Shown here one piece after another: positions 1 through 64,000 of a stretch of 64,000 bases of DNA (its first letter is position 1; every line of letters begins with the position of its first letter). The notes beneath the pieces are model-generated. The model saw only the letters and a program-made list of their open reading frames with translations. It was not told where the DNA came from and ran no database searches. The position numbers were made by a program, and so were the translations under genes. Where the stretch lies: NCBI RefSeq assembly GCF_002968335.2, contig NZ_CP134398.1, positions 2,232,001 to 2,296,000 on the forward strand, written 5' to 3'. Source of the stretch: Mycobacterium sp. ITM-2016-00316. Its GTDB lineage: Bacteria > Actinomycetota > Actinomycetes > Mycobacteriales > Mycobacteriaceae.

Positions 1-642
<642 letters not shown>

Positions 643-1494
643 ATGGCGGGACGTCCGATTCACACGTTTGAGGTCATCAGCAGCGAACAGCTGGCACCGC
701 ACATGATCCGACTGGTGCTCGGTGGCGTCGGATTCGACACCTTCACCCCCGGCGACTACACCGATTCCTACGTCAAGATCGTCATCGTCGCCCCGGACGT
801 CGACATCGTCTCGCTGCCGCACCCGCTCACCCTGGACAGCTTCAACGTGCTTCCGGAGAACAAGCGCCCCGCCGTGCGCACCTACACCGTGCGATCGGTC
901 GACGACTCACTGCGCCAGATCGCCATCGACTTCGTCGTGCACGGGGAGCAGGGCGTGGCCGGCCCGTGGGCCGCCGCCGCCCAGCCCGGCCAACCGGCCT
1001 ACCTGATGGGGCCCTCCGGCGCGTACGCACCCGACCCTGCCGCGGACTGGCATCTGCTGGCCGGTGACGAGTCCGGTCTCCCGGCGATCAGCGCGGCGCT
1101 GGAAGCGTTGCCGCCCAATGCGATCGGCAAGGCCTTCATCGAGGTCAGCGGACCCGACGACGAGATTGAACTCACCGCGCCCGACGGGGTCGATGTGCAC
1201 TGGATCTACCGTGGCGGACGCGCCGACCTGGTCAGCGAGGACAAGGCCGGGGACAACGCGCCACTGGTCGCCGCAGTCAAGGAGATGTTGTGGCTGCCCG
1301 GCCAGGTCCAGGTGTTCGCCCATGGCGAGGCGCAGGCCGTCATGCATAATCTGCGTCCCTACCTGCGCAAGGAACGCGGGGTGGAGGCGAAGTGGGCGTC
1401 CATCTCGGGGTACTGGCGGCGCGGGCGCACCGAAGAAACTTTCCGGCAATGGAAGGCGGAGCTGGCCAAGGCGGAGGCGGGCCAGCGAGACTGA
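643..1494 (+). CDS. viuB: Siderophore-interacting FAD-binding protein (ViuB/SIP family)
   Basis: This 283-residue cytoplasmic flavoprotein belongs to the siderophore-interacting family, whose members reduce ferric siderophores to release iron. The N-terminal half has the FAD-binding barrel typical of the family (RTYTVR motif near residue 80) and the C-terminal half the NAD(P)H-binding fold ending in the conserved region around [17 protein letters not shown] Shine-Dalgarno sits eight bases before the ATG. The gene order viuB-xerC agrees with M. tuberculosis Rv2895c-Rv2894c, but here a flavin oxidase gene is placed between them, only four bases after the stop codon. No iron box was recognised, so iron control is not shown. 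Confidence 0.85.
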
Positions 1495-1498
1495 CCCC

Positions 1499-2659
1499 AT
1501 GGCATTCGGCGATTACCAGCTCGAGATCTATCTGCAGGGACTGGCCGGGGTGGTGCCCTCGCTGCCGATGGCCTTCGCCGAATTGGAGGCCAGGGCGCAG
1601 GCGGCGATGTCGCCGTCGGTGTGGTCCTACGTCGCCGGCGGTGCCGGCGATGAACGCACCCAGCGCGTCAATGTCAGCGCCTTCGACCACTGGGGCCTGA
1701 TGCCGCGAATGGGCGTCGGCGCCACCGAACGCGACCTGAGTGTCGACCTCTTCGGGATCGCGCTGCCCTCGCCGGTGTTCATGGCGCCGATCGGGGTCAC
1801 CGGCATCTGTAGCCGCGACGGCCACGGCGATCTGGCCGCGGCCCGCGCCGCCGCACGCACCGGGGTGCCGATGACGGTGTCCACGTTGACCGCCGACCCG
1901 CTGGAGGATGTGGCCGCGGAGTTCGGCGACACCCCGGGGTTTTTCCAGCTCTACACACCCAAGGACCGCGATCTGGCGGCCAGCTTCGTGGCCCGGGCAG
2001 AGGCGGCGGGCTACAAGGCCATCGTGGTGACGCTGGACACCTGGGTGCCCGGCTGGCGGCCCCGCGACCTGAGCACCTCGAACTTCCCGCAGCTGCGCGG
2101 ACACTGCCTGTCCAACTACTTCAGCGACCCGGTCTTCCGGGCGAGCCTGCCGCAGTCGCCGGAGGAGAACCCGCAGGGCGCCATCCTGAAATGGGTGTCC
2201 ACCTTCGGTCAGCCCGTCACCTGGGACGATGTCACCTGGCTGCGGTCGCTGACCCGGCTGCCGCTGCTGGTCAAGGGCGTCTGTCACCCCGATGACGTGC
2301 GCCGCGCCCGCGACACCGGCGTCGACGGCATCTACTGCTCCAACCACGGTGGCCGCCAGGCCAATGGCGGCATCCCGGCCATCGACTGCCTGCCCGATGT
2401 GGTGGCCGCCGCCGACGGGCTGCCGGTGCTGTTCGATTCCGGCATCCGCAGCGGCGCCGATATCGTCAAGGCCCTCGCGCTGGGGGCGACCGCGGTCGGC
2501 GTGGGGCGGCCCTACGTCTACGGCCTGGCGCTCGGCGGCACCGAGGGTGTGGTGCACGTGCTGCGTTCACTGCTGGCCGAGCTCGACCTGACCATGGCCA
2601 TCGACGGCTACCCGGGGCTGGCCGATCTCACCCCGGACACGCTGCGGCGCGTCCAGTAG
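1499..2659 (+). CDS. FMN-dependent alpha-hydroxy acid oxidase, lactate 2-monooxygenase-like
   Basis: This 386-residue protein is an FMN-dependent alpha-hydroxyacid dehydrogenase/oxidase. It resembles M. smegmatis lactate 2-monooxygenase along its length: [14 protein letters not shown] at the start, [11 protein letters not shown] near residue 43, [13 protein letters not shown] in the middle and the active-site SNHGGRQ with the catalytic His at residue 283 (His290 in the M. smegmatis enzyme). Lactate monooxygenase turns L-lactate and O2 into acetate, CO2 and water; related oxidases make pyruvate and H2O2 and the two cannot be told apart here. The ATG lies four bases after the viuB stop, so the two are probably translated together. 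The next gene, xerC, starts 31 bases downstream. Confidence 0.85.
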
Positions 2660-2690
2660 ACAGCCCGCGGGCATCTGCGACGGTAGGACA

Positions 2691-3593
2691 GTGAGCAAGC
2701 CCAACCTCGAACCCCTGCTGGAGGAGTTCGACGAGTACCTGGCGCTACAACGCGGTCGTTCGGCGCACACGCGCCGCGCCTACCTGGGTGATCTGCGGGC
2801 GTTGTTCGATTTCATCGGCGGCGGTCTGGACACGCTGACCCTGCCCAGGCTGCGGTCCTGGCTCGCCGCCCAGGCCGGTGCCGGGGCGGCGCGCACCACG
2901 CTGGCCCGGCGCACCTCGGCAATCAAGACGTTCACTGCGTGGGCGCTGCACCGCGGCCTGCTGAGCACCGACCCGGCGGCCCGGCTGCAGACCCCGAAGG
3001 CGCACCGCACGTTGCCGTCGGTGCTGCGTCAGGATCAGGCGCTCGACGCCATGGACGCCTTGACTTCGGGTGCGCAACAAGGTGATCCGATGGCCCTGCG
3101 GGACCGGCTGATCGTCGAGCTGTTGTACGCCACCGGTATCCGGGTCAGTGAGCTGTGCGGGCTGGACATCGACGATGTCGACCGCTCGCGCCGGCTGCTG
3201 CGGGTGCTCGGCAAGGGCAACAAGCAGCGCACGGTGCCGTTCGGCGAGCCCGCCGAGGACGCGCTGGCGGCCTGGCTGGACCGCGGCCGCCCGGAGCTGG
3301 TGAAACCGTCGTCCGGCGCGGCGCTGCTGCTGGGCTCGCGCGGTGCCCGCCTCGACCAGCGGCAGGCTCGCACCGTGGTGCACCAGACGATGGCCGCCGT
3401 CGACGGTGCCCCCGACATCGGCCCGCACGGGCTGCGCCACAGCGCCGCGACCCACCTCCTGGAAGGGGGTGCCGATCTGCGCGTCGTCCAGGAACTACTC
3501 GGCCATTCGACGCTGGCCACCACCCAGCTCTACACCCACGTCACGGTCGCGCGGCTGCGTGCGGTCCACGATCAGGCCCATCCACGGGCTTGA
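2691..3593 (+). CDS. xerC: Tyrosine recombinase XerC
   Basis: This 300-residue site-specific recombinase acts with XerD at the chromosomal dif site to resolve dimers. The N-terminal SAM-like DNA-binding domain covers about residues 1-95 and the catalytic domain the rest. All catalytic residues are present: Arg151, Lys175, His246, Arg249, His272 and the nucleophile Tyr281. The length and the gene position before rpsB match mycobacterial XerC, so it is a housekeeping enzyme and not an integrase of a mobile element. The GTG at 2691 gives the usual N-terminus. The 3' end overlaps the convergent M23 gene by 53 bases. Confidence 0.92.
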
Positions 3594-4071
3594 GCACGAT
3601 CGGCGTCGACGCCAGCAGTCCCAGCGGGTCCACATAGTCCGCGCGCGAGGCCGGCCCCCACATCGCACCCCAGTGCAGGCAGGCCCGCATCGGGCAGCCC
3701 GCGTGCCCGTCCAGCAGCACACCGAGCGCGGCGCCGGCCGCCACCCGCTGCCCGGTCCGCACGGCCGGGCGCACCGGTTCGTAGCTGGTGCGCAACCCAC
3801 CCGGATGCTGTACCGACACCAGTGGCCGGCCCGCCAGCTCACCGGCGAACACCACCGTGCCGCCGGCGGCCGCAAACACGGTCTGACCTGCGCTTGCGGC
3901 CAGATCTACGCCGCGATGCCCGCGCGTCCAGTTCGGCGACGGTGCGTCGAACCCGCGCGTCACCATCGCGGTGGGCCGCAACGGCCACTGCAGCCGGCCC
4001 GCCTCCGCCGTCGCGGTGGCGGTGGCAAGGGCGGCCAATGCCACCACGAAGAGCAACGCCAGAACCCTCAT
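3541..4071 (-). CDS. Secreted M23-family (LytM-like) peptidase-fold protein
   Basis: This 176-residue exported protein has a cleavable signal peptide (residues 1-24, hydrophobic, ending ATAEA) and one M23 domain. The first zinc motif HxxxD is present (His52, Asp56). The second motif, normally HxH, reads CLHWG: the zinc-binding His133 is kept but the preceding catalytic His is Cys131. I believe many small actinobacterial M23 proteins share this change, so it may be a weak or inactive peptidase, or a binding protein that regulates cell wall hydrolysis. Its position next to xerC and rpsB corresponds to M. tuberculosis Rv2891. It is convergent with xerC, overlapping by 53 bases. Confidence 0.8.
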
Positions 4072-4159
4072 CAGCCCAGTTCAGCGCCTCAATCCAGGCC
4101 AGGGAAGCCCCGTCCGGGCACACTGTGGACGAACCGGCGGTTGTGCATTACTCGCGTGG

Positions 4160-4374
4160 TCAAAGCACAGGTTCCCACGGTGTAAACTTCTTCCCGCAGC
4201 TCACATCCGTGGGCTGACTTCGCGCGTCTGCACCGCAACCCGCATCTCAGGTTGCAACCAGCATGCCGGGCGGTCCTGAACCGGGAAACCGAGTCAGGTC
4301 CGGCAGCCGCAGTCGCCAGGGTCCGGATTCAGCCGATTCCGGACGTCAACCGACAACGAAAGCAAGGCACAGCC
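4160..4374 (+). promoter_or_regulatory. Probable rpsB promoter and long leader
   Basis: A -10-like TAAACT (4183-4188) directly preceded by TG, with a weak TCAAAG -35 candidate 17 bases upstream (4160-4165), would start a leader of about 180 bases before rpsB. Ribosomal protein operons often have control in such leaders. I did not recognise a known leader motif. The remaining part of this 303-base gap (4072-4159) shows no gene. Confidence 0.35.
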
Positions 4375-5202
4375 ATGGCTGTTGTAACCATGAAGCAGCT
4401 GCTCGACAGCGGCGCTCACTTCGGGCATCAGACCCGACGCTGGAATCCCAAGATGAAGCGGTTCATCTTCACCGACCGCAACGGCATCTACATCATCGAT
4501 CTGCAGCAGACGCTGACCTACATCGACTCGGCCTACGAGTTCGTGAAAGAGACAGTCGCTCACGGCGGATCGGTCATGTTCGTCGGCACCAAGAAGCAGG
4601 CTCAGGAATCCATCGCCGAAGAGGCGACCCGGGTCGGTATGCCCTACGTCAACCAGCGCTGGCTGGGCGGCATGCTCACCAACTTCTCCACCGTGCACAA
4701 GCGCCTTCAGCGGATGAAGGAACTTGAGGCCATGGAGCAGACCGGTGGCTTCGAGGGTCGCACCAAGAAGGAAATCCTCATGCTCACGCGTGAGAAGAAC
4801 AAGCTCGAGCGCAGCCTCGGCGGTATCCGGGACATGGTCAAGGTTCCGTCGGCCATCTGGGTCGTCGACACCAACAAGGAGCACCTGGCGGTTGCCGAGG
4901 CTCGCAAGCTGAACATCCCGGTCATCGCGATTCTGGACACCAACTGCGATCCCGACCTGGTCGACTACCCGATCCCGGGTAACGACGACGCGATCCGCTC
5001 GGCCGCCCTGCTGACCAAGGTGATCGCCTCCGCGGTCGCCGAGGGCCTGCAGGCCCGTTCCGGTGCCGGCAAGACCGAGGCCGGCCAGGAAGGCGCCGTC
5101 GAGCCGCTCGCCGAGTGGGAGCAGGAGTTGTTGGCGGGAGCCACGACCAGCCCCGCCGCCGACAGCACTGCTGCCGCCGAGCCCACCACCGACGCTTCTT
5201 AA
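4375..5202 (+). CDS. rpsB: 30S ribosomal protein S2
   Basis: This 275-residue small-subunit ribosomal protein has the S2 signature segments ([18 protein letters not shown] near the N-terminus, the WLGGMLTNF motif, and DTNCDP near residue 190). The C-terminal 40 residues are an Ala/Pro/Thr-rich tail often seen in actinobacteria. The ATG at 4375 is chosen because the family begins [10 protein letters not shown]; upstream in-frame codons belong to the leader. tsf follows after 20 bases, the classic rpsB-tsf operon. Confidence 0.97.
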
Positions 5203-5222
5203 TCTCGTAGGAGAAAGCTGTT

Positions 5223-6050
5223 ATGGCGAACTACACCGCTGCCGACGTCAAGCGACTGCGGGAGCTGACCGGCGCAGGAATGATGGACTGCAAGAACGCG
5301 CTGGCCGAGAGTGACGGCGATTACGACAAGGCCGTCGAGGTGCTGCGTATCAAGGGTGCCAAGGATGTCGGCAAGCGCGCCGAGCGCGCGACCGCCGAGG
5401 GCCTGGTGGCAGCCAAGGACGGCGCACTGATCGAGCTGAACTCGGAGACCGACTTCGTCGCGAAGAACGCCGAGTTCCAGGCGTTGGCCGAGCAGGTCGT
5501 CACCGCCGCCGCAGCCGCCAAGGCTGCCGACGTCGACGCCCTCAAGGCCGCCAAGATCGGCGACACTACCGTCGAGCAGGCGATCGCGGATCTGTCGGCC
5601 AAGATCGGCGAGAAGCTCGAACTGCGCCGCGCGGCGTACTTCGACGGTCAGGTCGAGACCTACCTGCACAAGCGCGCCGCCGACCTGCCGCCCGCGGTGG
5701 GCGTGCTGGTCGAGTTCGAGGCCGGTGACTCCGAAAAGGGTGAAGCAGCCGCTCACGCGGTCGCACTGCAGATCGCCGCGCTGAAGGCCAAGTACCTCAC
5801 CCGCGAGGACGTGCCTGCGGACATCGTCGCCAACGAGCGTCGTATCGCCGAGGAGACCGCCAAGGAGGAGGGCAAGCCGGAGCAGGCTCTGCCCAAGATC
5901 GTGGAGGGTCGCGTCACCGGCTACTACAAGGACGTCGTGCTGCTCGATCAGCCGTCGGTGTCGGACAACAAGAAGTCCGTCAAGGCGCTGCTCGACGAGG
6001 CCGGCGTGACCGTGACCCGGTTCGTCCGGTTCGAGGTCGGTCAGGCCTAG
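5223..6050 (+). CDS. tsf: Elongation factor Ts
   Basis: This 275-residue guanine nucleotide exchange factor recycles EF-Tu-GDP to EF-Tu-GTP. The N-terminal UBA-like module ([20 protein letters not shown]) and the TDFVAKN motif that contacts EF-Tu are intact. It starts 20 bases after rpsB with an AGGAGAAAG ribosome site and is followed at once by a strong hairpin terminator, which closes the operon. Confidence 0.97.
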
Positions 6051-6061
6051 TAAGACCCCAG

Positions 6062-6097
6062 CAGAACCCCGCGTCATCTCGGTGACGCGGGGTTCTG
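6062..6097 (+). terminator. Intrinsic terminator of rpsB-tsf
   Basis: A perfect 15-bp stem (6062-6076 with 6083-6097) encloses a six-base loop, 11 bases after the tsf stop codon. It is followed by TGCTTTTG, a short T-rich tract. This is a clear factor-independent terminator. Confidence 0.9.
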
Positions 6098-6141
6098 TGC
6101 TTTTGCGCAACGTTCTGGTACGTGCTGGTACCGTCGGCGCC

Positions 6142-7536
6142 ATGGCACGCATCCACGCATTCGGCGATGACGCTCTCGGTGATCTGGACGCGGTCGGGCT
6201 GGCCGCCGCGCTGCGCAGCGGCGCGGTATCGCGCGCCGAGGTGATCGAGGCCGCGATCGCCCGCGCCGAGGCCGTCGATCCCGCACTGAACGGAATGGCC
6301 CACCGGGCGTTCGACACCGCCCGCGGTGCCCGCCCGCACGGCGGCTTCTTCTCCGGCGTGCCCACCTTCGTCAAGGACAACGCCGATGTCGCCGGCATGC
6401 CCACCATGGACGGCACCGACGCCTGGACGCCGCGGCCCGCCCCGGCCGACGGGGATTTCGCACGCACCTACCTGGGCACCGGTCTGGTGGCGCTGGGCAA
6501 GACCCAGCTCTCCGAGTTCGGCTTCAGTGCCGCCGCCGAGCATCCCCGCCTCGGTGCGGTGCGCAACCCGTGGAACACCGAACACACCGCCGGCGCATCA
6601 TCGTCGGGCTCGGGCGCCTTCGTGGCCGCTGGTGTGGTCCCCATCGCGCACGCCAACGACGGCGGTGGCTCCATCCGGATTCCGGCGGCCTGCAATGGCC
6701 TTGTCGGACTGAAACCCTCGCGCGGCAGGCTGCCGCTGGACAAGCAGATGCGTCAGATGCCGCTGCGCATCGTCGCCAACGGCGTCCTCACCCGGTCGGT
6801 GCGCGACACCGCGGCCTTTTATCGGGAGGCCGAACTGCTGTGGCGCAACCCGAAGATGCCTGCCATCGGCGACGTGACCGGGCCCGGTGACCGTCCGCTG
6901 ACGATTGCCTTCACCACGGAATCGATTGCCCGCGAAGCCAGTCCGGAGATCCGCGAAGCGACCTTGAAGACTGCCGCTCTGCTGGAGGGGCTCGGGCACC
7001 GGGTCACCCAGATCGCCAACCCGATTCCGCAGGCCTTCATCAACGACTTCCTGCTGTACTGGTCGCTGCTGGCGTTCGCCCTGGTGCGTGGCGGAAAGAA
7101 GACGTTCGGGTCCAGCTTCGACCGTGACAAACTGGACAACCTCACCCTCGGGCTGGAACAACTGGCGGCCCGCAATCTGCACCGGATGCCGCTGACCATC
7201 GCACGGCTGTCCCGGACGCGCAGGATCACCGCACGACTGGGTGCTCAGTACGACGTGCTGCTCACCCCGACCCTGGCCGAGGTGACTCCGCCGGTGGGGC
7301 ATCTGGACCCGACCGCGGACTATCAGCAGATCATCGACCGGCTCACCGATTGGGTGGCGTTCACCCCGCTGGCCAACATCACCGGAGACCCCGCGATCTC
7401 GCTGCCGCTGGGCCGATCCGCGACCGGGCTGCCGATCGGGATGATGTTCGGCGCGACCACCGGCCAGGAACGCCGCCTGCTGCAATTGGCCTTTCAGCTC
7501 GAAGAAGCCAGCCCGTTTGCGCGCATCCAGGACTGA
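6142..7536 (+). CDS. amiC: Amidase signature family hydrolase
   Basis: This 464-residue enzyme belongs to the amidase signature family, which hydrolyses carboxamides. The Ser-cisSer-Lys triad is present as Lys78, Ser153 and Ser177. The spacing (75 and 24 residues) is the same as in fatty acid amide hydrolase. The Gly/Ser-rich signature runs from about residue 150 to 180. Its place after tsf corresponds to M. tuberculosis Rv2888c (amiC). The ATG at 6142 is used because an upstream in-frame start would fall inside the tsf terminator. The substrate cannot be read from the sequence. Confidence 0.87.
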   Translation: MARIHAFGDDALGDLDAVGLAAALRSGAVSRAEVIEAAIARAEAVDPALNGMAHRAFDTARGARPHGGFFSGVPTFVKDNADVAGMPTMDGTDAWTPRPAPADGDFARTYLGTGLVALGKTQLSEFGFSAAAEHPRLGAVRNPWNTEHTAGASSSGSGAFVAAGVVPIAHANDGGGSIRIPAACNGLVGLKPSRGRLPLDKQMRQMPLRIVANGVLTRSVRDTAAFYREAELLWRNPKMPAIGDVTGPGDRPLTIAFTTESIAREASPEIREATLKTAALLEGLGHRVTQIANPIPQAFINDFLLYWSLLAFALVRGGKKTFGSSFDRDKLDNLTLGLEQLAARNLHRMPLTIARLSRTRRITARLGAQYDVLLTPTLAEVTPPVGHLDPTADYQQIIDRLTDWVAFTPLANITGDPAISLPLGRSATGLPIGMMFGATTGQERRLLQLAFQLEEASPFARIQD

Positions 7537-7654
7537 TCGGCGACGAAATCCGTTGCGCGGGGGTCACCTTGTTGTAATCGCACGAGGAATCGCGTAACTC
7601 CGCCGATACCGCGAATCGCGCTCGACGAAACACGGCGCGCCCACCATCATCCTC

Positions 7655-8818
7655 GTGGAGCCCCTCGCACCCACAATCGTTCGGTCACCGGAGATCGCCC
7701 GCACGTCGGGAAACACCTTCGGGTGCCTTGTCCGATTCGCGGTCGCGAACATCCGGCGGCGTCCTGAACGCTTTGTGCTAGCCGTCCTCGGCATCGCCCT
7801 GGCGATCGCCTGTGTCACCGTCGTGCGCACCATCTCGGCGAGTTTCGCCATCACCGGCGAAGATTCGGTCACCGACGTGCTCGGCGACGCCCAGCTGTGG
7901 GTGGTGCCTGCCGGCGGCGTGCACTATGACCCCGACGCTCAGGCGCTGGTCGCCGACGGGTCCGCGCCCACCTTCGCCGCGCCCCAGGGCTGGGCCACGA
8001 CACGGATACTGTCGGGCACCACCACCCTCGACGGCACCACCGTGTCCCTGCGCGGCGCCGACGGGATCCCCGGCGGGCAGGCCGTCGTCGGCGCGGGCAT
8101 CGCCGATCGGCTCGGCATCGCACCGGGGGCGACCCTCGACATCGGTGGGCAGCCCCTGCTAGCCGAGATCGCGGGTAGTGGCCAATCCATCACCGTGTCA
8201 ACAGATCTGGCCCGAACGGTCATCGGCGAGAACGGGTGGTGGACGGTCGGCGCACCCGCCGGGCAGGAACACCGGCGCGACCTCGCGAGCGAGTTCGGGA
8301 CCGCCACCGGTCTGCCCGCCACGGCGGACCCGTCCGTGCAGCCCGACGCCACCGGCCCCGGACTGATCTACGACACGGTGGGGGGATCTGGGCCGCTGAC
8401 CTTCGAGCAGAAGTTCTCGGCGCTGTTCTCCGGCAAGGTCACCAGCTCCACCCTCGGGGTGATCTCGACCATCGGCCTGATCCTGGGTTTCGTCATCGCG
8501 GTGTCCTCGTTCCTGGCGGCGGTGGCCGAACGCAAACGCGAGTTCGGCATCATGAGCAGCATCGGACTGGCCGACGAGGTGCTGTACTTCTTCCTCGTCG
8601 AATCCGGTATCACCTTCCTGGTCGCCTATCTCGTCGGCGTGCTGGGTGCGGGAGTGGCTGTTGCCCTGGTGATCCCGCAGATCGCGACGCTCACCGCATG
8701 GGGGCAGGCCGCGGGGATGGTTGCGGCGTTCATCCCCGCGATGGCGATTGTCGGCGCGTTGGTCCCCGTGCACCGGTTGCTGCAGCAGCGGCCCGTCGAC
8801 CTGCTGGGGGGCCGGTAG
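7655..8818 (+). CDS. ABC transporter permease, FtsX/MacB family
   Basis: This 387-residue membrane protein has the FtsX-like layout: a cytoplasmic N-terminus of about 35 residues, one transmembrane helix (about 38-56), a large extracytoplasmic domain (about 60-260) and three C-terminal helices (about 262-290, 305-335 and 345-370). Proteins of this type do not usually import solutes; with a MacB/LolD-type ATPase they transmit force across the membrane to move lipids, peptides or lipoproteins, or to signal. It opens a five-gene operon with a second permease (one-base stop/start overlap), the ATPase, an APC permease and a copper amine oxidase. The start is a GTG at 7655 with a poor ribosome site, so it could be misplaced by a few codons. 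Confidence 0.82.
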   Translation: MEPLAPTIVRSPEIARTSGNTFGCLVRFAVANIRRRPERFVLAVLGIALAIACVTVVRTISASFAITGEDSVTDVLGDAQLWVVPAGGVHYDPDAQALVADGSAPTFAAPQGWATTRILSGTTTLDGTTVSLRGADGIPGGQAVVGAGIADRLGIAPGATLDIGGQPLLAEIAGSGQSITVSTDLARTVIGENGWWTVGAPAGQEHRRDLASEFGTATGLPATADPSVQPDATGPGLIYDTVGGSGPLTFEQKFSALFSGKVTSSTLGVISTIGLILGFVIAVSSFLAAVAERKREFGIMSSIGLADEVLYFFLVESGITFLVAYLVGVLGAGVAVALVIPQIATLTAWGQAAGMVAAFIPAMAIVGALVPVHRLLQQRPVDLLGGR

Positions 8819-9381
8819 TGAAGTACGGACTCAGCTACGGCTGGCTGTCGGCGCGGCGCCGACTGCGCGAGATGATCCTGCCCGCCGTCACCACCGCGAC
8901 GGGAGCCTTCCTGGTGGTCATCGTGTTCGGGATGTCCGACGGTATCGGTGCACAGTCCGCCGCACTCGGTAACGCCGATGAGATCGGTGCGGCGGTGGTG
9001 CTCATTGCCGTGACGGTCCTGCTGGTCGGTGTCGTCGAGGTGGCGGTGGCCACCACCCGCACCGTGGCCAACCGCACCCGTGAGCTCGGAGTCCTTGGCG
9101 CCAACGGCATCCCACGATTGCCGGTGGTGGCGGCCCTGCTCGTGGAGCCGGTCATCGCCGCGGTGGTGGGTGCCGTGGGTGGGGCGGGGCTGGCCGTACT
9201 CACCGGCATCGCCCTCGACGTCACCGGCCTCGCACCCGCCGGAGTCGACCTCGGCGGATTGGCCCTCGGGGCGGCCATCGCGGTCGTGGTCAGCATCGTC
9301 GCGGCCGTCGCGACCAGCATCGTCCCCACCTGGAATGCCGCTTCGCGGCCACCGATCCGATCCCTGAGCAGTGGAGGCTGA
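8818..9381 (+). CDS. Reduced FtsX-type permease without extracytoplasmic domain
   Basis: This 187-residue protein has four predicted membrane helices in the FtsX order, but the large extracytoplasmic domain between helices 1 and 2 is missing: helix 1 (about 18-38) is followed almost directly by helix 2 (about 52-75). The cytoplasmic loop RTRELGVLGANG after helix 2 resembles the coupling segment that touches the ATPase in FtsX permeases, so it probably forms a heterodimer with the full-size permease encoded before it. The GTG start overlaps the upstream stop codon by one base (TAGTG), and the ATPase gene follows after two bases. Confidence 0.75.
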   Translation: MKYGLSYGWLSARRRLREMILPAVTTATGAFLVVIVFGMSDGIGAQSAALGNADEIGAAVVLIAVTVLLVGVVEVAVATTRTVANRTRELGVLGANGIPRLPVVAALLVEPVIAAVVGAVGGAGLAVLTGIALDVTGLAPAGVDLGGLALGAAIAVVVSIVAAVATSIVPTWNAASRPPIRSLSSGG

Positions 9382-9383
9382 CC

Positions 9384-10103
9384 ATGACCGCCATCGAGGA
9401 GACTCCCGTCAAGGTTGCCGCATCGGCGACACCGGCTCCCGTCGTCGACATCTCCGACGTCTGGAAGCTGCACAAGCTCGGCGATGAGGTGGTCAAGGCC
9501 CTCATCGCCGTTGAACTCCGGGTCATGCCGGGCGAATTCGTCTGCCTGATGGGGCCCAGCGGCAGCGGCAAGTCCACCCTGCTGAACATCATGGGCGGGC
9601 TTGACCGGCCGACCAAGGGCTCGGTGGCGGTGGCCGGCCAGGACACCGCACAGCTCAGCGAGAGCCAGTTCGCCGCGCTGCGGCACGACACCATCGGCTT
9701 CATCTTTCAGAGCTACAACCTGATCCCGTTCCTGTCGGCCGTCGAAAACGTGGAACTGCCACTGATGTTCGAGCCCTACGACCGCAAGGCGCTGCGCAGG
9801 CGCGCCACCGAACTGCTGGAGATCGTCGGCCTGGGCCATCGGGTGCACCACCAGCCGACGAAGATGTCCGGCGGCGAACAGCAGCGCACCGCCATCGCGC
9901 GGTCGCTGATCAGCAACCCCACGCTTGTGTTGGCCGACGAACCCACGGCCAACCTGGACCACCGTACGGGGGAGACGGTGGTGCGCATGCTGCGCGACCT
10001 GTGCTCGACGCTCGGTGTCACCGTCGTCGCCAGCACCCATGACCCCACGGTGGCCGACGAAGCGAGCCGTGTCGTTCGAATGAAGGACGGACAGATCGTA
10101 TGA
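9384..10103 (+). CDS. ABC transporter ATP-binding protein (MacB/LolD type)
   Basis: This 239-residue ATPase has a complete nucleotide-binding domain: Walker A GPSGSGKST (57-65), Q-loop in FQSYNLIP, signature SGGEQQR, Walker B with LADEPTANLD and the switch His in STHD. The MacB/LolD subtype is shown by the SGSGKSTLLNIMGGLD start and the LADEPTANLD run. It would power the two FtsX-like permeases encoded just upstream. The next gene, an APC permease, begins within its stop codon (ATGA overlap). Confidence 0.9.
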   Translation: MTAIEETPVKVAASATPAPVVDISDVWKLHKLGDEVVKALIAVELRVMPGEFVCLMGPSGSGKSTLLNIMGGLDRPTKGSVAVAGQDTAQLSESQFAALRHDTIGFIFQSYNLIPFLSAVENVELPLMFEPYDRKALRRRATELLEIVGLGHRVHHQPTKMSGGEQQRTAIARSLISNPTLVLADEPTANLDHRTGETVVRMLRDLCSTLGVTVVASTHDPTVADEASRVVRMKDGQIV

Positions 10104-11611
10104 CTGCAGAATTAGAGGCGCCGACGTCAGCAGACCGCGACAAGCTCATGACCACCGAGCTTGTCCCCGAACAGATCCTGCCCAAGGTGATGACGACGTT
10201 CGGCCTCACCGCCGCATACGTGTTCATCATCTGCTGGATCACCGGATCCTCGGTGATGGCCGGCGGCGGCTGGACCGCCATCCCGATGTGGGTGCTCGGC
10301 ATCCTGACCTTCCTGATCCCGGCGGGAATGGCGGTCGTCGAACTCGGAAATCTGTGGCCGGGGCAGGGTGGTGTGTACATCTGGGCCACCCGAACGATGG
10401 GCGAGACGTGGGGTTTCATCGGCGGATACCTGTCCTGGGTGCCGGTGATCCTCAATGCCGCATCCTCACCGGCGGTGGTGCTGCAGTTCCTGCTGCTGGC
10501 CTTCCACACCGAACTGGGATTGACCACCAGCATCATCCTGCAGCTGGTCATTCTGTGGACCGTGATCGGTCTGGCACTGGCCAAACTCGCGGCCAGCCAG
10601 AAGATCATGAACATCGTCTTCGTCGTGTACGGCATTCTGACGCTGACGATCTTCATCTCGGGTCTGCTGTTCGCCGTCAACAACGGATCGGCGACGCCGT
10701 TCAGCTGGGCCGAGGCCACCATTCCCAACTTCGCCGTGGCCGGCTTCCTGTACGGCACCGTGCTGCTGTACCTGCTGGGTGTGGAGACCCCGTACAACAT
10801 GGGCGCGGAGTTCCTCTCGGTGCGCAAGAGCGGCCCGAAGATGATCCTGTGGGGGTCGGTGGCGCTGGTCGCGATCTACCTGATGACCACGCTGGGCACC
10901 ATGATGGCGCTGCCCGGTGACCAGATCGATCCGGTGACCGGTGTGATCGGCATGCTGGACGTCGCCGGGTTCCCCGGGCTGATGGAGATCTGCGCCATCG
11001 TGCTGGCGTTCATCATCATCGTGGCGTTGATGACCTACCAGGTGGCCTACTCCCGGCTGATCTTCGTCTCCGGCCTGGAGCGCCACCTCCCGCGCATCTT
11101 CACCCACCTCAACCCGCGCACCCGGAACCCGGTGTCGGCCATCCTGATTCAAGGTGTGTTGTCCTCGCTGATCCTGGTCGGCCTGTACTCGCAGAGCAGC
11201 ATGGCCAACGTGACGATCTACCTGCAGGGCGGCCTGAGCACCGTCTGGCTGCTGTCCGGGTTCTTCTTCTTGATCCCGGTCATCGTGGCCCGCAAGAAGT
11301 ACGCGGATCGGTATGCCGCCGAGACGTTCTGGCGGATTCCGGGCGGGATGGCCGGGGTGTGGACGGTCGCCGTCGTCGGTTCCATCGGCACCGTCGGCGG
11401 CATCTACTACTCGTTCGTCACGCCCTGGATCGACGTACCGCAGGCGACGTGGATGACCTGGGTGGGCGGGATCAGCCTGGGCATGTTCGCGCTCGGCCTG
11501 ACCGTCTACATCTTCGGGCGCCGCTCGGCGCGCAAGGTCTCCCAGGACGACGCACTGGCCCACCTGGCCGTTTTCGACCTCACCAAGACAGCGGAGGACA
11601 CAGCCAAATGA
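10100..11611 (+). CDS. APC-superfamily amino acid/amine permease
   Basis: This 503-residue membrane protein has about 12 helices and the APC-superfamily fold, with the unwound helix-1 region around the ITGSS segment near residue 50. It lies between an ABC ATPase gene and a copper amine oxidase gene with 4-base overlaps on both sides, so it most likely brings the amine substrate of the oxidase (or a related amino acid) into the cell. The hydrophilic N-terminus of about 25 residues and the C-terminal tail face the cytoplasm. The exact substrate is inference from context. Confidence 0.8.
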   Translation: MTAELEAPTSADRDKLMTTELVPEQILPKVMTTFGLTAAYVFIICWITGSSVMAGGGWTAIPMWVLGILTFLIPAGMAVVELGNLWPGQGGVYIWATRTMGETWGFIGGYLSWVPVILNAASSPAVVLQFLLLAFHTELGLTTSIILQLVILWTVIGLALAKLAASQKIMNIVFVVYGILTLTIFISGLLFAVNNGSATPFSWAEATIPNFAVAGFLYGTVLLYLLGVETPYNMGAEFLSVRKSGPKMILWGSVALVAIYLMTTLGTMMALPGDQIDPVTGVIGMLDVAGFPGLMEICAIVLAFIIIVALMTYQVAYSRLIFVSGLERHLPRIFTHLNPRTRNPVSAILIQGVLSSLILVGLYSQSSMANVTIYLQGGLSTVWLLSGFFFLIPVIVARKKYADRYAAETFWRIPGGMAGVWTVAVVGSIGTVGGIYYSFVTPWIDVPQATWMTWVGGISLGMFALGLTVYIFGRRSARKVSQDDALAHLAVFDLTKTAEDTAK

Positions 11612-13587
11612 CGATGGACAGCACGGTGCTGACTACCGATCTCACCGAGGACGCCACCCGGTACCCTCTGGACCCGCTGAGCGGGGCGGAGATCGAGGCG
11701 GCCGCCGCCATCATCTCCGAATCCGACTACGCGACACCGACGCTGAAGTTCGTCATGATCAGCCTGGCGGAGCCGGCCAAGACTGCGGAGCTGACCTTCG
11801 CCGGCGCGCAGGTACCGCGGCAGGCGTTCGTGACGATGTATGACGCCGCGGCCAAACTGATCTACGAGGCCGTCGTCGATATCGACACACGGGTGATCGA
11901 CTCGTGGACGCCGATCCCGGGCCGCTTCCCGTCCTACCTCGTCGAGCACATGACCGGGGTGGAGGAAAAGGTCCGGGAGGACCCGCGCTGGCAGGAAGCG
12001 ATGCGCAAACGTGGCGTCACCGACTTCAGCCTCGCGATGATCGATCCGTGGCCCGCCGGCTATTACGGTGCCGGGGACCACTACGACAACTCGCCACTGA
12101 TCTGCCGTCCGCTGACGTTCATGCGGGCCGCGCCGTCCGAGCACGGCTACGCCCGCCCGGTCGAGGGGCTGATCGTCACCTTCGACCTGGACAACATGGA
12201 GGTCCTCGACATCGAGGACCACGGCGTGGTGCCGCTGCCTCCGACGGCGGGCAACTACGACCCGAAGTTCATGTTCGACGAGAACAACCGGCCGGCGTTC
12301 ACAGCGTTCCGTGATGATGTCAAACCCATCGAGATCACCCAGCCCGACGGGCCGAGCTTCACCGTCGACGGGTGGAAGGTGCAGTGGCAGAAGTGGTCTC
12401 TGCGTATCGGGTTCAACCCGCGCGAGGGCATCACCCTGCACGAGGTCACCTACACCGACCGTGGCCAGACGCGTCCGATCCTGTACCGGGGGTCGCTGTC
12501 GGAGATGGTGGTGCCCTACGGCGACACGGCACCCACGCACTGGAACAAGAACGTCTTCGACATGGGCGAGGTCGGGATGGGTTTCTCGGCCAACCCGCTC
12601 ACCCTGGGGTGTGACTGCCTCGGGGAGATCCACTACTTCGACGGCACGGTCAACGACTCCGACGGCAATGCGGTCACCATCCCGAATGCCATCTGTATGC
12701 ACGAGGAGGATTTCGGCATCTCCTGGAAGCACACCGATTTCCGCACCGGTGAGGTCGAGGTGCGGCGGTCGCGGCGGCTGGTCGTCTCGATGATCTGCAC
12801 CGTCGGCAACTACGAGTACGGGTTCTTCTGGTACTTCTACAACGATGCCTCCATCGAGGTCGAGGTGAAGCTCTCCGGCGTACTCACCACCGGTGCGGTC
12901 GAGGTCGAATCCGGTGAGCAGCCGCGCTGGGGCAAGATGGTCGCGCCCGGCATCTACGGTCCGAATCACCAGCACTTCTTCAACTTCCGGCTCGACATGA
13001 GCGTCGACGGCGCGGGGAACAGTGTCTATGAGGTGGATTCGATTCCCGAGCCGGACCCTGAGCTCAACCCGCACCACAATGCCTGGATCACCCAGGACAC
13101 GCTGGTGGCCTCCGAGTCCGAGGGTGCGCGCGACTGGAACTGGTCGACCGGCCGGTACTGGAAGGTGACCAACCCGTCGAAGAAGAACGAACTGGGGATC
13201 CCGGTGGCCTACAAGCTGGTACCCAAGGACGTCGTGCCGGTCATGGTGCAGGAGGGCTCCTTCATCTACGACCGCGCCCGGTTCCTGCAACACAACCTCT
13301 GGGTGACGAAGTACGACCCGGCCGAGAAGTTCGCCGCCGGTGACTACATGTACCAATCGGCCGACGTTCAGGGGCTGCCGGAGTTCGTCACCGACGATGC
13401 GCCACTGGAGGACAGTGACGTGGTGCTCTGGTACACCCTGGGCGCGCATCACATCGTGCGGCCGGAGGACTGGCCGGTGATGCCGTGCGCGTACACCGGT
13501 TTCCACCTCAAGCCGATCGGCTTCTTCGACGGCAACCCGGCGCTGGACCTGCCGCCGTCACCGCCGAAGGCGTGCCACGGGCACTAG
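11608..13587 (+). CDS. Copper-containing primary amine oxidase
   Basis: This 659-residue enzyme oxidises primary amines to aldehyde, ammonia and H2O2 using copper and a self-made topaquinone. The cofactor motif NYEY places the topaquinone at Tyr402. Copper ligands are His454, His456 and His633, and the catalytic base is Asp318. The Asp-to-Tyr distance of 84 residues is identical to that in the Arthrobacter phenylethylamine oxidase (Asp298, Tyr382). There is no signal peptide, so it acts in the cytoplasm. The ATG overlaps the permease stop by 4 bases. Probable substrates are tyramine, phenylethylamine or histamine; the sequence alone does not decide. It ends the operon, 15 bases before the convergent MarR gene. 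Confidence 0.92.
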   Translation: MTMDSTVLTTDLTEDATRYPLDPLSGAEIEAAAAIISESDYATPTLKFVMISLAEPAKTAELTFAGAQVPRQAFVTMYDAAAKLIYEAVVDIDTRVIDSWTPIPGRFPSYLVEHMTGVEEKVREDPRWQEAMRKRGVTDFSLAMIDPWPAGYYGAGDHYDNSPLICRPLTFMRAAPSEHGYARPVEGLIVTFDLDNMEVLDIEDHGVVPLPPTAGNYDPKFMFDENNRPAFTAFRDDVKPIEITQPDGPSFTVDGWKVQWQKWSLRIGFNPREGITLHEVTYTDRGQTRPILYRGSLSEMVVPYGDTAPTHWNKNVFDMGEVGMGFSANPLTLGCDCLGEIHYFDGTVNDSDGNAVTIPNAICMHEEDFGISWKHTDFRTGEVEVRRSRRLVVSMICTVGNYEYGFFWYFYNDASIEVEVKLSGVLTTGAVEVESGEQPRWGKMVAPGIYGPNHQHFFNFRLDMSVDGAGNSVYEVDSIPEPDPELNPHHNAWITQDTLVASESEGARDWNWSTGRYWKVTNPSKKNELGIPVAYKLVPKDVVPVMVQEGSFIYDRARFLQHNLWVTKYDPAEKFAAGDYMYQSADVQGLPEFVTDDAPLEDSDVVLWYTLGAHHIVRPEDWPVMPCAYTGFHLKPIGFFDGNPALDLPPSPPKACHGH

Positions 13588-13602
13588 AACGTCCAGCGCT
13601 CG

Positions 13603-14028
13603 TCAGTCCGTGCCGACGGCGGCCAGGATGCGTTTGAGTGCATCCCGGTCGCCGTCACTGACATGCCCGAGCACGCGGAGTTCGGCCGCGCGCACGCCCG
13701 CGTCGGTGCGCTTGAGCAGCGCCAGGCCTTCGCGGGTCAACTGCGCGGGCAGCGCCCGGCCGGACGAGACGCTCGTCGGCCGCGAGACCAGCCCGCGGCT
13801 CTGCAGCCCGCGTAGCACCATGTTCATCGCCTGCGGCGAGACCGCGAGATCGCGGGCCAGTTCGGCATTGGAACGGCCCGGCGCCTTGGACAGGATCCGC
13901 ATGCAGATGTATTGCGGGAAGCCCAATTCCAGCGGCTCCAGCACAGTGCTGGTGACCTCGGTGCGCAGTGTCTGTGCCACCCGGTGCAGGAGATAGCCGA
14001 GCGGCTGATCGTGCGGGTGCTCAGCCAT
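13603..14028 (-). CDS. MarR-family transcriptional regulator (Rv2887-like)
   Basis: This 141-residue regulator has the MarR winged-helix fold: dimer helices at both ends and a recognition helix around SNAELARDLAVSPQAMNMVLRGL, with a wing containing PTSVSSGR. Length, sequence and position between the amidase and pyrH agree with M. tuberculosis Rv2887, a repressor whose loss is known to raise expression of the methyltransferase Rv0560c. The ATG at 14028 gives the Rv2887-like length; an ATG at 14037 is possible, and a TTG at 14052 would lie inside the operator. It is divergent from a methyltransferase gene across a perfect palindrome that is probably its own operator. Confidence 0.85.
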   Translation of the reverse strand: MAEHPHDQPLGYLLHRVAQTLRTEVTSTVLEPLELGFPQYICMRILSKAPGRSNAELARDLAVSPQAMNMVLRGLQSRGLVSRPTSVSSGRALPAQLTREGLALLKRTDAGVRAAELRVLGHVSDGDRDALKRILAAVGTD

Positions 14029-14045
14029 GTCAATCATCTTGACAC

Positions 14046-14750
<705 letters not shown>

Positions 14751-14761
14751 TCCCACCCCAT

Positions 14762-14799
14762 ACGGCGCCCCCGCCACCCGAACGTGGCGGGGGCGCCGT
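14762..14799 (+). terminator. Hairpin terminator before pyrH
   Basis: A perfect 16-bp G+C-rich stem (14762-14777 with 14784-14799) with a six-base loop, 11 bases after the methyltransferase stop. There is no T-tract, as is common in mycobacteria. It separates the methyltransferase from pyrH. Confidence 0.75.
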
Positions 14800-14876
14800 C
14801 ATGAGGCAGGATTGGTGACGCCGTCCGTGCGGATTCGCCTGGGTGGCGATTCTGTGTCGGGACAGCAAGGAGTCTG

Positions 14877-15635
14877 ATGGCGGAGCCAGACAAGGCCGGC
14901 CCGGGGGTCATCCGGCCCGCGTATTCACGTGTGCTGCTGAAGCTCGGCGGCGAGATGTTCGGTGGCGGGCAGGTGGGTCTCGACCCCGATGTCGTGGCCC
15001 TCGTCGCCCGGCAGATCGCCGATGTCGTCCGCGCCGGCGCCCAGGTGGCCGTCGTCATCGGCGGCGGTAACTTCTTCCGCGGCGCCCAACTGCAGCAGCG
15101 GGGGATGGAACGCACCCGCAGCGACTACATGGGCATGCTCGGCACCGTCATGAACAGCCTTGCGCTGCAGGACTTCCTGCAGAAGGAAGGCATCGACACC
15201 CGCGTGCAGACCGCCATCACCATGGGGCAGGTCGCCGAACCGTACATCCCGCTGCGCGCCCGACGGCATCTGGAGAAGGGCCGCGTGGTCATCTTCGGCG
15301 CCGGCATGGGACTGCCCTACTTCTCCACCGACACCACCGCCGCGCAACGCGCCCTGGAGATCGGTGCCGAGGTGGTGCTGATGGCCAAGGCCGTCGACGG
15401 CGTGTTCACCGACGACCCCCGTAAGAACCCCGATGCCACGCTGCTGACCGCGATCACCCACCGCGAGGTGATCGATCGGGGACTGCAGGTCGCCGATTCC
15501 ACCGCTTTCAGCCTCTGTATGGACAACGGCATGCCGATCCTCGTGTTCAATCTCCTCACCGACGGAAATATCGCGCGAGCGGTTGCAGGTGAGAAGATCG
15601 GAACACTGGTCACCACGGACAAGGAGACACCGTGA
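14877..15635 (+). CDS. pyrH: Uridylate kinase
   Basis: This 252-residue amino-acid-kinase-fold enzyme phosphorylates UMP to UDP in pyrimidine synthesis and works as a hexamer. The N-terminal phosphate loop LKLGGEMF, the VIGGGN motif, and the C-terminal [11 protein letters not shown] segment typical of bacterial UMP kinases are intact. AAGGAG lies three bases before the ATG. The frr start codon overlaps its stop by 4 bases, forming the usual pyrH-frr-cdsA-rlmN series. Confidence 0.96.
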
Positions 15636-16189
15636 TCGACGAAACCCTCTTCGACGCCGAAGAGAAGATGGAGAAGGCGGTGACGGTGGCGCGCGACGAC
15701 CTGTCGTCGATCCGCACCGGCCGGGCCAACCCGGGCATGTTCTCCCGGCTGAACATCGAGTACTACGGTTCGCCGACGCCGATCACCCAGCTCTCCAGCA
15801 TCAATGTCCCCGAGGCACGGCTGGTCGTCATCAAGCCCTACGAGGCCAGCCAGCTCAAGCCGATCGAGGACGCCATCCGCAACTCGGACCTCGGCGTCAA
15901 TCCGTCCAACGACGGCAACGTCATCCGGATCTCGGTGCCGCAGCTCACCGAGGAACGCCGCCGCGAGCTGGTCAAGCAAGCGAAGTCCAAGGGTGAGGAC
16001 GCCAAGGTCTCGATCCGCAACATCCGCCGCAAGGCGATGGAGGAACTGGCCCGGATCAAGAAGGACGGCGAGGCCGGCGAGGACGAGGTGGGGCGCGCCG
16101 AGAAGGATCTCGACAAGAGCACCGGGCAGTACACGACGCAGATCGACGAGCTGGTCAAACACAAAGAAGGCGAGCTGTTGGAGGTCTGA
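15632..16189 (+). CDS. frr: Ribosome recycling factor
   Basis: This 185-residue factor splits post-termination ribosomes together with EF-G. The long coiled-coil domain carries the conserved [19 protein letters not shown] segment near residue 30 and the helix [19 protein letters not shown] near residue 130. The GTG start overlaps the pyrH stop (GTGA), and the cdsA start shares one base with its stop, so the three are translationally coupled. Confidence 0.96.
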
Positions 16190-17058
16190 TGACCTTTCAG
16201 CAGGGCAGTCCAGTGGTAGACCCCGAACCACCGAAGAAAACATCGCGCGCAGGCCGCGACCTGCCGGCCGCCATCGCGGTCGGCGCCCTCCTCGGCGGAT
16301 CCCTCATCGCCATCCTGCTGTTCGCGCCGCTGGTCTGGGTCGGTGTCGTCGCCGCGGCGATGGCCGTGGCCACCCACGAGGTGGTGCGCCGCCTGCGGGA
16401 CGGCGGATTCTCCATCCCGGTCATCCCGCTGCTCATCGGCGGGCAGGCCATCGTCTGGCTGACCTGGCCCTACGGCGCCACCGGCGCGCTGGGCGCGTTC
16501 GGCGCGACCGTGGTGCTGTGTCTGATCTGGCGGCTGGTCAGCGGCGGCCTGAGCGCCGCGCCCACCAACTATCTGCGCGATGTCGCGGTGACCATCTTCC
16601 TGGCCGCCTGGATCCCGCTGTTCGGCGCCTTCGGTGCGCTGCTGATCTACCCCGAGGACGGCGCCGGTCGGGTGTTCTGCCTCATGCTGGGCGTGGCGGC
16701 CTCCGATATCGGTGGGTACGCCGCGGGCGTGCTGTTCGGTAAGCACCCCATGGTGCCGGCGATCAGCCCCAAGAAGTCCTGGGAAGGGCTGGTCGGCTCG
16801 CTGGTGCTGGGCATCGCGGTGTCGGTGCTGACGGTGCAGTACCTGCTGGATCAGCCGGCCTGGGTGGGTATCCCGCTGGGGATCATGCTGGTCGTCACCG
16901 GCACTCTCGGCGATCTCGTCGAGTCACAGGTCAAGCGTGACCTCGGCATCAAGGACATGGGCACGTTGCTGCCCGGGCACGGCGGTCTGATGGATCGGCT
17001 CGATTCGGTGCTGCCGTCCGCGGTGGCCACCTGGATCGTGCTGACGGTGTTGACGTAA
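16189..17058 (+). CDS. cdsA: Phosphatidate cytidylyltransferase
   Basis: This 289-residue integral membrane enzyme makes CDP-diacylglycerol from phosphatidic acid and CTP, the branch point for all phospholipids including phosphatidylinositol mannosides. It has a polar N-terminus of about 25 residues and about eight helices. The family signature occupies the C-terminal part: [17 protein letters not shown] followed by [12 protein letters not shown], with the metal-binding Asp residues. It overlaps frr by one base. Confidence 0.95.
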
Positions 17059-17110
17059 CCCCAGCGGATTCGTGGCCGTACCGTCCACGGTGAGATACTG
17101 GACGGACATC

Positions 17111-18208
17111 ATGGCCATTTCCCTTCCGCTTGTTTTCGATCCCCCGCGACGCGCTCTGCCGCCGCGGCATCTCGCCGACCTCGATGCGGACGGCCGGGTG
17201 GCCGCCGTTGCCGAGCTGGGCCTGCCCAAGTTCCGGGCCAAACAGCTGGCCAACCAGTACTACGGGCGCCTCATCGCCGACCCGCATGAGATGACCGATC
17301 TGCCCGCCGCGGTGCGTGACCAGGTCGCCGGAGCGTTGTTCCCGACCCTGATCTCACCGGCCAAGCAGATTCAGTGCGACGCCGGGGAGACCCGGAAGAC
17401 GTTGTGGCGTGCCGTCGACGGCAGCACCTTCGAGTCGGTGCTGATGCGCTATCCGCAGCGCAACACCGTGTGCATCTCGTCACAGGCCGGCTGCGGGATG
17501 GCCTGCCCGTTCTGCGCGACCGGCCAGGGCGGGCTGCAGCGCAACCTGTCCACCGCCGAGATCCTGGAACAGGTCCGGGCCGCCTCGGCGACCATGCGTG
17601 CCGAGCATGACGGCAGGCTCTCCAACATCGTCTTCATGGGCATGGGGGAGCCGCTGGCCAATTACAACCGCGTGCTGGCCGCCGTGAAGCGCATCATCGC
17701 GCCACCGCCGGAGGGTTTCGGGATCAGCGCGCGCTCCGTCACGGTGTCCACCGTCGGGCTGGCTCCGGCGATCCGCAAGCTTGCCGACGAACGCCTCGGC
17801 GTGACGCTGGCGGTGTCGCTGCACACTCCCGACGACGAACTGCGCGACACCCTGGTGCCGGTGAACAACCGCTGGAGCGTCGATGAGGTGCTCGACGCCG
17901 CGCGCTACTACGCCGACAGCACCGGCCGGCGGGTGTCCATCGAGTACGCGTTGATCCGCGATGTGAACGATCAGCCGTGGCGCGCGGACCTGCTCGGCAA
18001 GAAGCTGCACAGCAAGCTGGGTCCGCTGGTGCACGTCAACCTCATCCCGCTGAACCCGACACCGGGCAGCGAATGGGACGCCAGCCCCAAACCCGTCGAG
18101 CGCGAATTCGTGAAGCGCGTCATCGCCAAGGGCGTCTCCTGCACGGTGCGGGACACCCGCGGCCGCGAGATCGCCGCCGCCTGCGGGCAATTGGCGGCCG
18201 AGGGCTGA
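17111..18208 (+). CDS. rlmN: 23S rRNA/tRNA adenine-C2 methyltransferase (radical SAM)
   Basis: This 365-residue radical SAM enzyme methylates C2 of A2503 in 23S rRNA and A37 in some tRNAs. The 4Fe-4S cluster motif CxxxCxxC is at Cys128, Cys132 and Cys135, and the C-terminal cysteine that forms the covalent adduct is in [11 protein letters not shown]. The ATG at 17111 is chosen over a GTG at 17072 because the known mycobacterial proteins begin just there. It is the last backbone gene before the catabolic island, which starts only four bases after its stop codon. Confidence 0.94.
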
Positions 18209-18212
18209 TCCC

Positions 18213-18629
18213 TCAGCGGGCAGGCGGGTTGCTGAACCAGACGTTCTCCTCGCGCAGGCTCCGGCTGCGCCACCCTTGCGCGGTCCGCACCAGTTCGTGG
18301 TGGTAGTACCCACCGCACGCACTCTGGGTCGACATCCCGGGAAGCTGCATCGGGTTGTAGAACATGGCCCGCACCGTCGCACCATCGCCGTCGATATCGG
18401 CCTCGATGTTGGTGATGTAGTGCATGCTCCACGGAATCGCTGCGAAACCCGCTGAGAGCCAATCGATCACCTCATCCCGGTCACCCGCAATGGCACCCGC
18501 CGAGGTGTAGTCGATATGTGCGTCCTCGGTGAACACCGACCGGTATACCTCCCAGTCCTTGGTGTCCACGCCGCGGGCGTAACGGGCCAGTAGTGCCCGG
18601 ATCTCCAGTTGATCGTCCGCCCAACTCAC
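18213..18629 (-). CDS. SnoaL-like (NTF2-fold) protein, copy 1
   Basis: This 138-residue protein has the cone-shaped NTF2/SnoaL fold, used for isomerases, dehydratases and polyketide cyclases, often on terpenoid or aromatic compounds. The pattern EIRALLARYARGVDTKDW, then FTEDAHIDY, then SAGAIAGDRDEVIDWL is shared with the gene just upstream, so the two are tandem duplicates. The GTG start at 18629 overlaps the upstream stop (GTGA). It is the last gene of a minus-strand operon with the second copy and an aldehyde dehydrogenase. The reaction is unknown. Confidence 0.75.
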   Translation of the reverse strand: MSWADDQLEIRALLARYARGVDTKDWEVYRSVFTEDAHIDYTSAGAIAGDRDEVIDWLSAGFAAIPWSMHYITNIEADIDGDGATVRAMFYNPMQLPGMSTQSACGGYYHHELVRTAQGWRSRSLREENVWFSNPPAR

Positions 18630-19018
18630 GCTGCCACCTCCAGTCGCAGATTGCGGATCCGCCAACCCGCCGGCGTGCGCACCAGATCGTCATGCCAGCG
18701 GCCGGCGAAGTAGCTGATCTCGGTCGAGCTGGGCAACTGAACGACGTTGAACCACATGGCAACTGTCCGAGAGCGATCCTGCTCGACGGTGCTCTCGATA
18801 TTGGTGACGTAGTGCATGCCCACCGATATCGACTGCTGATGACGCCCCAGAAAGTCGACCGCGTCGTCCACGGTCCCCACGACCAGACCTGCCGCCGCAT
18901 AGTCGACCCGCGCGTCATCGGTGAACAACGCGCGGTAGGACGCCCAGTCCTTGGAGTCGACCGCGCGGCAGTATCGGCTCAGCAGGGCTTCGATCTCCAG
19001 TGCGTCGGTGACCGACAC
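18626..19018 (-). CDS. SnoaL-like (NTF2-fold) protein, copy 2
   Basis: This 130-residue NTF2-fold protein is the tandem paralogue of the downstream gene: EIEALLSRYCRAVDSKDW, FTDDARVDY and AAGLVVGTVDDAVDFL align position by position. Both keep the Asp-Tyr pair at the end of the first strand, where active-site residues sit in related isomerases. The GTG start overlaps the stop of the aldehyde dehydrogenase gene (TAGTG). The pair may form a heterodimer or act on successive intermediates. Confidence 0.75.
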   Translation of the reverse strand: MSVTDALEIEALLSRYCRAVDSKDWASYRALFTDDARVDYAAAGLVVGTVDDAVDFLGRHQQSISVGMHYVTNIESTVEQDRSRTVAMWFNVVQLPSSTEISYFAGRWHDDLVRTPAGWRIRNLRLEVAA

Positions 19019-20502
19019 TATTCGGGCATGCCGATGGTTTTGGCGGCCAGGTATTCCCGATAGCCCTCCGCGCCGTTGCGGTAGCCCAGACCGCTCTGCT
19101 TGGTGCCGCCGAACGGGCTGTCGATACCGAAGTGGCTCTTGCCGTTGATCGTGACGTTGCCGGTGCGCATCCGGGTGGCCACCGCGAACGCCCGGTCCAG
19201 ATCGCCGCCGCTGACCTCCCCGGAAAGTCCGTAGATGGAGTTGTTGGCGATCGAGACGGCCTCGTCGTCCCCCTCGTAGGGGATGACGGCCAGCACCGGC
19301 CCGAAGACCTCCTCCTGTGCGATCTGGCTGTCCGGGTCGACATCGGCGAGCAGGGTGGCCTGGGTGTAGTAGCCCACCGGTAGTTTCTCCGGCACACCGC
19401 CGCCGGTGACCAGGCGCGCTCCGGATTCAACGGCGTTCTTGACCAGTCCGAGCACCTTCTGTCGCTGGGTCTCGCTGATCTGTGGGCCCTGCATGTTGGC
19501 CGGATCCCACGGATCGCCGATCGGGAAGTTCTCCATCATGTTCTTCATGATCTCGATGCCCTCGTCATAGCGGCTGCGCGGCAACAGGATTCGGGACGGC
19601 AGGATGCAGGACTGGCCGCTCATCACGCAGGCCATCAACGCGGCCATCGGCAGGGCCATGGTGAAATCGGCATCGTCGAGCACGATGTGGGCGCTCTTGC
19701 CGCCGAGTTCCAGCAGCGTCTTCTTCACCGTCGGCGCACCGGCGGCCAGGATCGCCCGGCCGGTCGCCGTCGACCCGGTGAAGGTGATCATGTCCACCCG
19801 TGGGTCGGCCGCCAGCGCGGCGCCCACCGCATTGGCATTGCTGGTCACCACGTTGAACACGCCGGGCGGGATGTCGGTCTCCTCGGCCACGATGCGGCCG
19901 TACTCGCTGCCCGACCATGGGGTGAGCTGCGCGGGTTTGAGCACCACCGTGTTGCCTGCCATCAGGGCGGGCACCGTCTCGGCGATGTTCAGATAGAACG
20001 GCACGTTCCACGGGGTGATGGCGCCGACGACGCCGACCGCCTCATAGTGGATCTTGCGCCGGGCGGGCCCGAGCGGGGTGTCGTGCACGCCGTTGTCGGC
20101 CAGGTACTCGAAGTTCTTGCCGTGCTCGGCCCAGTGCTTGACTTCCTCGATGGGGCTCTCGATCTGGCTGCCGGTGACCTTGACCGGGCAGCCCACCTCG
20201 GTGATGAGCACCCGGCGCAGATATTCCTTGTTGCGCTCCAGCGCCTCGTGCAACTGGGTGAGGCAGTGATGACGGAAGTCGAGGTCGCGGCTCCAGTCGG
20301 TGTCGTCGAAGGCCCGCCGGGCCGCGCCGACGGCACGCGCCATATCGTCGGTGGTGCCGTCGGTGGCCTGACCGGCCACCTGCTCGTCGGCCGGGTGGAT
20401 CACATCGAACAGCGCTCCGCTGGCGGTGAGCTGAAGCTCCCCGTCGATGAGCATGCGCTGTTCGCCGGCCAGGACTCCTGTGTCACTCTGCACGCTGGTC
20501 AT
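19018..20502 (-). CDS. NAD(P)-dependent aldehyde dehydrogenase
   Basis: This 494-residue enzyme has the complete aldehyde dehydrogenase fold: ITPWNVPFYLN, the cofactor region FTGSTATGR, LELGGKSAH with the general-base Glu, the catalytic Cys299 in SGQSCI, and EEVFGPVL near the C-terminus. It would oxidise an aldehyde produced in the island pathway to an acid. Its start codon lies six bases from a copy of the island dyad (20509-20540), with the TetR gene just behind it, so it is probably under that regulator. Two SnoaL genes follow in the same operon. Confidence 0.88.
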   Translation of the reverse strand: MTSVQSDTGVLAGEQRMLIDGELQLTASGALFDVIHPADEQVAGQATDGTTDDMARAVGAARRAFDDTDWSRDLDFRHHCLTQLHEALERNKEYLRRVLITEVGCPVKVTGSQIESPIEEVKHWAEHGKNFEYLADNGVHDTPLGPARRKIHYEAVGVVGAITPWNVPFYLNIAETVPALMAGNTVVLKPAQLTPWSGSEYGRIVAEETDIPPGVFNVVTSNANAVGAALAADPRVDMITFTGSTATGRAILAAGAPTVKKTLLELGGKSAHIVLDDADFTMALPMAALMACVMSGQSCILPSRILLPRSRYDEGIEIMKNMMENFPIGDPWDPANMQGPQISETQRQKVLGLVKNAVESGARLVTGGGVPEKLPVGYYTQATLLADVDPDSQIAQEEVFGPVLAVIPYEGDDEAVSIANNSIYGLSGEVSGGDLDRAFAVATRMRTGNVTINGKSHFGIDSPFGGTKQSGLGYRNGAEGYREYLAAKTIGMPE

Positions 20503-20508
20503 CTGCTC

Positions 20509-20540
20509 AGCATTACAAATCGACGTGGCAGTGTCAGCCC
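20509..20540. promoter_or_regulatory. Island dyad, copy 1 (before the aldehyde dehydrogenase operon)
   Basis: Half-sites AGCATTACA and TGTCAGCCC are separated by exactly 14 bases. The element lies six bases upstream of the aldehyde dehydrogenase start and 15 bases after the TetR stop. It is the weakest copy on the right half. Confidence 0.6.
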
Positions 20541-20555
20541 CTTGGGCCGAATCGG

Positions 20556-21095
20556 TTACTTGATGCCGACGGCGTGCCGCAGCTGTGCGAGGAAATCCCC
20601 CTCGTCATCGCTGCGGACGATGTAGTGCGAGATCGCGACCCGAATCGCGGTGGACGCCTTCACCTGGGCGTTGGCCCCGGAGAGCAGTTTGAGCAGACGT
20701 GCCCGCATCACCGGTATCACGTGGGTCAACTGGGCGATGACGACCTCGGGTTCGATGTCGACGACCCGGACCCCGGAGTAGGACTGCTGGTACTCGACGA
20801 TGAACCGCAGTGCGGCGTCCAGCTTTTCGGTGCCACGCAGGCCGGCGGTCGCAGTGCTGATCCCGGTGTCGAACATCTCGCGCTCGTAGACGCCGAACGC
20901 ACCGAGCAGTTCCTCCTTGGAGGCGAACCAGCGGTACAGCGTCGGCCGGGACACCCCGGCCTGTAGCGCCACCTCGGACAGGCTCAGCTTCGTCTGCCCG
21001 CTGCGTCCGAGCACCTCAGCCGTCGCGGCCAGGATCCGGCGCCGCGTCGAGGTGTCCTCGGCGGCGTCGGCGTGCGCGGAAAGGGGCTTGTTCAC
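20556..21095 (-). CDS. TetR-family regulator, candidate controller of the island
   Basis: This 179-residue regulator has an N-terminal TetR helix-turn-helix (residues about 15-62, with LSLSEVALQAGVSRPTLYRWF as the recognition region) and a helical ligand-binding domain. The GTG start is 25 bases after the phosphotransferase gene, in the same operon. That operon begins at one copy of the 32-bp dyad and the next operon at another, so self-control is likely. It is the only dedicated transcription factor found in the island, which makes it the first candidate for binding the dyad. The inducer is unknown. Confidence 0.85.
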   Translation of the reverse strand: MNKPLSAHADAAEDTSTRRRILAATAEVLGRSGQTKLSLSEVALQAGVSRPTLYRWFASKEELLGAFGVYEREMFDTGISTATAGLRGTEKLDAALRFIVEYQQSYSGVRVVDIEPEVVIAQLTHVIPVMRARLLKLLSGANAQVKASTAIRVAISHYIVRSDDEGDFLAQLRHAVGIK

Positions 21096-21120
21096 GGTAC
21101 CGATGGTAGTGGTTGTGCCA

Positions 21121-22251
21121 TCACAAAGAGGCCTTCAGCGCGTAAACCGTGTCGAGTTCCTCCAGCGCGGACACCGCCCGGCCGAGGCCCTCCAGGGCGA
21201 TGCCCTCGTCCTGCATCCCGCCCATCCCGGCGGTGATCAGGGTGGCGACATAGGCGTACAGCGCCGCCTGGCGGTACCGCTGCCACAGTTCGTCGCGGTC
21301 CATCTCGGGTCCGCCCGCGGCGTGCAGGGCAGCGCGGTACACATCCAGCAGTTCGCGCTGGTTCCCGACCCGCGCGTCGGTGGTCATGCTGGTGATCAAG
21401 GTGTAGGACAGCTCCCGGGACGGATGCCCGCTGCGCACCGCCTGCCAGTCGAGTAGTCCGGCTTTTCCGTTGCGGAAGTAGACGTTTCCCGGATGTGCGT
21501 CGCCGTGCATGATGGTGTGCGGACCACGGTCGATCAGGGTGGCCACCGCCCGGTAGTTGTCATTGATGAACTGACCCGTGCGCACCGGGATCGCGGTCTT
21601 GCCCTCCAGTCGGCGGGCCGCGGCGTTGGCCAGTGATCCGGTCAGCAGCGAGGTCGCATCGCCCGACGCCGTGTACACCCAGGGGTAGGGGTCCAGTCGT
21701 CGCCAGAAGGTGGCGTGTACCCGGGCCAGCAGTTCCACGATGAGCGCCGCGCGGTCCGGGTCCAGTGGGTGCAGAGTGTCGGGGAATTCGCAGGCCGGCT
21801 GCCCGTCGGCCGCCAGATCCTCCAATACCAGCACGAACCGCCCGGTGACGGGGTCGAAGGTCGCCCCGTGGCAGGCCGGCACATCGCCGAGCTGGCCGGA
21901 CAGCTCCCGATAGAACCGCACCTCGGTGTCGGCAAGCCGTCCGAGTTCGCCCATCATTCGGGTGGCTGCGGTTTCGGCGGGCATCTTGACGAACACCGAG
22001 CCGGGCACGTCGGCACCGGTCAGGGCCAGCCGGGCCCGCGACGAGGTGCCGGCGTCGCCGTCGAGCAGGGACACCGAGGTGACGCTGCGCCCGAGCAGGC
22101 CCGACAGATAGGCCGCGTCCAGACCGCCGATGTGGCGGGGGATTGCGCGCGCCCGCCCGAAGATCGCGTCGGTTGCGATACGTTGCATCCCGCGCCCGAG
22201 ATGTGCGGCCAGGCCGAACACCGGCGCGACACTGCTGACCTGCGGAGGCAT
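21121..22251 (-). CDS. Aminoglycoside phosphotransferase-like kinase (APH/choline kinase fold)
   Basis: This 376-residue protein has the APH/protein-kinase-like fold. The catalytic loop MHGDAHPGNVYF and the metal-binding DWQ motif (GLLDWQAV) are intact. Such enzymes in mycobacterial and other actinobacterial catabolic clusters often phosphorylate a small hydroxylated substrate; drug resistance is less likely here. It is the first gene of the operon with the TetR regulator, and its ATG lies five bases from a copy of the island dyad. The divergent gene is a CoA-transferase. The substrate is not known. Confidence 0.75.
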   Translation of the reverse strand: MPPQVSSVAPVFGLAAHLGRGMQRIATDAIFGRARAIPRHIGGLDAAYLSGLLGRSVTSVSLLDGDAGTSSRARLALTGADVPGSVFVKMPAETAATRMMGELGRLADTEVRFYRELSGQLGDVPACHGATFDPVTGRFVLVLEDLAADGQPACEFPDTLHPLDPDRAALIVELLARVHATFWRRLDPYPWVYTASGDATSLLTGSLANAAARRLEGKTAIPVRTGQFINDNYRAVATLIDRGPHTIMHGDAHPGNVYFRNGKAGLLDWQAVRSGHPSRELSYTLITSMTTDARVGNQRELLDVYRAALHAAGGPEMDRDELWQRYRQAALYAYVATLITAGMGGMQDEGIALEGLGRAVSALEELDTVYALKASL

Positions 22252-22256
22252 TGTGC

Positions 22257-22288
22257 AAGCTTACAAATCAAATCAATATTGTAAAGCT
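22257..22288. promoter_or_regulatory. Island dyad, copy 2 (phosphotransferase-TetR operon / CoA-transferase)
   Basis: Half-sites AAGCTTACA and TGTAAAGCT are separated by 14 bases. This is the most symmetric copy: AAGCTTACAA on one side is almost the complement of TTGTAAAGCTT on the other. It lies 5 bases from the phosphotransferase start and 16 from the CoA-transferase start. Confidence 0.7.
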
Positions 22289-22304
22289 TATTGAGGGGAT
22301 TCCC

Positions 22305-23480
22305 ATGTCTGGACCGATGGAGGGGTTCCGGGTTGTCGAGCTCGGCGTCTGGGTGGCGGCACCGGCGGCGGGGGCGATCCTGGCCGACTGGGGTGCCGAT
22401 GTCATCAAGATCGAACCGCCCGCCGGTGATCCGGCCCGCTCATTCGGCCGGATGATGGGGCTCGACAGCGACCTCGGTACCGCGTCCAATCCGCCCTTTC
22501 AGATGGACAACAGGTCCAAGCGCAGCATCGTGCTCGATCTCGGAACCCCGGACGGTCGGCGGACCGCGATCGAATTGATCACCGGCGCAGACGTTTTCCT
22601 GACCAACATCCGTCCGGCGGCGTTGGCCCGGTTGGGCCTGGATTTCAGTTCGGCAGCCACGCACAACCCGCGGCTGGTGTACGGGCTCATCACCGGGTAT
22701 GGCACCGAAGGTCCCGATGCCGACCGGGCGGCCTACGACGTGGCCGCCTTCTGGGCGCGTGCCGGGATCGCCGACCTGCTGACCAGGCCCGGTGACACCC
22801 CGCCGTTTCAGCGCGGCGGAATGGGGGATCACTCGGCGGGGATGACGCTTGCGGCGGCGGTGTGCGCGGCACTGCTTGCCAGAACCCGGACCGGCACAGG
22901 GCAACTGGTGACCACCTCGCTGTACCGCCAAGGTGCCTACACGGTGAGCTTCGATCTCAACACCCTGCTGATGTCCGGTCAGCAGGTGGCCATCGGGCAA
23001 CGGGAGGCGATGGGCAACCCGTGCATGAACAACTACGCCGCCGGTGACGGCAGGCGATTCTGGATCGTCGGCCTCGACGTGGCGCGGCACTGGCCGGCCC
23101 TGTGCCGGTCGGTCGGGCGTGCGGAGTGGCTCACCCGGTACCCGACGCCACGGGACCGGTTCACCCATGCCCGGGACATCATCGCCGAATTGGACACCCT
23201 TTTCGCGTCCAGGACGCTAGCGGAATGGGAGCAGATCTTCGCGGGCGAACCCGACTTCTTCTGGTCGCCCATCAATTCGCTCGACGACGTGGTGGCCGAC
23301 GAACAATTCCACGCCGCCGGCGGCATCGTGTATGTGCCCGAGGGGGATTCGAGCACGCCGATGGTGGCCAGCCCCGCCGACTTCTCGGCCACGCCGTGGC
23401 GCCCGCGCGGTCCGGCGCCCGAACTCGGTGAGCACACCGAACAGATCCTCGCCGAACTCGGCGGCACTCAGGACCGCTGA
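22305..23480 (+). CDS. CaiB/BaiF-type (class III) CoA-transferase
   Basis: This 391-residue enzyme belongs to the class III CoA-transferases, which move CoA between carboxylic acids through an aspartyl-CoA intermediate. The N-terminal VVELGVWVAAPAAGAILADWGADVIKIE-like region (as two shorter blocks) is typical, and the catalytic Asp is probably the one in AAYDVAAFWARAG. GAGGGG lies seven bases before the ATG. It is the only plus-strand gene controlled by dyad copy 2; it would activate an acid intermediate of the island pathway. The last 13 bases overlap the convergent glucosidase gene. Confidence 0.88.
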   Translation: MSGPMEGFRVVELGVWVAAPAAGAILADWGADVIKIEPPAGDPARSFGRMMGLDSDLGTASNPPFQMDNRSKRSIVLDLGTPDGRRTAIELITGADVFLTNIRPAALARLGLDFSSAATHNPRLVYGLITGYGTEGPDADRAAYDVAAFWARAGIADLLTRPGDTPPFQRGGMGDHSAGMTLAAAVCAALLARTRTGTGQLVTTSLYRQGAYTVSFDLNTLLMSGQQVAIGQREAMGNPCMNNYAAGDGRRFWIVGLDVARHWPALCRSVGRAEWLTRYPTPRDRFTHARDIIAELDTLFASRTLAEWEQIFAGEPDFFWSPINSLDDVVADEQFHAAGGIVYVPEGDSSTPMVASPADFSATPWRPRGPAPELGEHTEQILAELGGTQDR

Positions 23481-25666
23481 CGGTTCACCTCGTCGAGTAG
23501 TTCGGTCAGCTGCGGCCGGCTGACCGCGCCACCGCTGAACGACACCATCCGCCCGACCGGGATGGACCCGAGCATGCGCAGCATGTCGGTGCCCAGCGCG
23601 GAACCCGCCGCGCCCTCGGGCGCCGCGCTCGCCAGCGCCGCCGCCACGATCGGGGCGGCCACCGGGTCGCCGAGCAGCTCGCCGAGCGTGGAATCAATGG
23701 TGAACGCGACGGCCGGGGCAACGTCTGCGTCGACGGTCACCTGGGTGTGCAGGCGCAGATCCCGGCTCGACGCCCCCACGGACACCGCGTACTCACCAGC
23801 CTCGACCTGCCGCCGCCCGGCCCGTATGTCCCAGTATCCGAGTTCGTCACGGGGAACCCGTATCTCGACGTCGACCAGCGCGCCGGGCGCCACGGTGACA
23901 CCGGCGAAACCGGCCAGCCACCGTGGCGGGCGCGATACTTTTGACGCCGGCAGCCCGGCGTAGACCTGGACCACCTCGCGGCCCACGCGGTCGCCGGTGT
24001 TCACCACCGACACCCGCACCGTCAGGCCCTCGGCGTCGGAAACCACGGCCAGGTCGGCGTAGTCGAACCGGGTGTAGGACAACCCGTGCCCGAACGGGAA
24101 CGTGACCGCCGTCGCACGGGCGTCATACCAGCGGTATCCGACGAATACCCGTTCCCCATAGAGGATGTGGCCGTCCTCGCCGGGAAAGTTGAGATAGGCC
24201 GGGCTGTCCTGCAGCCGCACCGGCACCGTCTCGGCGAGGCGTCCCGACGGGTTGACCGCGCCGAACAGGACGTCGGCGATCCCGCGCCCGCCGCCCTGTC
24301 CGAGCAGCGCGCCGTCCAGGATCGCCGGGGCCAGGCCGGCCACCCCGTCGAGAGCCACCACCCCGCCGTGTGCCAGCACGGCGACCGTCCGGGGCTGCAC
24401 CTGCACCACCGCGGACAGCAGGTGGAGCTGGTCTGCGGGCAGGTCGATGTGAGTGCGGTCGAAGCCCTCGGATTCGTCCTCGGCCGCCAACCCGAGGAAC
24501 ACCACCGCGGCATCGGCATCGGCGGCCGCCGCGAGGGTCTCGGCGGTGAGATCCTCGGAATAGGTGACCTGATGGCCGTCGGCGTAGCGGCGGATCTCCT
24601 CCAACGGCACGTCGACCCGGGTCGGATTCACATGGGAACTGCCACCGCCCTGATAGCGGGGCCTCACCGCGAACCCGCCGATGACCGCGAGCGAGGACGG
24701 TGCGAGCGGCAACAGGTCGTTCTCGTTCTGCAACAGCACGATCGATCGCGCGGCCGCCTCCCTGGCCAGATCGTGGTGCGCATCGGCATCGAAGGTGGCT
24801 GTGCTACTGCGGTTCTCGGTGACCCGGGCGGCCAGGGTGGCCACCCGGTCGGCGGCGCGGGCCACCACCGTCGCGTCCAGGGTGCCGGCCTCGACGGCGG
24901 CGACAACGTCGGCGTCGCTCGCCTCGTTGCCGCCAGGCATCTCCAAATCGAGGCCCGCGGCCACTGCGGCGACCCGGTCGCCGACCGCGCCCCAGTCACT
25001 GACGACAGCGCCGTCGAAACCCCACTCCTCGCGCAGCACCGTGCTCAACAACCAGGCGTTCTCGGCCGCGTAGACCCCGTTGATCCGGTTGTAGGCGCAC
25101 ATCACCGTCCAGGGTCGGGCCGCAGTGACGACGTGCTCGAAGGCACGCAGGTATAGCTCACGCAGCGTCCGCTCATCCACATCCGAGCTCGACCGCATCC
25201 GGTCATCCTCGGCATTGTTCACGGCGAAGTGCTTCAGCGAGGCGCCCACGCCCTGACCCTGCACGCCGCGCACCCACGCCGCACCGAGCGCCCCGGCGAT
25301 CAGCGGGTCTTCGGAGAAGTACTCGAAATTGCGCCCGCACCGCGGATCCCGTTTCAGGTTGACGCCGGGGCCGAGCAGCACGTGCACGCCCAGGGCCCGG
25401 CTTTCGGCGCCCAGTGCGGCGCCCACCCGTTCGACGAGTTCGGGATCCCAGGTCTGGCTGAGCCCGACCGCCGGCGGGAAACAGGTGGCCGGTTCGCTAC
25501 CGCCCAGCCCCAGATGGTCGCCGGTGCTGCCGGCCTGTCTGCGGACCCCGTGCGGGCCGTCGGTCAGCAGTATGGACGGGACGTCGCCCACCGCCTTGGT
25601 GGTCCAGAAGGTGGCGCCGCTGCCGAGGGCGGCCTGCTCTTCGAGGGAGTCGGTCACCGTTCCCAT
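23468..25666 (-). CDS. Glycoside hydrolase family 3 beta-glucosidase
   Basis: This 732-residue enzyme has the GH3 architecture: an N-terminal TIM-barrel (LLTDGPHGVR, KHFAVNNAE, and the nucleophile Asp224 in VVSDWGAV), the alpha/beta sandwich (about 300-540) and a C-terminal fibronectin III-like domain. No signal peptide is seen, so it works inside the cell on a glucoside that has been taken up. In a cluster of P450s, a Baeyer-Villiger enzyme and CoA steps, it would remove sugar from a glycosylated aglycone. It is transcribed away from the P450 gene, across dyad copy 3, 63 bases upstream. Confidence 0.9.
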   Translation of the reverse strand: MGTVTDSLEEQAALGSGATFWTTKAVGDVPSILLTDGPHGVRRQAGSTGDHLGLGGSEPATCFPPAVGLSQTWDPELVERVGAALGAESRALGVHVLLGPGVNLKRDPRCGRNFEYFSEDPLIAGALGAAWVRGVQGQGVGASLKHFAVNNAEDDRMRSSSDVDERTLRELYLRAFEHVVTAARPWTVMCAYNRINGVYAAENAWLLSTVLREEWGFDGAVVSDWGAVGDRVAAVAAGLDLEMPGGNEASDADVVAAVEAGTLDATVVARAADRVATLAARVTENRSSTATFDADAHHDLAREAAARSIVLLQNENDLLPLAPSSLAVIGGFAVRPRYQGGGSSHVNPTRVDVPLEEIRRYADGHQVTYSEDLTAETLAAAADADAAVVFLGLAAEDESEGFDRTHIDLPADQLHLLSAVVQVQPRTVAVLAHGGVVALDGVAGLAPAILDGALLGQGGGRGIADVLFGAVNPSGRLAETVPVRLQDSPAYLNFPGEDGHILYGERVFVGYRWYDARATAVTFPFGHGLSYTRFDYADLAVVSDAEGLTVRVSVVNTGDRVGREVVQVYAGLPASKVSRPPRWLAGFAGVTVAPGALVDVEIRVPRDELGYWDIRAGRRQVEAGEYAVSVGASSRDLRLHTQVTVDADVAPAVAFTIDSTLGELLGDPVAAPIVAAALASAAPEGAAGSALGTDMLRMLGSIPVGRMVSFSGGAVSRPQLTELLDEVNRQRS

Positions 25667-25729
25667 TCTTCACCCTCGCCGCATGTCCCAATCGGACGAG
25701 GAACTCAGCGGCGCTCAGGGCGGCGGCAT

Positions 25730-25761
25730 AGCTTTACAAACTATTGCTGAACTGTCACGCT
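25730..25761. promoter_or_regulatory. Island dyad, copy 3 (glucosidase / P450-BVMO operon)
   Basis: Half-sites AGCTTTACA and TGTCACGCT with a 14-base spacer, both matching the consensus. It lies between the divergent GH3 glucosidase and P450 genes. Confidence 0.72.
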
Positions 25762-25809
25762 GAATCTGTCGCGACGTCGATGTCGCACGCGCTGGAGGAG
25801 GAAACATCG

Positions 25810-27066
25810 GTGACGGTTGCCAGCACGCCGCAGGCACGCGAATACAGCCCGTTCGACATCACTTCACACGACTTCTGGAGTCAGCCGTTCGATATCCGCG
25901 ACCGGACCTTCGCCGAACTGCGCGTCCTCGACGGGATCAGCTGGCATCCGCCGTTACCGACGCTGTTCGACATCGAAGAGCCGGGGTTCTGGGCGCTGAC
26001 CCGGCGCGCCGACGTCCAATTCGCCAGCCAGAACCCGGATCTGTTCACATCGGCCCAGGGGGTGGCGCTCGATCCGATGCCCGCCGAGGTGCAGAAGTTC
26101 GCGACCTTCTTCCTGGGCATGGATCCGCCGCAGCACACCACCTATCGGCGACTGATCAGTTCGGCTTTCACACCACGCAATGTGCGCCGGATCGAGGAAC
26201 AGATCCACGCCAACGCCGTCGCCATCGTCGACGATCTCGTCGGCGCCGGTGACATCGACTTCGTCGAGGCCTGTTCGGCGCAGCTGCCGATGCGGACGAT
26301 TTCGGACATGCTGGGGGTACCGACAGCCGACCAGCCGGCTTTGGCCAAGGCGGCCGAAAAGCTGTTCAGCATGAGCGATGACGAATTCTCCACGCTGGAA
26401 GAACGGGCCATGGCCACCATCAACGAGATCATGCTGATCTCGGGTACCGGCGTGGAACTGGCCAAGTTCCGGCGCGCCAACCCGGGCGACGATCTGATGA
26501 CCAGCATCGTCAACGCCGAGGTGGACGGGCATCGCCTCACCGATGAGGAGATCGGCGCGTTCCTCATCCTGCTGGCCTCGGCGGGCAACGACACCACCAA
26601 ACAATCGACGACTCATGCCATGCTGGCGCTGGCGGCCAATCCGGACCAAAGAGATTGGCTGATGGAGGATTTCGACGGCCGGATCGGGATGGCCACCGAG
26701 GAGTTCGTGCGCTGGTCCACCCCGGTGCTGCAGTTCGCCCGGTTCGCCACCCAGGATGTCGAGGTCGCGGGTCGGCGCATCAGCGCTGGGGACAAGGTCG
26801 GCCTGTTCTACTGTTCGGCCAACCGCGACGAGAGCGTGTTCGCCGACCCACAGAAGTTCGACCTGAGCCGCTCACCCAACCCGCAGGTGGGCTTCGGCGC
26901 GGGCGGCCCGCACTTCTGCCTGGGCAACCAGCTGGCCAAGAGTGAGCTGCGAAACATCTTCCGCGAGTTGCTGACCCGGCTCACCACCATCGAACTGGGG
27001 GAGCCCGATCTGCTGTACAGCAGCTTCGTGCACGGCATCAAACGGCTACCCGCGCACGTGCGATGA
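25810..27066 (+). CDS. Cytochrome P450 (first of two)
   Basis: This 418-residue soluble bacterial P450 has the oxygen-activating I-helix SAGNDTTKQ, the ExxR motif in EEFVRW and the haem loop FGAGGPHFCLG with Cys370 as iron ligand. It would hydroxylate a small hydrophobic substrate. The GTG at 25810 is chosen because GGAGGAGGAAA ends five bases before it; an ATG at 25780 is possible but has no ribosome site. The next gene, a Baeyer-Villiger monooxygenase, overlaps its stop by 4 bases, so hydroxylation and oxygen insertion are probably consecutive steps. No ferredoxin or ferredoxin reductase gene is nearby. Confidence 0.92.
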   Translation: MTVASTPQAREYSPFDITSHDFWSQPFDIRDRTFAELRVLDGISWHPPLPTLFDIEEPGFWALTRRADVQFASQNPDLFTSAQGVALDPMPAEVQKFATFFLGMDPPQHTTYRRLISSAFTPRNVRRIEEQIHANAVAIVDDLVGAGDIDFVEACSAQLPMRTISDMLGVPTADQPALAKAAEKLFSMSDDEFSTLEERAMATINEIMLISGTGVELAKFRRANPGDDLMTSIVNAEVDGHRLTDEEIGAFLILLASAGNDTTKQSTTHAMLALAANPDQRDWLMEDFDGRIGMATEEFVRWSTPVLQFARFATQDVEVAGRRISAGDKVGLFYCSANRDESVFADPQKFDLSRSPNPQVGFGAGGPHFCLGNQLAKSELRNIFRELLTRLTTIELGEPDLLYSSFVHGIKRLPAHVR

Positions 27067-28994
27067 ATGCGCGGCACCTCGGCACGGAGCCGATCGGTGG
27101 CGTCGATGACGCGACCATCGCCGCCGCGCTCGAGCAGTTGTCGGTCCCGGCGCTGATCGCCTCGGTCGTGCAGATCACCGGTGACCCGTCCTTCATCCAC
27201 GGGTCGATACGGCCGGTCCAGTTCGTGCAGAACGAATTTCAGGGCATGCTCGACGAGCCGAGCAAATCACAGCTACGTTTTTTCGCGCTCGAGGCCATCT
27301 GCGCCTGGCGGGATGCCGGGTGCCCACCAACGCCGCCGATCGGCACCGAACTGATCCGCGAACTGATGGACTGGATCGCCTGCGAGCCAGTACCTGATGA
27401 CCATGCCGCGCTCTACATCGAGGAGATGGACCTGCAGGGAGCCAATCCCCGCGCGATCGCCGGTCCTGACGGCCTGACGCCGCCACCGGGATTCTCGGTG
27501 CTCATCATCGGTTTCGGCGCCTCGGGTCTGCTGGCTGCGATCCGGTTGCAGGAGGCCGGAATTCCGTTCGAGGTCGTCGACAAGAACCCCGATGTCGGCG
27601 GTACCTGGTTCGAGAACAGCTATCCCGGCTGCCGGGTGGACGTGGCGAGCCACTTCTACTCGTACTCCTTCGAGCACGTCGGCGATTTCAGCGCCTACTA
27701 CACTCGCCAGCCCGAGTTGTACGACTACTTCCGCTCGGTGATGAAGGACCACCAGATCGACGCCCATGTCTCGTGGGGCCGAGAGGCGACGCGCGCGCAG
27801 TGGGATGACCGGACGGGTCAGTGGACGGTGACCCTGCGCGATGCCGACGGCTCGACGGAGCAGCGGACGGCCTCGGCGATCGTTTCCGGCGTCGGCTTCC
27901 TCAACCGGCCGCTCATCCCGGATCTTCCCGGGCTGGAAGATTTTGCGGGCCCGGCCTTCCACTCGGCCCAGTGGGATCATTCGGTGGACCTGCGCGGTAA
28001 GCGGGTCGCCCTCATCGGCGCCGGCGCCAGTGGTTTCCAGATCGGCCCCGCCATCGTCGACGAGGTCGAACACCTGGTGGTGTTCCAGCGCACCGCACAG
28101 TGGATGGCGCCCAACCCGCGTTACCACGCGAGCGTCACCGACGGTGAGCGCTGGGCGATGCGTCACCTGCCGGGGTACTCCCGCTGGTATCGCTTCATGC
28201 TCATGTGGCAGTCCAGCGACAAGATGCTGGAACTGGTTCGCGCGGACCCTGATTGGCATGACTTCCCGCGCACCGCGAACGAGGCCAGCGCCGCCCGGCG
28301 CGAGTTCTTCGCGAAGTGGATCCAGGACCAAGTCGGCGATATGCCAGATCTCGCCGCCAAGGTCACCCCGGACTATCCGCCGATGGCCAAACGCATGTTG
28401 CAGGACAACGGCAGCTGGTTGCGCTGCTTGCGGCGCGAGCATGTGACGTTCGTCAACGATCCGATCACCGATATCGACGGGACTTCGATCAGCACCGCAG
28501 AAGGCCGCCATGAGGTTGACGTCATCGTGTTGGCCACCGGTTTCCGCGCCTCGGAGGTGCTCTGCCCGATGGAGGTGATCGGCCGCGACGGGGTACCGAT
28601 ATCCGCGGTCTGGGAGGGTAAACCCGCCGCCTTCAACGGTGTTTCGGTGAACGGATTCCCGAACTTCTTCATGATGGCCGGGCCGGGTACCGGCCTCGCC
28701 CACGCCGGCAGCGTGATCTTCATGCTGGAATGCCAGATGCGCTACATCGGTGCGGCGCTGCGGACGGTGATCGAGCGGGGCAAGCGCACCATCGAACCCA
28801 CCGCCGAGGCCTATGCGCGCTACAACCGTGAGCTTCAGGACGAGGTGGCCACCCTGATGTGGGGGCATCCGTCCATCGAGCACTCCTGGTACAAATCGCC
28901 CGACGGTGGTGTCTACGTGCTGAGTCCGTTCGGGTCGGTGGAGTACTGGAAGCGCACCGGCGTGCTCGCCGATGGGGATCACGTGCTGGGCTGA
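27063..28994 (+). CDS. Baeyer-Villiger monooxygenase, 4-hydroxyacetophenone monooxygenase type
   Basis: This 643-residue flavoprotein uses FAD, NADPH and O2 to turn a ketone into an ester or lactone. The first Rossmann motif GFGASG is at 150-155, the Baeyer-Villiger fingerprint FxGxxxHxxxW at 294-304 (Phe294, His300, Trp304, followed by Asp in place of Pro), and the NADPH motif GAGASG further on. The extra N-terminal domain of about 140 residues and the total length match 4-hydroxyacetophenone monooxygenase (about 640 residues) and not cyclohexanone monooxygenase. The gene overlaps the P450 by 4 bases. The product ester or lactone could be taken by the lactonase or the alpha/beta hydrolase of the island. 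Confidence 0.9.
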   Translation: MNARHLGTEPIGGVDDATIAAALEQLSVPALIASVVQITGDPSFIHGSIRPVQFVQNEFQGMLDEPSKSQLRFFALEAICAWRDAGCPPTPPIGTELIRELMDWIACEPVPDDHAALYIEEMDLQGANPRAIAGPDGLTPPPGFSVLIIGFGASGLLAAIRLQEAGIPFEVVDKNPDVGGTWFENSYPGCRVDVASHFYSYSFEHVGDFSAYYTRQPELYDYFRSVMKDHQIDAHVSWGREATRAQWDDRTGQWTVTLRDADGSTEQRTASAIVSGVGFLNRPLIPDLPGLEDFAGPAFHSAQWDHSVDLRGKRVALIGAGASGFQIGPAIVDEVEHLVVFQRTAQWMAPNPRYHASVTDGERWAMRHLPGYSRWYRFMLMWQSSDKMLELVRADPDWHDFPRTANEASAARREFFAKWIQDQVGDMPDLAAKVTPDYPPMAKRMLQDNGSWLRCLRREHVTFVNDPITDIDGTSISTAEGRHEVDVIVLATGFRASEVLCPMEVIGRDGVPISAVWEGKPAAFNGVSVNGFPNFFMMAGPGTGLAHAGSVIFMLECQMRYIGAALRTVIERGKRTIEPTAEAYARYNRELQDEVATLMWGHPSIEHSWYKSPDGGVYVLSPFGSVEYWKRTGVLADGDHVLG

Positions 28995-29040
28995 CACCAG
29001 CCGAGCTGCCACCCATATCCTTGAAATTTCCCTTGCGCGG

Positions 29041-29325
29041 GGCTGTGGAAGGCACCTGGTCCAAGCCCATCGCGTGCATCCGTTCGTGCACACTGATCAG
29101 CCCATGATCGAGTCCGGACGTTTCCTGTGCGGTACGCAGCGGTCCTGACCCGTTTGGGTCACGCGTAGAACGATTTCCGCGAGATGCCGTGCTCGACACG
29201 GAACGCCGAGAGCGCCTCGCGGGGCGCGTCACCGGGCCACTGCGCGATGGCCAGACCGACGCCGGGATCGATGGGTTCATCGACAACCACAAACCCACTC
29301 CGCGAGGCAGAAGGTCGGTCACCAA
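29041..29325 (-). pseudogene. IS481-type transposase remnant
   Basis: Two blocks that belong to one IS481-family transposase occur in different frames of the minus strand. The first, about 29290 down to 29159, reads LAIAQWPGDAPREAL then HGISRKSFYA and ends in a stop. The second, about 29130 down to 29041, reads SGLDHGLISVHERMHAMGL then VPSTA. In intact elements these lie some 50 residues further apart, so the middle is deleted and the catalytic DDE part is missing. It marks an old insertion next to the 13E12-type gene inside the island. Confidence 0.7.
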
Positions 29326-29390
29326 GTCATCCGAACCGTCACCGATGTCTTGATGTCAGTGCTTGCACGGGGCCATGATTCGGAGTAATA

Positions 29391-29406
29391 TCGAACACAA
29401 GTTCGA
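29391..29406 (+). promoter_or_regulatory. LexA (SOS) box
   Basis: TCGAAC, four bases, GTTCGA: a perfect 16-bp match to the mycobacterial SOS box core. It is preceded by a -10-like AGTAATA and followed by the DUF222/HNH gene. In M. tuberculosis several 13E12-repeat genes are known LexA targets, so damage induction is likely here too. Confidence 0.88.
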
Positions 29407-29547
29407 ATGCGACGTTGCTCCCATCTCCACCCGGTGAGCACAGACCGCGACTCCGGTCGCCGCGAGGTTCGACGGTCCTACGGGACTGTGCGAGCCGTAT
29501 TGACTGATCGTGCCCGTTGGGCACCTTCTGTGAAAGTCGGTATCCCT

Positions 29548-30882
29548 ATGGACGCCACCCATCTCGATTCCATCATTGATGCGCTGATCGATGATCTTGC
29601 TGTTGCGCCGCCGCCCGATGACGATGCCGATCGCCGGTTGTTTGATCTGTTGGACTCTCCGCGGCGGGTGCTCGATGAGCAACCGCTGCTGGCGGTGTTG
29701 GCGGCGGCAGTCACCTTGCGCAACCTGTTCGATCACGTGATCGCCCAGGCGGTTGCGGCCGCGGAGCGCGTCGGGATCCCGGCGCGCAAACACCTGCGCA
29801 CGGGCAGCGACCTGCTCATCAGCTGCGGCATGGCTCCCGGTGCGGCGTACCGCGCGGCGCGGGTGGGGCGGGCGGCGCCGACGTTGCCGGCGTTGACGCG
29901 GGCTCAGCGTCTGGGCGGGGTCGGTATCGAATTCGCCGACGCCATCGGCAAAGGAGTCGCGCATGTGTCGGGCAGGGTTGCGTTGTCCGAGCAGGACCGG
30001 GCGGGCGTGGTGACGTCGTTGATGATTCAGACCACCCCGCCCGGGGTGGACAAGAAGGCCCGCGAGATCGCCATCGCGAAAGCCGCCACATCGCCGCAGG
30101 ACGACGGGGCGGTGCCGGTCGCCGAAAACACCGACCTCAACGACATGACCGTGGTGCAGACCGAGGACGGGCGGGTAACGGCCAGCCTCGATCTCGACGC
30201 GCTCACGGCGGAGGAACTACTCGCCGCGCTGGATCCGCTGTGCCGGCCCATCCCGCTGCCCGACGGGTCACCGGACCCCCGCCCGACCGGGCGGCGCCGC
30301 GCCGACGCGTTCGGTCAGATCATGCGGACCTACCTGTCGAGCTCGCAGCGCCCGATGAGCGGTGGTGTGCTGCCGCACGTCACCCTCATCCGCCCCGCCG
30401 CACCAGTGGGCGCCGCAGCGGGGGCCGAGGGGGCTGTGGATTCACTGGGGTTCACCGGCCCGGTCAGCACCCGCACCGCGGACCTGATTGCCTGCGACAG
30501 CACCCTGACCACGGTGCTCGTCGACCACTCGGGCATACCCCTGGACCTCGGGCGCGCCGAGCGACTGTTCACCCCGGCGCTGCGCAAAGCACTGGGTATC
30601 CGCGACCGGGGCTGCGCATTCCCCGGCTGCGGCAGGCCGGTGTCCTGGTGCGATGCCCACCACATCACTCCCTGGAGCAGCGGTGGGCACACCAGCATCG
30701 ACAACGGGGTGCTGCTGTGTCGACTGCACCACACCGCGATCCACCACGGCGGCTGGCAGGTCTACCTCGGCGCTGACCGCCACCCCTGGTTCATCCCACC
30801 GCATGACCCGGCCGGTCCCGAACCGGCACACCTGCGCTCCCACGCCCGACGCACCATGACCACCCTGCCCACCGCCGCATAA
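29548..30882 (+). CDS. 13E12 repeat family protein (DUF222 with C-terminal HNH endonuclease domain)
   Basis: This 444-residue protein has the DUF222 domain (about 30-330) and an HNH domain at the end: the Cys pair in RGCAFPGCGRP, then DAHHITPW, DNGVLLC and HH. HNH domains cut DNA with one metal ion. The 13E12 family occurs in many scattered copies in mycobacterial genomes and is thought to be mobile or selfish. The ATG at 29548 is used; an ATG at 29407, one base after the LexA box, is in the same frame and could give a longer leaderless form with 47 more residues. Together with the transposase remnant it forms a mobile-DNA pocket in the island. Confidence 0.85.
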   Translation: MDATHLDSIIDALIDDLAVAPPPDDDADRRLFDLLDSPRRVLDEQPLLAVLAAAVTLRNLFDHVIAQAVAAAERVGIPARKHLRTGSDLLISCGMAPGAAYRAARVGRAAPTLPALTRAQRLGGVGIEFADAIGKGVAHVSGRVALSEQDRAGVVTSLMIQTTPPGVDKKAREIAIAKAATSPQDDGAVPVAENTDLNDMTVVQTEDGRVTASLDLDALTAEELLAALDPLCRPIPLPDGSPDPRPTGRRRADAFGQIMRTYLSSSQRPMSGGVLPHVTLIRPAAPVGAAAGAEGAVDSLGFTGPVSTRTADLIACDSTLTTVLVDHSGIPLDLGRAERLFTPALRKALGIRDRGCAFPGCGRPVSWCDAHHITPWSSGGHTSIDNGVLLCRLHHTAIHHGGWQVYLGADRHPWFIPPHDPAGPEPAHLRSHARRTMTTLPTAA

Positions 30883-31004
30883 CCAACGTTCCACGCACCT
30901 TGAAAACTCCACAGAGACATTGAGCGGAGGCGGGAACCGGCATAGACAACCGCGCCGGACCCGCCACGCCGCACCAGGCCGGCGCTCCGGTCGGAGTCGG
31001 ACCG

Positions 31005-31820
31005 CTAGCGACTCTGCCTGCGGCGCACCAGCACCGACTGTTGAATGGCGCCGACCGGGCCCTGTTCGTCGAACAGGGTGCCCAGGGTGGTGCCGATGCC
31101 GTCGGGGCCGTAGTTCGTCTCGGCCCGGATGCCGATCCACGGCCCCTCCGGCACCCGGTGGATGTGCACCACCAGGTCGGTATTGAGAAATGTCCATTGC
31201 CGGATGTCGATCTTGGTGCCGATCCCGTTCGCGTCATCGGCCACCGTGAACAGTCGCTGCAACGGTGTCATCGTTTCGCCCTTGACGACGTCGACGGTGG
31301 GACTCAACCAGGATTCACCGGGACCGTCGGCCAAAGGTTGTGTCAGCCAACGCCAGTCGATGCTGTGCACGTAGTTGGTATCCCAATCCTTGGCCATGTC
31401 CCGGCTGCGTGCCTGCGCCAGCGGACGCAGTGGCGGGGCCGGGGCGTGCACCACCTCGGTGGTGTCCTGCTGCTGCAACCGCCACCCGCTGGCGCGCGCG
31501 ACGGCGCGCGGGGAGCCGTCCGGGCCGGGGGCGAGCATCTCGGCGGTGATCAACTCGATCTGCGTACCCGCGCGTTCCCGGCGCGCCCGCACCCACAGGT
31601 CACCCTCGGCGGGCACCGGACCCAGTAGGTCGATCAGCACCCGGCTCAGCCGGGTGTCCTCGCGCTGCTCGCAGCGTTCCAGGGCACGCACCAGCAGCGC
31701 CGACGGCGGGGCGCCGTGCTGGATGGACGCCGACCAGGTGCTGCGCACCAGATCGGTGGCGGCGAATCGCTCACCGACGGGGTCGTCGGCGTCGAGGAGC
31801 TCGTAGTAGCAGTCCGACAC
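31005..31820 (-). CDS. Acyl-CoA thioesterase-like (double hotdog) protein
   Basis: This 271-residue protein resembles the TesB-like thioesterase family, made of two hotdog folds in one chain: the first repeat about residues 20-115, the second about 150-265 with a typical WRWLTQP and the strand pattern ending TLGTLFDEQG. It would release CoA from an acyl intermediate. It follows the lactonase gene by 19 bases in one operon that starts at dyad copy 4. Catalytic residues in this family vary and cannot be named with certainty. Confidence 0.72.
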   Translation of the reverse strand: MSDCYYELLDADDPVGERFAATDLVRSTWSASIQHGAPPSALLVRALERCEQREDTRLSRVLIDLLGPVPAEGDLWVRARRERAGTQIELITAEMLAPGPDGSPRAVARASGWRLQQQDTTEVVHAPAPPLRPLAQARSRDMAKDWDTNYVHSIDWRWLTQPLADGPGESWLSPTVDVVKGETMTPLQRLFTVADDANGIGTKIDIRQWTFLNTDLVVHIHRVPEGPWIGIRAETNYGPDGIGTTLGTLFDEQGPVGAIQQSVLVRRRQSR

Positions 31821-31839
31821 GGTCGTTGTCTCCAGAGGG

Positions 31840-32643
31840 TCAGGCAGCGGGGATGTCGACGCTGACCGCGTCGAGGGTGGACAGCTTGGTGCCGATCAGG
31901 CGCTCGGGGTACGCGTCGGTGCTGGACAGCAGGAACAGGGTCCGTCCCTCCGGCCCGCCCAGCGCACAGGCGATGGCGGTGCGCCCGGCCATGTCGATGC
32001 GGTCGGTGACGCCCTCGGGGGTGATGCGCTCGAACGCATGCGCCAGGGTCATCGCCGCCCACACGCCACCATCGGCGTCCACGGCCAGCCCGTCGGGTGG
32101 GCCGTCCAACCCCTCGGCGAACACCCGCCGATCGTGCAGGGCGCCGTCGTCGGCGAGGGTGAACGCGCTCAGGCGCCGCGCGGTCGACTCGGCGACCACG
32201 AAGGTGCCGTCGGGGGTGATCACCATGCCGTTGGGGAAGTTGAGATCCTCGGCGACCACCGACACCCGGTCATCGAGGTCCAGCCGGACGATCACGCCGC
32301 CCTCACGGGCCTGCGACCCGATGTACGCCCGTCCTGCGGAGTCGACGACCATATCGCCGAGGTCCGCGGGCACCAGATCGGCGACATCGGCCAGCACCGA
32401 AACGGATTCACCGTCATAGGCCAGGATCTCGCGCCGCCGGGTGGACGCGATCAGCAAGGTACCGTCCGGCCGGAACCCCAGTCCGGACGGCGCATGGCCG
32501 GGCAGCGGCAGGGTCGACATCTCACCGTGCAACGTGACGGTGTGCACGGCCTCGCCGAGCATGTCGGAGAACCAGACCAGGCCCTCGAACCAGCGTGCGC
32601 CCTCGCCGAAGCAGAACCCGTTGGCCAACGGCTGGATGGTCAT
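31840..32643 (-). CDS. SMP-30/gluconolactonase-family lactonase
   Basis: This 267-residue six-bladed beta-propeller has the SMP-30 metal site: the Glu in FGEGARW (about residue 15), the Asn in NFPNGM and the Asp in PDGLAVDADG. Such enzymes open lactone rings with Ca or Zn. In this island it could hydrolyse a lactone made by the Baeyer-Villiger enzyme, or gluconolactone if the released glucose is oxidised. Its ATG is 29 bases from dyad copy 4, opposite the NIPSNAP-like gene. Confidence 0.85.
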   Translation of the reverse strand: MTIQPLANGFCFGEGARWFEGLVWFSDMLGEAVHTVTLHGEMSTLPLPGHAPSGLGFRPDGTLLIASTRRREILAYDGESVSVLADVADLVPADLGDMVVDSAGRAYIGSQAREGGVIVRLDLDDRVSVVAEDLNFPNGMVITPDGTFVVAESTARRLSAFTLADDGALHDRRVFAEGLDGPPDGLAVDADGGVWAAMTLAHAFERITPEGVTDRIDMAGRTAIACALGGPEGRTLFLLSSTDAYPERLIGTKLSTLDAVSVDIPAA

Positions 32644-32672
32644 GGGTTCACGATAGCCGACTCGACTGCCGC

Positions 32673-32704
32673 GCCTTTACAAAACACGGCTCAAATGTCA
32701 CGCT
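32673..32704. promoter_or_regulatory. Island dyad, copy 4 (lactonase operon / second P450 operon)
   Basis: Half-sites GCCTTTACA and TGTCACGCT with a 14-base spacer. The plus-strand gene starts only six bases after it, so a protein bound here would block the start of that transcript; that mRNA may be leaderless. Confidence 0.7.
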
Positions 32705-32710
32705 CGCTGG

Positions 32711-33415
32711 GTGCGTAAATACCACCGCCACACACTGCTGTACTTGCACGAGACCATCGAGCTGGGCAGCGGTGGCAGCGATGAGTTCAGCGAACGCTTC
32801 ACCGGCATTTATCAGCCGATGATGGAGCAACTGGGAGCCCGGTTGTTCGCGCTGTGGGAGGCGACGCCCTACGACGGGCACTGGCCCCAGGTCACCATCA
32901 TCTGGGAGATCGACGCGTTCGCCGACTATGCAAGGATCGGCAAGGCGCAGGCCCGCGGCGGCAGCCACGCCGCCGCCGCCACCGCATGGGCGGCCTACCT
33001 GTCCGGGATCGGCGCGCACGGCGAGGGCCGGATCATGTATGCCGCACCGCAGAACCGCAACCTCGCACAGTTGCGGGAGGAACGCTTCACCGCCGAGCTG
33101 GTGATCCAGGAGGTCATGCAGACCAAGCCCGGCAAGCAGGACGATTACATCCGGGAACTGGAACGCCTCTACGTGCCGTGGTCGGAAAGCACCGGCAAGC
33201 GCTGGCTCGGATCGTTCACCACCACCTTTCGGTTCAACGAGGTCATCCATTACTGGGCGCTGGACGGCGGGTGGGACTGTTTCGAGAACCACTATCCGTC
33301 CTGGAAGGACGCCCCACCCGCGGAGATCGTCACCTGGATGTCCGTGGCGCCCGCGCTGCGCGACGGCTGGGAGGACTCGATCCTGGCCGCACTACCGGCG
33401 TCCCCACTGCAGTGA
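32711..33415 (+). CDS. NIPSNAP-like protein (two ferredoxin-like repeats)
   Basis: This 234-residue protein seems to consist of two dimeric alpha/beta-barrel repeats (about 1-105 and 115-225), each with a strand-helix pattern like NIPSNAP or EthD domains; the second begins at VIQEVMQTKPGKQDDYIREL. Proteins of this type are found with P450s and other oxygenases in catabolic clusters, sometimes as isomerases or helpers, but the function is unknown. The GTG start lies six bases after dyad copy 4. It opens a plus-strand operon that runs through the second P450, an alcohol dehydrogenase, an aldolase, an SDR and a hydrolase. Confidence 0.6.
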   Translation: MRKYHRHTLLYLHETIELGSGGSDEFSERFTGIYQPMMEQLGARLFALWEATPYDGHWPQVTIIWEIDAFADYARIGKAQARGGSHAAAATAWAAYLSGIGAHGEGRIMYAAPQNRNLAQLREERFTAELVIQEVMQTKPGKQDDYIRELERLYVPWSESTGKRWLGSFTTTFRFNEVIHYWALDGGWDCFENHYPSWKDAPPAEIVTWMSVAPALRDGWEDSILAALPASPLQ

Positions 33416-33426
33416 AAGACACTGCG

Positions 33427-34641
33427 ATGTCGAACTTTTCGTACGATCCGTTCGACCCGGCCGTGATGGCCGACCCACTGCCGTACTACCAGGTACTGCG
33501 CGACGAGCATCCGGTCTACTTCCTGCCGCAGTGGGACACCTACGCGCTGTCCCGGTTCGCCGACATCTGGGAGGCGCTGCGGCTCACCGACGGCACCTTC
33601 GTGGCGTCGGAGAGCACGCTGCCGTCCGCGGCCGTGCTGGAACACCACAACACCGGCCCGGTCGACGATCCGCCGCTGCACCCCATGCCGTTTCACGCGA
33701 ACTTCGATTCGCCCATCTACGAGAACGTGCGGCGCTGCACCTCGTCGCAGTTCCGGCCACGGTCGGCGGCCAAGCTCGGCGACCGGATCCGGACGCTGGC
33801 CAACGAACGACTCGACGAGTTGCTGCCTCGCGGCACCTTCGACCTGACCCAGGACTACGGAGGGCACGTCGCGGCCGCGATGGTGTGTGAGTTCGTCGGA
33901 CTGCCAGTCGAACTGGCTCCCGAGGTGCTCGCCACCGTCAATGCGGGCAGTCTGGCGCAGCCGGGGGAGGGCGTCGAGGTCGCCAATTCCCGGCCGGGTT
34001 ACCTGTCCTACCTCACACCGATCATCGAGCGGCGCCGGGTGGAAGGCGCCGACGGCAGTGTCCCGATCGCCGACAGTCTGATCAACTTCGTGCTGCCCGA
34101 TGGCTCCGGTTTCAGTGACACCGAGGCCGCCACCCAGATGCTGGGCGTCTTCATCGGTGGCACCGAGACGGTCCCCAAGATCACCGCGACCGGTCTGTGG
34201 CAACTCGCCGAGCATCCCGATCAGCTCGCCGAGGTGCGCGCCGACCTGGACGGCAACGTGCCGATCGCGCGGGAGGAGATCCTGCGCTACACCGCGCCGG
34301 CCCAGTGGTTCGCCCGAACGGCCCGGCGCCCGTATGAGATTCACGGCACCACCATCAATCCCGGCCAGCGCATCATCGCGTTGATGGCCTCGGCGGCCCG
34401 CGACGAACGCGAGTACCCGGAGCCGGACGCGTTCATCTGGAACCGGCCGATCGAACGGCTGCTGTCCTTCGGGCACGGCCAGCATTTCTGCCTCGGTGTG
34501 CACGTGGCGCGACTGGAGGTGACCATCATGATCCAGGAATGGTTGAAACGGGTTCCCGAGTACCGCATCCGCACCGAGCGTGCGTCGCGGCCACCATCGA
34601 GTTTCCAGTGGGGTTGGAATAACATCCCGGTGGAGGTCTAG
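33427..34641 (+). CDS. Cytochrome P450 (second of two)
   Basis: This 404-residue P450 has the haem loop FGHGQHFCLG with Cys355 as ligand and the ExxR motif in EEILRY. The I-helix reads GVFIGGTETV: the usual acid is Glu in place of Asp and the conserved Thr is kept, so it should activate oxygen. It is clearly different from the first P450 and probably acts on another position or intermediate. It starts 11 bases after the NIPSNAP-like gene; the alcohol dehydrogenase start follows directly on its stop codon. Confidence 0.92.
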   Translation: MSNFSYDPFDPAVMADPLPYYQVLRDEHPVYFLPQWDTYALSRFADIWEALRLTDGTFVASESTLPSAAVLEHHNTGPVDDPPLHPMPFHANFDSPIYENVRRCTSSQFRPRSAAKLGDRIRTLANERLDELLPRGTFDLTQDYGGHVAAAMVCEFVGLPVELAPEVLATVNAGSLAQPGEGVEVANSRPGYLSYLTPIIERRRVEGADGSVPIADSLINFVLPDGSGFSDTEAATQMLGVFIGGTETVPKITATGLWQLAEHPDQLAEVRADLDGNVPIAREEILRYTAPAQWFARTARRPYEIHGTTINPGQRIIALMASAARDEREYPEPDAFIWNRPIERLLSFGHGQHFCLGVHVARLEVTIMIQEWLKRVPEYRIRTERASRPPSSFQWGWNNIPVEV

Positions 34642-35604
34642 ATGTGGAGTTACCGACTGGTCGCGCCGTTCACATTCGAGCGCGCCGACCTGCCCGAGCC
34701 CGATCCGCAGCGACTGGCCGACGGACAGGTGCTGCTGCGCTTCCTGGCCGCCGGGATCTGCGGTAGCGACCTGCCCGGTTTCCGGGGAGCGCAGGGGAAG
34801 CTGCCCGGCGACACCGGATGCTGCGCCGCCGAGATGGATGGCTTCCCGATCCACGAGATCGCCGGTGAGGTACTGGTCAGTGCCCACCCGGCGCACGCGG
34901 TGGGGGACCGGGTGGTCGGCTGGGCCTCCGGGTTCGACGGGCTGCAGGCCCAGGTGGTGGCAGACGGTGACGGATTGTCCCGGTACCGGCCAGATCTGAC
35001 ACCGCAGCACGCCATCGGGCTGCAACCGTTGGCCTGCGTGCTCTACGCCGTCGAGCAACTCGGCGACCTGACCGGCAAACGGGTCGCGGTCATCGGGCAG
35101 GGCTCGATCGGACTGCTGTTCTCCTACGTGGTCAAGGCCGCCGGCGCCGCCCACGTCACCGGTGTCGACCCGGTCGACCGCGAGACGCTCGGCCCGGCGT
35201 TCGGTGTCGACGAGGTGGTCCGCGCGACCAGCGATCGGTGGGTCCGCCACGTCACCGACAAGTTCGACGTCGTCGTCGAGACGGTCGGGCATCAGGTCGC
35301 CACCCTCAACCACGCTCTCGACGCCGCCGCGTTCGGCGCGACGGTGTTCTACTTCGGGGTGCCCGATGACGACAGCTACCCGATCAGCATGCGCACCATG
35401 CTGCGCAACAATCTGACCCTGAAATCCGGTGTGACGCTGGAACGCCGGCGGGTACTGGCCGCCGCCGACGCGTTCGCCGGCCGGCACCCGCAGCTGCTGC
35501 CCGACTACCTGACGCACTTCTTCGGCCCCGATGAGGCACAGGCCGCCTTCGAACAGGCCTGCCGGCCCGACCCGAAGCGGGTCAAGATCGCGATCGTCGC
35601 GTGA
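34642..35604 (+). CDS. Medium-chain alcohol dehydrogenase (short form)
   Basis: This 320-residue medium-chain dehydrogenase has the catalytic-zinc residues Cys40 (AGICGSD) and the His71-Glu72 pair (PIHE), and the NAD-binding motif VIGQGSIG. The lobe with four cysteines for structural zinc is absent, which explains the short length. It probably oxidises the alcohol made by a P450 to a ketone, the form needed by the Baeyer-Villiger enzyme. Its ATG follows the P450 stop with no gap, and the aldolase start overlaps its own stop by 4 bases. Confidence 0.83.
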   Translation: MWSYRLVAPFTFERADLPEPDPQRLADGQVLLRFLAAGICGSDLPGFRGAQGKLPGDTGCCAAEMDGFPIHEIAGEVLVSAHPAHAVGDRVVGWASGFDGLQAQVVADGDGLSRYRPDLTPQHAIGLQPLACVLYAVEQLGDLTGKRVAVIGQGSIGLLFSYVVKAAGAAHVTGVDPVDRETLGPAFGVDEVVRATSDRWVRHVTDKFDVVVETVGHQVATLNHALDAAAFGATVFYFGVPDDDSYPISMRTMLRNNLTLKSGVTLERRRVLAAADAFAGRHPQLLPDYLTHFFGPDEAQAAFEQACRPDPKRVKIAIVA

Positions 35605-36344
35605 GCCGCCTGCAGGACGTGCTGGCGGCCAAGGAGCACATCTGGGGCGGCTGGGTGGTCGGGCCGACCATCATCGGGCCCGAGGAATTCGCCCAGGCCG
35701 GCTACGACTACGTCGGATTCGACGTCCAGCACGGCTATCTCGACGACGCCGACGTCGCGCTGTTGCTGCGCCGCCTCGAGCACGTGCCGATCGCCACGGC
35801 CGTGCGGTTGCCGTCGGCCGCCCCGGCGCCGATCGGCCGGGTGCTCGACGCGGGTGCCGACGCGGTGATCATCGCCATGGTCGAATCGGCGGACCAGGCC
35901 GCCACCGCGGTGGCCGCCACCCGCTACGCCCCGGCCGGTGTGCGCAGCTTCGGGCCGCTGCGGGCCTCCCTGGGCGTCGACACCGCCGCGCTGGAGGCCG
36001 CCGCCGACGTCTACGTGATGATCGAAACCGTGCGGGGGTTGGCCGCGCTCGACGAGATCTGCGCGGTGCCGGGCCTGACGGGTGTCTACGTCGGGCCCGC
36101 CGACCTGGCCATCTCCATGGGCCACCGGCTCGCCGACGCCTGGACCCACCCCGACGTGCACGCGGCGGTGGCAGAGATCCAGGACACCGCCGCCGCTGCC
36201 GGACTGGTCGCCGGTATCCACGCCGGAGCGGGCAAGCCCGGAAAGGCCATGGCCGAGCTCGGTTTCCGGATGATCACGCTGACATCGGAATCCCAGGCGC
36301 TGCGCCGCGGCGCAGCCGCACACCTGAGCGAGGCCCAGTCATGA
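35601..36344 (+). CDS. HpcH/HpaI-family class II aldolase
   Basis: This 247-residue TIM-barrel enzyme resembles 2-keto-3-deoxy acid aldolases (HpcH/HpaI). The metal-binding Glu is probably in MIETVRGL and the Asp in VGPADLA; the active-site His is in FDVQHGYL. It would cleave a 4-hydroxy-2-oxo acid to pyruvate and an aldehyde, and the aldehyde dehydrogenase of the island could act on the latter. The GTG start overlaps the alcohol dehydrogenase stop (GTGA) and its end overlaps the SDR start (ATGA). Confidence 0.85.
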   Translation: MSRLQDVLAAKEHIWGGWVVGPTIIGPEEFAQAGYDYVGFDVQHGYLDDADVALLLRRLEHVPIATAVRLPSAAPAPIGRVLDAGADAVIIAMVESADQAATAVAATRYAPAGVRSFGPLRASLGVDTAALEAAADVYVMIETVRGLAALDEICAVPGLTGVYVGPADLAISMGHRLADAWTHPDVHAAVAEIQDTAAAAGLVAGIHAGAGKPGKAMAELGFRMITLTSESQALRRGAAAHLSEAQS

Positions 36345-37066
36345 CCCCACCGGTGGCGCTGGTGACCGGAGCGGCCCGGGGACAAGGTGCGGCGATCGTC
36401 GCCCGGCTGCACGCCGACGGGTTCCGGGTGGCGGCCTGTGATCTGCTACTCGACGAATTGCGCAGCAGCACAGCAGCGTACGGTGGCAACGTCATCGCTC
36501 TGGAGCTCGATGTGACCTCCGAGGCGCAGTGGAACGCCGTCGTCGCCGCGACCGTCGAACGCTTCGGCGCGTTGAGCGCCCTGGTGAACAACGCCGGGGT
36601 ACTGCACCGGGCCGCCCTCGCCGACGAGACCGCCGCCGGATTCGAAAACAGCTGGCGGGTCAACTGTCTCGGCCCGTTCCTCGGCATCCGGGCCGCGCTG
36701 CCGCACCTGACCGGCGCCAAAGGTGCCGCGATCGTCAACACCTGCAGCACCAGCGCGATCCGGCCGTTCCCGAATCATGCCGCCTACGGCTCGTCGAAGT
36801 GGGCGCTGCGCGGGCTCACCCAGGCCGTCGCGGTCGAACTCGCACCGACGGGTATTCGGGTCAACGCGGTGTTCCCCGGCCCGATCGCCACCCCCATGCT
36901 CGATGAACGCACCCAGGCCCGGCTGGCCGATACCTCCACCGCGGGTCGGCTGGGCACCCCGACCGAGGTGGCCGACGCCGTGGCGTTCCTGGTGTCGGCC
37001 CAGGCGTCGTTCATCACCGGTTCGGAGCTGGTGATCGATGGCGGCCAGATCCTGCGGATCGGTTGA
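36341..37066 (+). CDS. Short-chain dehydrogenase/reductase
   Basis: This 241-residue classical SDR has the cofactor motif TGAARGQG, the NNAG motif, the catalytic Ser in NTCSTSA, and YGSSK with the Tyr and Lys. The pattern resembles 3-alpha/20-beta hydroxysteroid dehydrogenases, but these SDRs have broad substrates. It is coupled to the aldolase and hydrolase genes on each side. It probably interconverts an alcohol and a ketone of the island pathway. Confidence 0.88.
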   Translation: MTPPVALVTGAARGQGAAIVARLHADGFRVAACDLLLDELRSSTAAYGGNVIALELDVTSEAQWNAVVAATVERFGALSALVNNAGVLHRAALADETAAGFENSWRVNCLGPFLGIRAALPHLTGAKGAAIVNTCSTSAIRPFPNHAAYGSSKWALRGLTQAVAVELAPTGIRVNAVFPGPIATPMLDERTQARLADTSTAGRLGTPTEVADAVAFLVSAQASFITGSELVIDGGQILRIG

Positions 37067-37071
37067 CCGGG

Positions 37072-37983
37072 ATGGATATCATCCACCGGTTGGATCCGGC
37101 GCTACGGCACCTGGTCGCGGCCCGCACCGACCTGTCCGAAGAGCTGCTGCCGGCGGTGCGCGCCTTCCTGAATCAGCGCCGCGCCGACAGCGCCGCCCAA
37201 CTGGACACCGCCGGCGTGGATATCGAGGACACGGTGGCCTGCGAGGAGGTGCCGGTGCGCATCTACCGGGGCGGCGCCCGGGGTGCGGTGGTCTACTGCC
37301 ACAGCGGTGCGTTCGTGCTGGGAAATCTGGACACCGATCATCTGCAGTGCCTGGAGCTGGCGCGCCGCGCCGCCGTCACGGTAATCTCGGTGGACTACCG
37401 ACTGGCCCCGGAGCATCCGTATCCGGCGGGGTTCGACGATGCGCTGGCGGTACTGCACTGGACGGCGGACAACGCAGCGCACTGGGGAGTGGCCACCGAT
37501 CGGCTGGCGGTCGCGGGCAGCAGCGCCGGGGGAGCGCTGGCCGCCGGGCTGGCGCAATGCGCCGCCGCCGGGTCCGCGCCGCCGCTCCGATTCCAGTTGC
37601 TGCACCAACCGGTGCTCGATGACGGCCTTACCCCGTCCAAGCAGGAGTTCACCCATACGCCCGGATTCGACGGTCCGGCAGCGGAATTGATGTGGCGCCA
37701 CTACCTGGCCGGTGAACGCCCCCCGGCCGGTGCGGTGCCTGCCCGGTCCACCGACCTGACCGGTCTGGCGCCGGCCTTCATCAGCTGCTCCGAGCTCGAC
37801 CCGCTGCGCGATGAGGCCGTCGACTACGCACTGCGGCTGATGTGGGCGGGGGTGCCGACCGAACTGCACGTGGTCCCGGGCACCTGCCACGGATTCGACT
37901 CGCTGGTCCCGGGTTGGGAGCTCAGCAGGCAGATGCTCGACCGCCACGCCGCGGCACTGCGCCGCGCCCTGGCGCTCAGCTGA
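37072..37983 (+). CDS. Alpha/beta hydrolase, hormone-sensitive lipase family
   Basis: This 303-residue esterase of the HSL family has the nucleophile Ser151 in GSSAGG, the acid in ELDPLRDE and the His in CHGFDSL. The oxyanion motif, normally HGGG, reads CHSGAF, a notable variant. It could hydrolyse the ester made by the Baeyer-Villiger monooxygenase. The ATG at 37072 is used; a TTG at 37063 overlaps the SDR stop and cannot be excluded. It is the last plus-strand gene of this operon and overlaps the convergent SRPBCC gene by 8 bases. Confidence 0.83.
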   Translation: MDIIHRLDPALRHLVAARTDLSEELLPAVRAFLNQRRADSAAQLDTAGVDIEDTVACEEVPVRIYRGGARGAVVYCHSGAFVLGNLDTDHLQCLELARRAAVTVISVDYRLAPEHPYPAGFDDALAVLHWTADNAAHWGVATDRLAVAGSSAGGALAAGLAQCAAAGSAPPLRFQLLHQPVLDDGLTPSKQEFTHTPGFDGPAAELMWRHYLAGERPPAGAVPARSTDLTGLAPAFISCSELDPLRDEAVDYALRLMWAGVPTELHVVPGTCHGFDSLVPGWELSRQMLDRHAAALRRALALS

Positions 37984-37987
37984 GCGC
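37972..37987. terminator. Perfect 16-bp palindrome across two convergent stop codons
   Basis: GCGCTCAG followed directly by its complement CTGAGCGC. It contains the TGA of the hydrolase on one strand and the TGA of the SRPBCC gene on the other. It may help to end transcription from both sides, but it has no loop or T-tract, so it may simply be shared coding sequence. Confidence 0.35.
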
Positions 37988-38452
37988 GTCGAGCTCGCGG
38001 GCCACCGCGGCGTGATAGGCGTCGATGTGGGACGGGTTGACGATCCGGAAGAACCCGTCACCCATCGGCGCATCGCGATACGCTTCGATGGTCATGGTCC
38101 GCGCGAACAGCGTGACGCCGGGATCGGGTCGGCTGAAGTGATATTCGATGGTCATCCGGCCCTCGAATCCGCCGTTGCCGTCGTAGTCGGTGCCGAGGCG
38201 GCCCACCGAACTGAACACCCACATCCGCGGCCGGGTGGCGATCGCCAGCTGCCAGGTGAACACCCTGTCCTCGGTGGGGTGGGCCTCCTGCCAGGTGTCA
38301 CCGACTCTCAGCGGCAACGTCTCCCGCACACCGGTGATACGCGGTCCGCCCGGGTAGGTCTTGGCCCAGTTGGCCGGGTTGGTGACGAAATCGTAGATGG
38401 CTTCCGCGGATTGGGTGAACGCGGTTTCCGAACTGGTGGTGACGATGCCCAA
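37976..38452 (-). CDS. SRPBCC (START/polyketide cyclase-like) protein
   Basis: This protein of about 158 residues has the SRPBCC helix-grip fold with a deep hydrophobic pocket: it starts with the strand and AEAIYDFVTNPANWAKTYPG pattern and ends with the long C-terminal helix. Such proteins bind or transform hydrophobic ring compounds. No ATG fits; the TTG at 38452 is preceded at seven bases by AGAAAGG, so it is chosen as start. It lies 28 bases after the DUF427 gene in an operon that starts at dyad copy 5. Confidence 0.75.
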   Translation of the reverse strand: MGIVTTSSETAFTQSAEAIYDFVTNPANWAKTYPGGPRITGVRETLPLRVGDTWQEAHPTEDRVFTWQLAIATRPRMWVFSSVGRLGTDYDGNGGFEGRMTIEYHFSRPDPGVTLFARTMTIEAYRDAPMGDGFFRIVNPSHIDAYHAAVARELDALS

Positions 38453-38480
38453 CAGGGTGCCTTTCTCGTGTGGTGAAAAC

Positions 38481-39185
38481 TCAGGTGGCGCAACCGCAGT
38501 CGCCGTTGCCGCCAACGGGCAGCTCGGCGAGGATATCGGTGCGCGTGTCGTCGAAGCTGAGAAAGCCTTTGATGGCAACCGATTCCGGCAGGGTGTCGGC
38601 GTAGCTCCACGCCACATCGGCGAAGACCTGCTCGCCGACGACCGCCGACCAGTAGGTCGCGTAACCCTTGTAATTGCAGTAACTGGTGGTCTCGCTGCGG
38701 CGCAGCAGATCGGTGCGCACCGCGGCCGGATCGACGTACAGTCGTGGCGCCAGCGAGGTCTCGTACACGATCACGGTGTCGGTGGTGTCCACCAGCACGG
38801 TGCCGCCGACGCTGACCCGCAGACCCCGATTGGTGGGCAGACAGTCCACCCGGTGGTAGGGATTCGGCGGGTAGTGCACCAGGGTGCGCCCCTCCTCGAT
38901 CCAGCTGTCCACGGCGTCCCAGGGCACCCGCACGTATCCCGGCTTCTCCGGTACCGCTTCGGTGGGCAGTCCGTCGATCTCGGCGACGGGAAAGGCATAG
39001 CTGAGCGGGTGGTCGCGGCGGTGCACCATCAGGGCGGTCTCGGTGTCGATCACCGTGCGTCCGTTGAGCACCGCCTGCACCCGACGGGGATGCGGTTCGA
39101 TGAAGACGAGTTCGTCCGGTATCGAGGGAAAGAACCAGCCGGCGGGATCACGGCTCAGCGGCCCGCGTCCGGCGTAGAGCGTCAT
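38481..39185 (-). CDS. DUF427 protein (two repeats)
   Basis: This 234-residue protein contains two DUF427 units (about 25-110 and 120-215), recognised by the pattern VxNGxTVxDT...L and later YCNYKGYATYWS. DUF427 proteins are common in actinobacteria and have no firm biochemical role. The C-terminal CGCAT tail with two cysteines is unusual. The ATG lies six bases from dyad copy 5, so it is part of the regulon. Confidence 0.8.
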   Translation of the reverse strand: MTLYAGRGPLSRDPAGWFFPSIPDELVFIEPHPRRVQAVLNGRTVIDTETALMVHRRDHPLSYAFPVAEIDGLPTEAVPEKPGYVRVPWDAVDSWIEEGRTLVHYPPNPYHRVDCLPTNRGLRVSVGGTVLVDTTDTVIVYETSLAPRLYVDPAAVRTDLLRRSETTSYCNYKGYATYWSAVVGEQVFADVAWSYADTLPESVAIKGFLSFDDTRTDILAELPVGGNGDCGCAT

Positions 39186-39191
39186 TCCGAG

Positions 39192-39223
39192 AGCTTTACA
39201 GATTCCCGATTAAATGTCACGCT
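39192..39223. promoter_or_regulatory. Island dyad, copy 5 (DUF427-SRPBCC operon / hypothetical gene)
   Basis: Half-sites AGCTTTACA and TGTCACGCT with a 14-base spacer, the same half-sites as copy 3. It lies between the divergent DUF427 and hypothetical genes and is the right-most copy in the island. Confidence 0.72.
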
Positions 39224-39280
39224 GTGTGGCACGGCCCTGCCGACTCCGCCCAGTTCAGGTTTGCGAAGGAGACGTCCCGC

Positions 39281-39868
39281 GTGAAAGCCAACTCGATCCG
39301 GCCCGATGAGCGTCAGCTGTTCGGCGAGCGCCGAGGCGTGGGGGTGCGCGCATCGGCCACCACTCTGCTGTCCTACGACCTGACGGTGGTGACCACGGAT
39401 GCGGCCGATGTGGTTGCCGGAGCGGGTGGCTGGCTCTATGACCGGGTCCGGGCGGGATGGAAAGTCAGTGTCGTCGTCCCGGCCTCCTGCGACGTGCGGC
39501 CGCTGGAGATTCTCGGCGTGTCCACCTATGTCGCCGGACGTGACGCCGAGGACCTGCCCGCCGAGCCCGCCGCCCTGGCCGTGCCCGCCCGGTTGTTCGA
39601 ATCTGATCGTGGGCTGCGCCGCCATGTGACCGGCGCACTCAAGCGCGGCACCGCCGAAGTGACCATGTGGGGCGACTGCGCCACCGCCGATGTCGGCTAC
39701 CGCGTCGATCGCACGCAGTACCGGCTCAGCCCCGCCGCACGGGCTTTCAAGACGCACGCACTGGCCGCGGCCGGAGTCACCACCGCCACGGTCGGCGCCG
39801 TCGAACAGTTCCACAGCTGCGCGCTCTGGTACCCGGCGGACGGACCGGATCTCACCGCCGTCCGCTAG
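39281..39868 (+). CDS. Protein of unknown function, last gene of the island
   Basis: I do not recognise this 195-residue protein. It is soluble, without signal peptide or clear motif. The central part (about 35-110) looks like a Rossmann-type or flavodoxin-like alternation of strands and helices, including WKVSVVVPASCDVRPLEILG. GAAGGAG lies ten bases before the GTG start. Since dyad copy 5 is in its promoter, it is probably expressed with the catabolic genes. Confidence 0.6.
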   Translation: MKANSIRPDERQLFGERRGVGVRASATTLLSYDLTVVTTDAADVVAGAGGWLYDRVRAGWKVSVVVPASCDVRPLEILGVSTYVAGRDAEDLPAEPAALAVPARLFESDRGLRRHVTGALKRGTAEVTMWGDCATADVGYRVDRTQYRLSPAARAFKTHALAAAGVTTATVGAVEQFHSCALWYPADGPDLTAVR

Positions 39869-39891
39869 TGGCGCAACGAAACAAAAAGATC

Positions 39892-39923
39892 CGCCCCGCA
39901 AACCTGTCCGAGGTTCCGGGGCG
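39892..39923. terminator. Two-way hairpin terminator
   Basis: An outer stem CGCCCCG (39892-39898) / CGGGGCG (39917-39923) and an inner stem AACCT (39901-39905) / AGGTT (39911-39915). On the minus strand it is followed by TTTTTGTTT, so it ends the DUF2631 transcript well; on the plus strand it may end the island transcript. Confidence 0.75.
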
Positions 39924-39940
39924 TTTCGGTGCGGTGCGGG

Positions 39941-40195
39941 CTAGCGGTACCAGCCCCGGCTACGCGCGATCCAGTCCCGCGCCACGATGCCGAGAATCAT
40001 CACCGCGAAGACGATGAGGAAGATGTCCTCGACATGCCCGACGTGATTGCCGTGGGTCATGGCGACAAGTAGCAGCGCCGAGAAGATGCCGATGAGGTGC
40101 AGGACGCGCGGGTTCTCGGTGGACCAGCCCCATTTCGCCGACGGCACGTCTTCCACGTCGACGCCGTTGTAGCGCTCGACCTCGGTCTTGCCCAC
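39941..40195 (-). CDS. DUF2631 membrane protein (Rv2876-like)
   Basis: This 84-residue protein has a polar N-terminus of about 30 residues and two membrane helices (about 33-50 and 56-73), ending RSRGWYR. It corresponds to M. tuberculosis Rv2876, which lies beside the mpt70-dipZ-mpt83 group, so it marks the right edge of the catabolic island. The function is unknown. It is divergent from an APC permease gene. Confidence 0.8.
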   Translation of the reverse strand: MGKTEVERYNGVDVEDVPSAKWGWSTENPRVLHLIGIFSALLLVAMTHGNHVGHVEDIFLIVFAVMILGIVARDWIARSRGWYR

Positions 40196-40302
40196 GGTTG
40201 CTCCTCACGCGAATGCCCGGATTACTGCGGCCATTCTGACATACCGCAGCGATATCGCCCGATGGGGCATGAGAACGGGCCGCCAGTGGGTACCTTGCGA
40301 GC

Positions 40303-41790
40303 GTGATGACCAGTTGGCGCAGGAAATCGGTCGAACAGTCGATCGCCGATACCGACGAACCGGGAACCCGGCTCCGCAAAGACCTGACATGGTGGGACCT
40401 CACCGTGTTCGGGGTGTCGGTCGTGGTGGGTGCGGGCATCTTCACGGTCACCGCGTCGACCGCCGCCAACATCACCGGGCCGGCGATATCCGTGTCGTTT
40501 CTGCTCGCCGCGGTCACCTGCGGGCTGGCCGCGCTCTGCTACGCCGAGTTCGCGTCCACGGTTCCGGTGGCCGGCAGCGCTTACACCTTCTCCTATGCCA
40601 CCTTCGGCGAGTTCGTCGCCTGGATCATCGGCTGGGACCTGATCCTGGAATTCGCCATCGGTGCGGCCGTGGTCGCCAAGGGGTGGTCGAGTTATCTGGG
40701 CACGGTGTTCGGGTTCTCCGGCGGCATCGCCGAGGTCGGGCCGCTGAACGTCGACTGGGGCGCCCTGCTGATCGTCGCGGTGGTGGCCAGCCTGCTGGTC
40801 ATGGGTACCAAGCTGTCCTCCCACGTCAGTCTGGTGATCACCGCGATCAAGGTCGCCGTCGTGCTGCTGGTGGTGATCGTCGGCGCCTTCTACATCAAGA
40901 TGGCCAACTACGACCCGTTCATCCCGCCCGCCGAGTCCGGCACCGAGGCGACCGGCTCGGGCCTGGACCAGTCGGTCTTCTCCCTGCTGACGGGGGCGGC
41001 CGGCAGTCATTACGGTGTCTACGGTCTGCTGGCCGGGGCCTCCATCGTGTTCTTCGCGTTCATCGGCTTCGACGTGGTGGCCACCACCGCCGAGGAGACC
41101 AAGGACCCGCAGCGCGATGTCGCCAAGGGCATCCTGGCGTCGCTGGCCATCGTCACGGTGCTCTACGTGGCCGTCGCCATCGTCCTCGCGGGCATGGCCC
41201 CGTATCTGGAACTTCGAGAGGCCGGCGACGGACACCCCAACCTGGCGACCGCGTTCGAACTCAACGGGGTGGGCTGGGCCGCCAAGATGATCTCGATCGG
41301 TGCGCTGGCGGGCCTGACCACGGTGGTGATGGTGCTGATGCTGGGCCTGTCGCGGGTGCTGTTCGCGATGTCGCGGGACGGCTTGTTGCCGCGGCCGCTG
41401 GCACGCACCGGTGAGCACGGCACGCCGGTGCGCATCACCGTGCTGGTCGCGGTGCTGATCGCCATCGCGGCGTCGGTCTTCCCCGTGGGCAAGCTGGAGG
41501 AGATGGTCAACGTCGGCACACTGTTCGCCTTCGTGCTCGTCTCGGCCGGGGTGATCGTGCTGCGTCGTACGCGCCCCGACCTCAAACGCGGGTTCCGGGT
41601 GCCGTGGGTGCCGCTGCTGCCGATCGCCTCGATCGTGGCCTGCCTGTGGCTGATGCTGAATCTCACCGGCCTGACCTGGGTGCGGTTCGCCGCCTGGATG
41701 GCGCTGGGGGTGGTGGTCTACCTGTGCTACGGCAAGCGGCATTCGCTGCTCGGTAAGCGCGAGGCCGGCATCCCGCCGGGAGTCAACTGA
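40303..41790 (+). CDS. APC-family amino acid transporter (cationic amino acid transporter type)
   Basis: This 495-residue membrane protein has about 12-14 helices. The helix-1 motif VGAGIFTVT and the pattern after it are typical for cationic amino acid transporters (YfnA/CAT group), which exchange or import amino acids such as arginine or lysine. The GTG at 40303 and ATG at 40306 are consecutive codons, so either can start. The F420-type oxidoreductase gene begins one base after its stop codon. Confidence 0.85.
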   Translation: MMTSWRRKSVEQSIADTDEPGTRLRKDLTWWDLTVFGVSVVVGAGIFTVTASTAANITGPAISVSFLLAAVTCGLAALCYAEFASTVPVAGSAYTFSYATFGEFVAWIIGWDLILEFAIGAAVVAKGWSSYLGTVFGFSGGIAEVGPLNVDWGALLIVAVVASLLVMGTKLSSHVSLVITAIKVAVVLLVVIVGAFYIKMANYDPFIPPAESGTEATGSGLDQSVFSLLTGAAGSHYGVYGLLAGASIVFFAFIGFDVVATTAEETKDPQRDVAKGILASLAIVTVLYVAVAIVLAGMAPYLELREAGDGHPNLATAFELNGVGWAAKMISIGALAGLTTVVMVLMLGLSRVLFAMSRDGLLPRPLARTGEHGTPVRITVLVAVLIAIAASVFPVGKLEEMVNVGTLFAFVLVSAGVIVLRRTRPDLKRGFRVPWVPLLPIASIVACLWLMLNLTGLTWVRFAAWMALGVVVYLCYGKRHSLLGKREAGIPPGVN

Positions 41791-41791
41791 C

Positions 41792-42646
41792 GTGCAATTC
41801 TGGAGCGGGACACCGTTCATGCCCGCCCGGCAGGCGCTGAAACTGGCCCAGCTGCTCGACGAGGCCGAGTTCGACGGCGTGATCTGCGCGGACCACATGA
41901 TCTACCCGAGGGAGCTGACGTCGCCCTATCCCTCCGAGAGCGGGAAACCGGGCTGGGCGCCCGACACCGCGTGGCCGGACTCCTGGGTGCTGATCGGGGC
42001 GATGGCGGCACTGACGACGAGGCTGCGCTTCTCCAACGCAATCTATGTGGCGCCCGCGCGGCCGCTGCTGGAGGTCGCCAAGGTGGTGGCGACGGCCGCG
42101 GAGGTATCCGCGGGCCGGGTGTCCCTCGGTGTCGGGGTGGGCTGGATGCGCGAGGAATACGAGCTGATGGGGCAGGACTTTTCGACCCGCGGCACGCGGC
42201 TCGACGAGATGATCCCGGCGCTTCGGGCACTGTGGCAGGGCGGCTGGGTGTCCTGGAGCGGCGAGCACTATCGGGTTCCGGAGTTGATGCTGGAGCCTCA
42301 TCCGCCCGCGCCGGTGCCGATCCTGTGCGGTGGTGAGTCCGAGGCGGCGCTGCGCCGGGCCGCCCGGCTGTGCGACGGCTGGATCGGCACCGCCTACGTG
42401 CTGGAGCAAGCGGTGCGCCATGTCGATCGGCTCACCGCGTTGCGCCGCGAGTACGGGCGCGCCGACGAGCCCTTCGACGTGCTGCTCGCGCTGCTGGATC
42501 CGCCGTCGGTGGAGTTGTATCGGCGGGCCGAGGACGCCGGTATCACCGCCGTCATGGTTGCTCCATGGGCTGCTGCACATGCCGCCGAGGATCAGCGGAG
42601 CGCCACGCTGCGGTTCGCCGAGAAGATCATCAGCCGCTTCCGGTGA
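41792..42646 (+). CDS. Luciferase-like (LLM) F420-dependent oxidoreductase
   Basis: This 284-residue protein has the LLM TIM-barrel fold. The middle motif GRVSLGVGVGWMREEYELMG and the later VPILCGGESEAALRRAARLCDGW-like region (as separate blocks) are typical of mycobacterial F420-dependent members of the TIGR03619 kind. It is read together with the amino acid transporter. The substrate is not known. It ends one base before the stop of the convergent dipZ gene. Confidence 0.82.
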   Translation: MQFWSGTPFMPARQALKLAQLLDEAEFDGVICADHMIYPRELTSPYPSESGKPGWAPDTAWPDSWVLIGAMAALTTRLRFSNAIYVAPARPLLEVAKVVATAAEVSAGRVSLGVGVGWMREEYELMGQDFSTRGTRLDEMIPALRALWQGGWVSWSGEHYRVPELMLEPHPPAPVPILCGGESEAALRRAARLCDGWIGTAYVLEQAVRHVDRLTALRREYGRADEPFDVLLALLDPPSVELYRRAEDAGITAVMVAPWAAAHAAEDQRSATLRFAEKIISRFR

Positions 42647-42647
42647 C

Positions 42648-44375
42648 TCATCCGTAGGTAAACGAAAAAGCCTGCAGGCCCTCGCTGAACGACACGTCGA
42701 CGGTGCCCGCGCCGTCGTTGTCGTCGGCGATGATCTGGCGCATGTTGGGCGGACCGCTGACCGCCAGCTCGGTGCTGACGCCGTCGCGGGTGACCCGCAC
42801 GGTGCCGGTGCCGCCGACCACGAGATAGACGTTGCGGGCGTGGTAGTTCAGCTTGATCGCGGCACCGTCGGACTGAGCGGTGATCCCCTGGTAGTCCAGT
42901 GCCCACGGCCCGCGCAGGGCGAAGCGGTCCTCGGCCAATCGGGCGGGGAAGTCGTAGGTGTGGGTGCCCTCGTCGTACACGCCGGTACCGCCGTAGTTCA
43001 CGACCTTGCCCACGCTGAAGTACGTCTCCGGGGTGGTGGGCGCCGTCGGGGTGCTGTCCGAGCGTTCGGTCGCGGCAGGCAGGGCCGCCTCGTCACCGTC
43101 GGTAAGCAGCTGCCGGATCAACCTTTCGGTGGTGGCGTAGTCGCCTTCGCCGAATTTGATGTGCCGCACCACGCCTTGCTTGTCGATCAGATAGTGCGCG
43201 GGCCAGTAGCGGTTGCGGTAGTTGGTCCACGTCGAGAACGCGTTGTCCATCGCGATGGGATAGGTGATGCCGAGGTCCTTCGCGCCGCTGACGACGTTGG
43301 CCTGGACCTTCTCGAACGCGTACTCGGGTGTGTGCACGCCGATCACCTCGAAACCGCGATCACGGTAGGCGTCGTACCAGTCGACCAGATGAGGTGTCGC
43401 CCGCTGGCAGTTGATGCAGGAGTACGCCCAGAAGTCGATCAGGACGACCTTGCCGCGCAGGGACTTCAGGTCGACGGGTGCACCGCCGGGGGTGTTGAGC
43501 CACGTGGTGATGCCCCTGATATCCGGTGCGGTTCCGCAGCTTTCCAGTTCGGGTGCGCCGTTGGTGCAGTTCGAGAGCTCGGCGTTCTGCTCGTTGACCA
43601 GACCACCCAGGTTGAGCTGTTCGCGCAGCGTCTCCTCGCCCCCCACCTGCTCCTGCAGGGCGGCGGTGTAGTCGGGGATCGCGCGCTGCAGCACCGCGGG
43701 CAGGTTGAACACCAGCGCCACCGCCAGCAGGATCGTGACCACGCCTGCGAACAACCGGATTTCGCGCTGCCGGCGGCGGAACGCGGCGACTCGTTCGGCC
43801 ACCCGCCGCCCGGCCAGGGCGAAGAACAGCAGTGGCAGGGCCGCCCCGACCGCGAAGGCCAGGGTCAAGGCGATGATGTCGGCCCCGATCGTGCCCGTGG
43901 CACCGGCGACCACGATCGCGGCCAGTACCGGACCGGCACACGGCACGTACAGCACGCCCAACGCCAACCCGAGGCCGAAACCTCCGTTACCGGAGCCGAA
44001 CTGCTTCTGGGGCAACCGGGAGAACGGTTTCTCCAACAGCGCCTCGAACTGCGGGAAGATCAGGCCGAGGCCGATCGCGACGAGTGCCACCAGTGCCACC
44101 CAGCGGATGGTGTCCTGGGGCAGGTGCACCCATGACAGCAGGGCCGAACCGACGAGGGTGACGGTGCTGAAGCTCAGCACCAGGCCGGCGATCACGAGGT
44201 AGGGCCGCAGTCGCGATGACAGCGCGGGTGCGGTAACCACGGCGCCGGGCTCGGCGGCTGCGGGGCTCCCGGCCTGGGTACCGGAGAAGAAGATCACCGG
44301 CAGCACCGGCAGGATGCACGGTGAGATACCGGTGATGAGACCGCCGAGGAAGCCGATCGCGATCAGAGTCGTCAT
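42648..44375 (-). CDS. dipZ: DipZ: CcdA-like membrane domain fused to extracytoplasmic thioredoxin
   Basis: This 575-residue protein moves reducing power across the membrane. The N-terminal CcdA/DsbD-like domain (about 1-230) has two conserved cysteines (GISPCILPV and YVPCAGPV). The thioredoxin-like domain (about 285-430) has the active site SCINC, and a C-terminal carbohydrate-module-like domain follows (about 450-575). This is the architecture of M. tuberculosis Rv2874. A SigK-type promoter lies just before the start codon and predicts an almost leaderless mRNA. It follows the two fasciclin genes in the same direction. Confidence 0.93.
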
Positions 44376-44382
44376 GTGAGTT

Positions 44383-44409
44383 ATTCGTCACCACAACGCT
44401 TTTGGATGG
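44383..44409 (-). promoter_or_regulatory. SigK-type promoter of dipZ
   Basis: On the minus strand the -35 CCATCC (44409-44404), 15 bases, and the -10 ACGAAT (44388-44383) differ in one base from the SigK consensus -10 CCGAAT. The -10 ends seven bases before the dipZ ATG. The spacing is identical to that of the MPT83-like gene promoter. Confidence 0.78.
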
Positions 44410-44420
44410 CAGACCAACGA

Positions 44421-44452
44421 ACCAGCCCGGCCGTGGAAACGGCCGGGCTGGT
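44421..44452 (-). terminator. Hairpin terminator after the MPT70-like gene
   Basis: A perfect 14-bp stem (44421-44434 with 44439-44452) with a GGAA or TTCC tetraloop, 15 bases after the stop codon. No T-tract follows. It separates the MPT70-like gene from dipZ, which has its own promoter. Confidence 0.8.
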
Positions 44453-44467
44453 GTCGACGGAGGGCGA

Positions 44468-45073
44468 TCACATGGGGGGCATCAGCACCGTGTCGATGAG
44501 GTAGACGGTGGCGTTGGCGGTCTGCACGCCACCGCACACCACTGACGCGTCGTTGACCTTGAGATTGGCGGGCATACCCATCATGGCCGCGTGGGTGACG
44601 TTCACCTCGGCGCCCTGCATGGTCTTGTGCATGCCGACGACCTGCTCGGGGCTGGCCTGTCCCTCGACCACGTGATAGGTCAGGATGCTGGTCAGCAGAG
44701 CCGAATCCGTCTTCAGCGTCTCGATGGTGGCCGGGTCGATCTTCGCGAACGCCTCGTCGGTGGGCGCGAACACCGTCAGCGACGGCGCGGCGTTGAGCGT
44801 GTCGACCAGGTTGACGTTGGGGTTCAGTTGACCGGAAAGGGCCTGGGTCAGCGTCTTGAGCATCGGGTTGTTCGATGCCGCGACGGCGACCGGATCCATG
44901 GCCATACCGGTCACCGAGGCCGGGCCCTCCGGGTTCTGTGCGGCGTAGGCGGCGCAGCCGGGGCCGACGAGTTCGGCGTTCGCGACGCCGGTCGAGGCGA
45001 ACAGGAGGCCGGAGGCGGCCGCCGCGGCACATGCGACGCCGGCGATCTTCTGGGTGTTCATCGAGAAATTCAT
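44468..45073 (-). CDS. mpt70: MPT70-like secreted fasciclin-domain protein
   Basis: This 201-residue secreted protein has a Sec signal peptide (cleavage probably after Ala33, ANA-E) without a lipobox, and one fasciclin (FAS1) domain, including the conserved [11 protein letters not shown] and ILTYHVVEG blocks. In M. tuberculosis MPT70 is a major secreted antigen of the SigK regulon. The domain is nearly the same as that of the upstream lipoprotein, so they arose by tandem duplication. GAAGGA lies nine bases before the ATG. No SigK promoter was seen directly before it. Confidence 0.87.
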
Positions 45074-45132
45074 CGAGGTGATCCTTCTTTGATCGTCGTG
45101 GCTTCTGGTTGGGGAGGGAGGGGTTCCGATGA

Positions 45133-45169
45133 GGCGGGGCAGCCAGGTCGGGGAAAAGGCTGCCCCGCC
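45133..45169 (-). terminator. Hairpin between the two fasciclin genes
   Basis: A 12-bp perfect stem GGCGGGGCAGCC (45133-45144) / GGCTGCCCCGCC (45158-45169) with a 13-base loop, extended by further pairing with a bulge. It lies after the MPT83-like stop codon. Without a T-tract it may only reduce read-through into the MPT70-like gene. Confidence 0.65.
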
Positions 45170-45198
45170 GGCTCATCGGGTCACCCGGGCAGTGCGGC

Positions 45199-45879
45199 TC
45201 AGGCTGCCGGGGGCATCAGCACCGTGTCGATCATGTAGACGGTGGCGTTGGCGGTCTGCACGCCACCGCACACCAGGCCGGCGTCGTTGACCTTGAGGTC
45301 GTCACCGGCGCCGGTGACGGTCACCGACTCGCCCTGCACGGTCTCGTGGTCACCGGCCACCTGGTCGGGGCTCGCCTGGCCCGGCACCACGTGGTAGGTC
45401 AGGATCGAGGTCAGCAGCTCGGAGTCGGTCTTCAGCGTCTCGATGGTGGCCGGGTCGATCTTGGCGAACGCGTCATCGGTCGGTGCGAAGACGGTGAACT
45501 CGCCGCCGTTGAGGGTGTCGACCAGGTTGACGTCGGGGTTCAGCTGGCCGGACAGGGCCTGCGTCAGCGTCGTGAGCACGGGGTTGTTGGATGCGGCGAC
45601 GGTGACCGGATCTGCGGCCATGCCGGTGACCGAGCCGGGGCCGGTCGGCACCTGCTCGGCGTAGGCGGCGCATCCGGTACCGATCAACGCGCCTGCGGGC
45701 GCGGCTGCAGCGGAGCTCGTGGTCTCCGGCGCCATCGACGAGGTCATGGAGGAGACCGACGAGCTGGCCTCGCTGGCACTGCTTTCGGTGGACGAACTTC
45801 CGCCCGAACAGGCGGACAGCCCCAGCGCTGCCACCGCGGCGAACCCGACAACGGCGATCCGATTGGGTGTGAGAGTCAT
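45199..45879 (-). CDS. mpt83: MPT83-like fasciclin-domain lipoprotein
   Basis: This 226-residue lipoprotein has a signal peptide with the lipobox LSAC (Cys24), a Ser/Thr-rich linker (about 25-60) and one FAS1 domain, almost the same as that of the MPT70-like protein. M. tuberculosis MPT83 is the membrane-anchored partner of MPT70. AAGGAAG lies nine bases before the ATG, and a perfect SigK-type promoter lies 63 bases upstream. The order here, mpt83-mpt70-dipZ, differs from the M. tuberculosis order mpt83-dipZ-mpt70. Confidence 0.87.
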
Positions 45880-45942
45880 ATGGCTCAACTTCCTTGTTGG
45901 CGGGCCGGCCCAATGCCATGCCCGTTTCGCCTTACACACCTC

Positions 45943-45969
45943 ATTCGGCGCAACCGTGCGTCCGGATGG
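45943..45969 (-). promoter_or_regulatory. SigK-type promoter of the MPT83-like gene
   Basis: On the minus strand CCATCC (45969-45964), 15 bases, CCGAAT (45948-45943): both hexamers match the SigK consensus exactly. It is 63 bases upstream of the MPT83-like start codon and divergent from dxr. Confidence 0.85.
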
Positions 45970-46000
45970 GTCCGGCCGCAAAAAGGGGCACAATGAACCG

Positions 46001-47170
46001 GTGAGTTCTCCCGCCGCACGCTGTCGCGTCCTGATCCTGGGCAGCACCGGTTCCATCGGCACCCAGGCGCTCGAGGTCATCGCCGCCAACCCGGACCGGT
46101 TCGAACTGGTCGGGCTGGCCGCCGGAGGCGGCAACCCCGATGTGCTTGCCGCGCAGCGGGCGCAGACCGGGGTGACGAACATCGCCGTCGCCGACCCGCG
46201 GGCCGCCGACCAGCTCGGCGATGTACCCCATATCGGAGAGCAGGCGGCCACCCGCATCGTCGAGGAGACCGAGGCCGATGTGGTGCTCAACGCGCTGGTC
46301 GGTGCGCTCGGACTCAAGCCGACGCTGGCCGCGCTGCACAGCGGCGCCCGATTGGCGCTGGCGAACAAGGAGTCACTGGTCGCGGGCGGGCCGCTGGTGC
46401 TCAGGGCCGCCGCGCCCGGGCAGATCGTGCCGGTCGACTCCGAACATTCGGCGCTGGCGCAGTGTCTGCGGTCGGGCAGCGCCGATGAGGTCGCCCGGCT
46501 GGTGCTGACCGCCTCGGGAGGGCCGTTCCGGGGCTGGGCCGCCGCGGACCTGGAGGCCGTCACCCCCGACCAGGCCGGCGCGCATCCGACCTGGTCGATG
46601 GGCCCGATGAACACTCTGAACTCGGCGTCGCTGGTCAACAAGGGACTTGAGCTCATCGAGACGCATCTGCTGTTCGGTATCGACTACGACCGCATCGACG
46701 TGGTCGTGCACCCCCAGTCGATCGTGCACTCCATGGTGACCTTCACCGATGGTTCGACCATCGCGCAGGCCAGCCCGCCCGATATGCGGCTGCCCATCGC
46801 GCTGGCGCTGGGCTGGCCGCAACGGGTGCCCGGCGCCGCCACGGCCTGTGACTGGACGACGGCGTCGACCTGGACATTCGAGCCGCTGGACGACGCGGTG
46901 TTCCCGGCGGTGAACCTCGCCCGCGAGGCCGGCCGGCGGGGCGGCAGCCTGACCGCCGTCTACAACGCCGCCAACGAAGAGGCTGCCGAGGCGTTCCTGG
47001 CGGGCCGGCTGAAGTTCCCGGCGATCGTGCGCACCATCGCCGATGTGCTGCACGCCGCAGATCAATGGGCGGCCGAACCCGCTACCGTGGAAGAAATACT
47101 TGACGCGCAGGACTGGGCCCGCGACCGGGCCCGCAGTGCCGTTGACCGGGAGGTAGTAGCAAGCCGATGA
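46001..47170 (+). CDS. dxr: 1-deoxy-D-xylulose 5-phosphate reductoisomerase
   Basis: This 389-residue enzyme converts DXP to MEP with NADPH, the first committed step of the non-mevalonate isoprenoid pathway. It has the NADPH motif [10 protein letters not shown], the metal-binding DSEHSAL, the flexible loop [12 protein letters not shown] and the C-terminal helical domain. The GTG at 46001 gives the usual N-terminus. The rip1 start overlaps its stop by 4 bases, and ispG of the same pathway is the third gene, a conserved mycobacterial order. Confidence 0.96.
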
Positions 47171-48402
47171 TGTTCGCGTTCGGCATCGTGGCGTTCGCGC
47201 TGGCCATCCTGGTATCGGTGGCTCTGCACGAATGCGGCCACATGTGGGTGGCCAGGGCCACCGGAATGAAGGTGCGTCGCTATTTCGTGGGCTTCGGGCC
47301 CACGCTGTGGTCGACGCATCGGCCCAACAAGCTCGGCAGCACCGAGTACGGCGTCAAGGCGGTCCCACTGGGCGGTTTCTGCGATATCGCGGGGATGACC
47401 TCGGTGGAGGAGATGGCACCCGAGGACCGCCCTTACGCGATGTACAAGCAGAAGGTGTGGAAGCGCGTCGCGGTGCTGTTCGCCGGTCCGGCGATGAACT
47501 TCATCATCGGGCTGGTCCTCATCTACTCCATCGCCATCATCTGGGGCCTGCCCAACCTGCATCCGCCGACCACCGCGATCGTCGGTGAAACCGCTTGTGT
47601 GGCACCGCAGGTCGCCAAGGGCGGGGAGGATCCCTACGGTCCGTGCCCGCAGCCCGGGCCGGGTCCTGCCGCGCTGGCCGGCATCCAGGGCGGTGACACG
47701 ATCGTCAAGGTCGGCGACACCGATGTGGCGACGTTCGCCGATATGGCGGCCGCCATCCGCCAGCTCGACGGGCCCGTGCAGGTCGTCTACGAGCGTGACG
47801 GACAGCGGCTGTCCACCGTCGTGGACGTCGCGCAGACCCAGCGCTTCACCTCGACCGAGGCCGAGACCCCCGAAACCGTGGGCGCCATCGGCGTCAGCGC
47901 CGCGCTGCCCCCAGGTCCCACCCACTACAACCCGCTGTCGGCGATCCCGGCCACCTTCGCGTTCACCGGGGATCTCGCCGTCGAACTCGGCAAGGCGCTG
48001 GCCAAGATCCCCACCAAGATCGGTGCCCTGGTGGACGCCATCGGCGGCGGCGAACGCGACCCGGAGACGCCGATCTCGGTGGTGGGCGCCTCGATCATCG
48101 GTGGCGACACCGTCGATCACGGGCTGTGGGTGGCGTTCTGGTTCTTCCTCGCGCAACTCAACTTCGTCCTGGGTGCGATCAACCTGATCCCGCTGTTGCC
48201 GTTCGACGGCGGCCACATCGCGATCGCCACGTACGAAAAGATCCGCAATATGATTCGGGCGGCCCGTGGCAAAGTCGCCGCGGGGCCGGTCAACTATCTC
48301 AAGCTGATGCCCGCCACCTATGTCGTGCTGGTGTTCGTGGTCGGCTACATGTTGTTGACCGTGACCGCGGACCTGGTCAATCCCATCCGACTTTTCCAGT
48401 AG
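47167..48402 (+). CDS. rip1: Site-2 protease Rip1 (RseP family)
   Basis: This 411-residue zinc protease cleaves transmembrane anti-sigma factors and controls cell envelope composition in mycobacteria. The metal motif HECGH is in the first helix (His21, Glu22, His25), a PDZ domain follows at about residues 165-230, and the third ligand is in the C-terminal PFDGGH motif. It is coupled to dxr. Rip1 is known to cut the anti-SigK factor, and the SigK-type promoters beside it make this neighbourhood notable. Confidence 0.94.
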
Positions 48403-48431
48403 ATCTGCACAGCCAGTAGGAGACGATCCAT

Positions 48432-49589
48432 ATGACGTCCATCGGTCTGGGCATGCCCGCCCCGCCACCGCCCACGCTGGCCCCACGCCGCAAGACCCGT
48501 CAGCTGATGGTCAAGGATGTCGGTGTCGGCAGCGAGTATCCGATCGCGGTGCAGTCGATGTGCACCACCAAGACCCACGACATCAACGCGACGCTGCAGC
48601 AGATCGCCGAATTGACCGCGTCGGGCTGCGATATCGTGCGCGTGGCCTGCCCGCGGCAGGAGGATGCCGATGCGCTGCCGGCGATCGCCAAGAAGGCCAA
48701 CATCCCGGTCATCGCCGACATCCACTTCCAGCCCAAGTACATCTTTGCCGCCATCGACGCAGGCTGCGCCGCGGTTCGGGTCAACCCGGGCAATATCAAG
48801 GAGTTCGACGGCCGGGTCAAAGAGGTCGCGAAAGCGGCTGCGGCCGCGAACATCCCGATCCGCATCGGGGTCAACGCCGGCTCGCTCGACCCCCGCCTGA
48901 TGAAGAAGTACGGCAAGGCCACCCCGGAGGCGCTGGTCGAATCGGCGCTGTGGGAGGCCTCCCTGTTCGAGGAACACGGCTTCGGCGATATCAAGATCAG
49001 CGTCAAGCACAACGATCCGGTGATCATGGTGGCCGCCTACGAGCAACTGGCCGAGCGATGCGATTACCCGCTGCACCTCGGTGTCACCGAGGCCGGGCCG
49101 GCCTTCCAGGGCACCATCAAGTCCGCGGTGGCCTTCGGCGCGCTGCTGTCCAAGGGCATCGGTGACACCATCCGGGTGTCGCTGTCGGCGCCGCCGATCG
49201 AGGAGATCAAGGTCGGCAACCAGATCCTGGAGTCGCTGAACCTGCGTCCGCGGGGCCTGGAGATCGTGTCCTGCCCGTCCTGCGGGCGTGCCCAGGTGGA
49301 CGTCTACAAACTCGCCAACGAGGTGTCCGCGGGTCTGGAGGGCATGGAGATCCCGTTGCGCGTCGCGGTGATGGGCTGCGTCGTCAACGGACCCGGCGAG
49401 GCGCGCGAGGCCGACCTCGGCGTGGCCTCGGGGAACGGCAAGGGGCAGATCTTCGTCAAGGGCGAGGTGATCAAGACGGTGCCGGAGGCGATGATCGTCG
49501 AGACGCTGATCGAAGAGGCCATGCGCATCGCCGAGGAGTCCGAGGCCGCAGGAACTTCCTCCGGACCGCCGGTTGTCACCGTAAGCTGA
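48432..49589 (+). CDS. ispG: 4-hydroxy-3-methylbut-2-enyl diphosphate synthase
   Basis: This 385-residue 4Fe-4S enzyme makes HMBPP from MEcPP in the non-mevalonate pathway. It has an N-terminal TIM barrel and a C-terminal domain with the cluster cysteines (SCPSCGR and [11 protein letters not shown]). AGGAG lies before the ATG, 29 bases after rip1. Confidence 0.96.
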
Positions 49590-49644
49590 AGTTCGGCCCT
49601 GTGAGCGGGGTCACCTGATCCGGCTGGCCCAGAAAGAGTCCCGA

Positions 49645-50499
49645 ATGTCGGCTCCACCGCTGTCACGTGTCACTGACGACCGACAGGTGTCGGTGGTTCG
49701 CGACCTCGATGCGGTGCGGGTGGTGCTCGAATCGGATCCGGTCGCGTCGTGCATGGTGGCCTGCCGGGTGCTCGATTTCGGTGTGGACCCCAATGCGATC
49801 GGTGGCGAGCTGTGGACGCGCCGCAACCCGGCCGAATCCCTGTGCTACTCCGGGGCGAATCTGATTCCGTTGCGCGGCAGTGCCGATGACGTGTCGGCTT
49901 TCGCCGACAAGGCGCTCAGCGCGCCACGCCGATGTTCCTCGCTGGTGGGCCGGGCCGAATTGGTGCTGCCGCTGTGGCAGCGGCTGGAACCGGGCTGGGG
50001 GACCGCGCGCGATGTCCGGGCCGACCAGCCGTTGATGGCGCTGGACGGCCCGGCGCTCTGTGCGGCCGACCCGTTCGTGCGGCCGGTCCGGATGGAGGAG
50101 TTGGACGCCTACCTGGTCGCGGCGATCGAGATGTTCATCGGTGAGGTGGGCATCGACCCGCGCCTGGGCGACGGTGGCCGCAGCTACCGGCGCCGGGTGG
50201 CGGGTCTGATCGCGGCGGGCCGGGCCTGGGCGCGGTTCGAGCGCGGCGAGGTCGTGTTCAAGGCCGAGATCGGTTCGCAGTCGCCGACCGTCGGCCAGAT
50301 CCAAGGCGTCTGGGTGCACCCGCAATGGCGGGGCCGCGGACTCGGGGCGGCGGGCACCGCCACGGTGTCGGAGGCGGTGCTGCGCGGCGGGCGGATCGCC
50401 AGCCTGTACGTCAACGGATTCAACGAAGTCGCCCGGGCCGCCTACGCAAAGATCGGTTTCACCCAGGTCGGCACGTTTGCGACCATCCTGCTCGACTGA
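49645..50499 (+). CDS. GNAT acetyltransferase with DUF4081 domain
   Basis: This 284-residue protein has an N-terminal DUF4081 domain (about 1-130) and a C-terminal GNAT domain with the acetyl-CoA loop VHPQWRGRGLGAAG near residue 225. It corresponds to M. tuberculosis Rv2867c, always next to ispG. The substrate is unknown. In M. tuberculosis the toxin genes relFG follow; here the penicillin-binding lipoprotein gene follows directly. Confidence 0.87.
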   Translation: MSAPPLSRVTDDRQVSVVRDLDAVRVVLESDPVASCMVACRVLDFGVDPNAIGGELWTRRNPAESLCYSGANLIPLRGSADDVSAFADKALSAPRRCSSLVGRAELVLPLWQRLEPGWGTARDVRADQPLMALDGPALCAADPFVRPVRMEELDAYLVAAIEMFIGEVGIDPRLGDGGRSYRRRVAGLIAAGRAWARFERGEVVFKAEIGSQSPTVGQIQGVWVHPQWRGRGLGAAGTATVSEAVLRGGRIASLYVNGFNEVARAAYAKIGFTQVGTFATILLD

Positions 50500-50576
50500 G
50501 CATCTCGAGGGCATCACGGTTCCGTCTCGGTGCGCCTGCGGCGGATGCGACCGTCACGCTCGTAACATCAGCCACA

Positions 50577-52421
50577 ATGACATCGCTGGCATCAATAACC
50601 TCAACAGCATCACGGGCATCTCGCGTGCTGAGCATGGCCGCGATCTTCGTCGCCCTGGCGACGGTTGCTTCCCTCACTGCCTGCACGCCCAAACCGGATG
50701 GGCCCGAACCGATTGCCGCGCAGTTCTTCGAGGCGCTGGTCACCGGGGACACGGCCGGTGCCGCTCACCTGTCCGACAAGCCGGCCGAGGCGCAGTCCGC
50801 CCTCAACGAGGCGTGGTCCGGGCTACAGGCCCGGCGGCTGGACACCCAGATCACCGGCTCCAAGTACGCGCTGGACACCGGCACCGTGAAGTTCCGCTAC
50901 ACCTGGCACCTGCCGAAGGACCGGACCTGGACCTACGACGGCGAGCTCAACATGGTGCGCAACGAGGGCCTGTGGCAGGTGCGCTGGAATGCCACCGCGC
51001 TGCATCCGGGGCTGGGCGCCAACCAGACGCTGGCGCTGCGCGCCGATCCGCCGGGACGGGCCTCGGTCAACGAGCGCGGCGGCAGCGATGTGCTGGTGCC
51101 CGGATACCTCTATCACTACGCGCTGGATGCCAGGGCGGCCGGCGCCGACCTGATGCCCACCGCCCGCGCGGTCGCCGATGCGCTGCGCCCGTTCGACAAC
51201 ACCATGGACGCCCAGCGGCTCGCCGAAGAAGCCAGCTCGCGCACCACCCCGCTGAGCCTGATCACGCTGCGCAAAAGCGACTACGACCAGGTGTTCCCCG
51301 CGATCGCCAACCGGCCCGGTGTGGTCATCACCCCGCAACCCGAGATGCTGGCCACCGACGACACCTTCGCGCCCGCCATCGTGACGGAGGTCAAGAAGGC
51401 CGTCACGCAGGACCTGGTCGGGGAGCCCGGCTGGCGGGTGGTCAGCGTCAATCAGAACGGCGTGGACGTCGCCGTGCTCAACGAGGAGTCCGGAACCCCG
51501 GCACCCTCGGTGACCATCAGCCTGGACCGTGCCGTGCAGAACGCCGCCCAGGACGCGGTGGACATGGTGGGCAAGAAGGCGATGATCGTCGCGATCAAAC
51601 CGTCGACCGGCGAGATCCTGGCCGTCGCGCAGAACGCCGCCGCCGATGTCGACGGGCCGACGGCCACCATGGGCCTGTACCCACCGGGGTCGACATTCAA
51701 GATCGTCACCGCCGCCGCCGCGCTGGAACGCGATATGGCCACCCCGAACACCCTGCTGGGCTGCCCGGGCACACTCGATATCGGCCATCGCACCGTCACC
51801 AACTACAACGCCTTCGACCTGGGCACGGTGCCGCTGTCGCGGGCGTTCGCGAACTCCTGCAACACCACCTTCGCCGAACTGGCCAGCACCATGCCGCCGC
51901 GGGGCCTGACCACCGCGGCCGCCCAATACGGCATAGGTCCCGACTTTGTCGTCGACGGGGTGCCGACGGTGACCGGATCGGTGCCCCCGACGGTGGATCT
52001 GGCCGAGCGCACCGAGGACGGCTTCGGGCAGGGCAAGGTGCTGGCCAGCCCCTTCGGCATGGCCATGGTCGCCGCGACGGTGGCGGCCGGCAGGACGCCG
52101 GTGCCGCACCTGATCGAGGGACGCGAGACCGAGGTGAACGGACAGACCGGCGAGCCGCTGAGCCCGGAGATCATCGACGGTCTGCGCCCGATGATGCGGC
52201 TGGTGGTGACCAACGGCACCGCCAAGGACCTCAATGGACTCGGCGATGTGCGCGGCAAAACCGGTGAGGCGGAGTTCAACGGCGGCTCGCATGCCTGGTT
52301 CACCGGATACCGCGGCGATATGGCGTTCGCAGCGCTCATCGTCGGCGGCGGCAGCTCCGAGTACGCGGTGCGGATGTGCCGCGACATGCTCAACGGATTG
52401 CCGCCGGATTATCTGGCCTAA
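50577..52421 (+). CDS. Penicillin-binding lipoprotein (transpeptidase, Rv2864c-like)
   Basis: This 614-residue cell wall enzyme has a lipobox LTAC (Cys36), an NTF2-like MecA_N domain (about 40-150), a dimerisation domain and a C-terminal transpeptidase domain. The active-site motifs are complete: STFK with Ser372 and Lys375, SCN (Ser427 to Asn429) and KTG (561-563). The start ATG at 50577 gives a rather long n-region before the hydrophobic stretch; a start a few codons downstream is possible. It cross-links peptidoglycan outside the membrane. It corresponds to M. tuberculosis Rv2864c. Confidence 0.92.
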   Translation: MTSLASITSTASRASRVLSMAAIFVALATVASLTACTPKPDGPEPIAAQFFEALVTGDTAGAAHLSDKPAEAQSALNEAWSGLQARRLDTQITGSKYALDTGTVKFRYTWHLPKDRTWTYDGELNMVRNEGLWQVRWNATALHPGLGANQTLALRADPPGRASVNERGGSDVLVPGYLYHYALDARAAGADLMPTARAVADALRPFDNTMDAQRLAEEASSRTTPLSLITLRKSDYDQVFPAIANRPGVVITPQPEMLATDDTFAPAIVTEVKKAVTQDLVGEPGWRVVSVNQNGVDVAVLNEESGTPAPSVTISLDRAVQNAAQDAVDMVGKKAMIVAIKPSTGEILAVAQNAAADVDGPTATMGLYPPGSTFKIVTAAAALERDMATPNTLLGCPGTLDIGHRTVTNYNAFDLGTVPLSRAFANSCNTTFAELASTMPPRGLTTAAAQYGIGPDFVVDGVPTVTGSVPPTVDLAERTEDGFGQGKVLASPFGMAMVAATVAAGRTPVPHLIEGRETEVNGQTGEPLSPEIIDGLRPMMRLVVTNGTAKDLNGLGDVRGKTGEAEFNGGSHAWFTGYRGDMAFAALIVGGGSSEYAVRMCRDMLNGLPPDYLA

Positions 52422-52433
52422 TCTGTCTGTGGG

Positions 52434-53015
52434 ATGAACAACGACGACCTCACGACACTGCGGGTGTCCGACGCCGACCGCAACGGCACCCTGCGACGGC
52501 TGCACAATGCGGTTGCCCTCGGGCTGATCGACATCGGTGAGTTCGAGGAACGCTCGGCGCTGGTGTCGCAGGCCCGGCTGCACACCGATCTGGAAGCGCT
52601 CGTCGGTGATCTGCCCGGCCCCGGCGCCATCATCACCTCGGCCGCCGACCGGGTCGAGCTGCGCGGTGTGCTTGGCTCGCTGAAACGTCATGGGGAATGG
52701 GTGGTTCCGACCCGGCTGGCGCTGCACCGGCGGATGGGGTCGGTGGATCTGGACCTGACCCGGGCGCGGTTCGCGGGCCCGATGATCGTGGTGGAACTCG
52801 ACATGCGATTCGGTGGTCTGGACCTGCGTCTGCCCGATGGCGCGAGCGCCTCCATCGACGATGTCGAGGTCGTGGTGGGCAGCGCCAATGACCATCGTCG
52901 CGACGCGCCCGCCGAGGGCACCCCGCATATCGTGCTCACCGGAAAGGTGGTGTGCGGTTCGGTGGATATCCGTGGGCCACGCCGGAACTGGAAGCCCGGT
53001 TTTCGCCGGTCCTAA
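52434..53015 (+). CDS. DUF1707 protein with C-terminal LiaF-like domain
   Basis: This 193-residue protein starts with the DUF1707 (SHOCT-like) pattern LRVSDADRNGTLRRLHNAVALG, including the conserved Asp-Arg, and continues with a beta-rich domain similar to the cell-wall-active antibiotic response (LiaF/DUF2154) domain. There are no membrane helices. It starts 12 bases after the PBP gene and is therefore in the same operon, which suggests a role at the cell wall. By position it could correspond to Rv2862c. Confidence 0.78.
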   Translation: MNNDDLTTLRVSDADRNGTLRRLHNAVALGLIDIGEFEERSALVSQARLHTDLEALVGDLPGPGAIITSAADRVELRGVLGSLKRHGEWVVPTRLALHRRMGSVDLDLTRARFAGPMIVVELDMRFGGLDLRLPDGASASIDDVEVVVGSANDHRRDAPAEGTPHIVLTGKVVCGSVDIRGPRRNWKPGFRRS

Positions 53016-53389
53016 CGCGGTTCGAGCACCGCGAAGGTCAGCGTCGCGCGCGCGGCGAGTCGGTCGCGGGTGACATCGGTGACATCGACCGAGGTCACGA
53101 TGAGCCGTTTCCCGGACCGCACGATCCTGGCCTCGGCGCGGGCGGTGCCCATGATCGGCGCCAGGAAATGGATGTTGAGATCGGCGGTCGTCACGTCGTG
53201 CCCCGCGCCGCTGGCAGTGCCGGCCAGCATGCCCGCCGCGATATCGATGAGCGTCGCGACCAGTCCGCCCTGCAGCGCGCCGCGGACGTTGGCGAGATCC
53301 GGCCGGTTCTCCATCTCCAGCACCAGCCGGTCATCGGTCGATTCGAGCTCCCGGTAACCCAGCCGGTTCAGGATGTGCGTTTCGCTCAC
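53012..53389 (-). CDS. PaaI-like hotdog thioesterase
   Basis: This 125-residue protein has the hotdog fold with the PaaI/YbdB pattern: NVRGALQGGLVATLIDIAAGM, with the Gly-Gly and the acidic residue of the active site in the central helix, and DLNIHFLAP. It would hydrolyse acyl-CoA esters. It is convergent with the DUF1707 gene (4-base overlap) and divergent from map. Confidence 0.83.
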   Translation of the reverse strand: MSETHILNRLGYRELESTDDRLVLEMENRPDLANVRGALQGGLVATLIDIAAGMLAGTASGAGHDVTTADLNIHFLAPIMGTARAEARIVRSGKRLIVTSVDVTDVTRDRLAARATLTFAVLEPR

Positions 53390-53491
53390 CGCCGTACGGT
53401 AACACCATTACCACCTGCGGAGAGTGCCGCTCTCCGGGGGAGCGGTGAGCGGCCATACGGTGTCCCGGTGGTCGGCGATTAGGCTGTCAGC

Positions 53492-54349
53492 ATGCCTGTT
53501 CGCACGCCCCTTCGGTCCGGTGAGATCTCTCCGACGCTGCCGGTGCCCAAGTCCATCCCGCGTCCGGAGTACGCGTGGAAGCCGACGGCGATCGAGGGCC
53601 ACGAGCCGTGGGTGCAGACCCCGGAGGTCATCGAGAAGATGCGGGTGGCCGGGCAGATCGCGGCCGGGGCGCTCGCCGAGGCCGGCAAGGCCGTCGCCCC
53701 CGGGGTGACCACCGACCACTTGGACCGCGTCGCGCACGAATACATGCTCGACCACCACGCGTACCCGTCCACCCTGGGCTACAAGGGATTTCCCAAGTCC
53801 TGCTGCACCTCGCTGAACGAGGTCATCTGCCACGGCATCCCGGACTCCACCGTCATCGAGGACGGTGACATCGTCAACATCGACGTCACCGCCTACCGCG
53901 ACGGTGTGCACGGCGACACCAACGCCACCTTCCTGGCCGGCGATGTGTCCGAGGAGCACCGGTTACTGGTCGAACGCACCCACGAGGCGACCATGCGCGC
54001 CATCAAGGCCGTCAAACCCGGCCGGGCGTTGTCCATCGTCGGCCGGGTCATCGAGGCCTATGCGAACCGGTTCGGCTACAACGTGGTCCGCGATTTCACC
54101 GGCCACGGCATCGGCGAGACGTTCCATAACGGACTGGTGGTGCTGCACTACGACCAGCCCGCCGTGGAGACCGTCATCGAACCCGGCATGACCTTCACCA
54201 TCGAACCGATGATCAACCTCGGCGCGCTGGACTACGAGATCTGGGACGACGGCTGGACGGTGGCGACCCGCGACCACAAGTGGACCGCCCAGTTCGAGCA
54301 CACGCTGGTGGTCACCGAGGACGGTGCCGAGATCCTGACGCTCGTGTGA
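53492..54349 (+). CDS. map: Methionine aminopeptidase (type Ic, MapB)
   Basis: This 285-residue enzyme removes the N-terminal Met from new proteins. The N-terminal extension of about 40 residues with Pro-rich [11 protein letters not shown] is typical of the type Ic enzyme of actinobacteria (Rv2861c). The metal ligands are in [32 protein letters not shown] and FEHTLVV. CobQ follows with a 4-base overlap. Confidence 0.94.
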
Positions 54350-55836
54350 GCGCGCTGCTGATCGCCGGCACCACCTCGGACGCCGGTAAGTCGATGGTGG
54401 TCGCCGGGCTGTGCAGGCTGCTGGCGCGCAGGGGGATTCGGGTCGCGCCGTTCAAGGCGCAGAACATGAGCAACAACTCCGCCGTCACGGTCGAGGGCGG
54501 GGAGATCGGGCGGGCCCAGGCCATGCAGGCGCGCGCCGCCGGGCTGGCGCCCAGCGTGCGGTTCAACCCGGTGCTGCTCAAACCGGGCAGCGACCGGACA
54601 TCGCAACTGGTGGTGCGCGGGCAGGTCGCCGGCACCATGGCCGCCGGTGACTACCTGACCAGGCGGCGACAGCTCGCCGATGTCGTCAACGGTGAATTAG
54701 CCGCGCTGCGAACAGAATTCGATGTCGTCATCTGCGAGGGGGCCGGGTCGCCCGCCGAGATCAACCTGCGGGCCACCGACCTGGCCAACATGGGGCTGGC
54801 ACGCGCCGGTGAACTGCCGGTGGTGGTGGTCGGCGATATCGACCGCGGCGGACTGCTGGCCCACCTGTTCGGGACCGTCGCCGTGCTCGAACCCGAGGAT
54901 CAGCGGCTGATCAGCGGATTCCTGGTCAACAAGTTCCGCGGCGATCCGGCGCTGCTGGAGCCGGGCCTGCGTCAACTGCAGGACCTGACCGGTCGCCCCA
55001 CCTACGGGGTCATCCCGTACCTGGACGGTCTGTGGCTGGACACCGAGGACTCGCTGTCGGTGCAGGCCGGGCAGAGCCTCGGGCAGCCGGTCGCCCCCCG
55101 CGGAACCGACTGGCTGACGGTGGCCGCGGTGCGCCTGCCGCGCATCTCGAACTCCACCGACGTCGAGGCGCTGGCCTGCGAGCCGGGGGTGGCGGTGCGC
55201 TGGGTGGCCGACGCCGCCGAGATCGCCGACGCCGATGTGGTGGTGCTGCCCGGCAGCAAGGCCACGGTGTCCGACCTGGCGTGGCTGCGTGAGCGGGGCC
55301 TGGCCGCCGCGGTGCGCGAGCACGCGGCGGCGGGCCGGCCGGTGCTCGGTGTGTGCGGCGGGTTCCAGATGCTGTGCCGGTCCATCGAGGACGCCGTCGA
55401 ATCCGGTGCCGGGGCCCTCGACGGACTCGGGCTGCTCGACGCCGACATCGTGTTCGCGCCGGAGAAGACATTGCGGCACTGGGAAACCCCGCTGCACGGT
55501 TACGAGATCCATCACGGGCAGGTGACCCGCAGCGGCGATGACGACTGGCTGGGCGTCGGGATCCGCCGCGGCGCGGTCTACGGCACGCACTGGCACGGAC
55601 TGCTCGACAACGATGCCCTCCGGCGGGCCTGGCTGGCCGAGGTTGCCGAAGCGGCGGGCCGCTCCGGTTTCGAGGTGGCCGATGACGTCAGCGTGCTCGC
55701 CCGCCGTGACGCCCAGTTGGACCTGATGGCCGATGCGCTGACCGCCCACGTCGACCTCGATGCGCTGCTGGGACTGCTCGACGGTGCTCCACCACGGCCG
55801 GTGATCGGCTCGGCGCTGGGTAGCCTGGGGCCATGA
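54346..55836 (+). CDS. cobQ: Cobyric acid synthase
   Basis: This 496-residue enzyme amidates four carboxyl groups of adenosylcobyrinic a,c-diamide in cobalamin synthesis, using ATP and glutamine. The N-terminal domain has the P-loop-like [10 protein letters not shown] and KAQNMSNN; the C-terminal class I glutamine amidotransferase domain has the nucleophile Cys in GVCGGFQ, and the His in THWHGLL. The GTG at 54346 overlaps the map stop. As I recall M. tuberculosis, cobQ (Rv0255c) is elsewhere, so the location here differs. Confidence 0.92.
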
Positions 55837-56492
55837 CGAGACGGCTGCCGGCACTGCTCACGGTGCTGGCCGCGCTGACCGGCTGCGGCAGCACCGTTGC
55901 GGGCAGCCCGACGTGGCCGGGGGAGCGACTGGAACGGGTGCTGCTGAGCGCGGCGGATTTCCCGCCGGGCGTGCAGTTCGACCGCATCATCGAGAACCCC
56001 GGTGAACCCGACGGCGCGGGGGCCCCGCCGGCGATGCTGTCCGATCCGCCCGGCTGCAGCGAGGGCTTCACCAAGGTGATCACGGCATCCGCCGAGCGCG
56101 GCGCGGGCAGTGCCGCCAAATACACCGTCAGCTATGACGGCGCGCGGATGCTGGTGACCGTGCTGAGTTGGCCGTTGGACATGGCGGGGCTGGAGGCGAC
56201 CGCGCAGAAGTGCGCCACCTTCAAGACCTACTTCGACCGCAACGCCGCACCCATCCCGATGACCACGCAGCGCCTGGACTCCGAGCGCCCGGACGCGCTG
56301 GTGTACCAGCAGACGATGGATCTCGCCGGCGCGCAGAGCAGTGTCTGGTTCTCCTTCGAGAACGTCGATTCGATGGCGGTTTTCGCCGTCGCGTTCCCGA
56401 CGCCGAACCCGGCGATCGGAGTCAAAGCCACGCTGCCGCAGACCTTTCTGGATGTCACGGGCAAACAGGCACAACGTCTGCAGACACCGTAG
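55833..56492 (+). CDS. Mycobacterial lipoprotein of unknown function
   Basis: This 219-residue protein has a short signal peptide with the lipobox LTGC (Cys18) and a soluble domain of about 190 residues with three cysteines. It looks like the DUF5642-type lipoproteins of mycobacteria, which are of unknown role. Its ATG overlaps the cobQ stop by 4 bases, so it is co-translated with cobQ, but no functional link is evident. Confidence 0.72.
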
Positions 56493-56548
56493 ATGGCGCA
56501 CCTGAAAGACCGGGAAAACGCCTGCACCGGGCCCGCGGATGTCCTAGC

Positions 56549-57133
56549 GTGACCCCCATGCCCCCCGAGACCGCTGGGTCCACCGTGACCGTCGACGGTG
56601 TCCCCTTCGCCGTCGAGGTCGCGGGCCCGGAGAACGCCGGCGTGGTGGTGCTGCTGGGTTCGGTCCAGCACGCACCGGCCGCCTACGACGCGGTCTGCCA
56701 GCGGCTGCACACCGCGTCGCTGCGCACCGTCGTCATCGCCCCGTCGCCACGTCTGACCGCGGGTTCGGTGATCGCCATCCTGGACGCCCTGCAGGTGCGC
56801 TGGGGCACCCTGGTCGGCGACCGGGTCGGGGCCGAGCTGGCCTGGGAGCTGGCCGCCACCCGGCTGGACCGGTTCACCGGGCTGGTCGTGATCGACCGCG
56901 GGCACCCGCGCGCACCCGACGAGGCCGGCGCCGTCCGCGACGAGAACTGCCCGCCGGTGGAGGTGGCCACCACCGCACTGGTGAGCACCGCGGCGGCCGC
57001 GAAGGTGGCGCGTGCCAGCCAGCGCTTCGTCTACGGCGATTTCCGGCTGGTCGAGTTGCTCGGGCGGCGCAATGCCGGCGAATCCACCGCGCAGCTGGCC
57101 GCCGAGATCGTGATGCGCACCAGCACCTGGTGA
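56549..57133 (+). CDS. Small alpha/beta-hydrolase-fold protein without nucleophile
   Basis: This protein of 194 residues has an alpha/beta-hydrolase-like core. The nucleophile elbow, normally GxSxG, reads GDRVG: Arg92 replaces the Ser. The first strands (VVVLLGSVQHAPAAYDAV) align with the usual HG-oxyanion region. The chain is short and lacks a cap domain. It is probably catalytically inactive or works by another mechanism. The GTG at 56549 and the ATG at 56558 are both possible starts. It stands alone before the glnA4 operon. Confidence 0.6.
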   Translation: MTPMPPETAGSTVTVDGVPFAVEVAGPENAGVVVLLGSVQHAPAAYDAVCQRLHTASLRTVVIAPSPRLTAGSVIAILDALQVRWGTLVGDRVGAELAWELAATRLDRFTGLVVIDRGHPRAPDEAGAVRDENCPPVEVATTALVSTAAAAKVARASQRFVYGDFRLVELLGRRNAGESTAQLAAEIVMRTSTW

Positions 57134-57235
57134 CGGCGGGGTGCTCTCGCATTCCATTGGTCTGATGGCCTACCTTTAGAGGTGGCGCCGGTTCACCGCC
57201 GATCCCGCGCCGTAGCCGACGAGGGAGTGCGCCCC

Positions 57236-58600
57236 ATGGTTGACACCGGAATGCTGTCGCAGACCGATCTGGAACAGCTCGTCGCCGCCCGCGAGATCGA
57301 CACCGTCATCGTCGCGTTCCCCGACATGCAGGGCCGGCTCATCGGTAAGCGGGTGTCTGCACGGCTGTTCGTCGAAGAGGTCGCCGCGCACGGCGCCGAG
57401 TGTTGCAACTACCTGCTGGCCGTCGATGTCGACATGAACACCGTCGAGGGCTATGCGATGTCGAGCTGGGAGACCGGCTACGGCGACATGGTCATGACCC
57501 CGGATTTCGCCACCCTGCGCCTGCTGCCGTGGCTGCCGGGCACCGCGCTGGTGATGGCCGATCTGTCCTTCACCGACGGCAGGCCCGTCGTGGTCTCCCC
57601 GCGCACCATCCTGCGCACCCAGCTCGACCGGCTGGCCGAACGCGGGCTGACCGCGTTCGTCGGTACCGAGCTGGAGTTCATGGTGTTCGACGACACCTAC
57701 CGAGACGCCTGGAAAGCCGGTTACCGGAACCTGACACCGGCCACCGATTACAACATCGACTACGCCATGCTGGCGTCGACCCGGATGGAGCCGCTGCTGC
57801 GCGATATCCGCCTCGGCATGGACGGTGCGGGCATGTATTGCGAGGGGGTGAAGGGCGAGTGCAACCTGGGGCAGCAGGAGATCGCGTTCCGCTATGACGA
57901 GGCCCTGGTCACCTGTGACAACCACACCATCTACAAGAACGGTGCCAAGGAGATCGCGGACCAGCACGGCAAGTCCCTGACCTTCATGGCCAAGTTCGAC
58001 GAGCGCGAAGGCAACAGCTGCCACATCCACATCTCGCTGCGCGGCACGGACGGGGCCGCCGTCTTCGCCGATGAGGACGATCCGGACGGCATGTCGGCGA
58101 TGTTCCGCAGTTTCGTGGCCGGACAGATCGCCACGCTGCGCGAGCTCGCCTTCTTCTATGCGCCGAATATCAACTCCTACAAGCGTTTCGCCGACGGCAG
58201 CTTCGCACCGACCGCCATCGCCTGGGGGATGGACAACCGCACCTGCGCGCTGCGGGTGGTCGGGCACGGCCTCGGGATGCGGGTGGAGTGCCGGGCGCCC
58301 GGTGGCGATGTCAACCAGTACCTGGCCGTCGCGGCGCTGATCGCCGGTGGTCTGCACGGTATCGAGGAGGGCCTGGAACTGGAGGACGCCTGCACCGGCA
58401 ACGCCTACACCGGTGGTGCAGAGAAGCTTCCGCAGACCCTGGCCGAGTCGGCCGCGCTGTTCGAGCACTCCGAGGTGGCCAAGGCCGCATTCGGCGACGA
58501 GGTCGTGGCCCACTACCTGAACAACGCGCACATCGAACTCGCCGCCTTCAATGCCGCGGTCACCGACTGGGAGAGGGTGCGCGGCTTTGAGCGGCTCTGA
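57236..58600 (+). CDS. glnA4: Glutamine synthetase-like gamma-glutamylation enzyme (GlnA4/PuuA type)
   Basis: This 454-residue enzyme has the glutamine synthetase catalytic domain (NGAKEIADQHG, then HIHISL with the metal His, and the Arg-rich substrate part NRTCALRVVG), but belongs to the GlnA4 group, which joins glutamate to amines and does not assimilate ammonia. Streptomyces GlnA4 acts on ethanolamine and E. coli PuuA on putrescine. The next genes encode a gamma-glutamyl hydrolase-type amidotransferase and an aldehyde dehydrogenase, as in the Puu pathway. The order agrees with M. tuberculosis Rv2860c-Rv2857c. The ATG at 57236 gives the usual length. Confidence 0.9.
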   Translation: MVDTGMLSQTDLEQLVAAREIDTVIVAFPDMQGRLIGKRVSARLFVEEVAAHGAECCNYLLAVDVDMNTVEGYAMSSWETGYGDMVMTPDFATLRLLPWLPGTALVMADLSFTDGRPVVVSPRTILRTQLDRLAERGLTAFVGTELEFMVFDDTYRDAWKAGYRNLTPATDYNIDYAMLASTRMEPLLRDIRLGMDGAGMYCEGVKGECNLGQQEIAFRYDEALVTCDNHTIYKNGAKEIADQHGKSLTFMAKFDEREGNSCHIHISLRGTDGAAVFADEDDPDGMSAMFRSFVAGQIATLRELAFFYAPNINSYKRFADGSFAPTAIAWGMDNRTCALRVVGHGLGMRVECRAPGGDVNQYLAVAALIAGGLHGIEEGLELEDACTGNAYTGGAEKLPQTLAESAALFEHSEVAKAAFGDEVVAHYLNNAHIELAAFNAAVTDWERVRGFERL

Positions 58601-59402
58601 CAATGACGAGCTCAGACCCGATTCAATTCCCGGGTCGCTACGCTCTCCCCCGCAAGCGGGAGGTGCCCCCAGCCCGCCGGTACTGGGCCTGACCACCTAC
58701 CTGCAGCGCGCCCAGACCGGCGTCTGGGACGTCGATGCCAGCTTCCTGCCCGCCATCTACATCGACGGCGTCAACCGCGGCGGTGCCACCGCGATGCTGT
58801 TGCCGCCGCAACCCGGCGGCACCGGGGCGGCCGAGCGCATCCTGGATGGGATCGACGGTCTGATCATCACCGGCGGACGCGATGTCAACCCGGAAAGCTA
58901 TGGCAGCCAACGGCACCCGACCACCGATGAACCGATGGGGGAACGGGACTCCTGGGAGTTCGCACTGCTCAACGCCGCGCTGCGGCGCGGGATGCCGGTG
59001 CTCGGAATCTGCCGCGGCGCCCAGGTGCTCAACGTCGCGCTCGGCGGCACGCTGCACCAGCACCTGCCCGATGTGCTCGGGCACAGCCGCCACCAGCAGG
59101 GCAATGCGGTGTTCAGCACCTCCTCGGTGCGCACCGTGCCCGGCACCCGGCTCGCCGCGATCATCGGTGAGACCTCCGATGCGCAGTGCTACCACCACCA
59201 GGCGATCGACCGGCTCGGTGACGGGCTGATCATCAGCGCCCGCGACACCGCCGACGGTGTCATCGAGGCGGTCGAAATCGAGGGCGACACCTTCGTGCTC
59301 GCGGTGCAGTGGCATCCCGAGGAGCGGCTCGACGATGTGCGCCTGTTCACGGCGGTGGCCGAGGCGGCCCGCGAATACACCACAGAAAGGGCATCCCGAT
59401 GA
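58587..59402 (+). CDS. Class I glutamine amidotransferase-like gamma-glutamyl hydrolase (PuuD type)
   Basis: This protein of about 271 residues has the peptidase C26/PuuD fold with Cys in GICRGAQV, and the His-Glu pair in VQWHPEE. PuuD cleaves gamma-glutamyl-aminobutyrate to free the amino acid. The start is uncertain: the TTG at 58587 overlaps the glnA4 end by 14 bases, and no ATG fits. The first 30 residues contain translated repeat DNA (58633-58671), while conserved sequence starts only at VLGLTTYLQ. The aldehyde dehydrogenase ATG overlaps its stop by 4 bases. Confidence 0.85.
   Translation: MSGSDNDELRPDSIPGSLRSPPQAGGAPSPPVLGLTTYLQRAQTGVWDVDASFLPAIYIDGVNRGGATAMLLPPQPGGTGAAERILDGIDGLIITGGRDVNPESYGSQRHPTTDEPMGERDSWEFALLNAALRRGMPVLGICRGAQVLNVALGGTLHQHLPDVLGHSRHQQGNAVFSTSSVRTVPGTRLAAIIGETSDAQCYHHQAIDRLGDGLIISARDTADGVIEAVEIEGDTFVLAVQWHPEERLDDVRLFTAVAEAAREYTTERASR
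58633..58671. repeat. Dispersed G+C-rich repeat inside the amidotransferase gene
   Basis: The stretch contains TCGCTACGCTCTCCC and then CCCGC (58649-58653), AA, GCGGG (58656-58660), then AGGTGCCCCC. I have met this type of hairpin unit scattered through actinobacterial genomes. Here it is in frame within the variable N-terminus of the protein (about residues 16-28). Confidence 0.5.
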
Positions 59403-60763
59403 GCACCTCGACGGTCATCAACCCGGCCACCGAGGACGTCGTGGGTGATGTCGAACTGCTCGACGTCGACGCGGTGGATGATGCGGTGGCGCGTGCGGTC
59501 GTCGCGCAGCGACGGTGGGGCCGGCTCGCGCCGGCCGAGCGGGCCGGCGCGCTGCGGGCCTTCGCCGCAGTGGTCGACGCCCATATCGGTGAGCTCGCCG
59601 CCCTGGAGGTCGCCAATTCCGGGCATCCGATCGGGCAGGCCGAATGGGAGGCCGGGCACGTCCGCGATGTGCTGACCTACTACGCGGCCAGCCCGGAACG
59701 CCTTATCGGCCAGCAAATCCCGGTGGCCGGCGGTATCGACATCACCTTCAACGAGCCGCTCGGGGTCGTCGGCATCATCACGCCGTGGAACTTCCCGATG
59801 ACCATCGCGTCGTGGGGATTCGCCCCGGCGCTGGCCGCAGGCAACGCCGTGGTGCTCAAGCCGGCCGAATGGACGCCGCTGACCAGCCTGCGCCTCGCCG
59901 AGCTGGCCGTCGCGGCCGGACTGGACCCCGACCTGTTCCAGGTGCTGCCGGGTGCCGGACCGGTCGTCGGGATGCGTTTCGTCACCCACCCGCAGGTGCG
60001 CAAGATCGTGTTCACCGGATCCACCGCCGTCGGTACCCGCGTGATGGCCGGTGCCGCCGCGCAGGTCAAACGCGTCACCCTGGAACTGGGCGGCAAGAGC
60101 GCCAATATCGTGTTCGACGACTGCGACCTGGAACGGGCGGCCGCCACGGCCCCCTACGGCGTGTTCGACAATGCCGGCCAGGACTGCTGCGCACGTAGCC
60201 GGATCCTGGTGCAGCGCAACGTCTACGACCGCTTCATGGAGCTGCTGGAGCCGGCCGTGGCGGGTGTGAAGGTCGGCGACCCGACCTCCCGCGACACCGA
60301 AATGGGTCCGCTGGTGTCGCGCAAGCACTGGGACTCGGTGCGCGGCTTCGTCCCCGAGGACGCACCGGTGGCCTTCCGGGGATCGGCCCCGTCCGGACCC
60401 GGGTTCTGGTTCCCGCCAACGGTGTTGACACCGCAGCGCACCGATCGGACCGTCACCGAGGAGATCTTCGGGCCGGTGGTCACGGTGCTGGCGTTCGAGG
60501 ACGAGGCCGACGCCATCGGCCTGGCCAATGACACCAGTTACGGGCTGTCCGGATCGATCTGGACCGAGAACGTGTCACGGGCACTGCGGGTCTCGCGTGC
60601 GGTGGAGGCCGGCAACCTGAGCGTCAACTCGCACTCATCGGTGCGCTACAGCACCCCGTTCGGCGGTTTCAAACAGTCCGGCCTCGGCCGCGAACTGGGT
60701 CCCGATGCGCCACTGCACTTCACCGAAACCAAGAACGTTTTCATTGCGATTGGAGAAATCTAG
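59399..60763 (+). CDS. aldC: Aldehyde dehydrogenase (AldC, PuuC-like)
   Basis: This 454-residue NAD(P)-dependent enzyme has ITPWNFPM, FTGSTAVGT, LELGGKS, the catalytic Cys263 in GQDCC, and EEIFGPVV. In the operon it would oxidise the gamma-glutamyl aminoaldehyde to the acid that the amidotransferase then hydrolyses. It matches M. tuberculosis Rv2858c. Its ATG overlaps the upstream stop, and its own stop is directly followed by the SDR start. Confidence 0.9.
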   Translation: MSTSTVINPATEDVVGDVELLDVDAVDDAVARAVVAQRRWGRLAPAERAGALRAFAAVVDAHIGELAALEVANSGHPIGQAEWEAGHVRDVLTYYAASPERLIGQQIPVAGGIDITFNEPLGVVGIITPWNFPMTIASWGFAPALAAGNAVVLKPAEWTPLTSLRLAELAVAAGLDPDLFQVLPGAGPVVGMRFVTHPQVRKIVFTGSTAVGTRVMAGAAAQVKRVTLELGGKSANIVFDDCDLERAAATAPYGVFDNAGQDCCARSRILVQRNVYDRFMELLEPAVAGVKVGDPTSRDTEMGPLVSRKHWDSVRGFVPEDAPVAFRGSAPSGPGFWFPPTVLTPQRTDRTVTEEIFGPVVTVLAFEDEADAIGLANDTSYGLSGSIWTENVSRALRVSRAVEAGNLSVNSHSSVRYSTPFGGFKQSGLGRELGPDAPLHFTETKNVFIAIGEI

Positions 60764-61537
60764 ATGGATCTGACCCAGCGACTCAAGGACAAGGTCGCCG
60801 TGATCACCGGCGGCGCCAGCGGTATCGGACTGGCGGCCGCCAAGCGCATGCAGGCCGAGGGCGCGATCGTGGTTATCGGCGATGTGGACCCGGCCGCGGG
60901 CAAGACCGTCGCCAACGATCTGAACGTCCAGTTCGTGCAGGTCGACGTGTCCGATCCGGCCGCGGTGGACAACCTGTTCGACACCGCCTACGACGTGCAC
61001 GGCGGGGTGGACATCGCGTTCAACAACGCCGGGATCAGCCCGCCCGAGGACGATCTGATCGAGAACACCAGCCTCGACGCGTGGCAACGGGTGCAGGACG
61101 TCAACCTCAAATCGGTGTTCCTGTGCTCCAAGGCGGCGCTGCGGCACATGGTGCCGGCCCAGAAGGGGTCGATCATCAACACCGCATCGTTTGTGGCGGT
61201 GCTCGGCTCGGCGACCTCGCAGATCTCCTACACCGCCTCCAAGGGCGGCGTGCTCGCGATGTCGCGCGAGCTCGGCGTGCAGTACGCCCGCCAGGGCATC
61301 CGGGTCAACGCACTGTGCCCGGGCCCGGTGAACACCCCACTGCTCAAGGAACTGTTCGCCAAGGACCCCGAACGTGCGGCACGTCGGCTGGTGCACGTGC
61401 CGGTGGGCCGGTTCGCCGAGCCCGAGGAACTGGCGGCCGCGGTGGCGTTCCTGGCCAGCGATGACGCGTCCTTCATCACCGGATCGAGCTTCCTGGTCGA
61501 CGGCGGTATCAGTTCTGCCTACGTCACACCGCTGTGA
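60764..61537 (+). CDS. Short-chain dehydrogenase/reductase (Rv2857c-like)
   Basis: This 257-residue classical SDR has the cofactor motif TGGASGIG, NNAG, the catalytic Ser in NTASFVA, and YTASKGG with Tyr and Lys. The ATG follows directly on the aldehyde dehydrogenase stop. It may reduce or oxidise an intermediate of the amine pathway. It corresponds to Rv2857c. Confidence 0.9.
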   Translation: MDLTQRLKDKVAVITGGASGIGLAAAKRMQAEGAIVVIGDVDPAAGKTVANDLNVQFVQVDVSDPAAVDNLFDTAYDVHGGVDIAFNNAGISPPEDDLIENTSLDAWQRVQDVNLKSVFLCSKAALRHMVPAQKGSIINTASFVAVLGSATSQISYTASKGGVLAMSRELGVQYARQGIRVNALCPGPVNTPLLKELFAKDPERAARRLVHVPVGRFAEPEELAAAVAFLASDDASFITGSSFLVDGGISSAYVTPL

Positions 61538-61550
61538 GACAGATCCGGCC

Positions 61551-62273
61551 ATGACCTCCCCACCGGATCCGCAGACGACGTCGGGAAGCCTGCTTCGACC
61601 GGTGCGGCTGGGCAACGCCTTCGAGGACACCGTCGCGCGGCTGCTGCAGACCATCCGGCTCGGGGTGCTGGCGCCCGGTGAGTCACTGCCACCGGAACGC
61701 GAGTTGGCGGCGCGGCTCGGCGTCAGCCGGGACACCGTCCGGGAGGCCATCAAATCGCTGGCCGAGGCCGGCTATCTGGTGTCACGGCGCGGACGGTACG
61801 GCGGCACCTTTCTTGCCGACGAGATACCCAGGCTCGCGCCCGGCACCGAGGATGTCACGCGGGCCGATCTCGACGACGCGCTGCGGTTGCGCGAAATCCT
61901 CGAGGTGGGGGCGGCGCGGTCGGCGGCGGGCCGCACGCTCACCGAGGCCGAGGCCGCCCAGTTGCGCTGCCGGCTCGATGATGTGCGCGGCGCCGCCCCC
62001 GGGGATTACCGGCGGCTGGACTCGCGGCTGCATCTGGCGATCGCGGAGGCGGCGGGCTCGGTGTCGCTGGTGCCGCTGGTGGCCGAGAACCGGATGCGGG
62101 TCAACGCCCTGCTGGACCAGATCCCGCTGCTGCCCCGCAACATCGCGCACTCCGACGAACAGCACGAGGCGATCGTGGGTGCCATCCTCACCGGCGACGC
62201 CGCTGCGGCGGCCGACGCCATGTGCGCGCACCTGGCCGGCTCGGCGGCGCTGCTGCACGGCTTCCTGGACTGA
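61551..62273 (+). CDS. GntR-family (FadR-type) regulator
   Basis: This 240-residue regulator has an N-terminal winged helix (about 20-90; ERELAARLGVSRDTVREAIKSL) and a C-terminal FadR/FCD helical ligand domain with the metal-binding His and Asp residues (LHLAIAEAAG, SDEQHEAIVGAI). It starts 13 bases after the SDR gene and is therefore part of the glnA4 operon, which it probably controls in response to an amine or its acid product. Confidence 0.87.
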   Translation: MTSPPDPQTTSGSLLRPVRLGNAFEDTVARLLQTIRLGVLAPGESLPPERELAARLGVSRDTVREAIKSLAEAGYLVSRRGRYGGTFLADEIPRLAPGTEDVTRADLDDALRLREILEVGAARSAAGRTLTEAEAAQLRCRLDDVRGAAPGDYRRLDSRLHLAIAEAAGSVSLVPLVAENRMRVNALLDQIPLLPRNIAHSDEQHEAIVGAILTGDAAAAADAMCAHLAGSAALLHGFLD

Positions 62274-62293
62274 CCCGTACTAGATTGCCTGTC

Positions 62294-62614
62294 ATGGAGG
62301 ATGCGTCGGTGGTGCAGCAGGCGTCATCGGCGCTTGCCGACGTCGACACCTCCGAATGGGCACGCCGGTTCGATCTGCTCTCCGATCCGCATCGCCTGGA
62401 GATCCTGCTCAGTCTGCACCGGGTTCCCGGCATCTGCGTCAGCGACCTGGCCGCCGCGCTGGGACGATCGGAAAACGCGGTGTCCCAGGCGCTTCGGGTG
62501 CTGCGCGGACAGGGCTGGGTGACCAGCAGCCGGGCGGGCCGTTCGGTCAGCTATCGGCTGGCCGACGAGATCGTGCACGACCTGCTGCATTGGATCGGTG
62601 CGAGCCACAACTGA
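62294..62614 (+). CDS. ArsR-family regulator
   Basis: This 106-residue winged-helix regulator has the ArsR pattern LLSDPHRLEILLSL, and CVSDLAAALGRSENAVSQALRVLRG as DNA-recognition region. The C-terminal helix carries several His residues (IVHDLLHWIGASHN) that could bind a metal as in SmtB/NmtR. In M. tuberculosis the nickel transporter gene nicT is near this place; no such gene is seen here. The metal is not determined. Confidence 0.83.
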   Translation: MEDASVVQQASSALADVDTSEWARRFDLLSDPHRLEILLSLHRVPGICVSDLAAALGRSENAVSQALRVLRGQGWVTSSRAGRSVSYRLADEIVHDLLHWIGASHN

Positions 62615-62661
62615 CTGGCGATTTCGGAGATATCGGGCCGCATTCGGATCACCATGGGTTC

Positions 62662-63492
62662 ATGGACGCCAATGAATCCGACGCGGCCGACGCCGACCGC
62701 GCACTCAAGATCAAGCATCGTGCACTGTGGGCATCCGGCGACTATGTCGCCGTTGCCACCGAACTCATCCCCGAACTCGGTCCGGAACTGGTGCGGGCCT
62801 GCCGCGTCGGCGCCGGTGACCGGGTTCTCGACGTCGCCGCGGGCGCGGGAAATGCCGCCATCCCGGCCGCGCGCGCCGGGGCATCGGTGACCGCCGCCGA
62901 CCTCACCCCGGAACTGTTCGCGGCGGGCCGTGCCCGCGCGGTGCAGGAGGGTGTGGAGGTGGACTGGCAGGAGGCCGACGCGGAGGCGCTACCGTTCGAG
63001 GACGACGCCTTCGACATCGTGATGTCCTGCGTCGGCGTCATGTTCGCGCCCCGGCACCAGCGCAGCGCCGACGAACTCGTGCGGGTATGCCGTCCGGGCG
63101 GCACGATAGGGCTGATCAACTGGACTCCAACGGGTTTCATCGGGCGACTGTTCGCCACCATGAAACCCTTCGCGCCGCCGCCACCTCCCGGTGCGAGTCC
63201 GGCACCGCTGTGGGGCGATGAAGCGCATGTGACCGAATTGTTCGGCGACCGGGTCGCCGATGTCAGCATGCGGCGCCAGACGGTGGCGCTGGATCATTGC
63301 AGCGGGCCGCTGGAGTTCCGCGAGTACTGGAAACGCAACTACGGGCCCACCATCGCGGTGTACGCATACAACGCCGACAAGCCCGAACAGGTTGCCGCGC
63401 TGGATGACGCCTTCCTCGATTTCCTGGCCTCGACCCAGCGCGACGGCCGGTGGGAGGCCGAGTACCTGCTGGTCACCGCGACCCGGCGCTGA
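62662..63492 (+). CDS. Class I SAM-dependent methyltransferase
   Basis: This 276-residue protein has motif I VLDVAAGAGNAA, the acidic residue of motif II in TAADLTPE, and the DAEALPFEDDAFD segment of the UbiE/ubiquinone-type methyltransferases. A Pro-rich loop (PPPPPGASPAP) follows the core. It starts 47 bases after the ArsR gene and may be in one transcript with it. The substrate is unknown. Confidence 0.83.
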   Translation: MDANESDAADADRALKIKHRALWASGDYVAVATELIPELGPELVRACRVGAGDRVLDVAAGAGNAAIPAARAGASVTAADLTPELFAAGRARAVQEGVEVDWQEADAEALPFEDDAFDIVMSCVGVMFAPRHQRSADELVRVCRPGGTIGLINWTPTGFIGRLFATMKPFAPPPPPGASPAPLWGDEAHVTELFGDRVADVSMRRQTVALDHCSGPLEFREYWKRNYGPTIAVYAYNADKPEQVAALDDAFLDFLASTQRDGRWEAEYLLVTATRR

Positions 63493-63494
63493 GC

Positions 63495-64000
63495 TCAGTC
63501 CAGGAGGCCGAGCAGCGCGTTCTCGATCACCTCGGGCAGCGCGGGGTGAATCCAATACTGTCCGGTGGCAACCTCTTTGGCGGTCTGACCGAAGCTCATC
63601 GCCTGGATCAGCGGTTGGATGATCGAGGACGCATGGTGCCCCATGATGTGCGCGCCCAGCAACGTGCCGGTGCCGCGGTCGGCGATCAGTTTCGCGACTC
63701 CGGTGTGATCCTCCATCGCCCACCCGTAGGCGGTGGAGCCGTAATCCTGCACCTTCACCACGATGTCGTGGCCGGCCTCGCGGGCCTGGGCCTCGGTGAG
63801 GCCGACGGTGGCGATCTGGGGGTCGGTGAACACCGCCGACGGCACGAACCGGTGATCGCTGGCGACCATGCCCGCGGTGTCGTCCCAGTCGCGCAGCAGG
63901 TTGTGCCGAACCACCCGCATCTCGTGGTTGGCCACATGCTTGAGCTGATAGGCCGAGGACACGTCGCCCAGCGCCCACACCCCGCGCGCGGAGGTGCGCT
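63495..64000 (-). CDS. mtr: Mycothione reductase, C-terminal part (cut by window edge)
   Basis: The last 168 residues are present. This flavoprotein disulfide reductase reduces mycothione (oxidised mycothiol) with NADPH. The window contains the end of the NAD domain ([15 protein letters not shown] with the FAD-binding Gly-Asp) and the dimerisation domain with the active-site HPALPE. The likeness to the M. tuberculosis enzyme Rv2855 is strong. Mycothiol is restricted to actinobacteria, which supports the taxonomic assignment. It converges with the methyltransferase, two bases apart. Confidence 0.93.

Follow-up and report, generated by a model that had tools for sequence, protein, structure and literature searches.

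In a catabolic island of Mycobacterium sp. ITM-2016-00316 one 32-bp dyad recurs five times in promoter regions, which raises the question of what such an element does there and which protein reads it. Here we address this question in the window, by which we mean the whole stretch of 64,000 nucleotides analysed (contig NZ_CP134398.1, positions 2,232,001 to 2,296,000), and in related genomes. Our reading, built on sequence, spacing, co-occurrence, synteny and start-codon geometry, is that each dyad is probably a combined TetR operator and bidirectional promoter, serving as a switch for the whole cluster. This TetR-dyad switch appears to recur across much of the genus, and no description of it was found in the literature searched.

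Results

Five dyads in the island

All five copies of the dyad claimed by the original prediction are present (Table 1). Its consensus, AGCNTTACA-N14-TGTNANGCT, is exact in two of them (25730 and 39192) and carries two mismatches, in the outer arm bases, in the other three; the core TTACA-N14-TGTNA is matched by all five. The minus-strand reading TGACA-N14-TGTAA, proposed for every copy, applies to four, the copy at 22257 reading TTTACA-N14-TGTAA. Four dyads do lie between divergent genes, the fifth (20509) separates the stop codon of TetR from the start of AldDH, and the copy expected ahead of the TetR-encoding operon is that at 22257, which precedes APH-TetR.

Chance is a poor explanation for these sites. 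With up to three mismatches allowed, the consensus gave 10 matches in the window (five places, each on both strands) against a chance mean of 0.31, and as many matches were reached in 0/100 shuffles. A weight matrix built from 202 dyads of other genomes ranked the five sites 1-5 in the window, at 47.0, 46.6, 46.0, 11.1 and 6.0 bits, with the next best place at -16.9. Genome-wide, 15 places match the core pattern, five of them inside the 18.7-kb island; many of the other ten may be chance, because the pattern read backwards as a control gives 8 matches.

Table 1 Features of the island, by position in the window
Feature	Position	Strand	Remark
Aldehyde dehydrogenase (AldDH)	19018..20502	-	below TIGR04284 cut-off, therefore not an Rv0768 orthologue
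Dyad 1	20509..20540	-	putative operator/promoter of AldDH; one-sided, right-arm outer bases not kept
TetR-family regulator (TetR-1)	20556..21095	-	proposed dyad binder
APH/EcKL-type phosphotransferase	21121..22251	-	first gene of TetR operon
Dyad 2	22257..22288		between APH-TetR (-) and CaiB (+); APH ATG at 5 bp, CaiB ATG at 16 bp from edges
CaiB-type CoA transferase	22305..23480	+
Glycoside hydrolase family 3 (GH3)	23468..25666	-
Dyad 3	25730..25761		between GH3 (-) and P450a-BVMO (+); counterpart in many relatives is the TetR-2 / P450a site
Cytochrome P450 (P450a)	25810..27066	+	nearest solved structure CYP268A2
Flavin monooxygenase	27063..28994	+	resembles the Baeyer-Villiger type in NCBIfam, scoring below cut-off
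Acyl-CoA thioesterase (4HBT)	31005..31820	-
SMP-30/gluconolactonase-like (SGL)	31840..32643	-
Dyad 4	32673..32704		between SGL-4HBT (-) and NIPSNAP-P450b operon (+); NIPSNAP GTG at 6 bp from edge
NIPSNAP-like protein	32711..33415	+	first gene of its own operon
Cytochrome P450 (P450b)	33412..34641	+	start codon approximate
Zinc-type dehydrogenase, HpcH/HpaI aldolase, SDR	34642..37066	+
Alpha/beta hydrolase (Abhydrolase_3)	37072..37983	+
Gene after DUF427	about 37976-38461	-	without Pfam match; called SRPBCC by eye only
DUF427 gene	38481-39185	-	within 37976..39185
Dyad 5	39192..39223		between DUF427 (-) and a gene without assigned function (+); DUF427 ATG at 6 bp from edge
Protein 3' of dyad 5	39281..39868	+	without Pfam match

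Spacing and spread of the dyad

The fixed spacing noted at the five sites extends well beyond them: in 45 whole genomes, with spacers of 8-20 allowed, 102/102 matches had a spacer of exactly 14, which rules out spacing as a loose feature, and the backwards control gave a single match, in one genome (G035). Among the collected loci, CTTTACA-Nk-TGTCACGCT with k from 4 to 24 returned 189 distinct dyads, all with k = 14, a figure to be read knowing that many of these loci were originally fetched with a k = 14 pattern. CTTTACA-N14-TGTCACGCT is found in 114/148 genus genomes. A dyad scan of a large sequence collection matched at least 117 stretches, and among the 80 loci listed 77 were mycobacterial, with one each from Aldersonia, Shewanella and Verrucomicrobia; some matches in such a collection are expected by chance.

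The set of promoters under the dyad varies. Sixty of 102 NIPSNAP places were taken regardless of dyads (G000 and G059 being passed over), and a dyad lay within 450 bp upstream in 23/60, so the promoter set differs between species. In the genome of the window, a distal dyad at 3,475,945 stands ahead of an acyl-CoA-dehydrogenase/luciferase-like pair, homologues of which (66% and 67% identity) are found inside the island of another genome (G110), behind a full dyad. We count this pair in favour of the TetR model, as a putative distal regulon member.

The TetR protein and its link to the dyad

The regulator encoded at 20556-21095 has a TetR_N helix-turn-helix domain (Pfam PF00440, 48 bits against a cut-off of 24), and its predicted structure is an all-helical TetR fold of nine helices (pLDDT 87.2). 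The best 50 Foldseek matches listed are TetR-type or unnamed regulators, headed by FasR (TM 0.70 by query length, E 4.6e-05). At E<=1e-8, a single TetR of this family is found in the genome of the window.

Dyad and TetR co-occur closely. Genus genomes with a TetR homologue carry the dyad in 114/123 cases, those lacking one in 0/25; in a family-wide genome draw the figures were 29/38 and 0/263, respectively. The p values of these comparisons are not independent tests, because island and TetR are linked and the species related. As a control of limited power we used the island NIPSNAP gene, present in 100/148 genus genomes, all 100 of which also have TetR and dyads: where NIPSNAP is absent, the dyad was present in 14/23 genomes with TetR and 0/25 without. 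Nine of the 123 TetR-positive genus genomes have no exact dyad, and inspection of seven of these found a degenerate dyad near TetR in three and none within about 4.5 kb in four.

The TetR gene's own promoter was surveyed in 147 sequences, after removal of duplicates and of matches shorter than 110 aa, with a dyad counted when its centre lay -10 to +80 bp upstream of the point where the TetR match begins. Such a dyad is present in 28/29 sequences at 58-68% identity, most of them the TetR-2 paralogue, and in 15/16 at 45-58% identity, most of this second group having changed letters (TGTCACACT, TGTAAAGTG) and an unchanged spacer; at 68-78% identity, a dyad between -900 and +400 bp accompanies just 16/45 genes. 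Among TetR relatives from two further genera (46-54% identity), 6/6 carry a dyad of the same spacing at the promoter of their own gene, with no close island gene within +-4.5 kb. Dyad letters vary with TetR class. The residue after TLYR is W in 120/128 sequences of at least 58% identity (class A) and H, Y or F in 7/9 of the TGTCACA class (two unread), but it is no clean class marker, because Y occurs in 7/128 of the former and 3/9 of the latter.

Taken with the single such TetR in the genome, the co-occurrence and the 6/6 own-promoter dyads support the suggestion that the five dyads form a shared regulon of the local TetR, which at the level of sequence is the best reading.

Promoter-like geometry of the dyad arms

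Read in either direction, the dyad arms are arranged much as promoter elements would be: a 17-bp spacing and a TGT ahead of the putative -10 are found in both orientations of all five window dyads. On its minus strand, dyad 1 reads CTGACA-N17-AATGCT, with the AldDH ATG 6 bp past the edge. The mycobacterial -10 is given as TANNNT, with no -35 motif found in M. tuberculosis, in the portion of PMC3898074 consulted; the -10 hexamers of the window (CACGCT, AAAGCT, AATGCT, AAGCTT and AAAGGC) depart from this, lacking its first T and, in one case, its last.

An offset of exactly 6 bp between dyad edge and start codon, the latter used here as a stand-in for the transcription start site, occurs at 85/199 right and 44/199 left edges, where other offsets average 7.7 and 5.9, respectively, and 4/9 window genes start 5-6 bp past an edge. 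Start codons at this offset are far commoner than elsewhere, which suggests leaderless genes. The promoter role, at first raised only as a possible overlap, now looks integral to the dyad.

The outermost bases follow the direction of the gene. Thirty AldDH loci (L052-L081) were picked via TetR alone; 26 contain the AldDH start, and all 26 have a core dyad upstream of it. Among the 23 distinct one-sided dyads, the edge T is kept on the gene side in 22/23 and on the idle side in 2/23 (p 1.5e-9), and the ATG lies at 6 or 7 bp in 23/23. The 23 NIPSNAP dyads (22 distinct) have the gene-side T in 22. In an earlier set, the right-edge T occurred in 4/41 AldDH dyads vs 55/70 SGL-NIPSNAP dyads (p 5e-13), the second set being biased because many of its loci were fetched with a pattern demanding the edge T. 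The core of both sets was fixed by the search pattern, symmetric APH-CaiB dyads were counted both ways (96 rows), and matches below 55% identity or without the N-terminus were dropped.

Comparison with known systems

The Rv0767c regulon with its 'motif X', described in Mycobacterium sp. VKM Ac-1817D, likewise joins a mycobacterial TetR, palindromes ahead of P450, aldehyde dehydrogenase and SDR operons, and proposed autoregulation (PMC6593523, in the part consulted). Its regulator orthologue is another protein, encoded beside CYP51/aldA elsewhere in the window's genome (L283). It is at L283, not at the window TetR, that the Rv0767c-type locus order (beside CYP123/CYP51, divergent from aldA) is found, CYP51 being flagged by the motif G[HQ]HTS. 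In blastp (E<=1e-3) against the predicted proteins of nine loci, the window TetR gave matches of 32-33% across 66 residues in two loci, and none in L283. Identity of the window dyad with motif X was rejected, as the orthologous intergenic regions carry TGGACA-NN-TGTCCA and no TTACA-N14-TGTNA in 8/8 genomes; TGGACA-NN-TGTCCA is probably the operator of the Rv0767c regulon, motif X being identified here from orthologous loci and not from the published logo.

AcrR is a TetR-family repressor. At PacrA/acrR of E. coli one repressor controls both directions of a pseudo-symmetrical promoter whose two directions share one -10 element (PMC12825309, in part); the window dyads, in contrast, have two -10 elements, each overlapping the opposite strand's -35, and occur in many copies under what would be one regulator. 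QacR and TetR also use palindromic operators, QacR binding a 28-bp palindrome as a tetramer (PMC4482099, in part), whereas the window dyad has 32 bp and an open 14-bp centre. The KstR/KstR2 sterol regulons (PMC6593523 and PMC4482099, in part) resemble the regulon proposed here as scattered mycobacterial catabolic regulons under TetR-type control; the proteins differ, and the likeness is one of regulon type. The repeats of AlkU of Rhodococcus, as given in the part of PMC6921075 consulted, differ from the window dyad. That the regulon is undescribed holds within the searches made (arm sequences, CYP268) and no further: among the matches listed, a literature text search for the arm sequences returned no title describing this regulon, and searches on CYP268, including the part of PMC13254585 consulted, returned no regulator for it.

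Discussion

In the model that we favour, the inner arms TTACA and TGT(C/A)A, exactly 14 bp apart, would form the operator of the island TetR. The arms lie roughly two helical turns apart, a spacing suggestive of two adjacent TetR dimers; half-sites separated by 19-23 bp are far apart for a single dimer, which we count against the model. TTTACA or GTGACA would act as the -35 hexamer, with the opposite arm, 17 bp further along, as an extended -10 (TGT-nAnnnT), and because this geometry holds on both strands, one dyad could start two divergent, often leaderless, mRNAs. TetR on the dyad would block both directions until an inducer, probably a pathway substrate or acyl-CoA intermediate, freed it, turning on the whole cluster together with the TetR operon itself. 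TetR binding, repression, start sites, stoichiometry and inducer are the parts of the model that we infer.

The 17-bp spacing, the extended -10 and the +6 start codons, in both directions, would be expected of pure divergent promoters, read by a housekeeping or alternative sigma factor, symmetric via -35 and -10 on both strands and free of any regulator. Promoter spacing tolerates variation, however, whereas the dyad spacer never departed from 14; both arms of the core persist upstream of AldDH in all 26 loci, yet one gene starts there; and dyads are missing from every TetR-free genome drawn, which leaves this reading highly improbable. We regard as just as improbable a different, unlinked regulator binding the dyads, with TetR merely co-travelling with the island. 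TetR and island are indeed linked, and co-occurrence was computed for TetR alone among regulators, but the dyad stands at the TetR promoter of relatives in other genera away from close island genes, and its letters shift with TetR class.

TetR might also bind as an activator, or repress one strand and activate the other. Some TetR-family proteins activate, and FasR, the closest fold, has the NCBIfam name "transcriptional activator", the window protein scoring far below that model's cut-off; an operator spanning both -35 and -10 would, on the other hand, have the bound protein exclude polymerase, and we judge such a role very unlikely.

Beyond the combined operator and promoter proposed for the window, there is about an even chance that we are dealing with a TetR subfamily, spread among mycobacteria and present in some further genera of their family, whose operator is tied to a reciprocal promoter: each half-site would supply one gene with its -35 and the divergently transcribed neighbour with its extended -10, often with leaderless mRNAs, the locked 14-bp spacer would serve both protein and polymerase, and several clades would have matching dyad alphabets. 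Natural paralogue clades with altered dyads would offer a ready set for studies of TetR specificity, and the reciprocal -35/-10 layout may represent a compact switch in which one bound protein controls two leaderless genes. For a conserved mycobacterial oxidation island comprising two P450s, a flavin monooxygenase, a CoA-transferase, a thioesterase and an aldolase, the model provides a testable regulon with a regulator, an operator code and a target list, and the inducer of TetR would name the substrate.

Results

Dyads of the catabolic island

All five 32-bp dyads claimed in the original prediction are present in the window. Two fit the full consensus and the other three carry two outer mismatches, while the TTACA-N14-TGTNA core fits all five. 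The window contains ten consensus matches against a shuffle mean of 0.31 (0/100 shuffles reach ten), and a weight matrix trained on 202 dyads from other genomes scores the five at 47.0, 46.6, 46.0, 11.1 and 6.0 bits, the next place in the window scoring -16.9. The surrounding island encodes an aldehyde dehydrogenase, the TetR regulator, a phosphotransferase, a CaiB-type CoA transferase, a family 3 glycoside hydrolase, two cytochromes P450, a flavin monooxygenase, a thioesterase, SMP-30-like and NIPSNAP-like proteins, a dehydrogenase, an HpcH/HpaI aldolase, an SDR, an alpha/beta hydrolase, DUF427 and others; CYP268A2 is the nearest solved structure to P450a (E 4e-128). The DUF222/HNH endonuclease gene has no dyad and looks like an insertion into the island.

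Positions of the dyads and associated features in the window, with distances from flanking start codons to the dyad edge
Feature	Position	Neighbouring genes	Start codon to dyad edge (bp)
Catabolic island	about 19.0-39.9 kb
Dyad 1	20509-20540	before AldDH	AldDH 6
TetR gene	20556-21095 (-)
Dyad 2	22257-22288	APH and CaiB	APH 5, CaiB 16
Dyad 3	25730-25761	GH3 and P450a	P450a 48, GH3 63
DUF222/HNH gene	29407-30882	flavin monooxygenase and thioesterase
Dyad 4	32673-32704	SGL and NIPSNAP	NIPSNAP 6, SGL 29
Dyad 5	39192-39223	DUF427 and 39281 gene	DUF427 6, 39281 gene 57

Across the whole genome (one contig of 5,986,944 bases) the core pattern occurs at 15 places, five of them inside the island, and the same pattern read backwards gives 8 matches. 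A further dyad at 3,475,945 (36.3 bits) lies upstream of acyl-CoA dehydrogenase and luciferase-like monooxygenase genes, homologues of which (66% and 67% identity) stand downstream of a full dyad in the island of another genome, G110 (comparison of loci L253 and L260). Weaker candidates were found at 4,136,825 (13.2 bits), upstream of a P450 and a ferredoxin, and at 3,319,347 (6.5 bits).

Spread and co-occurrence with TetR

The pattern CTTTACA-N14-TGTCACGCT was found in 114/148 genus genomes and its backwards control in 0/148. When the spacer was allowed to range from 8 to 20, all 102 matches in 45 whole genomes had 14, against one match for the backwards control. Most of 20 loci fetched from other genomes share the island genes in a similar order, interspersed with dyads (L212 and L213, with few island genes only, are exceptions), and a dyad directly precedes each close AldDH (81-89% identity; 12/12 such loci). 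In many relatives a paralogue, TetR-2 (about 60-69% identity), adjoins P450a. The window's genome has a single TetR of this kind and no TetR-2, yet retains dyad 3 between GH3 and P450a (23468-25730), the TetR-2 place in many relatives, from which we infer loss of TetR-2. Genome G067 holds 13 exact dyads; one, at L251:2658 (L251 being G067:C4:105000-124999), precedes a run of genes for an MlaE permease and for proteins of the Mce4 type, and the regulon there may thus extend to an mce-type uptake operon.

TetR homologues (E<=1e-20) occur in 123/148 genus genomes, and the dyad in 114 of these 123 versus none of the 25 TetR-negative genomes, five of which were identified by subtraction. A second draw, of 301 genomes across the family and partly overlapping the genus draw, had TetR (E<=1e-25) in 38 genomes and 5/31 genera; CTTTACA-N14-TGTCACRCT occurred in 29 genomes, all TetR-positive, and in 0/263 TetR-negative ones. 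Among genomes without the island NIPSNAP gene, the dyad is present in 14/23 with TetR versus 0/25 without. The respective p values (Fisher 3.9e-21, 7.7e-33 and 1.7e-6) ignore shared ancestry. The exact dyad is absent from nine TetR-positive genus genomes; of the seven examined (G042 and G070 left out), G026, G054 and G055 have a degenerate dyad near TetR, and G056, G063, G078 and G084 have none within about 4.5 kb.

More telling as to which protein may bind are six TetR relatives (46-54% identity) in two other genera (L323-L328): the promoter of each (6/6) carries a TTACA-N14-TGTNA dyad. No close island genes lie within +-4.5 kb of them, only distant P450 matches and, once, DUF427.

Counted over distinct TetR sequences, a dyad lies -900 to +400 bp from the TetR match start in 46/54 (at least 78% identity), 16/45 (68-78%), 28/29 (58-68%), 16/16 (45-58%) and 2/3 (<45%); the corresponding counts for -10 to +80 bp upstream are 5/54, 12/45, 28/29, 15/16 and 2/3. 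For TetR-1 itself (at least 78%), most dyads sit on the downstream side in front of AldDH, and in front of APH. The 16/45 speaks against a simple rule of TetR-dyad adjacency, and in at least some genomes of that band dyads lie farther off (G007, TetR at C230:13084-13584, dyads at 15365 and 20341). Right arms in the 45-58% band mostly read TGTCACACT (8/16) or TGTAAAGTG (4/16). TLYR is followed by W in 120 of 128 sequences at 58% identity or more (Y 7, unread 1), by H 3, Y 3, F 1 and unread 2 in the TGTCACA class (n=9), and by F 4, L 2, Y 2, S 1 and unread 1 in the remaining ten, a suggestive but not clean tracking of dyad class. A further clade (about 49-55% identity; L245, L246, L247, L249, L250, L259) has TTTACAT...ATGTCACACT dyads on one side and, close by, a second dyad of greater symmetry, TTACA-N14-TGTAA, and would represent a sister regulon.

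Promoter geometry

Each dyad can be read on both strands as a putative sigma-70-type promoter, with a -35 hexamer (TTTACA, GTGACA, CTGACA or similar), 17 bp, and a -10-like hexamer preceded by TGT. Among 199 distinct dyads, an ATG or GTG stands exactly 6 bp past the right edge in 85 (mean at other offsets 7.7; next highest 35, at offset 5) and past the left edge in 44 (mean 5.9; next highest 26, at offset 0), with both edges so placed in 23. If transcription began at these codons, the -10 would lie some 9-10 bp ahead of the start site, within the 7-12 bp range described for M. tuberculosis; in that species 26% of genes having a primary start site are reported to be leaderless (PMC3898074).

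Thirty loci were picked via TetR alone; a core dyad lies upstream of AldDH in all 26 that contain its start, and in all 23 distinct copies the ATG is 6 or 7 bp away. The edge T is kept on the gene side in 22/23 and the edge base on the idle side in 2/23 (p 1.5e-9, uncorrected for ancestry); the outer bases thus behave like a portion of a -10 that is retained solely beside a gene start, and AldDH dyads would separate operator from promoter functions. Among 60 NIPSNAP genes sampled independently of dyads, a dyad stands <=450 bp upstream of 23; the gene-side T is present in 22/22 distinct copies.

Discussion

TetR bound to the core arms would shut polymerase out of both promoters until an inducer lifts the block. 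The arm-centre distance (19 bp for core arms, 23 bp for 9-bp arms, about two turns) is wide for a single TetR dimer, QacR is reported to occupy a palindrome of 28 bp as a tetramer (PMC4482099), and the TetR promoters L324, L326 and L327 of another genus contain a nested pair of TTACA-N14-TGTNA dyads offset by 9 bp, which suggests multiple dimers on one site; we therefore propose two dimers per dyad. The predicted structure of the window's TetR has a TetR fold closest to FasR (22% identity); the matched FasR structure was crystallised with an acyl-CoA. That the inducer is an acyl-CoA is a guess.

Two-way repression is known in principle, AcrR being reported to repress a bidirectional promoter both ways in E. 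coli (PMC12825309); the two directions there share one -10, whereas island dyads have a -10-like hexamer on each strand. In Mycobacterium sp. VKM Ac-1817D, motif X, a palindrome similar to the Rv0767c motif, is reported upstream of 14 operons, and phytosterol induced 12 of these >3-fold (PMC6593523). Rv0767c/aldA-type loci, located via TIGR04284 in 8 genomes including the window's, have GGACA-NN-TGTCC palindromes in common in their intergenic regions and no N14 dyad there, and motif X is thus probably the GGACA-NN-TGTCC palindrome. Two copies between aldA and the Rv0767c-like TetR are conserved in the 8-genome alignment; the window genome's CYP51/CYP123 locus (L283, G000:C1:5110000-5124999) has palindromes at about 5212-5408. 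Our literature searches, confined to open-licence papers, gave no description of the N14 dyad.

The original prediction of a dyad regulon under the local TetR was right in its main point: dyads co-occur with TetR and recur at its relatives' own promoters. The promoter role, raised there as a possible overlap, looks like more than that. The comparisons point to a conserved TetR regulon in mycobacteria, very probably autoregulated, whose operator also appears to act as a promoter in both directions.
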